28,322 nucleotides of DNA from a virus. The notes under the pieces were generated by a model. It ran no database searches, was not told where the DNA came from, and worked only from the letters and a program-made list of their open reading frames with translations. Position 1 is the first letter of the stretch, and the number at the start of each line of letters is the position of its first letter. The position numbers were made by a program, and so were the translations under genes. The stretch spans positions 1-28,322 of the IMG/VR virus record IMGVR_UViG_3300006919_000308. One strand, written 5' to 3'. Positions 1 through 28,322 of this stretch are shown here, one piece after another.

Positions 1-1
1 C

Positions 2-589
2 TCAGCTGGAATTATTAGGCTAGATGACAATAGAAGTATTTCATGGGCAACAACGGATGCTAACATAGGTAGAGTGGAGATCTATGGTAACGAAGTAAAT
101 GACTATATATTGTTTAAGACTGACAACCAGGAGAAGATGCGTCTCATTAGTACAGGATTAGGCATAGGAACAACAGCACCTGCTGGCCCTCTACACGTCA
201 AGTACTCCTCATCCACACTTGCTGGCATCACCATTGAGAACGATGGGGTTGGGTTCAACGCTGGATCAATGACCCTGCGTAGCGGAACATCGGGTGGGGT
301 AAATATGTCCGTCACTAGTGGTGGTGGGCTGTACTTCTACAACCTAGACACAATGTCCAATACACTGAGTCAGCCCGCAACGGGGAACTTGATTGTAGGG
401 GGCGCTGTAGACGCTGGATACCGCCTTGATGTCAAGGGTGGCGATGCCCGCTTTGAGCAGAACGTAGAGGCTGCAACCTATTCCGTGGCTGGTAATGCTG
501 GCTACTCTGGAATTGTGAACTTCCCATCCAATCCCCCTGGTTCTCAGAACATGGAGTTTTTGCATGGAATATTGATAAATGTTTTTTAA
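2..589 (+). CDS. Tail fibre / receptor-binding protein, C-terminal part (5' truncated by window edge)
   Basis: The reading frame is open from base 2, so the gene begins before the window; the GTG at 74 is only an internal codon. The visible 195 residues are rich in Gly, Ser, Thr and Asn. They include the segment LGIGTTAPAGPLHV, a variant of the GIGTTSPxxxLHV signature that recurs in phage tail fibres and other trimeric beta-rich fibre proteins. A second partial copy (GYRLDVKGGDARFEQNV) lies further on. The C-terminus is a short hydrophobic tail (HGILINVF). No intramolecular chaperone (peptidase S74-like) domain is visible at the end. The stop codon TAA (587-589) forms the first three bases of the next promoter. 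Fibre identity is inferred from composition and the repeat signature; receptor and exact tail position are unknown. Confidence 0.7.
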   Translation, partial: SAGIIRLDDNRSISWATTDANIGRVEIYGNEVNDYILFKTDNQEKMRLISTGLGIGTTAPAGPLHVKYSSSTLAGITIENDGVGFNAGSMTLRSGTSGGVNMSVTSGGGLYFYNLDTMSNTLSQPATGNLIVGGAVDAGYRLDVKGGDARFEQNVEAATYSVAGNAGYSGIVNFPSNPPGSQNMEFLHGILINVF

Positions 590-594
590 CTTTG
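587..594 (+). promoter_or_regulatory. Bacteroidota-type -7 promoter element TAACTTTG
   Basis: It matches TAnnTTTG and ends 4 nt before the ATG at 599. A TTTG at 559-562 could act as the -33 element, though its 24-nt spacing is slightly long. The element shares its TAA with the stop codon of the fibre gene. The predicted transcription start falls on or next to the A of the ATG. Confidence 0.65.
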
Positions 595-598
595 TAGC

Positions 599-874
599 AT
601 GACTGAGATTCAACCCGTAACCGTCCCTACCAAAGGCACGGCTAAGTATTTCCAAATCACCGCACTGAACTTTGTGGTGAGCCCCACTAGTGGCATTCAA
701 ACATACTGGCAAATTTTTGCAGAGCAAGTAGACGAGGAAGGCGTGGCATCACCTGGTGCTATGCTGATGGACGGCAACTTGCCTATGGACCAAGCTACCT
801 ACGATCAGTGGGGAACAGACGATGAGTATGTCGTTGATTGGGGACTCGAACAACTAGGATTTACTAAAGCATAA
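599..874 (+). CDS. Small acidic protein downstream of tail fibre, unknown function
   Basis: This 91-residue protein has no signal peptide or membrane segment. It is acidic toward the C-terminus, with several Trp and Tyr residues (YDQWGTDDEYVVDWGLEQL). The N-terminal half reads like a short beta-rich domain. It sits directly behind a fibre gene, as do other small acidic proteins at 3892 and 7999, so a tail-associated, fibre-assembly or fibre-capping role is possible but unproven. The ATG is fixed by the promoter motif ending 4 nt upstream. The stop overlaps the next start by 1 nt (TAATG), which suggests translational coupling. Confidence 0.75.
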   Translation: MTEIQPVTVPTKGTAKYFQITALNFVVSPTSGIQTYWQIFAEQVDEEGVASPGAMLMDGNLPMDQATYDQWGTDDEYVVDWGLEQLGFTKA

Positions 875-1119
875 TGGAACTTACAGATAAACAAAAAGAA
901 AAACTGACTACAATGCGGACCCTAGAGGAGAACTGCATTGTAATGTTAGGTCGTATCTCTGCTAACCGAATTGACCTTCGTCTTCAAGAAGATGAGATTA
1001 AGGAGGCTATGTTTGAGAACGCCAAGAAGCGTCAAGAACTGCTTAAGGAGATTGAGGAAGATTTAGGACCTGGATCTATCGATATGCAGACTATGACGTT
1101 TACGCCAAAAGAAGACTAA
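874..1119 (+). CDS. Small coiled-coil phage protein (paralogue of the 8973 gene)
   Basis: The 81-residue protein is almost wholly charged and helical (Lys, Glu, Arg, Leu heptad-like spacing) up to about residue 63. It then ends in DLGPGSIDMQTMTFTPKED, which matches the C-terminal pattern 'Gly-Ser-Ile-Asp/Asn-x-x-Thr-x-x-Phe/Tyr' of the protein at 8973-9212. Short proteins of this form (helical hairpin, then GxxxLDLETGEF-like tail) are common in marine and Bacteroidota phages; I recognise the pattern but not a function. It starts at the TAATG overlap with the preceding gene. Downstream lie two hairpins (1121-1137 and 1143-1172), so it probably closes a two-gene transcription unit. Confidence 0.75.
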   Translation: MELTDKQKEKLTTMRTLEENCIVMLGRISANRIDLRLQEDEIKEAMFENAKKRQELLKEIEEDLGPGSIDMQTMTFTPKED

Positions 1120-1120
1120 A

Positions 1121-1137
1121 CTGCTGATTCTCAGTAG
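1121..1137 (+). other. Small hairpin after stop codon
   Basis: CTGCTGA (1121-1127) and TCAGTAG (1131-1137) can form a 7-bp stem with one G-U pair and a 3-nt loop, directly after the TAA at 1117-1119. It has no U tract. With the larger hairpin just downstream it may help end the 599-1119 transcript or protect its 3' end. Confidence 0.4.
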
Positions 1138-1142
1138 TTCGA

Positions 1143-1172
1143 ATGCCCGGAAACTATAAAATTTCTGGGCAT
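1143..1172 (+). terminator. 11-bp hairpin overlapping the next promoter; terminator candidate
   Basis: ATGCCCGGAAA (1143-1153) pairs with TTTCTGGGCAT (1162-1172): 11 bp including one G-U pair, with an 8-nt loop. The 3' arm abuts TATCTTTG at 1173. There is no clean U tract after the stem (TATCTTTG follows), so it is not a textbook rho-independent terminator. Because it fills the -14 to -40 region of the promoter, it could instead be an operator or influence promoter opening. An ATG inside its 5' arm makes a longer reading of the next gene possible, but that start would lie upstream of the transcription start. Confidence 0.45.
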
Positions 1173-1180
1173 TATCTTTG
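1173..1180 (+). promoter_or_regulatory. Bacteroidota-type -7 promoter element TATCTTTG
   Basis: The motif ends 4 nt before an in-frame GTG at 1185, the same spacing seen before the ATG codons at 599, 2783 and 4144. No TTTG-like -33 element is evident; the region is occupied by the 1143-1172 hairpin. Confidence 0.65.
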
Positions 1181-1184
1181 TAGA

Positions 1185-1445
1185 GTGAAGCTACCAGTAT
1201 CATTCTCCGAATTTTCTAAAGACCCATCCAAGGCGGTGACATACCTGATGATCTTCGCTGTTATTTTTTTGTATATTCGTATGGAAAATCAGGACAAAGC
1301 AGTCAACACTGGATGTGAGGATCGCTTGAGTAGATGCGAAGCTAAGCTGGATCAGTTTTCTTCCATGCTCAAGACGCAAGACTCCATCTCGTCTGCGCTT
1401 CGTGCTGAGTTAACAACATACCAAAAAATGGGCATTATCAAATAA
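1185..1445 (+). CDS. Membrane-anchored coiled-coil protein (GTG start)
   Basis: An 86-residue protein when started at GTG 1185. An upstream in-frame ATG at 1143 lies inside a hairpin and before the promoter, so the GTG is preferred. After a short N-terminal segment (FSEFSKDPSKA) comes one membrane helix (VTYLMIFAVIFLYI), then a soluble region with two Cys residues (GCEDRLSRCEAKLDQF) and a helical, probably coiled-coil, tail. This is the topology of an inner-membrane protein with a periplasmic coiled coil, as in Rz-type i-spanins, or of a holin accessory protein. The neighbours (a putative secreted coiled-coil protein and a holin candidate) make a lysis role plausible. Its 3' end overlaps the next start by 1 nt. 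Confidence 0.6.
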   Translation: MKLPVSFSEFSKDPSKAVTYLMIFAVIFLYIRMENQDKAVNTGCEDRLSRCEAKLDQFSSMLKTQDSISSALRAELTTYQKMGIIK

Positions 1446-1798
1446 TGAAACACGTCATTTTGCTTGCATCGCTAACAGCCGCTGCTGTTCCTGTCGCTCC
1501 AGAGCTTGGCTCTGCTGATCCATACCAAAAGTACTCCATGCAACTCGACCATGCTCAAGCCAGCATTGAGATGACTAAGGCTGCCATCGAGGAGGTCAAA
1601 GAGATGAACGAGGCTGCCATTGAGGAGGTCGTAACTAAGATGGAAGAGGTAAAGCAGGAGGCTGAGGAGATGAAGAAGAAGACTGAGCTCTTGATGGTAG
1701 TGCTCGAGACTAATAACATTGAAGTTCCAAAGGATCGTGAGTCGTGGTATGAAGACTCTGTTCGCACGGCCAATATGATAGAAATAAACAAGAAATGA
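1445..1798 (+). CDS. Secreted or tail-associated coiled-coil protein, unknown
   Basis: 117 residues. The first ~24 residues (MKHVILLASLTAAAVPVAP) look like a signal peptide with a basic N-region, a hydrophobic core and small residues near a possible cleavage site; no lipobox Cys is present. Residues about 35-90 form a long Glu/Lys/Met-rich helix with the repeated unit AAIEEV (in EMTKAAIEEVKEMNEAAIEE), strongly suggesting a coiled coil. The C-terminus is polar. It lies between a membrane coiled-coil protein and a holin candidate with tight overlaps (TAATG before, ATGA after), so the three are probably co-translated. A lysis or envelope role is an inference from position. Confidence 0.6.
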   Translation: MKHVILLASLTAAAVPVAPELGSADPYQKYSMQLDHAQASIEMTKAAIEEVKEMNEAAIEEVVTKMEEVKQEAEEMKKKTELLMVVLETNNIEVPKDRESWYEDSVRTANMIEINKK

Positions 1799-2019
1799 AA
1801 AACTTTTTCAAACAAATGATCTCTTCAAAGGACGGAGATGTCTCACACAAACGAGTCTTGGGGTCAATCGGTTTCTTGGCTTTGGTTGCTACTATGGTCG
1901 CTAATTCTTTTTCCCCTCTTGATGTTGCGCCTAGCCCTGAGCTGGTAAGTGCCGTTGAGTACTTGGTAATGTCTACTGTTTTCGGCTCTGTGCTGGAAAA
2001 ATTCACAAACAAAGGGTAA
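1795..2019 (+). CDS. Putative holin (two membrane helices)
   Basis: The 74-residue protein has an N-terminal polar stretch with several Lys residues (SSKDGDVSHKRVLG), one hydrophobic helix (about 22-40), a Pro-containing turn (PLDVAPSPE), a second moderately hydrophobic helix (about 48-66) and a charged C-terminus (LEKFTNKG). The 'SS.DG..S.KR..G..G' start and two-helix layout match small holin-like proteins I associate with Bacteroidota phages (class II topology). Holins form pores in the inner membrane that time lysis. Its ATG overlaps the previous stop by 4 nt, and its stop overlaps the next ATG by 1 nt. No endolysin is adjacent. Confidence 0.6.
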   Translation: MKNFFKQMISSKDGDVSHKRVLGSIGFLALVATMVANSFSPLDVAPSPELVSAVEYLVMSTVFGSVLEKFTNKG

Positions 2020-2309
2020 TGGCCGATAAGAGCAAGATGAAATGCAATGTTCCACGGACGAGCGATCGCCCTGGGAAGAAGATGATGGTCAAGGCTTGCT
2101 CTGGAGGCACTGAGAAGTTAATTCACTTCGGGGCCAAAGGGTACGGACACAACTATAGTGCGGCTGCTCGTAAGAGTTTCAAGGCTCGTCACAAGTGTTC
2201 TACCGCCACCGATAAGTTATCTGCTCGTTACTGGGCCTGCAAGAAGTTGTGGGCTGGTCCTGGAGGGTCAACCAAAAGTAGTCCTAAAACACGTAAAGGT
2301 AAATACTGA
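2019..2309 (+). CDS. Small basic Cys-containing conserved phage protein
   Basis: 96 residues, strongly basic, with four Cys residues in short contexts (MKCNVP, KACSGG, HKCSTA, WACKK). The core (LIHFGAKGYGHNYS, then AARKSFKARHKC and a Trp-Ala-Cys motif) belongs to a widespread small protein type in aquatic phages and some large eukaryotic viruses; I recognise the pattern but do not recall a demonstrated function. Positive charge and paired Cys suggest nucleic-acid binding or metal coordination. It follows the holin candidate with a TAATG overlap and heads a run of four small basic proteins. Confidence 0.75.
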   Translation: MADKSKMKCNVPRTSDRPGKKMMVKACSGGTEKLIHFGAKGYGHNYSAAARKSFKARHKCSTATDKLSARYWACKKLWAGPGGSTKSSPKTRKGKY

Positions 2310-2310
2310 T

Positions 2311-2478
2311 ATGAAAAAGATGATTAAGGAGTATGGCGGAAAGGAAAAGTACGCTTCCAAGAAGGCTAAGGCCATGCATGAGAAAAAAGAGAGCAAGGCC
2401 ACCGAGAAGAAGGAAAAGAAACAAGTAGTGTCTAATACTAGTGCAGCAAAAGTAACCAAGAAATATACTAAGCGATGA
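2311..2478 (+). CDS. Very short Lys-rich protein
   Basis: 55 residues, roughly a third Lys, with Glu and Ala making up much of the rest (for example KKAKAMHEKKESKATEKK). The ATG at 2311 lies one base after the previous stop and gives a compact product. An upstream in-frame start exists inside the 2019 gene but would need a long overlap in another frame, so it is rejected. The sequence is low complexity and probably disordered or a single helix. A DNA-binding or packaged basic role is possible. The stop overlaps the next ATG (ATGA). Confidence 0.6.
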   Translation: MKKMIKEYGGKEKYASKKAKAMHEKKESKATEKKEKKQVVSNTSAAKVTKKYTKR

Positions 2479-2633
2479 AAAGCAAAGGACTTGGAGATTC
2501 TGTAGAGAAGGTCATGAAGGCCACGGGGATCAAGAAGATGGCAGAGAAATATGCCGAGAAAACTGGGAAGGACTGCGGTTGTAATAAGCGCAAGGAGTCA
2601 TTAAATAAAATGTTCCCTTATGGCAAAGGCTAA
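2475..2633 (+). CDS. Small conserved protein with CxC motif
   Basis: 52 residues, start fixed by an ATGA overlap. The N-terminal half is helical (GLGDSVEKVMKATGIKKM). The C-terminal half carries a Cys-Gly-Cys motif in the context GKDCGCNKRKESLNKMFPY. This 'ATGIKK ... DCGC.KRKE.LN..FPY' layout recurs, in my recollection, in small proteins of Bacteroidota phages, which makes it a real gene despite its length. The CxC pair could bind a metal or form a disulfide; the function is unknown. It overlaps the following gene by 14 nt in another frame. Confidence 0.7.
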   Translation: MKSKGLGDSVEKVMKATGIKKMAEKYAEKTGKDCGCNKRKESLNKMFPYGKG

Positions 2634-2769
2634 AAGCGGGTCCTTAAACTCGTCAACTTACAAGGTACGGTCCAAGGTTTGCAGACCTGGTGTCCATGCC
2701 AAGACCAAGACTTCTAGAACTAAGGGCAGTAAGCTCTATGTGAAGAAATATAAGGGTCAAGGAAAATAA
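2620..2769 (+). CDS. Very short basic protein, conserved type
   Basis: 49 residues, rich in Lys, Ser and Thr, with one Cys. The middle segment CRPGVHAKTKTSRTKGSK followed by LYVKKYKGQGK matches small '(S/C)RPG.H.K......SK.YVKKY.GQG' proteins that I associate with Bacteroidota phages. The ATG lies within the end of the 2475 gene; the frame is otherwise open to TAA 2767-2769, just before the next promoter. The four genes 2019-2769 form a basic-protein cluster; a role in DNA condensation or virion packaging is only a guess. Confidence 0.65.
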   Translation: MAKAKSGSLNSSTYKVRSKVCRPGVHAKTKTSRTKGSKLYVKKYKGQGK

Positions 2770-2779
2770 CTATCTTTGT
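2763..2779 (+). repeat. 17-bp promoter-region repeat, copy 1
   Basis: AAAATAACTATCTTTGT is identical to 26672-26688. In both places it spans the end of one gene and the promoter of the next, so the phage reuses an extended promoter sequence. Confidence 0.85.
2771..2778 (+). promoter_or_regulatory. Bacteroidota-type -7 promoter element TATCTTTG
   Basis: The motif lies 1 nt after the stop codon at 2767-2769 and ends 4 nt before ATG 2783. No convincing -33 TTTG is present at 17-23 nt spacing. It is embedded in the 17-bp repeat shared with 26672-26688. Confidence 0.7.
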
Positions 2780-2782
2780 GCT

Positions 2783-3892
2783 ATGCCAATTCAACAATTG
2801 CAGCATGGCCATGGTGTGTCTATTACACCGAATGACAACGCCTATATTTGGCAGCAACTATTCTATACCTATAAGGTTTACACTACACTGTATGTAGGCG
2901 GTGCGGGAGACCTGCACGTCTTGACGGCTGGTGGCGATGACATCACGTTTAGCTCAGTCCCTGCTGGAACATTCCTTCCCGTCCATGTGGCAAAGGTCTT
3001 TGCTAGTGGCACGACTGCTACGGGGATCATAGCCCTTGACATCACAACGCAGCCTACTGATTTTACTGGCTTGCTTGACACTTATAGTGGTGCAGCAGCT
3101 GCGTACTCTTTGCGTCAGTTGTCATCATCTTACTCTGGTAGTGCTATCCGTGTCCGCAGATCCTCCGACAACGCAGAGCAGGATATCGGCTTCGCATCTA
3201 ATGAGTTAGATACGACCGCCTTGACTGCCTTCTGCGGTGCTGGTAATGGCTTTGTCACAACTTGGTATGACCAAAGTGGAAATAGCAATGATGCAACTCA
3301 AACAACAGCAGCGAGTCAGCCGCAGATAGTTAGTAGTGGGAGTGTAATAACGGAAAATGGGAAGCCGAGTGTGCAGTTTGATGGGAGTAATGATTTTGTT
3401 CAGCACGCTGCCATTTCAGGTTCTGCTTTTAGCGGTTTTGCCGTATCTTCGGGTATTTACACAGCGTTTGGTGCGGTTATAAGTTCAAGGAAAAATCTTG
3501 GAGCTTTTACTCAAAATGGTTATGTTGTTCTGTATGGTGACGATTCTCCCACAAATACTTTTTTTGGTCAAACCAGAGATGGCACAACTTTTCAAATATC
3601 TCAATTTACAAATGGTCCAACAACGCAGCAATTAATCTCACTTATAAATGATAGTTTTGGAATCGGCTCAAGTACGCAAACATTATATCAAAACAATGTA
3701 CAAAAGGCAACTAACTCAACATATAATCCGATTTCGTATAGTGTTACAAATCAATATTGTATAGGCGCTGATAATTCAACCGGGAACTTTCTTAATGGCA
3801 AGATACAAGAAGTAATATTGTACACCTCTAATCAAATGAGTAACACAAATGGCATAAATAACAACATAAACGACTTTTATTCTATATACTAA
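2783..3892 (+). CDS. Tail fibre: spike-base domain plus lectin-like (GH54/LamG-type) domain
   Basis: 369 residues. Residues 1-90 resemble the GTA 'spike base protein RCAP_Rcc01079' type (LYVGGAGDLHVLTAGGDDI, then PAGTFLPVHVAKVFASGTTA). The same domain makes up the whole protein at 4144. From about residue 93 it resembles the catalytic-fold domain of alpha-L-arabinofuranosidase B (GH54, a concanavalin-type jelly roll): AAYSLRQLSS, AIRVRRSSDNAEQDIGF, VTTWYDQSGNSNDATQ near 161 and GKPSVQFDGSNDFV near 196. I cannot confirm catalytic residues, so glycan binding is as likely as hydrolysis. The C-terminus is Asn-rich. Base composition becomes more AT-rich after about 3330, hinting that the distal part was exchanged. 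Probably a receptor-binding tail protein. Confidence 0.75.
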   Translation: MPIQQLQHGHGVSITPNDNAYIWQQLFYTYKVYTTLYVGGAGDLHVLTAGGDDITFSSVPAGTFLPVHVAKVFASGTTATGIIALDITTQPTDFTGLLDTYSGAAAAYSLRQLSSSYSGSAIRVRRSSDNAEQDIGFASNELDTTALTAFCGAGNGFVTTWYDQSGNSNDATQTTAASQPQIVSSGSVITENGKPSVQFDGSNDFVQHAAISGSAFSGFAVSSGIYTAFGAVISSRKNLGAFTQNGYVVLYGDDSPTNTFFGQTRDGTTFQISQFTNGPTTQQLISLINDSFGIGSSTQTLYQNNVQKATNSTYNPISYSVTNQYCIGADNSTGNFLNGKIQEVILYTSNQMSNTNGINNNINDFYSIY

Positions 3893-4134
3893 TGACAAAA
3901 GGCTACCAATACCAAACCGAACAAGAAGCACAAACCGCACAATCGGCTTGTAACGCTTATTACGGCATTCCCGTGAACGATGAGGATGTGACCCGTAATT
4001 GGGTAGGCTATCAGTTCGCTGAATTGAATACCCCAACCTTTTGGTACATCATCTATGATGAGTCGTTGCTACCAGTCTTAGGCGAGCCCACGGAGTTCGA
4101 GGTCGTTTACCCCGATATAAATCAAAACCCTTAA
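3892..4134 (+). CDS. Small acidic fibre-companion protein, unknown
   Basis: 80 residues, acidic, rich in Tyr, Gln and Thr, without membrane segment or signal. The C-terminal half (NTPTFWYIIYDESLLPVLGE, then FEVVYPD) loosely resembles that of the 7999 protein (VDILWYTEPVADFTPYEVWP), and both directly follow a fibre gene. A fibre-assembly chaperone or tip-capping role would fit but is an inference. The ATG overlaps the fibre stop (TAATG). Its own TAA (4132-4134) provides the first three bases of the next promoter. Confidence 0.7.
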   Translation: MTKGYQYQTEQEAQTAQSACNAYYGIPVNDEDVTRNWVGYQFAELNTPTFWYIIYDESLLPVLGEPTEFEVVYPDINQNP

Positions 4135-4139
4135 CTTTG
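4132..4139 (+). promoter_or_regulatory. Bacteroidota-type -7 promoter element TAACTTTG
   Basis: The motif ends 4 nt before ATG 4144 and uses the previous gene's stop codon as its first three bases. A TTTA at 4106-4109 (22-nt spacing) could serve as the -33 element. It may drive a long unit reaching the terminase and portal genes. Confidence 0.65.
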
Positions 4140-4143
4140 CAAT

Positions 4144-4398
4144 ATGTATCAGAAACTTCAAGTCGGAAGGGCAGCGTCTGTCACCCCTAGCGACACTGTA
4201 GATATCCCATCGGTAACTGGCGGAACTAACAACGGCTGCGTCTTGTATGTAGGCGGATACGGAGACATTAAGGTTCGCACCATTGGTGGAGATGACATTA
4301 TATTTGCTGGCGTCCTTGGTGGAACCTTTATGCCCATACAGGTGATTAAGGTTTACGCTACTGGAACCAGCGCAACTGACATCGTAGCCCTTTGGTAA
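4144..4398 (+). CDS. Spike-base-like protein (RCAP_Rcc01079 type)
   Basis: 84 residues that are essentially one domain, matching residues ~1-90 of the 2783 fibre: YVGGYGDIKVRTIGGDDIIF, GGTFMPIQVIKVYATGTSAT, ending DIVALW. This is the pattern of the small spike base protein family known from gene transfer agents (LYVGxxGdlxVxxxGGxxVtFxxVpaGtxlPixVxrVxaTGTtAtxIVAL). It may form a beta-rich base to which spikes or fibres attach. The start is fixed by the promoter ending 4 nt upstream. It is followed after 1 nt by a large fibre gene. Confidence 0.75.
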   Translation: MYQKLQVGRAASVTPSDTVDIPSVTGGTNNGCVLYVGGYGDIKVRTIGGDDIIFAGVLGGTFMPIQVIKVYATGTSATDIVALW

Positions 4399-4399
4399 T

Positions 4400-6253
4400 A
4401 TGCAGATAGTAAACGCCATTGTAGGACAGGTGGCGTCCTGGACCAAGGGCGTCATTACTAGCTACTTTGCTAGGGTAAAGGCTGGCGGCTATCCAGCCGA
4501 GGCGCCTCAGTGCGTTCAGTCGGAAATCAACTCCCAGCCACTTCTAGATCAAGCATCCTTTGTTTTAATCCCATCGGGGTATAAAGAAGACATTGTCTAT
4601 TCACAAAAACCCACAGACGGAAGCGGAGATTTGACGTTCACCCGTGCGAGTGACGGCACCCGTGTAAATTCTGCGGGGTATGTTGAAAATGTGCCTTGGA
4701 ATTTAGCGTTGTATTCGGAGGATTTAGACAGTTGGAATGATTCAAACGGCACAAGTACGAACAACCAAACCATAAGCCCAGACGGAACGCAAAACGCTGG
4801 TAAGTTTACCCCAACTGCGTCAAGTGCGAACACAAGAACTTTTTTTTCCGTTACAAGTGGCTCAAATTACACTATGAGCGTGTATTTGAAAAAAGCGGGT
4901 ATTGATGAGGTGCAAGTGGATTTGGCTAATAGTGATTTTGGTGATGCCAATGTTGTTGTAAACCTAACAAGCGGAACAATTACGGCAACTGGTGGCGATA
5001 ACATAAGCCAAAACATAACAAGTGTAGGAAATGAATGGTATTTAGTTTCTTTGACCGCGTTATCAACCGCAACGAATGCCAGTTCCCCTTTAATTATTAG
5101 AAACAATCTTGGCTACGATGGTTCAAGTGGGTTTTACATCTGGGGCGCACAAGCCGTTTTAGGCTCAACCGCAAAGCCCTACTTCCCCACCACTGACCGC
5201 CAAAATGTCCCCCGTTTGACTTATGAGGGAGGGTGTCCGAGTTTGTTGCTTGAGCCGCAGAGGACTAATCTTGTAAAGCAGTCAGAATACTTTACTGTTC
5301 CACCTTGGTCGGAATATGTTTTTGGAGGTGCTTCGCTTACTCGCACATTTGGTTATGAGTCTCCTGAAGGAAATAATAATGCTTACAAATTTGATGTTGT
5401 TGTCGGAACAGGTGGTGTATTGCTAACCGATAATATCACAATTAATCCTGCCAATGCTCAAACTTTAAGCGTTTGGATGAAAGGCGAAAATGGTGGAGAA
5501 AAGGTATTGTTAGCATTACGAAATTCAGCGTCAGCAGGTACTTCTGGAAATATAATAACCTTAACAAGTGAATGGGCAAGATATGATGTAACATTAACGA
5601 CTGATGCTGCTGATAGAGGATTCCAATTTAGAATGTTAAGTTCTAATGGTGTCGTTGACCAAACGATATATGTCTACGGAGCGCAACTTGAAGAAGGAAG
5701 TTATGCAACAAGTTACATACCTACCTATGGTAGTAGTGTAACGAGGTTAGCAGATGTTGCTTATAAGACGGGTATTAGTTCGTTGATTGGGCAGACGGAG
5801 GGGACGATGTTATTGGATTGTGAAATACTTACAACTGACACACAAGATTTGTTGAGCATTCGCCCAGGGGGTACAAGTTCGGTGGTAATAGGCACGGCAT
5901 CAAATTTAATTTTGGGGTATGTCATTGAAGGCGCAACCATAATTTCAATGAATTTTGCAAATTACGCAATTAATACACGCTATAAAATTGCAATTGCTTA
6001 CAAGAACGGAGATTGTGCGTTGTATGTAAACGGAACACAAGCCGACACCGATACAACCGCGTTTACTTTTTCAACAGAATTAAGTACTTTGTATTTAGGT
6101 CAATCGCAATACTTTGGTAAATCTTCGTATAAAAATAACGAAGTTGTACTTTTCAAAACCCGCCTAACCAACGATCAACTGGAAGTCCTCACGGGCGATT
6201 CATACCCATCTTATATCGCAATGGCTGATGCCTTAACTTATTACTATGACTAA
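4400..6253 (+). CDS. Large LamG-type tail fibre, copy A
   Basis: 617 residues. An N-terminal region of ~75 residues is probably the attachment part. Module 1 (about 78-275) starts at LTFTRASDGTRVNSAGYVEN and reads as a carbohydrate-binding beta-sandwich. A linker KPYFPTTDRQNVPRL leads to LLLEPQRTNL (~282-291) and module 2. A C-terminal LamG/concanavalin-type domain begins near 455 (GQTEGTMLLD, then ALYVNGTQ and LYLGQSQYFG). The 6246 gene has the same order with low overall identity but conserved junctions. These tail-protein signatures (ASDGTRV, LLLEPQRTNL, GQTEGT) are familiar from Bacteroidota phages. Role: probably binding of surface glycans. Codon use after about 4560 is more AT-rich than the phage core genes, suggesting exchange. 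Confidence 0.75.
   Translation: MQIVNAIVGQVASWTKGVITSYFARVKAGGYPAEAPQCVQSEINSQPLLDQASFVLIPSGYKEDIVYSQKPTDGSGDLTFTRASDGTRVNSAGYVENVPWNLALYSEDLDSWNDSNGTSTNNQTISPDGTQNAGKFTPTASSANTRTFFSVTSGSNYTMSVYLKKAGIDEVQVDLANSDFGDANVVVNLTSGTITATGGDNISQNITSVGNEWYLVSLTALSTATNASSPLIIRNNLGYDGSSGFYIWGAQAVLGSTAKPYFPTTDRQNVPRLTYEGGCPSLLLEPQRTNLVKQSEYFTVPPWSEYVFGGASLTRTFGYESPEGNNNAYKFDVVVGTGGVLLTDNITINPANAQTLSVWMKGENGGEKVLLALRNSASAGTSGNIITLTSEWARYDVTLTTDAADRGFQFRMLSSNGVVDQTIYVYGAQLEEGSYATSYIPTYGSSVTRLADVAYKTGISSLIGQTEGTMLLDCEILTTDTQDLLSIRPGGTSSVVIGTASNLILGYVIEGATIISMNFANYAINTRYKIAIAYKNGDCALYVNGTQADTDTTAFTFSTELSTLYLGQSQYFGKSSYKNNEVVLFKTRLTNDQLEVLTGDSYPSYIAMADALTYYYD
5243..5265 (+). repeat. 23-bp repeat between fibre paralogues, copy 1
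   Basis: TTGTTGCTTGAGCCGCAGAG plus GAC is identical to 6957-6979. It encodes the conserved junction LLLEPQRT between modules. The flanks differ immediately on both sides. Confidence 0.9.
5789..5808 (+). repeat. 20-bp repeat between fibre paralogues, copy 1
   Basis: GGGCAGACGGAGGGGACGAT is identical to 7569-7588 and encodes GQTEGT at the entry to the C-terminal LamG-like domain. Surrounding DNA diverges. Confidence 0.9.
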
Positions 6254-7997
6254 TCCAAGTTTACAAATCGGAGACGGCAACTGGGCATACAAAGAGGACA
6301 ACCTTTTAGGCTATGCCATTAGCCCCGTCAATAATAAATTCCTACCCCGTGAGATGACCTTCACCCGTGCCTCTGATGGTACGAGAGTGAACGAAGATGG
6401 GTTGGTTGAAAATGTGCCGTTTAACTTGTTGGAGCAGAGTAATAGTTTTGATACAAGCCCTTGGTCAACAGCAAACGCAAGTGTAACGGGAGGACAATCG
6501 GGTTATGATGATTCTTCCGATGCTTGGTTAATTGAATCAACAAGTGCCAATGGTCGTGTAGACCAATCTGTTTCAAAAAGTGGAGTTCAAACTTTTAGCG
6601 TATATGCCAAAGCAGGAAATTCTAATTGGGTTAGATTGCGTTCAGATTATATTGGTGCAAATGCAGATGCTTATTTTGATTTGCAAAATGGAGTTGTTGG
6701 TTCAAGTTATAATGTAATCACAACACAAATTGATTCTGTTGGTAATGGATGGTATCGGTGTAGTGTGGTTTTCAATCAATCAATCACAGTTGTTCGTATT
6801 TATACAACATCCGCCAACAATAGTGCTGGTGGCTCTGGTAATAGTGCATACATCCAAGACGCACAACTAAACACAGGCAGCACCGTCAAACCCTACTTCC
6901 CAACAACCAATCGCCAAGATGTACCTCGCATAGATTATTCAAGTGGAACTGGGGCGTTGTTGCTTGAGCCGCAGAGGACGAATTTGGTGACATCTAGTGA
7001 GCAGTTTGACAATGGGGCTTGGGGTAAAAATCGTTGTGTTGCAACGGCAAACACTACAACAAGCCCAGACGGATATATTAATGCTGATACCTTAACATCC
7101 AATAACTCACTGGAATCTTATGCTGAAATAGCTGCCACACCAACGGCATCGCAAGTAGCGTATAGTTTTTTTGCAAAAAAGAACAACGCAAACTTTGTGC
7201 ATTCTTTGGCTTGGGATAGGGTAGCAAATGGCGCACGGCAATGGTTTGACATTCAAAATGGAACTGTTGGTTCTTCTACTACATTTGGAACTGGTTATAG
7301 TGTTGCATCTGCGTCTATTGTAGATTATGGAAATGGATGGTTTAGGTGCATTACGATTTACAATGTGACAAGCGGAGTTACCAATGGATTTAGGGTTTCA
7401 TTGTCTACAGCCAACGCTGATACAAATAGCCCAATAGGTACCGCACAATACTTTTGGGGCGCACAACTCGAAGCAGGTTCCTACCCCACCTCCTACATCC
7501 CCACAACATCCTCATCTGTGACCCGTTTGGCTGACGCTTGTTACCGAACTGGCATCAGCGAGTATATCGGGCAGACGGAGGGGACGATTTTTGTTGAGAT
7601 AAATGCTATTGATGTTACGGATTCTCGTGTAACAATAAGCGATGGAACAAGTTCAAACCGATTGATTTTAAGAATCCACTTTAATGGAAAAATTCAATGG
7701 GAAGGTGTCCAAGGTGGAACAGATGAATGGAATATAGAGAGTTCAATCGGTACCATTGTAAGCGGTTCAACTTATAAAATAGCAGCAGCGTATGGCACGA
7801 ACAATGTTGCTTTGTATGCAAATGGAACGCAAATAGGGGTGGATAATTCCGCAGTAGTTACAAGCGCATTAAGTATTTTAAGATTTGCTAATGCGGCTGG
7901 TGGTACACTTTATCATTGGAATCAATATACAAAACAAGCCGTCCTATTCAAAACCCGCCTTTCAAACACCGAATTAGCCGCCCTAACAACTTTATAA
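6246..7997 (+). CDS. Large LamG-type tail fibre, copy B (paralogue of the 4400 gene)
   Basis: 583 residues. The N-terminal segment (~36 residues: QIGDGNWAYKEDNLLGYAIS) differs from copy A. From residue 37 the order is the same: MTFTRASDGTRVNEDGLVEN, a beta-rich module, KPYFPTTNRQDVPRI, LLLEPQRTNL (238-247), a second module, then TRLADACYRTGISEYIGQTE (near 440) and a LamG-like domain with ALYANGTQIG and a conserved AVLFKTRLSNTELAALT end. It overlaps copy A by 8 nt in another frame. Two tandem receptor-binding genes with conserved junctions and diverged bodies suggest duplication with later module exchange. Both may be used together, or one could be a spare for a different host glycan; I cannot tell which. 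Confidence 0.75.
   Translation: MTNPSLQIGDGNWAYKEDNLLGYAISPVNNKFLPREMTFTRASDGTRVNEDGLVENVPFNLLEQSNSFDTSPWSTANASVTGGQSGYDDSSDAWLIESTSANGRVDQSVSKSGVQTFSVYAKAGNSNWVRLRSDYIGANADAYFDLQNGVVGSSYNVITTQIDSVGNGWYRCSVVFNQSITVVRIYTTSANNSAGGSGNSAYIQDAQLNTGSTVKPYFPTTNRQDVPRIDYSSGTGALLLEPQRTNLVTSSEQFDNGAWGKNRCVATANTTTSPDGYINADTLTSNNSLESYAEIAATPTASQVAYSFFAKKNNANFVHSLAWDRVANGARQWFDIQNGTVGSSTTFGTGYSVASASIVDYGNGWFRCITIYNVTSGVTNGFRVSLSTANADTNSPIGTAQYFWGAQLEAGSYPTSYIPTTSSSVTRLADACYRTGISEYIGQTEGTIFVEINAIDVTDSRVTISDGTSSNRLILRIHFNGKIQWEGVQGGTDEWNIESSIGTIVSGSTYKIAAAYGTNNVALYANGTQIGVDNSAVVTSALSILRFANAAGGTLYHWNQYTKQAVLFKTRLSNTELAALTTL
6957..6979 (+). repeat. 23-bp repeat between fibre paralogues, copy 2
   Basis: Identical to 5243-5265; same protein junction (LLLEPQRT) in the same frame position of the second fibre. 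Confidence 0.9.
7569..7588 (+). repeat. 20-bp repeat between fibre paralogues, copy 2
   Basis: Identical to 5789-5808; encodes GQTEGT before the C-terminal LamG-like domain of the second fibre. Confidence 0.9.
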
Positions 7998-7998
7998 A

Positions 7999-8352
7999 AT
8001 GAATACCTTCAAAAAATACGAAATGAGCCCAGCAACTTGGGCAACCCTACAAGCCAAGATTCAACAAACCGATGACGAAGGCAACAAGTCCTATGTCGGC
8101 TGTGCAGTCCACGAGATTGGACAAATTTGCCACGCCTATGATGAGGAAGGTAACTGCACCGACCTATCTACAAAGTGGGCGGTTGACATTCTTTGGTACA
8201 CAGAACCCGTTGCCGACTTTACTCCCTACGAGGTCTGGCCTGACCCTTGTGGTGTTCACACATTTGCGGGTTGCGAGAGCGAGTACCTAAAGGGGTATTG
8301 TGAGAAGTTCCCCGATTCACCCTTTTGCGTGATTCCTGATGCCGAAGAATAA
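7999..8352 (+). CDS. Small acidic Cys-rich fibre-companion protein, unknown
   Basis: 117 residues, acidic, with eight Cys residues: three in the central part (CAVHEIGQICHAYDEEGNC) and five in the C-terminal part (DPCGVHTFAGCESEYLKGYC ending FPDSPFC). It has no signal peptide. The Cys spacing suggests metal binding or disulfides in an extracellular virion part. The middle (VDILWYTEPVADFTPYEVWP) loosely resembles the 3892 protein, and both directly follow fibre genes, so a tail-tip or fibre-assembly role is a reasonable guess. The ATG lies 1 nt after the fibre stop. The 3' end overlaps the next gene by 14 nt. Confidence 0.7.
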   Translation: MNTFKKYEMSPATWATLQAKIQQTDDEGNKSYVGCAVHEIGQICHAYDEEGNCTDLSTKWAVDILWYTEPVADFTPYEVWPDPCGVHTFAGCESEYLKGYCEKFPDSPFCVIPDAEE

Positions 8353-8593
8353 AATCATCGGAAAGAACAAGCGCCCTGGCTCTAACAAGGCCACTGGTCG
8401 TGACTATTCCTATGACAAGGAGTATCAGTCTAGCCCTGCTCGCAAGAAGTATAGGGCTGAGTTGAATAAGGCCAACCGAAAGGCTGGAACCTACGGCAAT
8501 GGCGATGGCAAGGATATGAGCCACACCAAGAGCGGGAAGTTGGTCAAAGAAAAGCAGAGTAAGAACAGAGCTCGCAACAGAGGGAAGAAGTAG
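8339..8593 (+). CDS. Small basic conserved phage protein, HNH-like remnant possible
   Basis: 84 residues, very basic. The pattern YDKEYQSSPARKKYRAELNK followed by GNGDGKDMSHTKSGK and a Lys/Arg/Asn-rich tail (KSKNRARNRGKK-type) matches small phage proteins usually reading 'DY.YD..Y.SSPE.KK.RA.RN.ARRK...GDGKDV.H..G....' with a D-x-H pair reminiscent of HNH nucleases. Here the Asp and His are kept (DMSH), but the following Asn-rich HNH part is shortened, so nuclease activity is doubtful. A nucleic-acid or virion role is possible. It overlaps the previous gene by 14 nt and its stop overlaps the next GTG by 1 nt (TAGTG). Confidence 0.65.
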   Translation: MPKNKIIGKNKRPGSNKATGRDYSYDKEYQSSPARKKYRAELNKANRKAGTYGNGDGKDMSHTKSGKLVKEKQSKNRARNRGKK

Positions 8594-8976
8594 TGCGTTT
8601 CTTACAAGCGATATTAATAACGCTGTTGCTGACATCGTGCTCGGCACAATGGCATATTAAAAGAGCCGTTAAGAAAGACCCGTCCATCATAACGGACACT
8701 GTGATATTCGATACGGTAGTCATTAGAGAAGAGCGTGTATTGCACGATACATTCTTAACTACCGAATATGATACCATAACCATGGAGGATTCATTCGTAT
8801 ATACGCAAGTGATACGAGAAAAGGATATCATAAAGGTATATACTAAGTGTAAAGCAGATACCATTCGCATTACTAAAAAACTGCCACCTCAAGTGATCTA
8901 TAAGGAGCCTTGGTTCAAGTGGTGGTACTTTCTGATTATATTCGCTATATTTGTGATTATAATCAAATTGAAATGA
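8593..8976 (+). CDS. Putative unimolecular spanin (u-spanin)
   Basis: 127 residues with a GTG start in a TAGTG overlap. The N-terminus MRFLQAILITLLLTSCSAQ is a lipoprotein signal with lipobox LTSC, so the mature protein would begin at Cys16 and could be lipidated and carried to the outer membrane. The body (about 20-105) is rich in Asp, Thr, Val and Ile in beta-like or extended periodicity. The C-terminus has aromatic residues and one membrane helix (WFKWWYFLIIFAIFVIIIKL). Outer-membrane lipid anchor plus C-terminal inner-membrane helix is the defining layout of u-spanins such as phage T1 gp11, which fuse inner and outer membranes at lysis. It lies 6.5 kb from the holin candidate. Confidence 0.75.
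   Translation: MRFLQAILITLLLTSCSAQWHIKRAVKKDPSIITDTVIFDTVVIREERVLHDTFLTTEYDTITMEDSFVYTQVIREKDIIKVYTKCKADTIRITKKLPPQVIYKEPWFKWWYFLIIFAIFVIIIKLK
8946..8953 (+). promoter_or_regulatory. Possible internal promoter element TATATTTG
   Basis: The motif lies within the spanin gene, 19 nt before ATG 8973, with a TTG at 8920-8922 (23-nt spacing). The spacing to the start resembles that at 14887. It is inside coding sequence encoding the membrane helix, so chance is a real alternative. Confidence 0.25.
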
Positions 8977-9212
8977 ACAAACTTACAGATGCTGAATTAT
9001 CTAGTATTCGGCAATTAAACCAGTCCATAGTAGACTTAAAAAACTCCATCTCTGATTACGAAATCAAGAAGTACTATGCCATGCAGCAAATCATGCAGCG
9101 TGCTAGCGAACTCAATAAATTGAATGACGAGATTGAGTCCAAATATGGGTCTATTAATATTAACCTAGAAACGGGAGAGTATGGTCATCAGGAAGATATC
9201 AGTGGGTCATGA
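8973..9212 (+). CDS. Small coiled-coil phage protein (paralogue of the 874 gene)
   Basis: 79 residues from ATG 8973 (ATGA overlap with the spanin stop). An upstream in-frame extension would run back inside the spanin gene and is rejected. Residues 1-55 are helical and charged (LTDAELSSIRQLNQSIVDLK, then a second helix), followed by KYGSININLETGEYGHQEDI. The layout 'helical hairpin, KYG..(L/I)(D/N)LETGE(F/Y)' is common in small proteins of marine phages. The 874 protein has the same ending pattern. Function unknown; often near structural genes. Confidence 0.7.
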   Translation: MNKLTDAELSSIRQLNQSIVDLKNSISDYEIKKYYAMQQIMQRASELNKLNDEIESKYGSININLETGEYGHQEDISGS

Positions 9213-9225
9213 CTATAAGAATTCT

Positions 9226-9405
9226 ATGAACTACTTGGTTGGTCAGTCTATCTTAAATAACAACTATACGATAGAGGAAATCAGCCACGAGAGTGATGGA
9301 TCTGTATCCATTTGGATTAGGAACACAGAGAGAAATGAGATATTGCGTTGGAAGAGATTTAACTCAAATATGCCAGTGTCTTTTGAGTTCAATATAGATT
9401 TTTAA
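9226..9405 (+). CDS. Small conserved phage protein, unknown
   Basis: 59 residues from ATG 9226 (MNYLVGQSILNNNYTIEEIS). In-frame starts at 9181 (ATG) and 9202 (GTG) would add up to 15 residues and overlap the previous gene; the 9226 start is preferred because similar proteins, as I recall them, begin 'M.Y.(V/I)GQ', and it leaves a 13-nt gap after the previous stop. The C-terminus LRWKRFNSNMPVSFEFNIDF is a conserved-looking block. Small beta-rich protein; no membrane segment; function unknown. The stop overlaps the next ATG by 1 nt. Confidence 0.6.
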   Translation: MNYLVGQSILNNNYTIEEISHESDGSVSIWIRNTERNEILRWKRFNSNMPVSFEFNIDF

Positions 9406-9959
9406 TGAAGTCTACTTTCTATTTTTTAGTCATCCCATTGAACGGGGACGAATTCATGCGTCAAACAAAAGACGGCTTGATTGTCAATGCCAACATTGAC
9501 GACCATAAGTCAACGCAAAGATTGGCTAAGGTGCTTGCTTGTCCAGAAGGAACGGGTGTAGAAGAGGGTGATATATTGCTTGTACATCACAATATCTTTA
9601 GACCGTATTACGACATGAAGGGTAGACTAAGAAAGAGCAGCAACCTAGTAAAGGACAAGTTGTATTATGTCGAACCAGAGCGTGTATATATGTATATCCG
9701 TGATGGAAAAGAATACGTCTTTGGAGACTATTCATTCATAAAGCCAGTCAATAAGGATATGGATGGCTTCCAATATTCAACTAATGTGGAAAAGGAGATG
9801 ATTGGTGAAGTAGCATTGATTGAGCCTTCGTTCTCCGAGCAAGAGGAGGTTAGTATTGGCGATGTCATTACATTTACGAAGGACAGCGAGTATGAGTTTA
9901 GGATTAACGATGAGCGGTTCTATCGTGTACCAACTAAAAACATAGTAGCAGTATTATGA
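9405..9959 (+). CDS. GroES-like (co-chaperonin fold) protein
   Basis: 184 residues. One segment (about 38-97: KVLACPEGTGVEEGDILLVH through KLYYVEPERVYMYI) and the C-terminal part (about 132-184: GEVALIEPSFSEQEEVSIGD, ITFTKDSEYEFRINDERFYR, then VPTKNIVAVL) show the cpn10 pattern of 'G.V......G..(V/I)..GD.(V/I)....' ending in a hydrophobic '.I.AV(L/I)'. Phage GroES analogues (T4 gp31, RB49 CocO) help the host GroEL fold the capsid protein; a similar role is possible, but the protein is longer than GroES (~95 aa) and its first segment is unusual. It precedes the terminase genes with an ATGA overlap. Confidence 0.55.
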   Translation: MKSTFYFLVIPLNGDEFMRQTKDGLIVNANIDDHKSTQRLAKVLACPEGTGVEEGDILLVHHNIFRPYYDMKGRLRKSSNLVKDKLYYVEPERVYMYIRDGKEYVFGDYSFIKPVNKDMDGFQYSTNVEKEMIGEVALIEPSFSEQEEVSIGDVITFTKDSEYEFRINDERFYRVPTKNIVAVL

Positions 9960-10231
9960 GCAAGAAGACAAGAGAAGAAATTATCAAAGCTGGTGAAATA
10001 GCCGTCAAGGAACTTATACGGGTTGCTAAGGAAGAGATTATCACTGGCGATCCCAATAACGAACTAGCGGCAGATAGGTTAAAAAATGCAGCAGCAACGA
10101 AGAAGCTTGCTGTGTTTGATGCCTTTGACATTCTGAACAGAATCGAAGAGGAGCGCAATGTCCTAGAAGGAAATGACTCTCCTAAGAAAAACGACAACAA
10201 CAAGGGGTTTGCTGAGAAATTCAGTCGATGA
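9956..10231 (+). CDS. Terminase small subunit candidate
   Basis: 91 residues, helical and highly charged, with no membrane segment. It begins TREEIIKAGEIAVKELIRVA, has a central helix (AADRLKNAAATKKLAVFDAF) and a disordered Lys/Asn-rich tail (SPKKNDNNKGFAEKFSR). It sits directly before the large terminase with 4-nt overlaps at both ends (ATGA). Small helical proteins with this 'ELAADRLKNAA..KKLA..DAF.IL.RI' core occur just upstream of terminases in related phages. The small terminase role (DNA recognition at packaging start) is inferred mainly from position; no clear helix-turn-helix is seen. Confidence 0.5.
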   Translation: MSKKTREEIIKAGEIAVKELIRVAKEEIITGDPNNELAADRLKNAAATKKLAVFDAFDILNRIEEERNVLEGNDSPKKNDNNKGFAEKFSR

Positions 10232-12450
10232 AGGAGTACGCTCTTTATAAGATCAACAAGAAGGCTATATCTGAAGAGATTAAGGCAGCAAAGAACAAGG
10301 AGAAGTCTTGGGTATATGGCTATGACGAAGAGCATGATGTAGTTGTCATATCCAAGGATGGTACTATTGGTGATATCTATGAGATAAACTCACTGAAGAT
10401 AGCATTGCCTTCCACTCCTAAAGACTTGCCGCAAGGAGAGAACAAGTGGGTTCCAAACGAGTACCCAAAAGAACTAGCAAAGATTAAGAGCATATTCGAT
10501 TGGAACTCGAAACCAAAAGACTTTAAGAATACATGGGTTAATTTTATCGAGAACGAATTTGACAAAAGAGAATATGGCCATTGGTTTATTAATAACAACA
10601 TACCTACTTATATTACGGGCAGTCATTACATCTATCTACAATGGACGAAAATTGACGTAGGCTTGCCAGACTTCCGTGAGTCTAACAGAATCTTCTTTAT
10701 ATACTTCGAGGCTTGCAAGGCAGACAAGAGGTGCTTCGGTATGATTTACCTAAAGAACAGACGTTCTGGTTTTTCTTTTATGAGTGCTGCTGAGATTGTC
10801 AATCAAGCAACAATGTCTAAGGATGCCAGATTTGGCATCTTGTCTAAAACGGGTGATGACGCAAAGAAGTTATTCACGGATAAAGTCGTAAACATATCCA
10901 ACAACTACCCGTTCTTCTTCAAGCCCATACAAGATGGTATGGATCGTCCTAAAACTGAATTGGCATACCGTGTGCCTGCATCTAAGATCACCAAGAAGAA
11001 TATGTCTAGGCTTGATGATGACACCATGGATGGCCTTAACACTACCATTGACTGGAAGAATACGGCAGACAATAGTTATGACGGTGAGAAGTTAAAGTTG
11101 CTCATCCATGACGAGAGCGGGAAGTGGATGGTGCCAAATAAAATTCTAAACAACTGGCGTGTTACTAAGACTTGTCTTCGATTGGGTAGTAAGATCATTG
11201 GAAAGTGCGTCATGGGTTCAACGTCAAACGCCCTTGATAAAGGTGGCGCTCAGTTCAAGAGCTTGTATGAGGACTCTAACCCAGCAGACCGAAACGCTAA
11301 CGGGCAGACCAAGAGTGGCTTGTATCACTTGTTCATTCCAATGGAGTGGAACTTTGAAGGATACATAGACCAATACGGAATGCCGGTATTCCATACTCCC
11401 AAAAACCCTATTCGTGGTGTTGATGGCGAGATGATAAAGATGGGTGTTATTGACTATTGGGAAAACGAAGTGGAGTCTCTCAAGTCAGATGCCGATGCAT
11501 TAAACGAATTCTATCGCCAGTTTCCAAGGACCGAGTCCCATGCCTTCCGAGATGAGAGTAAGGCAAGTATATTTAACTTAACCAAGATATACCAGCAGAT
11601 TGATTACAATCAGTCTTTAATAAAAGACAGGGTGTTGACTCGTGGATATTTTCATTGGAAGGATGGCAAGAAGGACACCAAGGTAGTTTGGACCCCTGAC
11701 AACAAGGGGAGATTCTTAATCAGTTGGTTTCCCCCATCGCACATGATGAATAATGTCATTAAGCGTGGAGATAGTTTTTATCCTGGCAACGAGCACATTG
11801 GTAGTTTTGGCTGTGACTCTTATGACATCTCTGGTGTTGTTGGTGGTGGCGGATCTAACGGTGCCTTACACGGCATGACAAAGTTCCATATGGACGATGC
11901 TCCTAGCAATCAATTCTTCCTTGAGTATGTGGCAAGACCACAGACGGCAGAGATATTCTTTGAGGATGTTCTAATGGCTTGCGTATTTTACGGGATGCCA
12001 ATGCTTGCGGAGAACAACAAGCCACGACTGCTGTATCATTTTAAGAGCAGAGGTTATCGTGCTTTTGCGATGAACCGACCAGACAAGGAGAAGCACAAGT
12101 TATCTAAGACAGAGAAAGAACTTGGTGGTATACCTAACTCATCAGAGGATGTCAAGCAATCGCACGCATCTTCTATCGAGACTTACATTGAGAAGTTTGT
12201 TGGTCTTGATTTAGAAGGCACATATAGGCCAAGTGATGAGATGGGGTCAATGTACTTCACTAGAACTCTTGAGGATTGGGCGAGATTTGACATCAACAAT
12301 CGAACGAAGTTTGACGCAACTATTAGCAGTGGTTTAGCCATTATGGCCAATTATCGTCACCAATATGTACAAGAAAAGAAGCAATCAAAAATAAGTATTA
12401 AATTTGCAAAGTACGATAATAAGGGCAATACTAGCCAAATAATAGGATAA
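10228..12450 (+). CDS. terL: Terminase large subunit (crAss-like type)
   Basis: 740 residues. This packaging motor cuts concatemeric DNA and pumps it into the procapsid by ATP hydrolysis. The block GHWFINNNIPTYITGSHYIY followed by LQWTKIDVG matches the characteristic N-terminal region of crAss-like terminases. Walker A-like motif: residues about 175-183 (LKNRRSGFS), lacking the classical GKT. Walker B: LLIHDE at 291-296, with Glu296 as likely catalytic. Coupling motif MGSTS at 329-333. Nuclease domain: Asp530 in GCDSYDISG is the probable first metal ligand. The ATG overlaps the upstream stop by 4 nt. A chance TAAATTTG (12399-12406) lies near the 3' end. Identification is strong on motifs and context. 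Confidence 0.92.
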   Translation: MKEYALYKINKKAISEEIKAAKNKEKSWVYGYDEEHDVVVISKDGTIGDIYEINSLKIALPSTPKDLPQGENKWVPNEYPKELAKIKSIFDWNSKPKDFKNTWVNFIENEFDKREYGHWFINNNIPTYITGSHYIYLQWTKIDVGLPDFRESNRIFFIYFEACKADKRCFGMIYLKNRRSGFSFMSAAEIVNQATMSKDARFGILSKTGDDAKKLFTDKVVNISNNYPFFFKPIQDGMDRPKTELAYRVPASKITKKNMSRLDDDTMDGLNTTIDWKNTADNSYDGEKLKLLIHDESGKWMVPNKILNNWRVTKTCLRLGSKIIGKCVMGSTSNALDKGGAQFKSLYEDSNPADRNANGQTKSGLYHLFIPMEWNFEGYIDQYGMPVFHTPKNPIRGVDGEMIKMGVIDYWENEVESLKSDADALNEFYRQFPRTESHAFRDESKASIFNLTKIYQQIDYNQSLIKDRVLTRGYFHWKDGKKDTKVVWTPDNKGRFLISWFPPSHMMNNVIKRGDSFYPGNEHIGSFGCDSYDISGVVGGGGSNGALHGMTKFHMDDAPSNQFFLEYVARPQTAEIFFEDVLMACVFYGMPMLAENNKPRLLYHFKSRGYRAFAMNRPDKEKHKLSKTEKELGGIPNSSEDVKQSHASSIETYIEKFVGLDLEGTYRPSDEMGSMYFTRTLEDWARFDINNRTKFDATISSGLAIMANYRHQYVQEKKQSKISIKFAKYDNKGNTSQIIG

Positions 12451-14876
12451 TGGACAAAAAAACACTCGTCCCATATGTGACCTTCCCTAACAATACTGCT
12501 ACGGAAGAAGAAAAAGCGTCTAAGGACTATGGGCTTCAAGTAGGTCAATCTATTCAATACGAGTGGTTCAAGCGATCCTCAAATAGCTGTAGATTCTACG
12601 ACCAATGGATAGAATTCAATAGGCTACGACTTTATGCTCGTGGTGAGCAGTCTGTGGCTAAGTATAAGAACGAACTGGCAATCGATGGGGACTTATCGTA
12701 CCTTAACCTCAACTGGGAGCCAGTTCCTATTATACCAAAGTTTGTTGACATTGTCGTCAATGGTATCTCCAATCGTCTGTACGATGTAAAGGCACAAGCC
12801 CAAGACCGTCTGTCTTCTAAGAAGCGCAACGACTATCGCAGAATGGTTGAGGCTGATATGTTGGCTAAGGATTTGCTGAGTCAAATCAAGCAAGACTTTG
12901 GTGTTGATGCCTTCAATGTAAACCCAGATGAATTGCCTGAGAACAATGACGAGTTAAATCTGTATATGCAGATTAACTATAAGCCAGGCATTGAGGTTGC
13001 TGAGGAGCAAGCCATTCGTACTATTCTTGGAAACAACTCATACGAGGACATCAAGAAGCGCATCGACTATGACTTGACCGTCCTTGGTATTGGAATGGTC
13101 AAGCACACTTTCAGCACTAATGGTGGTGTTAAGATTGACTATGTCGATCCCGCTGATGTGGTTTACTCTTACACAGACTATCCTACATTTGACGATTGTT
13201 TTTATTTTGGTGAAATCAAGCGTGTCCATATCTCAGAGGTTAAGAGGATGTATCCTTTCTTGACAAAAGAGGACATTGAGGAGATTTCAAACTATGCATA
13301 TACCTGGTATCAAGATTATGGTGCTGTCCGCCCTTATATTGATAGCGTCTTTGAGAAAGAGGTTGTCAACTTGCTTTATTTCAATTACAAGACGGATAAG
13401 CGTTTTGTTTTCAAAAAGAAATACCTAGACAACGGAGGCGAGCGTGTCATCCGTAAGGACGAGCGGTTCAATCCACCAACCGATGAGCAAGAGCGTTTCG
13501 AGCGAATCGATAAGGTGATTGATGTTTGGTACAAGGGAGTAATGGTTCTTGGAACCGACAAGCTACTTGAGTGGGACATGATGAAAAACATGGTTCGCCC
13601 CAAGTCTGCTTCACACATGGCATACCCCGAGTATGTTGCTATGGCTCCTCGTATGTACAAGGGCCGTATTGAATCTTTGGTTCGCAGAATGGTTGGTTTT
13701 GCGGACTTGATACAGTTGACGCATTTGAAACTACAGCAAGTGATTGCTAGAATGGTTCCAGATGGCGTTTATATCGATGCTGACGGCCTTAATGAGGTCG
13801 ACTTGGGTAACGGGTCCAACTACAACCCAGAAGAGGCTCTAAGGCTCTATTTTCAAACGGGTAGTGTTATTGGTCGTTCATTCACTCAAGATGGTGAATT
13901 CAACAACGCCCGTATTCCTATCCAAGAACTTGGAAAGAGTTCTGGTCAAGCCAAGATTGCTAGTCTGGTAAACTCATACAATCACTACATGAATATGATT
14001 CGTGATGTGACGGGACTTAATGAGGCACGAGATGGCTCTACTCCAGATCCCAATGCTTTGGTTGGTGTACAGAAGTTGGCTGCCTTAAACTCTAATACAG
14101 CAACTCGTCACATTCTTGAGGGCGGCTTGTTCATCACTAAGCGTTTGGCTGAGTGTATCTCATTGCGTATCTCTGACATCCTAGAGTACTCAGAGACCCG
14201 TGACCAATTGGTTCACCAAATCGGATCGCACAGCACTGAGATTTTGGATGACATCGCTGACTTGTATATGCACGATTTTGGTATCAACATCTTGGTTGCC
14301 CCCGATGAGGAGGAGCGTGCACAGATGGAAGCCAATATTCAAGTTGCCTTGAGTCGTGATCAAATCACACTTGAGGATGCCATCGATATCCGTGAGTTAA
14401 AGAATATCAAACTTGCTAACGAGTTACTGAAGGTTAAGCGTAAGAACAAAGAAAAGCGTGACCAACAGTACGAGATGCAAAAGATGGAGGCTCAGACACA
14501 GGCAAATATCCAATCTTCACAAGCAGCTGCTCAGTCTAAGATGCAGCAGATTCAACTCGATGCTGAGGCTAAGATGCAAATCAAGCGTGCTGAGGCAGAG
14601 TATGAGACTATGAAGATGCAAGCAGAGGCTAATCTTAAATTGCAGTTGATGGAGCGTGAGTTCCAGATGCAGATGCAGTTGAAAGGAGTTGAGGCAAATG
14701 CATTGAAGACACGTGAGATGGATAAGGAGAAGGCAAAGGATGATCGAATCAGCCTTCAAAATACGCAACAATCAAAACTTATCGAGCAGAGGAAGAAGGA
14801 CTTACCTCCAATCAATTTTGAGTCAAATGAGGATAGCCTAGACGGCTTTGATTTGGCACAATTTGAGCCTAGATAA
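12450..14876 (+). CDS. Portal protein (crAss-like type)
   Basis: 808 residues. It forms the ring at the capsid vertex through which DNA is packaged and ejected. N-terminal features resemble crAss-like portals: DYGLQVGQSIQYEWF, FNRLRLYARGEQSVAKYKNE, LSYLNLNWEPVPIIPKFVDI. The middle carries VDPADVVYSYTDYP and a helical stretch around PDPNALVGVQKLAALNSNTA, a typical portal element. Residues about 660-780 are a long Gln/Met/Ala/Glu/Lys-rich helix (for example MKMQAEANLKLQLMEREFQM), probably a coiled-coil or barrel extension. It follows the terminase with a TAATG overlap. Assignment rests on neighbours and sequence pattern. Confidence 0.88.
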   Translation: MDKKTLVPYVTFPNNTATEEEKASKDYGLQVGQSIQYEWFKRSSNSCRFYDQWIEFNRLRLYARGEQSVAKYKNELAIDGDLSYLNLNWEPVPIIPKFVDIVVNGISNRLYDVKAQAQDRLSSKKRNDYRRMVEADMLAKDLLSQIKQDFGVDAFNVNPDELPENNDELNLYMQINYKPGIEVAEEQAIRTILGNNSYEDIKKRIDYDLTVLGIGMVKHTFSTNGGVKIDYVDPADVVYSYTDYPTFDDCFYFGEIKRVHISEVKRMYPFLTKEDIEEISNYAYTWYQDYGAVRPYIDSVFEKEVVNLLYFNYKTDKRFVFKKKYLDNGGERVIRKDERFNPPTDEQERFERIDKVIDVWYKGVMVLGTDKLLEWDMMKNMVRPKSASHMAYPEYVAMAPRMYKGRIESLVRRMVGFADLIQLTHLKLQQVIARMVPDGVYIDADGLNEVDLGNGSNYNPEEALRLYFQTGSVIGRSFTQDGEFNNARIPIQELGKSSGQAKIASLVNSYNHYMNMIRDVTGLNEARDGSTPDPNALVGVQKLAALNSNTATRHILEGGLFITKRLAECISLRISDILEYSETRDQLVHQIGSHSTEILDDIADLYMHDFGINILVAPDEEERAQMEANIQVALSRDQITLEDAIDIRELKNIKLANELLKVKRKNKEKRDQQYEMQKMEAQTQANIQSSQAAAQSKMQQIQLDAEAKMQIKRAEAEYETMKMQAEANLKLQLMEREFQMQMQLKGVEANALKTREMDKEKAKDDRISLQNTQQSKLIEQRKKDLPPINFESNEDSLDGFDLAQFEPR

Positions 14877-14894
14877 TTTTTTATAGTATATTTG
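14862..14894 (+). promoter_or_regulatory. Promoter for scaffold/capsid unit: TTTG-N21-TATATTTG
   Basis: TTTG at 14862-14865 and TATATTTG at 14887-14894 are separated by 21 nt, a full match to the Bacteroidota -33/-7 arrangement and the best -33 in the window. The -33 element lies in the end of the portal gene. The ATG at 14916 is 21 nt downstream, giving a leader of roughly 17 nt, unlike the other promoters here. Confidence 0.75.
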
Positions 14895-14915
14895 CGATAA
14901 ACAATCTAATCTAAT

Positions 14916-16004
14916 ATGAGTGAATTCAAAGTAAGGGAAGTGGGCGCTGAAGAACAAAAAAGTGTCCAAGAAGTCGAAGAGCAATTGCTTGAACAACACG
15001 AGCAAGAGCTTCAGACCGAAGAAACTCCCGCAGAAGAAACCACTCAAGCCGAGGTACAAGAACAAGTGCCTTCTCTTGAGTTAACAGAAGAATCCGTTCT
15101 TTCTTTTATTAAGAATCGTTACGACAGAGAGATTGACAGCATCGATGGTCTATTTCAAGCTAAGGAGGAGACTCCTGAGTTGCCAGAAGATGTGTCAGCC
15201 TATCTGAAGTACAAAAAAGAAACGGGTCGTGGATTCGAAGACTTTATTAAACTTAATAAGGACTTTGAAAAAGAGGACCCGACTTCGCTGCTTCTTGAGT
15301 ATTACAAGGAGACTTCACCAGGGCTAGACGAAGAAGACATTCGTTTTGACATGGAGGAGAAGTTTCTTTATGACGAAGATCTCGATGACGAGAAGGATGT
15401 CAAGAAAAAGAAGTTGGCGATGAAAAAAGAACTTGCGAAGGCAAAGGAATACTTCGAAAAGCAAAAAGAACAATACAAAGTTCCTCTTGAGTCAAGGGGT
15501 CCTTCAGTTCCAGATGCTGAAAAGGAGTTGTACGAAGCCTTTAAGAGTCAAGCCCAACAAGCTAGGGAGCTGGAACAAGAGCAACAAAAGCGTTCTAAGT
15601 ACTACATGGAGAAGACATCAGAGTTGTTCAGTGAGGATTTCAAAGGTTTTGATTTCCAAATTGGCGATGAGAAAATGTCTTACAAACCTGGAGATCCTAA
15701 AATACTTTTGGAAAAGCAATCCAACATGGCATCTTTTTTTCAAGGCTTTGTCGATGAAAATGGGATGATTAAGGATGCTGCTGCTTATCATAGGGCGATG
15801 GCTGTTGCAATGAATCCAGATTCATTTGCTAGATTTTTCTACGAGAAGGGTAAAGCCGAGGCGATAGACAATGTAGCAAAGGAGTCCAAGAACATAGACA
15901 TGAGTGCTAAGAAAGTTCAAGAGACACCAAAGAGTCAAGGATTCTCAGTAACGGCTTTGGATAGCGGACCTAGCAACAGATTAAAGATAAAAAGTATTAA
16001 ATAA
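14916..16004 (+). CDS. Scaffold protein candidate
   Basis: 362 residues, very acidic and helical. The first ~60 residues are Glu/Gln repeats (VQEVEEQLLEQHEQELQTEE). A second Asp/Glu-rich stretch is followed by KKKKLAMKKELAKAKEYFEK. The C-terminus has a Lys-rich tip (NRLKIKSIK). No membrane segment. An acidic coiled-coil protein between portal and major capsid protein with a short basic C-terminal end is the usual form of phage scaffolding proteins, where basic residues contact the capsid protein. No protease motif was seen. It is separated by 16 nt from the capsid gene and shares its promoter at 14887. Confidence 0.65.
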   Translation: MSEFKVREVGAEEQKSVQEVEEQLLEQHEQELQTEETPAEETTQAEVQEQVPSLELTEESVLSFIKNRYDREIDSIDGLFQAKEETPELPEDVSAYLKYKKETGRGFEDFIKLNKDFEKEDPTSLLLEYYKETSPGLDEEDIRFDMEEKFLYDEDLDDEKDVKKKKLAMKKELAKAKEYFEKQKEQYKVPLESRGPSVPDAEKELYEAFKSQAQQARELEQEQQKRSKYYMEKTSELFSEDFKGFDFQIGDEKMSYKPGDPKILLEKQSNMASFFQGFVDENGMIKDAAAYHRAMAVAMNPDSFARFFYEKGKAEAIDNVAKESKNIDMSAKKVQETPKSQGFSVTALDSGPSNRLKIKSIK

Positions 16005-16020
16005 CTAAAAAACAAAAATT

Positions 16021-17436
16021 ATGGCAGGTTCCGTATTGGCGACTCCCGGTTATAGCTTAACCCCCGCCCCAAGTAAAGTTACTCTTCCTAGTAACTACAT
16101 TAACAATTTTGACTTCTTGAATCAGTATCTTCCCGATACCTACGAGAAGGAATTCGAGCGTTATGGCAATCGTTCTGTTGCGTCTTTCTTGCGTGCAGTA
16201 GGTGCTGAGATGCCTTCTAACTCTGACTTGATTAAATGGTCTGAGCAAGGTCGTCTTCACACCCAGTACACTGGCGTAACTGCAACTGAAGCCGTAGGTG
16301 CAACTACTGCTGGTCAACAAAAACTAGAAATCGCAAGTGGAACTTGTAATTTCCGTGTTGGACAGACTGTAGTATTGTCATCTGCTCTTGACAACAAAAC
16401 TCAGAAGGCAATTGTAGTAACTGTTGGAGTTACTAATGCTCAAGAGTTTGTTGTTGCTTACTACGACAACGCTGGTGCTGGTTTCACCAACGGTCGTACT
16501 GACATCGTTACTTACGTTTATGGTTCTGAATTCCGTAAGGGTAGCACTGGTATGGTTGGTTCTTTGGAGGCTGAATCTAGCTACTTCGAGAACAAGCCTA
16601 TCATCATCAAGGACAAGTACGAAGTATCTGGTTCTGACATGGCTCAAATCGGATGGGTAGAAGTTACCACCGAGAATGGTGCTACTGGTTTCTTGTGGTA
16701 CATCAAGTCTGAGCACGAGACTCGCTTGCGTTTCGAAGACTACATGGAGATGGCAATGATTGAAGGTCAACCCGCTGAGACTGGTTCTGGTGCTTTGGCT
16801 TACTTGTCACCCGCTCCTGGCGCTACCGATGCTGGTACCGAAGGTATGTTCTATACCATCGAGAATCGTGGTAACGTATGGTCTGGTGGAAACCCCTCTA
16901 CTTTGGCTGACTTCGATGCTATCATCGAGCGTTTGGACAAGCAGGGTTCTATCCAAGAGAACGTATTGTTCTTGAATCGTCAGTTCGGTTTCGACATTGA
17001 TGATATGTTGGCTGCTCAAAATAGCTACGGTGTTGGTGGAACTAGCTACGGCTTGTTCGACAACGATGAGAAGATGGCCTTGAACTTGGGCTTCTCTGGC
17101 TTCAAGCGTGGTTATGAGTTCTACAAGACCGACTGGAAATACTTGAACGATGCTACTTTGCGTGGTGGTGTTACCGCTGAGAAAGTAAATGGTGTATTGG
17201 TTCCTGCTGGTTCTATGACCGTTTATGATCAGGTTTTGGGTAAGAACGCAACTCGTCCTTTCTTGCACGTTCGTTATCGTGCTTCTGAGACTGAGGATCG
17301 CCGTTACAAGACTTGGATGACTGGTTCTGCTGGTGGTGCTAGCAACAGCGACTTGGATGCTATGGAAGTTCACTTCTTGTCTGAGCGTGCTTTGTGCACT
17401 ATGGGAGCTAACAACTTCTTCATCTTCAAGGACTAA
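16021..17436 (+). CDS. Major capsid protein
   Basis: 471 residues. It probably forms the icosahedral shell (HK97 fold). The N-terminus MAGSVLATPGYSLTPAPSK is followed by YEKEFERYGNRSVASFLRAV and GAEMPSNSDLIKWSEQGRLH, a pattern I recognise from capsid proteins of Bacteroidota phages. A beta-rich insertion (about 80-165) and an acidic segment LRFEDYMEMAMIEGQPAETG follow. Codon use is strongly biased (GGT, CGT, TCT, TTG, AAC, AAG, GAC), as expected for the most highly expressed virion gene. The 16-nt leader is A-rich rather than Shine-Dalgarno-like. A strong terminator follows at 17452. Confidence 0.9.
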   Translation: MAGSVLATPGYSLTPAPSKVTLPSNYINNFDFLNQYLPDTYEKEFERYGNRSVASFLRAVGAEMPSNSDLIKWSEQGRLHTQYTGVTATEAVGATTAGQQKLEIASGTCNFRVGQTVVLSSALDNKTQKAIVVTVGVTNAQEFVVAYYDNAGAGFTNGRTDIVTYVYGSEFRKGSTGMVGSLEAESSYFENKPIIIKDKYEVSGSDMAQIGWVEVTTENGATGFLWYIKSEHETRLRFEDYMEMAMIEGQPAETGSGALAYLSPAPGATDAGTEGMFYTIENRGNVWSGGNPSTLADFDAIIERLDKQGSIQENVLFLNRQFGFDIDDMLAAQNSYGVGGTSYGLFDNDEKMALNLGFSGFKRGYEFYKTDWKYLNDATLRGGVTAEKVNGVLVPAGSMTVYDQVLGKNATRPFLHVRYRASETEDRRYKTWMTGSAGGASNSDLDAMEVHFLSERALCTMGANNFFIFKD

Positions 17437-17451
17437 TCCTTAAACTTTAAT

Positions 17452-17479
17452 GGGGGGTGGTAATCCCGCCCCCCTTTTT
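17452..17479 (+). terminator. Rho-independent terminator after the capsid gene
   Basis: GGGGGG-T-GG (17452-17460) pairs with CC-G-CCCCCC (17466-17474) around a 5-nt loop, a 9-bp GC-rich stem with one G-U pair. TTTTT (17475-17479) follows directly. It ends the scaffold/capsid transcript and would let only part of the transcription reach the 17504 gene, for which no promoter motif is visible. Confidence 0.85.
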
Positions 17480-17503
17480 ACTTACAACTTAAATAAAATA
17501 CAA

Positions 17504-18235
17504 ATGAACTTAAAAGAAAGAGTCTACCTCTTGAAGGGTGGCCGTGAGCCATTGACCTTCGTACTTCAGTCTAGAAACACTAGACGTTCTCCCCTACTTT
17601 GGTTTGATGAGGAGAAAGGAATTAACCGACCATTGCGTTATGCTCGTAATCAGCGCTCACCATTTGAGGATGAGCAAGATGACTCTGCAATCGTAGAGCC
17701 AATCGTATTCGAAAATGGCGTATTGAAGGTAAGCAAAACAGACACCGTACTGCACAAGTTTCTAGAGATGCACCCAAAGAATGGCATCTTGTTTGAGGAG
17801 TTTGTTGCGGAGCGTGATGCTGAGAAAGAAATCGAAGACATGAACTATGAGGTTGATGCTTTGATTGCTGCACGTGAGATGAGCGTTGACAAGTGCGAGG
17901 AAATCTTGCGTGAGTTGATTGGTAACCGTGTAGACAATATGACTTCTAAAGAACTTCGCAGAGATATCATGGTATATGCTCGCAACAACCCATATGAGTT
18001 GTTGACGCTTGCTGGTGATCCTGATGTGAAGATGAAGAACAACATTGCTAAATTGTTCGAATTGAATATCATTCAGTTCCGTAACAAAGACCGTGATGTG
18101 TTCTTCAATTTGCCCAATAGTAAAAAGCGCTTGATGACTATTCCCGAAGGCGAGGAGAAGTTTACTTGCGTGAAGGAATACTTCGAAACAGAAGAGGGAG
18201 AACCCATCTATAACAAGCTCTGCAGGGAGTTGTAA
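17504..18235 (+). CDS. Conserved structural-region protein, unknown
   Basis: 243 residues from ATG 17504. An upstream in-frame ATG at 17450 lies just before the terminator stem, which its frame would read through, so it is rejected; the chosen start has an A-rich upstream region (17491-17503). The N-terminal part RRSPLLWFDEEKGINRPLRY and ARNQRSPFEDEQDDSAIVEP is typical of a protein found next to capsid genes in marine Bacteroidota phages. The C-terminal half is helical (EILRELIGNRVDNMTSKELR, then RDIMVYARNNPYELL). It has no Cys-rich or membrane segments. A head or head-tail role is inferred from position; expression may depend on read-through of the 17452 terminator. Confidence 0.75.
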   Translation: MNLKERVYLLKGGREPLTFVLQSRNTRRSPLLWFDEEKGINRPLRYARNQRSPFEDEQDDSAIVEPIVFENGVLKVSKTDTVLHKFLEMHPKNGILFEEFVAERDAEKEIEDMNYEVDALIAAREMSVDKCEEILRELIGNRVDNMTSKELRRDIMVYARNNPYELLTLAGDPDVKMKNNIAKLFELNIIQFRNKDRDVFFNLPNSKKRLMTIPEGEEKFTCVKEYFETEEGEPIYNKLCREL

Positions 18236-18243
18236 AAAAGCAT

Positions 18244-18251
18244 TAACTTTG
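18244..18251 (+). promoter_or_regulatory. Bacteroidota-type -7 promoter element TAACTTTG
   Basis: The motif ends 7 nt before ATG 18259. No clear -33 TTTG at the usual spacing; a TTG at 18230-18232 is too close. With the terminator at 18561 it frames a single-gene transcription unit. Confidence 0.6.
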
Positions 18252-18258
18252 CGATGTT

Positions 18259-18540
18259 ATGGAAAAATTTTTAAGTATCCCCGTCACTAACGAGCAGAGC
18301 CAATTGGTTTCTGCTAATGGAATCCTCTTGATCGAGCAAGCTGGTCAAACTTCTGTTACCATCACTTATTTGAGTGGTAAGGTAACTACCTTGACTCATG
18401 CTTCTGCTGCTGTAGGAAACGAAGATCAGCGTGATGCTATCCAAGATGCCGTTGTAGCTGCTTTGCAGACTCCTTGGTATAAAGTAGCCTTCGCTGTAAC
18501 TAGTTTGCCTTACGCAGTTAGCGGTATTGCCGTTGCTTAA
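18259..18540 (+). CDS. Small virion-type protein in its own transcription unit
   Basis: 93 residues, low in charge and rich in Ala, Val, Thr and Ser, beta-strand-like in the first half (LLIEQAGQTSVTITYLSGKV), with a helix (EDQRDAIQDAVVAAL) and a hydrophobic end (YAVSGIAVA). Codon use resembles the capsid gene (TTG, GCT, GGT, AAC), suggesting high expression. With its own promoter (18244) and strong terminator (18561-18592) it appears to be transcribed alone, as expected for an abundant virion component such as a decoration or minor capsid protein. I do not recognise a family with known function. An ATG at 18254 is out of frame and gives only a few codons. Confidence 0.75.
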   Translation: MEKFLSIPVTNEQSQLVSANGILLIEQAGQTSVTITYLSGKVTTLTHASAAVGNEDQRDAIQDAVVAALQTPWYKVAFAVTSLPYAVSGIAVA

Positions 18541-18560
18541 TTTTAGGTTATTCTAAGAGA

Positions 18561-18592
18561 AAGGCCATCCCAATAGGGGTGGCTTTTTTTTT
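18561..18592 (+). terminator. Rho-independent terminator
   Basis: AAGGCCATCCC (18561-18571) pairs with GGGGTGGCTTT (18576-18586) around the loop AATA, 11 bp with two G-U pairs. The T run extends from 18584 to 18592. The next promoter (18595-18602) begins 2 nt beyond the T run, so termination and re-initiation are closely coupled. Confidence 0.88.
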
Positions 18593-18594
18593 GT

Positions 18595-18602
18595 TATCTT
18601 TG
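18595..18602 (+). promoter_or_regulatory. Bacteroidota-type -7 promoter element TATCTTTG
   Basis: The motif ends 6 nt before ATG 18609, immediately after a terminator T run. No -33 TTTG at standard spacing, as that region is the terminator stem. Probably drives the connector/tail unit 18609-26673. Confidence 0.65.
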
Positions 18603-18608
18603 CATAAG

Positions 18609-19304
18609 ATGATTAACGAGGTGAGAAATACCGTGATGTTTATTCTGAATAAGGATAACAATGGTTACCTTACTCCTTCTGAGTTCAATGCCTTTGCACG
18701 ACTATCTCAGTTGGAGGTGTTTGAGGATTTATTCCAGAAGGTAAATGCATGGAATACTCGCAGAAACAATAGGACTTCAAATAGCGGTGTCGCTGATGTA
18801 GCCAAGAATCTTGCAGAAGATTTGGATACGTTTGTAAAGACAGCAACATTGACTCTTGATACTGGAAGTACATTTAACTTGCCAACAGATGTATACGGAT
18901 TGGTTGATGTTATTTATTCAAATAAATCTGTAGAGAAGGTTTCGAATCACAGAATAACATTGCTGAATAATTCAAACTTGACTGCACCTAGCACCTATTT
19001 CCCTGCATATGTAGATAGAGAGACAAAGGTTACTTTATATCCAACAACGATTGTTACGGGAGTGTCTGCCATATACATACATCTTCCTTCTGATCCTAAT
19101 TGGACCTACTACACAGATCCTAATGGTAACCCAATCTTTGATATCAACAATCCAAGTTACCAAGACTTTGAACTTCCCAAGATTTATCAAAGGGAGTTAG
19201 TGTTGCGTATCCTAGCGAAGGCTGGTGTCACTTTGAGAGAGGCTGATATTATTAATGTAGTCAATACAGAAGAGGCTAAAAACCAACAAAAAGAAGGTAA
19301 GTAA
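18609..19304 (+). CDS. Head-tail connector / adaptor candidate
   Basis: 231 residues from ATG 18609. An in-frame GTG at 18579 lies within the terminator hairpin, upstream of the promoter, and is rejected. The N-terminus MINEVRNTVMFILNKDNNGY plus LTPSEFNAFARLSQLEVFED is a pattern (NK...GY(L/I)TP.EFN..A..AQ.E.F) seen in connector-region proteins of Bacteroidota phages. A beta-rich centre (LDTGSTFNLPTDVYGLVDVI) and a C-terminal helix follow. Position between capsid and gp4-like connector genes supports a head-completion or tail-ring role. The DxNxxG piece looks like an EF-hand loop but is not convincing. TAATG overlap with the next gene. Confidence 0.65.
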   Translation: MINEVRNTVMFILNKDNNGYLTPSEFNAFARLSQLEVFEDLFQKVNAWNTRRNNRTSNSGVADVAKNLAEDLDTFVKTATLTLDTGSTFNLPTDVYGLVDVIYSNKSVEKVSNHRITLLNNSNLTAPSTYFPAYVDRETKVTLYPTTIVTGVSAIYIHLPSDPNWTYYTDPNGNPIFDINNPSYQDFELPKIYQRELVLRILAKAGVTLREADIINVVNTEEAKNQQKEGK

Positions 19305-20203
19305 TGGCACAAACCCCACAGCAATATTATAGTTCAGCGGCCAACTACGGAAGTGGTCAATATGTTACATTGAATGATGTAGTCAACAACTTCATGCTCA
19401 TGTATGTGGGTTATGACAAGTTGATTGACAATGTAGACCGATACAATGTATTATTCCACGCAAAACGTGCCGTACAAGAACTAAACTACGATGCCTTCAA
19501 AGAGATTAAGGTTTTAGAAACTTTAGTCAATGACGACTTGAAAGTCATATTACCTCAGCATTATGTAAACTATGTCCGTATATCATACGAACAAGGTGGA
19601 GTGCTGTTCAAGATGAGCGAGAACAAGACAGTCAACTGGGCTAAGAAGTACGAGCAAGACGAGAATGCAAACTACGCATACTTGTTTGATATCGATGGCA
19701 ATTTGATTGAGGAGCAGTCTGAACTAGATCGCATCCGTATTGAAGGCACCTATGGGCAGTACCCATACCCAGGACCTTGGTTTGGTCGTTGGGGATGGTT
19801 CTATAATGACTACTGGTACTTCGGTTACACATTTGGTGGATGGTACGGAGCTGATGCTTCTAACTTAAACAGCAACCCAACATTTGTGATCAATAAGGAA
19901 GATGGTGTCATCAACTTCTCTTCTGGACTAAAAGGTTCTACAATCGTGCTTGAGTACATTACTGATGGACTCGAAAGCGAGGACCCTTCTCAGATTATGA
20001 TTCATAAGTTTGCCGAGGAGTTTGTTTACGCTTACATCAAGTGGTGTATGCTTAACAACCGAATTGGTGTACAAGAGTATGTCGTTAGGCGTGCCAAGCA
20101 AGACAAATCTTCTTTGTTGAGGAATGCAAAGATTAGACTTAGCAACATCAATCCTAGAAGGCTTTTGATGGCTTTGCGTGGAAACGATAATTGGATTAAA
20201 TAA
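19304..20203 (+). CDS. P22 gp4-like head-tail connector / tail tubular protein (crAss-like type)
   Basis: 299 residues. The N-terminal helical part (VTLNDVVNNFMLMYVGYDKL, then FHAKRAVQELNYDAFKEIKV) and the beta part LPQHYVNYVRISYEQGGVLF match the P22 gp4-like connector of crAss-like phages, which forms a ring under the portal. The C-terminal helix contains FAEEFVYAYIKWCMLNNRIG and ends in SNINPRRLLMALRGNDNWIK. Residues about 149-184 form an extraordinary aromatic insertion: 17 of 36 residues are Tyr, Trp or Phe, with many Gly. It overlaps both neighbours by 1 nt (TAATG). Confidence 0.78.
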   Translation: MAQTPQQYYSSAANYGSGQYVTLNDVVNNFMLMYVGYDKLIDNVDRYNVLFHAKRAVQELNYDAFKEIKVLETLVNDDLKVILPQHYVNYVRISYEQGGVLFKMSENKTVNWAKKYEQDENANYAYLFDIDGNLIEEQSELDRIRIEGTYGQYPYPGPWFGRWGWFYNDYWYFGYTFGGWYGADASNLNSNPTFVINKEDGVINFSSGLKGSTIVLEYITDGLESEDPSQIMIHKFAEEFVYAYIKWCMLNNRIGVQEYVVRRAKQDKSSLLRNAKIRLSNINPRRLLMALRGNDNWIK

Positions 20204-23200
20204 TGGAGACAAAAAGAAATTTCATTAAGGCAATAATGAACAAGAGCCTTGATGACAGGCTCGTCCCCGATGGATACTATATTGATGCGTTAAACATTAA
20301 AGTTTCATCAACTGATGGCAGTGATGCTGGGACCGTTCAGAACTACTTGGGCAACACAGAGAAGGTAGATGTAAATACATTGCTTTCTGCCGAAGGGTTT
20401 ACTCCTCAAGTCGACATCTATCCAATTGGCTCATTTACCGACACCAAGAATAACAACATCTATTGGTTCTTAACATCGACCACCTATGACATGATTTTGA
20501 AATACCACGAGGCTGACAATGGAACGCCTACTGGTACGCTCATCATGGTAGAGACACGCTCGGGTGGAATCATGAACTTCAGCCGTGAGTACTTAATCAC
20601 TGGCGTGAACTTGGTTGACAACCTCTTGTTTTTCACGGATGGTCTAAACGCACCACGCAGAATTGATGTAGGAAAACAATACAGAGATACAGATATATCT
20701 GATGATAGTGTAAACGTCATCGTAAAGCCACCATTGGCTTCTCCTGACATTGAATTGATTTACGATCCAGCAGAGACATCGGATAACTTGGAAGACAAGT
20801 TTATTCGCTTTGCTTATCGCTACAAGTATGTCAACAACGAGATTAGCGCCATCTCTCCATTTTCTAAGACGGCATTTGAGGCACAAGCATTTGAGTTTGA
20901 CTTTGGCACTGGCCGAAACGAGTCAATGCGAAACAAGGCCAACTCAATCAACATCACGGTCGACTTAGGCTCTGACCAAGTAGAGAAGGTTGAGATTATA
21001 ATGAAGGATAGCCGCAACAAGAATGCGATGGTTGTCACTTCCATTGATCGTGCGTCTAATATTGCCTTCGGTCAGACTTATGTTCACAAGTTCAAGAACA
21101 ACAAGATTTTCTCTGTGCTGCCAGATAGCCAAGTAAATCGTTTGTTCGATAACGTGCCATTGCGTGCTAAGGCGCAAGACTTGATTGGGAGAAGGATTGT
21201 ATATGGAAACTATCGCCAATTCTTCGACATCAAGAAGGTTAGCGGAGAGGACATTGTTATGGACTTTGCTTTGTTGTCTAGAACTACTGCTACGACATCT
21301 GGCACTCCATATGAGACATTTAAGTCTGGAAGAAACTATGAGGTAGGTGTTGCTTACCTTGATGACTTCGGCCGTATGACTACCGTGCTTGAGTCTGAGA
21401 AGGGTGACAGCACAATCAATATTCCAATTACAAGTGCCGTCAATAAGAACGACTTGTATGTGAAGATATCAAATAAGGCACCTGAGTTTGCTTCAAAGTA
21501 TCGCTTGTTCTTGAAGCAGAATCGTGGAACTTACTACAACATCCTTCCAACTGGTATCGTGTTCGATGGACTATTTGTATACATACTGATACCGAAATAC
21601 GATATCGACAAGGTGAAAGAAGGCGACTTGATTTACATTAAGTCAACTCCATCTGGTGTTAAGCAAGATAGTTGGAAGTATAAGATTCTAGAGGCAGAGC
21701 AAAAGGAGAAGAACTTCTTGGGAGAGCAGAATGAGCAGATTCAAGACGAAGGGTTCTATATCAAGATTAAGGTAGAGAATGCTGGGTATTTCTCTGAGGA
21801 TAGCTTCTATACTTTGAAGGACGAAGGATATGGAGTAAACTCTCAAGTATCAGGCGTAAGAAAAAGCAATTCTATCATTGAGGGAACTAGAGATTTTCTA
21901 GATAAAAAATTAAACCCTCATGTAGATAAACCTATATTTTATGGTGATGGAACCAATCAGTCATTAGAGGTAATCACATTTAATAGTCAGCTAGCTAGTG
22001 CTGGACTTACTGGTAATTTTTCATATAAATTTGATACGGATAGGAGATTTGTTATTGAGATAACAGATGTAAACAAATTCTCTTGGAGGGATTATCGACT
22101 AAGCCAAAACTATGGCACTGACATTACGATGAACTCAGATGCATTGCCAACATTGTTCAATGGACAAGGGGGTAATATTCTAATTGCAAATCTCGGTGGA
22201 TTGAATTTCATATTTGGATATATTCATTGGGATACATCAAAGAATTACACAGTAGGGGATAAATTTATTCTTAACTATCGTGGATGGAGATATGGTATGT
22301 TTGGAACACCAATCTCTTTCGATTTTGATAGTAATTTGTATTGGAGTGGTGCCTATACTTGCGTGCCAGACAGAGGAACTAAGGCTAGTAACGATGGAGA
22401 TTTGTCCATCACTCCAGGGACAATAATCGAATTACAAGTAACAGAATCGTCTACACAGCCGCTACAGACATTCGTGTCTCAAGGGACTTACGAAAATATC
22501 GAGGAGTGGTTTTTTGAAGAGCGCATATATGAGAAATACGTTCAGTATACATCTGACGGAAAACCAGATGGAGCCACTGCTGTATTCTTTAGGCGTGGAT
22601 ATGCTGCACAATCAGTTCAGAAGAAAAATACTATACGGGTAATAAATGATGTTGGAGACCCTAATGGATATATAATGATGTGCATGAAAGGGTATGACAA
22701 TAACCCTGGAAGCATTGGCGATCAGCGTTCTATTCGTGTTAAGCTTAAAGTTCGTAGACCCGACAACATTACAATCCTCGAGACAGAAGGAGAGCCTTTG
22801 GTAGAAGACGTGTACTACGAACTGCCTAAGACTTACCCAATTCTTCCTGGCAATTTGCACGGAAAGATTTTGTCTACCGATACCGACCAATCAGTACTGA
22901 ATCCCGCCATCATTACTATCGAGGACTTTAATGCCATCACATTTGGAAATGGCATGGAATCGTCTATCATTGAGGATGTGTGGAATGGTCCAGAGTTATT
23001 GCCTTCTCCACGAGCTAGCGCATCAATTGACAGATATGAGCAAATTGATTCTGTTAACTCATTGACTTACAGCGGAGTATACAACGAGTCTTCGTCAACA
23101 AACGACTTGAACGAGTTTAACTTGTCGTTGGCTAACTTTAAGGCACTAGAAAAAGAGTATGGTTCAATTCAAAAATTGTATGCCCGTGATACGGACTTGG

Positions 23201-25836
23201 TTGTCTTCCAAGAAGACAAGGTTTCTAAAGTTCTGTTCGGCAAGAATCTGCTTTCTGACTCTGTTGGCGGTGGTGTTATTTCAAGTGTTCCAGAAGTTCT
23301 TGGGACGCAAATAGCATACTCTGCTGAGTTTGGCATATCTAGTAACCCCGAGAGTTTTGCTAAGTGGGGCAATGATGTATTTTTTACCGATCAGAAGCGA
23401 GGGGCTGTTTTGAACCTTACACAATCAGGCATTAAGGAAATATCTACTTATGGTATGCGTTCTTGGTTCCGTGATTTGTTTGACGAATCTCCAAGCACAC
23501 AGAAGCTTGGTGCCTTTGATCCTTACGAGTTCATGTATGTGCTTTCTTCAAATGAGATTGACATTGCTCAATGCTCGTTGACAGTTAGCAATAGCGAGAT
23601 TCTAGTGAGTGGAGATGCCTTCACAAATGGATTCTTGTTCTCAATCACATCTAACACCGATTGGGTTATCACATTGGTTGATACTGGAGATGGCACTAGT
23701 TGGCTTACATTGAATCAAACTAGTGGCAATGGTAATGCTGGTATCGCTGGTGAGATATCTTCAAATGTAGGGGCTGGAAGTAGCCGCTCTTTGACTATCC
23801 GTGTGACAGCTTGTGGTCAGAATACTGACATCACATTCACTCAGTCAAACGAAAAGCGCAAGGAGATTATCGTAGTAAGCACTGGAGATAAAACTAATGA
23901 TGGAGAGAAGTCTACTTTGCCATCATACAACTCTGGTCTTGGAAACATTGGGAACACTCCAGTGCCAATCTCTCAAGATGGCGACTATATCTTTACGGAT
24001 GTTCGTGGTGGTATCGTTGGCACAGATGGAATTCCAAACTCTGGAGATAGTGTAGACATCATTGGCTCTACTTCTTTCGGAGATGCTACCTTGCCAGAGA
24101 AGCCATTCAATCCAAACTTAGGTAACAAGATGTACTATCTTGATACCAATACAGTATACGACCCAACGCAAGGATCTGATATCATTGCTGCTGGAACAGA
24201 AGTACCAAGTTATACTTTAGTGGGAAGTGAGTATAAAGGCAACTTTACTTACTCAGCAACTAATGACTACTTGTACATCGTTATCGATTATACAAACGTA
24301 TTGAGCAATGGAGACGCAGTGACTAGCATTCCGGTGCCAACTAATGGGTTGCCAGAAGTGATTAATGTAGATAACTCGGCATCGATTGGAAACTATGTTG
24401 TGACTTACTCGTCTACCTCTACTGATATTCGATTTGTAGTAGAGAATGCCAATGGAGCAATTATCGCTGATAGCGGATATGTGAATGCCCCTAGCGCTCA
24501 GACATTGAGCATCAAGAAGACAGCTACTGGCCAAGATGTTGTTAAGGTTTACAATAATGATGTAACCGGAACCGACACCTTTGACTTGACAATTGGAGCA
24601 ATTGCTTTGACCTCTGCCTCAATTGGTAGCACTGGACACGATACCGCTTCTGAGTCTTGCGCTGGTTCTGGCACTCAGACAATCTACCACAACGGATCAA
24701 CGGCTGACCCATTGCCTGGTGACATCGTATACACTACCGCTGCTGGAACTACTGTGTTTGACGGAGGGGGTCAGTACTACACATCTAGTGGAAATACAAT
24801 TGTAATCACATCGGCTGGTGTAGTTCGATACATTGAATCTTGCACTTGCTCTGAAACAGAGGTGCCCACAATTACCCAAGGTGACATCTTTGTTGAGCAG
24901 TCAGTACCCATGTCGCTGAAAGTACAAGCTACAAATAATCCAACGTCTTTTGCTGCTGCTGGAAATTGCAGAGAGTTCTCGATGTTTGGAGGGGCAGATG
25001 GTGCTGTATTCAGTGGTGTCGATTGTACTACTGGAATTGCAAAAGAAATCTTCGTTTCTTCAAATGACACTATAACTCGGTGCTTCTGGATTGATTCTGT
25101 ATATATCGTTGGAGGTAGCGCTGACGCATCGTTTGAAGATGTTGGAGGGTGTACAAGTACATCACTTCCAGAAGGAGTAGAACTTGATACAGATACTGGT
25201 GTTATCAGTGGTACTCCTAGCAATCAAGGTAAATTTACATTCACCCTCAATGCTACGAACTGCTTTGGAACTAGTGCTGATGCGTCATTTGATATCACGG
25301 TTGGCCCTGGTGCTCCACCAACCACACCATTCTTGGTAGAGATGGATAGCCCACAGACTACATCTGCATTGGCTTGTGCCATTTCTAGCCCAACTTATGA
25401 CACAATGTACCACGATGGTATCTTGTCTTACCCTGTCATCCGTGACGTGGTATACGAGGACGAACTTGGTCTAATTTTGTTCGTAGGCGGAGACGACTGG
25501 TACTTGATGGAGAATGGAGTTGCCATTCAAGTTGGTAACGATGGTGTTGTATCTGATACTTTCCAGTGCGACATTTCACCTAGCGGTCCCGTTACTCCAA
25601 CATGGACATCTGGTGGATCGGTTGGTTATGACGCAAGTGACTCGCTAGTATCTTGTGCAGCAGGTAGCACAGTTGCCATATACTACACTGGCACATACGG
25701 GGTTAATCCAGGTAAGTTGTCATTGTCTGCAAGTGGTAGCCCCTATGCTCCTGCTGGATGGTATAAGCACCCAACTAATGCAACCACCCACTATTGGGAT
25801 GGAAGCCAATGGACTACGGCAGCTGACTGCCCATAA
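20203..25836 (+). CDS. Giant tail protein: crAss-like stabilisation/muzzle protein with BACON and Ig-like domains
   Basis: 1877 residues, the largest gene here. The N-terminus (KAIMNKSLDDRLVPDGYYID, then ALNIKVSSTDGSD and VQNYLGNTEKV) matches the tail stabilisation (P22 gp10-like) protein of crAss-like phages. Residues up to about 1115 are mostly beta-rich. About 1125-1216 is a BACON domain (FSITSNTDWVITLV, SWLTLNQTSGNGN, ITFTQSN), a carbohydrate-associated Ig-like fold typical of Bacteroidota and their phages. About 1555-1702 is a putative Ig domain (LPEGVELDTDTGVISGTP) apparently interrupted by a ~65-residue Cys-containing insert (about 1590-1653). Cys-bounded modules recur at 1486-1547, 1725-1789 and, more diverged, 1818-1876. 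No signal peptide. Probably the tail hub/needle with glycan-adhering C-terminal arms. Confidence 0.82.
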   Translation: METKRNFIKAIMNKSLDDRLVPDGYYIDALNIKVSSTDGSDAGTVQNYLGNTEKVDVNTLLSAEGFTPQVDIYPIGSFTDTKNNNIYWFLTSTTYDMILKYHEADNGTPTGTLIMVETRSGGIMNFSREYLITGVNLVDNLLFFTDGLNAPRRIDVGKQYRDTDISDDSVNVIVKPPLASPDIELIYDPAETSDNLEDKFIRFAYRYKYVNNEISAISPFSKTAFEAQAFEFDFGTGRNESMRNKANSINITVDLGSDQVEKVEIIMKDSRNKNAMVVTSIDRASNIAFGQTYVHKFKNNKIFSVLPDSQVNRLFDNVPLRAKAQDLIGRRIVYGNYRQFFDIKKVSGEDIVMDFALLSRTTATTSGTPYETFKSGRNYEVGVAYLDDFGRMTTVLESEKGDSTINIPITSAVNKNDLYVKISNKAPEFASKYRLFLKQNRGTYYNILPTGIVFDGLFVYILIPKYDIDKVKEGDLIYIKSTPSGVKQDSWKYKILEAEQKEKNFLGEQNEQIQDEGFYIKIKVENAGYFSEDSFYTLKDEGYGVNSQVSGVRKSNSIIEGTRDFLDKKLNPHVDKPIFYGDGTNQSLEVITFNSQLASAGLTGNFSYKFDTDRRFVIEITDVNKFSWRDYRLSQNYGTDITMNSDALPTLFNGQGGNILIANLGGLNFIFGYIHWDTSKNYTVGDKFILNYRGWRYGMFGTPISFDFDSNLYWSGAYTCVPDRGTKASNDGDLSITPGTIIELQVTESSTQPLQTFVSQGTYENIEEWFFEERIYEKYVQYTSDGKPDGATAVFFRRGYAAQSVQKKNTIRVINDVGDPNGYIMMCMKGYDNNPGSIGDQRSIRVKLKVRRPDNITILETEGEPLVEDVYYELPKTYPILPGNLHGKILSTDTDQSVLNPAIITIEDFNAITFGNGMESSIIEDVWNGPELLPSPRASASIDRYEQIDSVNSLTYSGVYNESSSTNDLNEFNLSLANFKALEKEYGSIQKLYARDTDLVVFQEDKVSKVLFGKNLLSDSVGGGVISSVPEVLGTQIAYSAEFGISSNPESFAKWGNDVFFTDQKRGAVLNLTQSGIKEISTYGMRSWFRDLFDESPSTQKLGAFDPYEFMYVLSSNEIDIAQCSLTVSNSEILVSGDAFTNGFLFSITSNTDWVITLVDTGDGTSWLTLNQTSGNGNAGIAGEISSNVGAGSSRSLTIRVTACGQNTDITFTQSNEKRKEIIVVSTGDKTNDGEKSTLPSYNSGLGNIGNTPVPISQDGDYIFTDVRGGIVGTDGIPNSGDSVDIIGSTSFGDATLPEKPFNPNLGNKMYYLDTNTVYDPTQGSDIIAAGTEVPSYTLVGSEYKGNFTYSATNDYLYIVIDYTNVLSNGDAVTSIPVPTNGLPEVINVDNSASIGNYVVTYSSTSTDIRFVVENANGAIIADSGYVNAPSAQTLSIKKTATGQDVVKVYNNDVTGTDTFDLTIGAIALTSASIGSTGHDTASESCAGSGTQTIYHNGSTADPLPGDIVYTTAAGTTVFDGGGQYYTSSGNTIVITSAGVVRYIESCTCSETEVPTITQGDIFVEQSVPMSLKVQATNNPTSFAAAGNCREFSMFGGADGAVFSGVDCTTGIAKEIFVSSNDTITRCFWIDSVYIVGGSADASFEDVGGCTSTSLPEGVELDTDTGVISGTPSNQGKFTFTLNATNCFGTSADASFDITVGPGAPPTTPFLVEMDSPQTTSALACAISSPTYDTMYHDGILSYPVIRDVVYEDELGLILFVGGDDWYLMENGVAIQVGNDGVVSDTFQCDISPSGPVTPTWTSGGSVGYDASDSLVSCAAGSTVAIYYTGTYGVNPGKLSLSASGSPYAPAGWYKHPTNATTHYWDGSQWTTAADCP

Positions 25837-25848
25837 TAAGAATAACGA

Positions 25849-26673
25849 ATGGCTAACTATACATTAACATATTCAGAGGAGTTGCTAGGATGGACATCGT
25901 TCCACTCCTACACTCCCGACTGGATGGCTGGGCTGAACAATGACTTCTATACTTTCAAGAATGGTAAGGTATGGAAGCATAATGTGAACACTACTAGAAA
26001 TAACTACTATGGCGTTCAGTATGACACCATAATAGAGACCGTGTTCAATGTGGAGCCTGACCAGCCAAAGATGTTTAAGACAATTAAGCTGAAGGGCAAG
26101 AGTGCACAACCTTGGTCTGCTGTTGTTACATCGGATTTGTCCGATGGACTTATTGCTGTTAGTGGATACGAGAAGAAAGAAGGCAACTGGTATGGTTATG
26201 TTCGTAGAGAAGATGGCGACCTAGACCCAACATTCTTGTCAGTCCAGGGTCTTGGCATTGTCGACACGGCAACTACCGTTCTTGACACTGTCGTCATAAC
26301 GATAATTGGCAATGTGACACAAGGCGTGTCCGTAAAGACCCAATCACCACCTCAAAATAACGGAGACTTATTATTTGCTGGTGTTATATCTGGCTCTAGC
26401 ATCACATCACTTGGGCCTAAGTTAGGACAAGTGAGTACGATATCTTATGATTCTGTAACGAACACAACAACCATAGAAATGGTCAACCACCCATACACTG
26501 GAGCAGCTCCAACGCCTCCATCTATTGGTGAGTATTTGATTTCTGCAAAAAGTTCAGTGGCCGAATCTTATGGATTGCGTGGATCGTACATGAATGTTCG
26601 TCTAACAAACTCTGAATCAGAACACGTAGAGTTGCTATCTATAGGCTCTGAGATATTTAAGAGTTACCAATAA
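25849..26673 (+). CDS. Tail-associated protein following the giant tail protein (crAss-like context)
   Basis: 274 residues. The start YSEELLGWTSFHSYTPDWMA, then LNNDFYTFKNGKVWKHN and RNNYYGVQYDTIIETVFN, matches the 'YSE...GW.SF.S..PD....LNN.F.....G..(W/Y).HN' region that in related phages can be the C-terminal part of, or the gene next to, the stabilisation protein. Beta-rich; no signal or membrane segment. It begins 12 nt after the previous stop, and from its pattern is probably a partner in the short tail. The second half (about 130-215) is less familiar and may be an inserted beta domain. The stop overlaps the 17-bp promoter repeat. Confidence 0.7.
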   Translation: MANYTLTYSEELLGWTSFHSYTPDWMAGLNNDFYTFKNGKVWKHNVNTTRNNYYGVQYDTIIETVFNVEPDQPKMFKTIKLKGKSAQPWSAVVTSDLSDGLIAVSGYEKKEGNWYGYVRREDGDLDPTFLSVQGLGIVDTATTVLDTVVITIIGNVTQGVSVKTQSPPQNNGDLLFAGVISGSSITSLGPKLGQVSTISYDSVTNTTTIEMVNHPYTGAAPTPPSIGEYLISAKSSVAESYGLRGSYMNVRLTNSESEHVELLSIGSEIFKSYQ

Positions 26674-26688
26674 AATAACTATCTTTGT
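26672..26688 (+). repeat. 17-bp promoter-region repeat, copy 2
   Basis: Identical to 2763-2779 (AAAATAACTATCTTTGT); contains the promoter element for the 26693 gene. Confidence 0.85.
26680..26687 (+). promoter_or_regulatory. Bacteroidota-type -7 promoter element TATCTTTG
   Basis: The motif ends 5 nt before ATG 26693. A TTTA at 26656-26659 gives 20-nt spacing and could be a degenerate -33 element. Likely starts the internal-virion-protein unit. Confidence 0.7.
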
Positions 26689-26692
26689 AACA

Positions 26693-27580
26693 ATGGACCC
26701 AATTACATTATCGCTACTTATATCGCTTGGGACCCAACTCGCTGGTATGGGTGCAAGCACGTATTTTAGCAAAGGGAGACAGAAAGACGCTGAACAAGCA
26801 GCCCAAAGAATTGCGGCACAACAGCGCATGGTTAAGGAATCTGATGAGGTTTCTGGATTGCAAGTTCCAACTCTTGGTTCAGAATTGGCACGCCAAGAAC
26901 TAGGTCAACAATATGCTAGTTCACTTAAGGCATTGCAACAATCTGGCGCTGCTGGCGTACTCGGTGGAGTGCCTGCATTGGCTGGTATTGGTGCTGACCA
27001 AGCATTGAATATTGCTGGAGATTTGAACCGATTGCAAGCAGAGCGTGATCGCTTCGTTGCTGGAACATTGCAAGAGCGTGCTGCTCGTGAGGCTCGTTCT
27101 GAGAGAGACTTGCTTGGCCAACAATTGGCTGGCGCTCAGATGTCCGCTGCTCAAGAAAAGGCACAACAACAGCAGAATGTTGCTGGAATGATTGGTGCCA
27201 TTGGCACAACTACTGGCCAATACATTGGGGCTCAAGCTTTATACAAGAAACAACCAGAGGCTACTAGCAATGTAGCAAAGCCAGCGCCCAAGATGGAATA
27301 CGAGAAATACGCTCCATCATTGTCTACTACTGAGTCTGTTTCTAAGTTGGGGACGATAGAGGATCGAATGATGCCAATGCCTCAGATTGGTGGACCTGGT
27401 CCAGAACAATTCTTGGGTCTCCCAAGCGCTGGTGTGCCATCTCTTGGTATTCCATCGCTATATCAGCCTAGCAATATGTACGCTAACGCATTTGCTACCC
27501 CATCTATTGGTGGAGCAAATATCTCTCCATTCTTAGGGTTGAGTGGCCTTCCAGGTATTCCTCCAATAACTTTTAGATAA
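26693..27580 (+). CDS. Internal virion / DNA-ejection protein candidate
   Basis: 295 residues. It begins with a hydrophobic, possibly membrane-active helix (ITLSLLISLGTQLAGMGAST), continues with Ala/Gln/Arg-rich helices (KDAEQAAQRIAAQQRMVKES, LQERAAREARSERDLLGQQL), Gly/Ala-rich hydrophobic stretches (GAAGVLGGVPALAGIGADQA; MIGAIGTTTGQYIGAQALY) and a Pro/Gly/Ser-rich tail. This resembles T7 gp14-type and crAss-like cargo proteins that are stored in the capsid and ejected to help DNA cross the envelope. Its start is set by the promoter ending 5 nt upstream. One base separates its stop from the next ATG. Confidence 0.65.
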   Translation: MDPITLSLLISLGTQLAGMGASTYFSKGRQKDAEQAAQRIAAQQRMVKESDEVSGLQVPTLGSELARQELGQQYASSLKALQQSGAAGVLGGVPALAGIGADQALNIAGDLNRLQAERDRFVAGTLQERAAREARSERDLLGQQLAGAQMSAAQEKAQQQQNVAGMIGAIGTTTGQYIGAQALYKKQPEATSNVAKPAPKMEYEKYAPSLSTTESVSKLGTIEDRMMPMPQIGGPGPEQFLGLPSAGVPSLGIPSLYQPSNMYANAFATPSIGGANISPFLGLSGLPGIPPITFR

Positions 27581-27581
27581 G

Positions 27582-28322
27582 ATGCCAGAATATTCGGGTT
27601 ATATATCAGTCAACCCAGTAGACTGGGGCAAGGTTGCAGGTGAGGCTAGCAAGCAGATTACTGATGTCTTAATTAAGCGTCAGCAAGAGCGTATTCAATT
27701 GGACGACTTGAATGCGGATACTCAACGACAGATTGAGAACTACGAAGCCACCAAGTCTCCTGAGATTAACAACTTCATTATGGCTAGCGCTCAGACTAGT
27801 AAGTCTTTTATTCAGAATCAAAACGATATGCTGAAGAAAGGATTGATCACTCCTGAGCAGTACAAGCGAAACTTGCAACAGACTCAAGTTGGATTCAAAT
27901 CCTTTAAGGCCGTAATGGATGGTTTTGCTGGAAACATCGAAGAGGCTACCCGTTTGCAAGAAGAAGGCGTTACTGGAAAGCAAGCCCAATGGGTGAACGA
28001 TGTAAACAATAGCATCTTGACCTTGAAGGATAAGATGATGACCGTTGGTCCTAATGGTAGTTTGTATATTAAAGATGCAAACTCTGGCCAATTGTATGAT
28101 GTACAATCAATGATGAATCCACAGAACAATGTGGTTAAGCGTGTTGAATTGTACAAAGAAGTTGACGATGCCGTGAAGGGACTTGGCGCAGGTGCTAGGT
28201 ACAATACCGAGACTAAGATGTTTGAAATCTCACCAAGCGTAAAGGAAAATTGGGATGAAGAGAAGGAGAAGTTGGCTGATGCCATCTTGTCTAGCGATAG
28301 TCGAATTGCTAGTGTATTGGCA
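27582..28322 (+). CDS. Large internal virion protein candidate, N-terminal part (runs off window)
   Basis: The frame from ATG 27582 is open for 247 codons to the window end with no stop, so it is 3' truncated. The visible part is helical and hydrophilic (EASKQITDVLIKRQQERIQL, MLKKGLITPEQYKRNLQQTQ, KGLGAGARYNTETKMFEISP). In podoviruses and crAss-like phages, very long helical internal (cargo) proteins follow the smaller internal protein at this position. The pairing with 26693 supports an ejection-protein role; no transglycosylase or other enzyme motif is visible in this part. Confidence 0.65.
   Translation, partial: MPEYSGYISVNPVDWGKVAGEASKQITDVLIKRQQERIQLDDLNADTQRQIENYEATKSPEINNFIMASAQTSKSFIQNQNDMLKKGLITPEQYKRNLQQTQVGFKSFKAVMDGFAGNIEEATRLQEEGVTGKQAQWVNDVNNSILTLKDKMMTVGPNGSLYIKDANSGQLYDVQSMMNPQNNVVKRVELYKEVDDAVKGLGAGARYNTETKMFEISPSVKENWDEEKEKLADAILSSDSRIASVLA

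Follow-up and report, generated by a model that had tools for sequence, protein, structure and literature searches.

The arrangement of sites and genes in the window

The window analysed here, a stretch of 28,322 nt from the genome of about 60 kb of an uncultivated podophage that we read as a virus of Bacteroidota, carries the octamer TAWCTTTG in front of seven genes, each time as TAACTTTG or TATCTTTG (Table 1; the gap is the number of nucleotides between the octamer and the start codon). The site at 18595 precedes the connector-region virion genes starting at 18609, 19304 and 20203, and an eighth and more distant site, TATATTTG, lies in front of an operon of scaffold-like and major capsid genes and provides a contrast case within the window. 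Within the window, none of the genes for terminase, portal and a virion protein of 1877 aa is directly preceded by a site of this kind. At two of the sites, those at 587 and 4132, the TAA of TAACTTTG doubles as the stop codon that ends the ORF before it (74-589 and 3892-4134, respectively).

Table 1. Predicted promoter elements, RNA structures and downstream genes in the window
Feature	Coordinates	Strand	Detail
-7 promoter element TAACTTTG	587..594	+	gap 4 to ATG 599
Gene, predicted leaderless message	599..874	+	TATCTTTG-TAAC-ATG at the same gene in L012
Hairpin adjoining -7 element	1142..1173	+	MFE -9.3, z -2.4
-7 element TATCTTTG	1173..1180	+	gap 4 to GTG 1185
Gene, GTG start, predicted leaderless message	1185..1445	+	start supported by relatives
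-7 element TATCTTTG	2771..2778	+	gap 4 to ATG 2783
Tail-fibre-like gene, predicted leaderless	2783..3892	+	
-7 element TAACTTTG	4132..4139	+	gap 4 to ATG 4144
Tail-fibre-like gene, predicted leaderless	4144..4398	+	
Leadered -7 element TATATTTG, eighth sigma-A-type site	14887..14894	+	gap 21 to ATG 14916
-7 element TAACTTTG	18244..18251	+	gap 7 to ATG 18259
93-aa gene	18259..18540	+	predicted leader 2-3 nt
Intrinsic terminator, T-run adjoining next promoter	18554..18593	+	MFE -23.6, z -5.6
-7 element TATCTTTG	18595..18602	+	gap 6 to ATG 18609
Virion structural (connector-region) gene	18609..19304	+	predicted leader 1-2 nt
-7 element TATCTTTG	26680..26687	+	gap 5 to ATG 26693
Virion structural gene	26693..27580	+	predicted leader 0-1 nt

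The original prediction had placed seven TA(A/T)CTTTG sites 4-7 nt before start codons, and all seven were found there, with gaps of 4, 4, 4, 4, 7, 6 and 5 nt. These are the only copies of TAWCTTTG on the plus strand of the whole window, and the minus strand carries none. After dinucleotide shuffling (n=100) the octamer occurred on average 3.1 times on both strands together, and at least 7 times in 2 of the 100 shuffles, so that the count is only mildly unusual and position is what matters. For position, the 31 gene starts were slid around the window as a circle through 28,322 registers, and the sites lying 4-7 nt before a start were counted in each. No site was so placed in 27,497 registers, one site in 797 and two in 23; three, four, five, six and seven sites were each reached in a single register, the one with seven being the true one. 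An accidental fall of an octamer with six fixed bases near the starts, which the number of copies alone would allow, is refuted by these counts and again by the recurrence of the pattern in relatives and in hold-out loci, and its probability is negligible.

Promoter identity and spacing in the relatives

The promoters of Flavobacterium johnsoniae carry the -7 element TAHHTTTG at -12 to -5, with the start site 4-5 nt further on (PMC6847099), and the -7 element of F. psychrophilum likewise lies at -12 to -5 (PMC9723704). All seven sites, and the eighth site as well, fit this consensus. From the Flavobacterium positions, the RNAs of the window are expected to carry either no leader or one of 1-3 nt. 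In the phage family, near and far sites alike have an AT-rich block (about -22 to -15) that lies 3-10 nt ahead of the element, and A stands at the predicted +1 of the leadered class with a frequency of 0.64, at a place where the start codon could not be its cause. The positions matching the -33 element TTTG hold no information in the phage-family sites; in F. johnsoniae, too, the AT-rich blocks at -18 and -28 are more evident than the -33 element (PMC6847099), so that the latter is not a strict requirement. The sites share with the sigma-A promoters of Bacteroidota the -7 consensus, the AT-rich block around -18, the weak or absent -33 element and the frequent A at the predicted +1. A sigma-70 scan is not meaningful for Bacteroidota.

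The distance between motif and ATG was then compared over 611 TAWCTTTG sites in the relatives. Three sites have a gap of 3 nt and 32 a gap of 4 nt; a total of 77 fall at 4-7 nt, 9 at 8-13 nt and 113 at 14-21 nt, and the distribution consists of a sharp edge at 4, a desert at 8-13 and many sites from 14 upward. The edge, like the A at the predicted +1, lends indirect support to a transcription start 4-5 nt past the element. Neither peak appeared with the reverse complement or the reversed motif as controls, but because the control motifs, too, lie at every gap before a few starts by chance, a minority of the relatives' sites may be chance. Related sequences are not independent, a problem that two further analyses reduce: after collapsing by protein family, 41 families fall at 4-7 nt versus 13 and 14 in the adjacent bins (controls, 11 and 6), and in the hold-out loci the bins of four nucleotides from 0 upward hold 4, 12, 1, 12 and 25 sites, largely repeating the bimodality. 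The records of leaderless lineages have 40 sites at 4-7 nt and 5 at 12-20 nt, those of leadered lineages 16 and 46. That gaps of 8-13 nt (about 4-9 nt of leader) are avoided speaks for initiation by two distinct routes and not along a continuum.

The same promoter is found with both spacings. Among orthologous connector promoters the gap is 4-7 nt in 23 and at least 14 nt in 41, and it is 8-13 nt in none; the hold-out loci divide into 8 leaderless versus 22 leadered. Locus L127 counts as leaderless, because an ATG in frame lies 7 nt behind its element. In front of the 93-aa gene (18259 in the window) the gap is 4-9 nt in the leaderless lineages and 29-35 nt in the others, and wherever both sites could be scored the two promoters change mode together without exception (gap of the 93-aa gene 4-9 or 29-32 nt). 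That the leaderless state arose only once was rejected (p-AU 0.006; best constrained tree 49.8 log units worse), and at least 3 mode changes are required on the capsid tree. Judged by its spacing, the connector promoter thus occurs in both modes, depending on the lineage, and its mode has changed more than once; no direction, gain or loss, is claimed, because rooting with cultivated phages as outgroup gave very long branches. For gene 2783, the promoter in 12 relatives has gap 4 in 5 and gap 7 in 1, and 6 are without the site.

The scaffold/capsid promoter stays apart from this variation, being leadered (gap 15-36 nt) in 73 of 73 relatives with a recognisable site and in 27 of 27 hold-out loci. 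In two relatives (G002 and G029), leaderless sites were also identified on the strand opposite to the structural genes. The original prediction had gone on to propose a late programme relying on leaderless messages. Leaderless messages from the seven sites are still the best reading, well supported by comparison with the relatives, but the late programme is not supported; the observations indicate that the mode is specific for gene and lineage and follows no late-gene rule.

The short and fixed distance to the start codon might also be that of a translation signal or an operator. In the leadered lineages, however, the element is kept together with its AT-rich block at 14-29 nt from the orthologous start, still behind the T-run, and it is absent before operon-internal genes of the relatives (major capsid protein, 0/90; terminase, 0/30; the homologue of gene 20203, 0/54). 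Together with the match to the known -7 consensus, this makes a role other than that of a promoter very improbable.

Start codons, terminators and read-through

The start codons were picked from ORFs, and real promoters might be followed by true starts further downstream, the nearby codons being annotation errors and the messages ordinarily leadered. Longer ORFs were listed for 1185 (from 1143) and 18609 (from 18579), but the relatives align from 1185 and 18609. At 18259 and 18609 the alignment runs from residue 1 over dozens of loci. The GTG at 1185 is confirmed by a 93%-identical protein in L133, where this codon is likewise GTG and has its own TATCTTTG 4 nt ahead of it, and by L128, L132 and L008, where the codon is ATG. 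Two of these loci, L008 and L128, also carry TATCTTTG at gap 4 before gene 2783, and L086 has TATATTTG at gap 5 before gene 26693. As a random relation to the starts would give neither the edge at gap 4 nor the desert at 8-13, misplaced starts are a quite unlikely explanation, though slightly less so than a translation signal.

At some gene boundaries the site directly follows an RNA structure (Table 1). The hairpin in front of 1173 has a counterpart of the same shape and different stem sequence in L133, and the T-run precedes the connector promoter also in relatives, including hold-out loci. No strong terminator was found, as far as scanned, in front of 587, 4132, 18244 and 26680, and read-through RNAs could therefore carry these genes with a leader. 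Upstream hairpins in general were rejected as a mark of leaderless sites, an MFE below -10 being found in 20% of leaderless versus 22% of leadered sites (random stretches, 8%).

It is accordingly conceivable that some leaderless RNA is made and remains minor or regulatory, the protein coming mainly from leadered read-through RNAs, as might be expected also from the two sites that overlap the preceding stop codon and from the small share of leaderless RNAs in characterised Bacteroidota. On the other side, gene 18609 lies directly behind the strong terminator, and the apparent selection for gaps of 4-7 nt and against those of 8-13 nt implies that leaderless RNAs are translated. We consider read-through as the main source of protein unlikely, albeit the most probable of the alternatives.

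Leaderless and leadered placements in the phage family

With high probability, then, the seven sites are sigma-A-type -7 elements giving leaderless or near-leaderless messages, and leaderless and leadered placements coexist in the phage family; this reading borrows its promoter rule from Flavobacterium. The motif, its positions, the bimodal gap, the lineage switching and the capsid exception are read from the sequences themselves, and the RNA 5′ ends and the route of ribosomal initiation are predicted from them. The primary (sigma-A type) RNA polymerase of the host would read the seven elements and begin transcription 4-5 nt past each, so that the RNA 5′ end would coincide with the start codon or precede it by 1-3 nt, the expected leader at gaps 6-7 being 1-3 nt and not zero. 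Initiation by Bacteroidota ribosomes does without Shine-Dalgarno sequences, and in this phylum leaderless messages are regarded as rare; the ribosome would here start on the 5′-terminal or near-terminal start codon. Where an intrinsic terminator runs right up to the -7 element, as it does between some of the genes, termination, new start and translation would take place within about 50 nt. The family would thus employ two promoter placements, one leaderless (leader 0-3 nt) and one leadered (about 10 nt or more, A/T-rich), the connector promoter changing mode between lineages jointly with that of the 93-aa gene and the scaffold/capsid promoter always leadered. The capsid operon may keep its leader because leadered messages are more strongly translated.

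Leaderless genes as such are already known. A survey of TA-led genes, with a Pribnow-like TANNNT signal, detected them in only one of the 37 Bacteroidetes/Chlorobi genomes covered, at 2.4% (Zheng et al. 2011, PMC3160421). In these as in the -10-adjacent ORFs of Deinococcus-Thermus (PMC12340547), leaderless transcription is read from a -10/-7 element that precedes the start codon by about 12 nt; this spacing was found in the window. Unlike the TA-led genes, the window has the Bacteroidota element, lies in a phage and has orthologous promoters that switch by lineage. The cI gene of phage lambda (named in PMC9031893) is likewise a phage gene translated from an RNA beginning at the start codon, but it is a single gene, whereas several operons are predicted to be leaderless in the lineage of the window phage beside a leadered capsid operon. 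Characterised Bacteroidota hosts have mostly leadered messages (median 24-32 nt in two), with a leaderless or very short share of 3.7-13% (F. johnsoniae, PMC6847099; F. psychrophilum, PMC9723704; Bacteroides thetaiotaomicron, PMC7366714), as compared with predicted leaders of 0-3 nt at the seven TAWCTTTG promoters of the window.

Cultivated podophages with homologous terminase (32-44% identity in the records listed) and connector protein (30-42%) are Flavobacterium phage elemo (Elemovirus), Cellulophaga phage phi38:1 (Pervagoviridae), Tenacibaculum phage Gundel_1 (Pachyviridae) and Maribacter phage Panino. In all four the connector gene is preceded by this -7 element in leadered position (gap 19 in elemo, 21 in phi38:1, 15 in Gundel_1 and 16 in Panino, against 6 in the window), and homologous structural genes stand in an order resembling that of the window in elemo, phi38:1 and Panino, the terminase of Gundel_1 being elsewhere. 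The nearest cultivated phages, elemo from Flavobacterium BAL314 and phi38:1 from Cellulophaga baltica, are thus leadered and have few sites at gap 4-7. The window phage is a relative of these podophages, but with the low terminase identity it is assigned to no genus or family. No description of promoters in these phages was found in the literature, the words "promoter" and "leaderless" being absent from the isolate papers checked. One scan of genome contigs identified no host; an Ilumatobacteraceae (actinobacterial) MAG was rejected, since its only link was a 48%-identical capsid gene on a contig of 4,875 bp, probably a mis-binned phage contig, and Bacteroidota plasmids, taken as a stand-in for host genomes, gave too few sites to judge. 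A phage-encoded ribosomal protein S21 as translation switch was also rejected, none of 21 relatives with complete or long sequences having a match.

More tentatively, and at somewhat less than even probability, these phages may set two modes of translation initiation purely by the promoter-to-start distance, with leaders of about 4-9 nt avoided, and whole lineages may switch several operons jointly, the capsid operon exempt, in adaptation to hosts with leaderless-favouring ribosomes. If true, it would be a pointer to hosts in a Bacteroidota lineage, so far unrecognised, in which leaderless transcripts abound. For gene callers, starts 4-7 nt after TAWCTTTG are likely to be real in these phage genomes, and orthologous promoters in both versions provide natural matched pairs for the choice of start codon by Bacteroidota ribosomes. 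Should the leaderless lineages have a host group in common, the gap would serve as a host marker that can be read from sequence alone.

The TAWCTTTG sites and their position relative to gene starts

The original prediction placed seven TAWCTTTG sites 4-7 nt before start codons (587, 1173, 2771, 4132, 18244, 18595 and 26680), and this observation was confirmed: all coordinates were exact, and the window carries seven copies on the plus strand and none on the minus strand. Against shuffled sequence the count itself is between ordinary and mildly high (shuffles average 3.1 over the two strands, and 2 of 100 reach seven). When the 31 gene starts were slid round the window, the true register was the only one of 28,322 at which all seven sites fell 4-7 nt before a start. 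By de novo counting within 20 nt upstream of starts, we identified among the top 8-mers TATCTTTG, ahead of four starts that take up all four window copies, and TAACTTTG, ahead of three starts that take up all three. The GTG start at 1185 is backed by the relative L133, in which both GTG and TATCTTTG at gap 4 (nt between element and start codon) are retained, and the same codon is ATG in three other relatives.

At 587-589 and 4132-4134, the TAA of TAACTTTG also ends the ORF before it, so that stop codon and promoter overlap. Within 1142-1184, a hairpin adjoins the -7 element ahead of the GTG start, and since L133 carries a hairpin at the same place with a different stem sequence, the U-rich element may serve also as a terminator U-tract. 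For orthologues of gene 25849, the upstream site lies at gap 4-7 in 12 of 13 relatives having one; the window is without a site there.

Relatives of the phage and promoter character of the sites

The window genes were classified by PHROGs as tail-fibre-like, terminase, portal, capsid-type and other virion structural genes; the names scaffold-like (14916), major capsid (16021) and connector-region (18609) come from position and PHROG class. The terminase is 71% identical to that of MW202828, an uncultivated podovirus genome, and 32-44% identical to those of phages of Flavobacterium, Cellulophaga and Tenacibaculum among those listed, and the order terminase, portal, scaffold-like, capsid, connector is common to the window, MW202828, Elemovirus, phi38:1 and Panino. 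From this terminase identity and common gene order, the host is very probably a member of the Bacteroidota. A 4,875-bp contig of an actinobacterial Ilumatobacteraceae MAG (L197), probably a mis-binned phage contig, carries a capsid gene 48% identical to that of the window. Large tRNA arrays are present in Maribacter and Cellulophaga relatives (L237, 33778-36541; L239, 6071-16258) and a tmRNA is annotated in Panino; no tRNA was found in the window.

The -7 element of F. johnsoniae is TAHHTTTG at -12 to -5, mostly 4 or 5 nt from the start site, with blocks rich in A and T at -18 and -28 and next to no -33 element (PMC6847099); that of F. psychrophilum takes the same position (PMC9723704). The phage sites, near and far from start codons alike, share an AT-rich block at the corresponding place and lack a -33 element. 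At sites far from a start codon, where that codon is not the cause, the predicted +1 is A in 64%, which lends weak support to the promoter reading because A is common also at several neighbouring leader positions. In the window and relatives, the connector-gene element comes after an intrinsic terminator's T-run (window hairpin, MFE -23.6, z -5.6). Ahead of operon-internal genes the element was found in 0 of 90 relatives for capsid, 0 of 30 for terminase and 0 of 54 for gene 20203.

Gap distribution and predicted leaders

With a start site 4-5 nt past the element, RNAs from sites at gap 4-5 would begin at the start codon or one base upstream, and those from sites at gap 6-7 would have a leader of 1-3 nt; these lengths rest on the Flavobacterium offset. 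For 611 distinct TAWCTTTG sites of the window and relatives, ATG candidates number 7 at gap 0-3 (background), 32 at gap 4, 77 over the whole of 4-7 and 9 at 8-13, with a second rise starting at gap 14 (113 at 14-21); control motifs showed neither the gap-4 jump nor the second rise. An edge at gap 4 is expected of a physical start site, since a nearer ATG would go untranscribed. The loci are metagenomic contigs, partly overlapping, from which identical stretches were removed, with strands and control motifs handled alike. As homologous promoters are non-independent, downstream proteins were clustered, giving 41 families with a site at gap 4-7 versus 13 at 0-3 and 14 at 8-11 (controls at 4-7, 11 and 6). 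Hold-out loci, fetched afterwards in two scans, the second seeded with an Elemovirus capsid protein and thereby also widening the sample, gave 4, 12, 1, 12, 25 and 20 in bins of four from gap 0; their connector gaps were 5-7 in 8 loci, 14-25 in 22 and never between.

The leaderless reading of the seven sites, as originally proposed, is well supported by comparison. Read-through from the preceding gene could cover some sites as well. The shares published for Bacteroidota are low: in B. thetaiotaomicron about 3.7% of the 5' UTRs are below 10 nt, the figure for F. psychrophilum is 5.5% (PMC9723704), and leaders of 10 nt or less make up at most 13% in F. johnsoniae (PMC6847099).

The capsid promoter and switching between lineages

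The further proposal, that leaderless messages underlie a late programme, is too strong a claim, being contradicted by the leadered scaffold-like/capsid operon promoter. Of the relatives, 73 have a site for this promoter, and in all of them it is leadered (gaps 15-36; seven more lack the site); they include every relative of a leaderless lineage in which it was scored. The same holds for 27 of 27 hold-out loci, and the leader is A/T-rich and unfolded. This suggests that the most heavily needed protein may retain a leader. In relatives, leaderless sites lie also opposite the structural-gene strand (4 forward and 3 reverse in record G002; 2 and 3 in G029). The ORF called at 17450 starts within the hairpin past the capsid gene, and its true start is probably ATG 17504, behind an A-rich leader.

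Features of the capsid region in the window
Feature	Position	Sequence	Remark
Scaffold-like/capsid operon promoter	14887-14894	TATATTTG	gap 21, leadered
Intrinsic-terminator-like hairpin	17452-17474	GGGGGGTGGTAATCCCGCCCCCC then TTTTT	just past capsid gene

The promoter element and leaderless phage messages are each already known; in the openly licensed literature searched, we found no description of a two-mode arrangement that has an avoided range, lineage switching and a capsid exemption.

The two modes are best compared at the connector promoter, where T-run and element are alike: 23 relatives have a gap of 4-7 and 41 a gap of 14-29. In the four cultivated relatives, all on Flavobacteriaceae, this promoter is leadered. 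In loci scored for both, the promoter of the 93-aa gene 18259 tracks it without exception (gap 4-9 with leaderless, 29-32 with leadered). On the capsid-protein tree at least three changes between the modes are needed, and a single leaderless clade was rejected (p-AU 0.006). Among records that are complete or long, those of leaderless lineages carry 40 TAWCTTTG sites at gap 4-7 and 5 at 12-20, those of leadered lineages 16 and 46, respectively; leaderless placement is therefore a minority across the phage family and dominant in some of its lineages.

Follow-up and report, generated by a model that had tools for sequence, protein, structure and literature searches.

Tandem fibre genes in an uncultivated aquatic phage encode modular proteins that, with a probability we put at roughly 80%, exchange domains between phages as cassettes at short DNA connectors. 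The connectors lie at domain borders in a predicted structure and bound many recent cassette replacements in related phages. We infer that crossovers occur within the connectors by homology, with a breakpoint that could fall anywhere along them. This interpretation holds for the population of related phages and, on present evidence, not for the tandem gene pair of this particular phage.

Two tandem fibre genes share exact blocks at predicted domain borders

The window, meaning the whole stretch of DNA analyzed here, is a 28 kb viral record (28,322 nucleotides; IMG/VR record IMGVR_UViG_3300006919_000308) and represents a fragment of a genome. When its terminase and portal were compared with those of phages with known hosts, flavobacterial podoviruses were closest among the matches listed, at best 44-50% identical, and the hosts of these phages are Flavobacterium, Cellulophaga, Tenacibaculum and Maribacter. 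MW202828.1, viewed around the terminase, is a nearby related genome.

The window contains two adjacent open reading frames (Table 1) whose products are paralogues, 38% identical across 528 aligned residues, and the PHROG 5939 profile covers a large part of both (residues 269-599 of gene 1 and 225-582 of gene 2). The predicted structure of gene 2 (mean pLDDT 76.8, pTM 0.45) comprises three beta-sandwich domains and two low-confidence linkers (residues 222-241 and 422-440), with a pTM that leaves the arrangement of the domains uncertain. Gene 1 has the same architecture, with an N-terminal part, two lectin/CBM-like beta-sandwich domains and a C-terminal ConA/LamG-like domain assigned by homology to gene 2.

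Table 1. Coordinates of fibre genes, predicted domains, connectors and anchors in the window
Feature	Position	Strand	Observation
Fibre gene 1	4400..6253	+	ORF, 617 aa; PHROG 5939 tail protein, E 5e-51
Connector 1, gene 1 (...FTRASDGTRVN..G.VENVP)	4547..4704	+	Start of domain 1
Connector 2, gene 1 (KPYFPTTDRQNVPR...LLLEPQRTN)	5161..5269	+	DNA identity to relatives up to 95%
Anchor 1, gene 1 copy (LLLEPQRT)	5243..5265	+	L002 module homology starts here
Gene 1 domain 2	5270..5737	+	91% aa identity to L002; L002's other domains only distantly related
Third homologous connector, gene 1	5738-5818	+	Comparison with other phages
Anchor 2, gene 1 copy (GQTEGTM)	5789..5808	+	Exact 20-mer match
Anchor 3, gene 1 copy (LFKTRL)	6152..6165	+	3' border of C-terminal cassette; swap-pair homology resumes here
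Fibre gene 2	6246..7997	+	ORF, 583 aa; PHROG 5939, E 2.9e-71; tandem paralogue of gene 1
Gene 2 domain 1 (residues 56-211)	6411..6878	+	90% aa identity to L034 and L036
Anchor 1, gene 2 copy	6957..6979	+	End of low-confidence linker 222-241, before domain 2
Gene 2 domain 2	6981..7478	+	Family profile over region matches RcGTA head-spike fibre Rcc01080
Anchor 2, gene 2 copy (GQTEGTI, residues 442-447)	7569..7588	+	Directly before first strand of domain 3; L035 module homology starts here
Gene 2 domain 3 (C-terminal cassette)	7581..7949	+	91% aa identity to L035; L035 domain 2 only distantly related
Anchor 3, gene 2 copy	7947..7960	+	Between last strand of domain 3 and C-terminal helix

Both genes share a 23-mer (anchor 1), a 20-mer (anchor 2) and the 14-mer TTCAAAACCCGCCT (anchor 3). 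An earlier note on this DNA had reported these blocks, placing the two larger ones at module junctions and the 14-mer near both 3' ends; each proved exact at all coordinates given, and the predicted structure puts all three at beta-sandwich domain borders, with anchor 1 at residues 238-245 of the gene 2 model. Within the window, the 23-mer and the 20-mer have two copies each and no third one that might represent a silent repeat cassette, and neither was matched in 100 dinucleotide-preserving shuffles of the window. All three blocks are in frame and encode conserved motifs (LLLEPQRT, GQTEGT[M/I] and LFKTRL). The further proposal that the genes are identical only at module borders needs qualification: exact blocks do lie there, but they are the cores of longer, weaker connectors, as seen in positions 5161-5214 and 6875-6928, which are 74% identical.

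A Foldseek search with the gene 2 model identified CBM40 (TMt about 0.6) and laminin G folds. The resulting assignment of a predicted ConA/LamG-like lectin fold rests on the model, because the Pfam LamG_3 match of gene 1 falls below that family's cut-off. A family profile over residues 221-429, which include domain 2, gives matches to the RcGTA head-spike fibre Rcc01080 (E 5.5e-50) and to baseplate and tail proteins of Pseudomonas phages. The ligand of the RcGTA fibre is capsular polysaccharide (PMC10218006, PMC7296036); this fibre has 325 residues, sits on a capsid, differs in overall architecture and is homologous to the proteins described here only in this domain. Together, the profile match and the CBM40/laminin-G-like folds make glycan binding by the fibre domains likely, by analogy with this distant characterized relative. 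The ligands may be host surface glycans, in which case domain swaps may change host range.

Among the window proteins scanned, a subset of the ORFs on this genome fragment, we found no reverse transcriptase, recombinase or other recognized recombination gene, and no family match indicative of a diversity-generating retroelement or a site-specific inversion cassette.

Related phages show recent cassette swaps with common edges

The core of anchor 2, the 18-mer GGGCAGACGGAGGGGACG, recurs in at least 119 further viral stretches, and a 20-mer taken from anchor 1 was found in 17 stretches. Some loci were found via anchor DNA itself and are enriched for conserved anchors; the scans for GQTEGT[I/M] and for anchor 1 were codon-blind, the codon-degenerate anchor 1 scan using a lengthened pattern. 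A bacterial reservoir of anchors was rejected: 257 Gb of bacterial genomes yielded 16 exact matches to the 18-mer, near chance, none of them in a fibre frame. Among isolate phages, a 54-residue junction peptide had no match, and a connector DNA query matched three records only, in the part before GQTEGT.

Around anchor 2, related genes share an island of conserved DNA from about -110 to +25 nt, with identity lost sharply on both sides, and a second island starts near +350 nt. Comparison of deduplicated genes with both flanks present identified 94 pairs that are at least 80% identical upstream with nothing detectable downstream, and 58 pairs with the reverse pattern. With duplicates retained, 46 pairs reach at least 99% identity on the upstream side of anchor 2, and 15 of these are unrelated beyond it; of the 54 pairs that reach this level on the downstream side, 15 are unrelated upstream. 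In 24 of 30 listed swap pairs, homology resumes between +337 and +378 nt, the site at which the window's two 14-base blocks lie (+363 and +378), indicating that a cassette of about 100 residues has been replaced within a conserved flank. The pair L324/L380, for example, is 99.9% identical over 4186 nt, shares nothing from +33 to +369, and is then 93% identical over 1499 nt.

The edges of the exchanged segments are narrowly placed. At the C-terminal cassette, identity drops just past GQTEGTIYAE and climbs about 33 nt before the TRL motif, and at anchor 1 it drops at +24 nt, directly past LLEPQRTN, from 0.85 to 0.30. These genes thus have variable modules flanked by conserved motifs, as in motif-mediated module swapping, and natural recombinants with edges at the motifs are present in assembled contigs. 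A strict search for reassortment in all four combinations (two types upstream by two downstream) found no cycle when modules were clustered at 85% or above; one-sided swaps are many. Overall, related phages show many recent swaps whose edges fall at the three anchor motifs, and this supports crossover at these sites at the population level.

Every relative used here is an assembled contig, and phages share the connectors as repeats, so that the swaps might be metagenome assembly chimeras joined at shared repeats. We consider this very improbable. In most pairs the outer flanks belong to one lineage, and two coordinated false joins would be needed; moreover, identical runs across the anchor are mostly short, from a few to about 50 nt (L125/L189 is an exception), and the combination argues against chimeras. 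Runs of this length are probably below the largest assembler k-mers. The same edges also recur across many samples.

Connectors are more alike at silent sites than the genomes that carry them

Comparison with other phages defined connectors of about 70-160 nt, plus a 3' connector from 7931 onward. In most near relatives connector 1 is 80-92% identical at the DNA level (76% in L036), and its silent-codon identity at fourfold-or-more sites is mostly 0.6-0.8, versus about 0.3 in backbone genes. Connector 2 is flanked on both sides by modules unrelated in DNA to those of the relatives it matches, and here silent-codon identity at the same class of sites in near relatives is 0.73-0.83, versus 0.23-0.37 in their backbone genes. 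The connectors are therefore much more alike than shared descent with the genome would give. Between the two window genes, all 13 testable codons (degenerate, encoding the same residue) in the two larger blocks are identical, whereas the figure is 34% for the remainder of the connectors and 47% for the modules. With the codon usage of the window and the identical residues taken into account, the chance of full codon identity is about 4e-4 for block 1 and 2e-3 for block 2, figures that somewhat flatter the blocks, as the longest runs were chosen afterwards.

These data bear on the reading in which most recombination would be illegitimate and random, anchor conservation would reflect the needs of the protein, selection would retain joins at domain borders, and DNA identity would be a by-product. 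GQTEGT, LEPQRTN and TSYIPT are near-invariant as protein; the codon-blind scan for GQTEGT[I/M] found 120 stretches, of which only about 20% carry the exact 18-mer, with synonymous variants of the block common in relatives; and the HSP ends in swap pairs are scattered over about 25 nt. We nonetheless regard this explanation as unlikely, though a serious contender, since the connectors' silent sites are much more alike than the same phages' backbone genes, the block codons of the window genes match completely, and anchor codons are far from contig codon usage. The earlier note had named protein-level conservation with synonymous differences, together with a lack of recombinants, as the outcome that would count against crossover. 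The first part is what the relatives show, but recombinant genes exist, and the silent sites of the connectors show far greater similarity than those elsewhere in these genomes.

At anchor 2, silent sites are shifted to G/T-ending codons that are otherwise rare in these contigs: GGG is used at two glycines in 62-67% of genes (16% expected) and GAG in 87% (44% expected), and the bias extends to T-ending Ile, Tyr and Asp codons. The GAG and GGG preference is present in higher- and lower-GC contigs alike. Anchor 1 shows a similar shift, and the TSYIPT segment just upstream of anchor 2 prefers A/C-ending codons. A high-GC donor of the anchor is rejected because C-ending codons are avoided at most anchor positions. 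An RNA hairpin between C-rich TSYIPT and the G-rich anchor does not explain the codon bias either: pairing is 2-3 times that of synonymous shuffles, yet folding as a whole is no better than in the shuffles (mean z -0.14), and only four pairs, at -0.2 kcal/mol, make up the consensus fold.

Two ideas remain for this bias, ribosome pacing and maintained recombination homology. In the first, rare Shine-Dalgarno-like codons (GGAGGGG) would slow the ribosome at the border of a domain and so help folding, or start an internal product, and both the excess of GGG and the resemblance of GGAGGGG to a Shine-Dalgarno site, followed by ATG in gene 1, fit such a role. Internal initiation at GGAGGGGACGATG is nonetheless rejected as a general feature, with ATG found in gene 1 only and Ile, mostly ATT, in 85% of relatives. 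The bias also extends to the T-ending codons, and translation leaves the swaps unexplained; we therefore judge a translational role improbable. In the second, frequent exchange or a recombination-promoting sequence may keep the silent sites of GQTEGTIYAEV and LLEPQRTN G/T-ending in phages that are otherwise unrelated to one another, with many lineages sharing one pool of receptor-binding domains, a suggestion that we offer tentatively and hold to be rather doubtful.

The window is a mosaic of modules that match different phages

Sequence comparison shows that the window is itself a mosaic, as its modules match different phages (L002, L034/L036 and L035). The neighbors of each matched domain are at most distantly related to that phage, and the strong L034/L036 homology of gene 2 domain 1 fades inside the connector that contains anchor 1. 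The proposal that the anchors are crossover points for module swaps thus gains support from many swaps in related phages, including those involving the window's own modules. Its application to this phage's gene pair fared less well: none of the recombinants found joins the window's own two genes. Closest to such an exchange are L074 and L075, which combine the upstream module of copy 1 with the downstream module of copy 2 of the L126 tandem pair; they fit exchange between tandem copies, with independent reassortment as an alternative.

Exact identity between two diverged paralogues within one genome, and the resemblance of L074/L075 to a crossover product of the L126 pair, might instead point to recent gene conversion or partial duplication confined to this phage's two tandem genes. 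We find this decidedly improbable: the same blocks are widespread in other viral stretches, and the identity within this genome needs no local event.

Discussion

Our data are best accommodated by a model of cassette exchange between phages. The two genes would encode glycan-binding fibres with an N-terminal part, domains 1 and 2, and a C-terminal ConA/LamG-like domain, with each exact block forming the conserved core of a short connector at a domain border. Many aquatic phages retain similar connector DNA even where their domains have diverged or been replaced, so crossover at connectors could swap domains. In homologous recombination between phages, crossovers at two connectors would exchange the single domain between them as a cassette, with the reading frame and the fold preserved; sometimes, perhaps, tandem copies would recombine as well.

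The proposed mechanism resembles adhesin swapping in T-even phages; these provide a precedent, as do surveys of flexible fibre domains (PMC7468147, PMC10684548). The T-even gp38 adhesin is cited as recombining between conserved motifs (Tetart, Desplats and Krisch 1998, J Mol Biol 282:543; cited in PMC7468147, PMC12529663), and on these accounts it has hypervariable receptor-binding segments between conserved motifs, as here, whose exchange swaps specificity. The gp38 motifs are glycine-rich and lie within one adhesin (PMC12529663), whereas the anchors described here lie at the edges of complete beta-sandwich domains in another protein family, and a change of specificity would here be an extrapolation. 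Profile searches returned no gp38 match; PHROG 5939 and LamG/ConA-like folds were found instead.

In cryoconite phages, the relevant portions of Bellas et al. 2020 (PMC7468147) describe flexible genes, or metagenomic islands, and near-identical genomes whose tail-fibre domain variants are interchangeable, which is ascribed there to recombination, a pattern like ours; relative to those portions, border anchors and cassette edges are defined here at the nucleotide level. Smug et al. 2023 (PMC10684548) reported domain mosaicism in receptor-binding proteins, with recent shuffling prominent in tail fibres and spikes and including swapped non-homologous C-terminal domains. Theirs is a profile-level survey, whereas we describe DNA-level, mostly internal cassettes with both flanks kept, in uncultivated phages. 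No account of these anchors was found in the open-licence literature.

This work provides a nucleotide-level map of exchange sites for probable receptor-binding domains in a common uncultivated aquatic phage group, with the edges placed to within about ten codons. Such a map makes two questions testable: whether DNA homology or protein selection sets the crossovers, and how large the shared domain pool is. The anchors are usable as primer sites for surveying domain turnover in natural samples. For these phages, the swaps amount to a natural mix-and-match of whole lectin-like domains in what is probably the bacteria-recognizing part.

Codon preference and probable module exchange at the fibre-gene anchors

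The two tandem fibre genes share short DNA blocks at domain borders, anchor 1 (LLLEPQRT; 5243-5265 in gene 1) and anchor 2 (GQTEGTM; 5789-5808). At these blocks and their homologous sites, across about 200 loci, synonymous codons ending in G or T are sharply and locally preferred, while TSYIPT, the near-invariant protein segment just upstream of anchor 2, shows the opposite codon-ending preference. The related viral stretch L126 carries anchors in a tandem fibre pair of its own. In two further stretches, L074 and L075, the upstream module is that of L126 copy 1 (97%) and the downstream module that of L126 copy 2 (100%), as expected for recombination across tandem fibre genes.

Gene neighbourhood and domain number

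Upstream of the fibre genes, residues 105-179 of a 369-aa protein match an alpha-L-arabinofuranosidase B domain profile (E 1.4e-10), and the protein also matches the laminin-G-like profile LamG_3 weakly. Its N-terminal residues 12-84 match the same tail-fibre family as a separate 84-aa ORF, as if a single N-terminal adaptor were also present as a stand-alone gene. The interval that separates the terminase from the fibre genes contains a GroES-like co-chaperonin gene.

Features of the window and of L126
Feature	Position	Remarks
369-aa protein ORF	2783-3892	match to alpha-L-arabinofuranosidase B domain; N-terminal match to PHROG 12296
84-aa separate ORF	4144-4398	tail-fibre PHROG 12296
GroES-like co-chaperonin	9405-9959	phage PHROG family, E 8.8e-18
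L126 tandem fibre anchors	3602 and 4888	reverse strand of L126

Fibres of L199, L210, L212, L220, L226, L234 and L270 span 386-415 aa, compared with about 555-605 aa otherwise, a difference that would fit the absence of one of the lectin-like domains preceding the C-terminal domain; fibre domains may therefore vary in number as well as identity.

Follow-up and report, generated by a model that had tools for sequence, protein, structure and literature searches.

The best structural match of the large protein described below is gp44 of phi-crAss001, which is assigned to Pfam crAss_MUZ (PF25731) and crAss_MUZ_C (PF25729) and solved in PDB entries 7qok and 7qol. The crAss001 record names gp44 a 'stabilization protein', and it is a single chain of 1371 aa. 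PMC10172136 describes the muzzle as a hexamer located at the tail tip, with a ring-joining domain, a propeller of seven blades, two Ig-like domains and the crass fold. The same paper assigns it the part of gatekeeper in the ejection of genome and cargo and notes its high conservation across the crassviruses.

Homologs of the muzzle core and of the C-terminal muzzle family (crAss_MUZ_C, here MUZ_C) are present in Cellulophaga phages Calle/phi38:1, Tenacibaculum phage Gundel and the Flavobacterium elemo phages. In all of these the muzzle is unsplit, with MUZ_C in the same ORF as the core. Another Cellulophaga phage, phi13:2, has MUZ_C in the next gene; its two proteins, gp120 and gp121, carry a structural-protein annotation that is based on similarity to phi8:3.

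The DNA analyzed here, which we refer to as the window, is a stretch of 28,322 nucleotides from a viral record. Its muzzle is split as in phi13:2, unlike those of Calle/phi38:1, Gundel and the elemo phages. In contrast to the single chain of gp44, it occupies two genes and carries about 760 aa of additional modules on a new C-terminus. Where phi13:2 has another sandwich and a Big_9/cadherin-type domain, the window has a BACON domain and an interrupted Ig domain. We consider it very probable that this is a two-gene muzzle of a crAss-like phage of the flavobacterial type, the large gene encoding the core and the modules and the small gene encoding the rest of a propeller blade and the C-terminus. 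The features are as follows.

20203-25836, + strand: large muzzle ORF (P0001), 1877 aa; Pfam crAss_MUZ E 3.5e-17, phrog_14478 E 9.5e-185
20203-23547, + strand: canonical muzzle core, residues 1-1115; breaks off at FDPYEFMYVLS, partway through a propeller blade
23575-23859, + strand: BACON domain, residues 1125-1219; 3zmr_B Z 11.4 and 12.1, home-built profile E 3e-35
23866-24288, + strand: 'mid' domain, residues 1222-1362; relatives that lack BACON conserve it too
24289-24609, + strand: beta-sandwich, residues 1363-1469; structural match to a SIDT1-type sandwich
24625-24846, + strand: small beta module 1 (GDxVY type), residues 1475-1548; phrog_21885, repeat of 1706-1776
24856-24963, + strand: first part of the Ig domain, residues 1552-1587; from structure and profile
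24964-25164, + strand: inserted Cys module, residues 1588-1654 (67 residues); Cys 1589, 1608, 1627 and 1650
25165-25308, + strand: second part of the Ig domain (LPEGVELDTDTGVISGTP...), residues 1655-1702; Pfam He_PIG
25318-25530, + strand: small beta module 2 (GDxVY type), residues 1706-1776
25561-25833, + strand: C-terminal module whose end (1851-1872) resembles DUF2510, below the cut-off (19 bits, cut-off 24)
25834-25848, + strand: intergenic stretch, TAA TAA GAA TAA CGA, with three in-frame stops before the next ATG
25849-26673, + strand: small muzzle ORF (P0002), 274 aa; encodes the rest of the muzzle, on its C-terminal side

The Large Muzzle Protein

The ORF at 20203-25836 is a crAss-like muzzle (tail stabilisation) protein. 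Its match to Pfam crAss_MUZ scores 62.3 bits, with a cut-off of 27, and the two top structural matches of the large piece are the gp44 chains 7qok_A and 7qol_P (Foldseek E 3e-16; Z 14.4-14.7, with a model that is confident only in part). Residues 27-1096 of the model, which are P0001 residues 46-1115, superpose on residues 51-1197 of 7qok_A (Z 14.4, 451 residues), and the span aligned in the second gp44 chain, 7qol_P, runs from 53 to 1198. Profile A1 did not reach gp44 among the PDB sequences and, because the core profile aligns with gp44 only weakly (1049-1167, 9.8 bits), the mapping of the large piece to gp44 is based on Pfam and on structure. The Foldseek list for the whole first model consisted mostly of strings of Ig domains and was uninformative. 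No Pfam crAss_MUZ_C match is present in the large ORF, and the same is true of the phi13:2 muzzle and of one other relative (L011).

In both AF2 models the confidence is mostly 28-60 in the blades that follow the crass fold (P0001 about 910-1119). Such values would fit a propeller that is missing some of its strands; they would fit a plain modeling failure equally well, and they prove nothing.

The nearest isolates to the large muzzle are flavobacterial phages (Cellulophaga, Tenacibaculum, Maribacter and Flavobacterium). A full-length relative that is 60% identical and has the same modules (L004) is located in a 63-kb metagenomic virus, and the C-terminal 778 aa of the large muzzle alone had no tblastn match among the phages. 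In tblastn searches against phages, the small muzzle protein matched 96 records (75 named Flavobacterium) and the large protein matched 87 (68 named Flavobacterium); seven records in these listings have F. psychrophilum hosts.

The Rest of the Muzzle Is in the Next Gene

The canonical muzzle chain breaks off at residue ~1115, within a hairpin of the propeller, and is continued by the ORF at 25849-26673. In the small protein, positions 1187-1223 of crAss_MUZ align with residues 2-38 at 23.7 bits, which is short of the cut-off of 27, and crAss_MUZ_C aligns with residues 49-121 at 46.4 bits, over its cut-off of 27. The profile of the small-piece family matches gp44 residues 1199-1297 (E 3e-10), and P0002 can be aligned over residues 5-274 of its 274 with the C-terminal end of the elemo muzzle, which is unsplit. 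The two pieces are complementary, i.e., the model of the large piece ends at gp44 residue 1197/1198 and the small-piece profile starts at 1199. In sequence alignments, too, the split small proteins begin at the point from which the unsplit chain of Calle runs on. As read from the gp44 sequence, residues 1197-1199 appear to form a short, tight turn between two stretches. The core and MUZ_C are on one polypeptide in gp44 and on two in the window, which makes this a split variant and not a canonical muzzle.

The same arrangement recurs in relatives. In the 90 muzzle ORFs compared, MUZ_C is a separate ORF in 66, is in the same ORF in two and was not seen in 22, all of which have at most 1444 nt of DNA left on their stretch. 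Of the 68 loci in which MUZ_C was found, 66 thus have it as an ORF of its own, a figure that is neither a census of the order nor a population frequency because the query was built from split-type proteins and the best 80 of at least 569 matches were taken. The counts leave out L013 and L017, which are on the same contig as L004. Five loci (L020, L050, L051, L086 and L092) have tails identical to that of another locus; they are inside the 90, and they are left out of an 83-tail alignment and a 73-row tree. In the 14 whole records searched, crAss_MUZ_C is above the cut-off once in each, 13 times in a separate ORF of 242-310 aa and once, in Calle, inside the muzzle ORF. In Calle (L010) and in L007, the Pfam crAss_MUZ_C match follows the conserved core.

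Some of the related loci have additional peculiarities. For example, the separate MUZ_C ORFs at L044:5848-6885 and L046:8902-9897 have about 90-100 extra N-terminal residues before the muzzle part, as if a domain had been added on the other side of the break as well. The muzzle of Maribacter phage Panino (L100:4001-7914) is annotated as two ORFs of 946 and 320 aa with a different, earlier break, for which a frameshift, an intron or a sequencing error are possible explanations.

Modules at the Break

The first module after the break is the BACON domain. Pfam PF13004 matches it at residues 1161-1214 with 16.7 bits (20.4 in another search), which is below the cut-off of 25. At the same place, three of the eight relatives tested reach the Pfam cut-off, namely L016 (27.0 bits), L022 (25.0 for PF13004 and 25.9 for PF19190) and L046 (27.1 for PF19190), and the other five are below it. 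The domain is confidently predicted in two overlapping AF2 models and superposes on the BACON of the Bacteroides ovatus GH5 xyloglucanase BoGH5A (3zmr_B 42-131) with Z 11.4 and rmsd 1.5 over 87 residues in one model and with Z 12.1 in the other. By its predicted fold, residues 1125-1219 are thus a BACON domain, although the identity to the enzyme's copy is 22% and the copy in the window is on a phage tail-tip protein.

A home-built profile from seven relatives was searched against the 90 muzzle ORFs and all 3396 six-frame ORFs of the loci. It matched 38 of the 90, all at exactly the same place as in the window, and it matched nothing outside the muzzle ORFs and no shuffled ORF. A Pfam scan of the 83 tails at E 0.01 gave lower numbers (BACON in 21 and BACON_2 in 12). 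In the tree, the BACON-bearing cores form one clade with support of 97/93. In PMC6949934, crAssphage also has BACON domains in the region of its tail genes, with tandem repeats near the tail genes and single ones away from them; in contrast, the window has a single BACON within the muzzle gene itself. The same paper describes the BACON of the solved glycosidase as a spacer that links domains and does not itself bind carbohydrate. By analogy, the BACON described here is best read as a spacer.

The 'mid' domain that follows is more widespread, as its profile matches 59 of the 90 muzzle ORFs plus the ORF immediately after the muzzle in seven loci. In seven loci (L021, L027, L036, L038, L039, L043 and L047) the muzzle stops behind BACON, with the mid domain and further modules encoded by the next ORF. 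The beta-sandwich at 1363-1469 superposes on the SIDT1-type sandwich with Z of about 10 at a sequence identity of about 10%. The DUF2510-like end (GWYK...YWDGSQW, window 25753-25818; 19 bits, cut-off 24) is on a phage tail protein.

The Ig domain is in two pieces that are 67 residues apart. Pfam He_PIG matches only its second half (residues 1651-1700, 38.5 bits, cut-off 24), and a single continuous He_PIG domain is not present. In the predicted structure, however, 83 residues spread over a span of 151 (1552-1702) superpose on residues 33-117 of 4nzj, an uninterrupted Ig domain of 85 residues (Z 12.1, rmsd 1.6), and pLDDT is mostly 69-87 in these blocks. The 83 residues cover one Ig domain of 85, and therefore a complete Ig is built from the two pieces. 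An Ig profile made without the insert columns was also run on the window and its relatives. It gave an unbroken match in L043 (79 of 79 positions, E 5e-13) and in L036, and a match in two pieces in the window, L004, L014, L015, L016, L018, L019, L020, L027 and L047; the Ig of L038 is cut off by the end of its contig. When the single Ig sequence was scanned against viral contigs nothing was found, and the two-row alignment A3 as the query gave three new loci. The domain-in-domain insertion therefore holds, backed by the predicted structure, the homologs and the two uninterrupted relatives. The possibility of two separate complete domains is ruled out by the superposition and by the insert-free profile.

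Copies of the Cys module occur outside the Ig domain, at the C-terminus of other muzzles. Those in L087 and L092 were found in the first round of the search (E 0.003) and that in L088 only after iteration; the profile had no match among shuffled ORFs. Judging from these weak scores, the insert is probably a mobile tail module that has been placed in an Ig loop. The insert in L018 keeps cysteines 3 and 4 without 1 and 2, whereas that in L027 keeps 1 and 2 without 3 and 4. This complementary loss suggests disulphide pairs 1-2 and 3-4.

These results agree with the initial annotation in placing a BACON domain at about 1125-1216 and an Ig domain at about 1555-1702 with a Cys-containing insertion of about 65 residues in the muzzle (stabilisation) protein. 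Its coordinates were right within a few residues, and the structure prediction supported its reading of one Ig in two pieces. The same annotation regarded the fusion of BACON to this protein as unusual. That view has to be given up because the survey of relatives indicates that the BACON-muzzle fusion is ordinary and standard within one clade of this virus group.

Evolution of the Split

The distribution of the split is more complicated than a single event would suggest. A single clade of all split muzzles is rejected by the AU test (p-AU 0.006, with long branches present in the tree), and the unsplit elemo muzzle falls among split rows ('otherIg'), i.e., in the non-BACON clade. Because of this position, the split either arose twice or arose once and was reversed by a re-fusion in the elemo lineage. 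The mid domain is present in the BACON clade and in the other clade, and this suggests that the muzzle break with its first modules is old. Among named records, the closest are Pervagoviridae, Pachyviridae and the elemo phages; Crassvirales is absent from their taxonomy lines, and crAss001 enters the tree only as a very long outgroup branch.

A Muzzle Probably Made from Two Genes

The data directly show the homologies of both pieces, their complementarity, their separate coding and their recurrence in relatives, as well as the interrupted Ig. We infer that in the virion the pieces form one joint propeller with six projecting arms that contact the host distally. The large protein would run from the core through the first strand or strands of a late propeller blade. 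At the site of the tight turn in gp44 (1197-1199) the chain would leave the propeller and run into a string of modules, with BACON as the spacer, then the mid domain, the sandwich, the small beta modules and the Ig with the Cys module in its loop. The small protein, with the remaining blade strands and the C-terminus, would most likely dock in trans and close the propeller. From the break, the modules would extend out of the muzzle as flexible arms, and a hexamer like that of gp44 would give each virion six of them. BACON would mainly serve as a spacer, and contacts with the host surface would be made by the distal modules; the likelier ones are the distal Ig, the Cys module and the small beta modules.

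Other explanations are less attractive. Stop-codon readthrough, a frameshift, or splicing of the RNA or the protein might join the two ORFs into a single product, and the ORFs are indeed close together and in the same frame in the window and in several relatives. However, three in-frame TAA codons separate them in the window, and in other loci the frame between the muzzle genes varies, the gap measures between -33 and 3795 nt, and other ORFs can precede the MUZ_C gene. Simple readthrough is excluded by the three stops together with gaps that reach 3.8 kb in other loci, and the variable frames and gaps likewise rule out joining by a frameshift. An Rfam search of the window gave no match, such as a catalogued intron, and we regard production as one protein as most improbable.

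The initial annotation described a stabilisation protein with glycan-binding modules fused to its C-terminal side on the tail tube. A simple fusion of this kind, with BACON and Ig added to a complete protein and coating the tail tube, agrees with the presence of both modules. The protein is not complete at that point, however, and its remainder is the next gene. In addition, the muzzle is at the tail tip, as a hexamer, in PMC10172136, and the BoGH5A BACON is described as a spacer in PMC6949934; consequently, we think a simple fusion is quite unlikely. A somewhat different explanation is that the small MUZ_C protein has ceased to belong to the muzzle and that BACON itself plugs the open propeller blade. 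BACON is indeed directly after the break in 38 of the 90 ORFs, and the seven loci with the muzzle ending right after BACON and the next modules in a separate ORF would fit such a plug. Nevertheless, all 14 records have retained a single MUZ_C, which speaks for a role that has been kept, and relatives in the other clade have a different sandwich in place of BACON. A BACON plug is therefore unlikely.

Other Genes in the Window

The ORFs at 2783-3892, 4400-6253 and 6246-7997 are probable tail fibre genes, all three with matches to PHROG tail families. The first has an ArabFuran-catal/LamG-like match (41.2 bits), and the other two share PHROG matches and look like paralogs. The C-terminal part of the ORF at 9405-9959 resembles Cpn10 (21.4 bits, Pfam cut-off 21.1). 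The ORF at 18579-19304 matches the SU10-type adaptor (33.3 bits, cut-off 27), which is consistent with a short-tailed phage.

Concluding Remarks

The pairing of BACON with the muzzle is already normal for this virus group, whereas we found no description of a split muzzle or a two-gene gate in the openly accessible literature that we searched. The muzzle may be a split beta-propeller gate in which the small protein completes a blade in trans and the break serves as a port for exchangeable modules, a proposal to which we give even odds. The same balance applies to the idea that the modules at the break, including BACON, other sandwiches, the interrupted Ig and the small Cys modules, are exchangeable and are mounted covalently on the muzzle in some viruses and as a separate downstream protein in others. 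The small piece could also be an assembly checkpoint or the latch of the gate.

For annotators, we recommend the name muzzle C-terminal subunit for a MUZ_C gene that lies downstream of a muzzle of this kind, and the split may explain why some muzzles look truncated or over-long in annotations. In conclusion, a branch of these viruses that breaks the gate chain inside a blade, keeps both halves and carries modules on the break is a natural dissection of the gate, and a possible coupling of host-contacting modules to the opening of the gate becomes testable.
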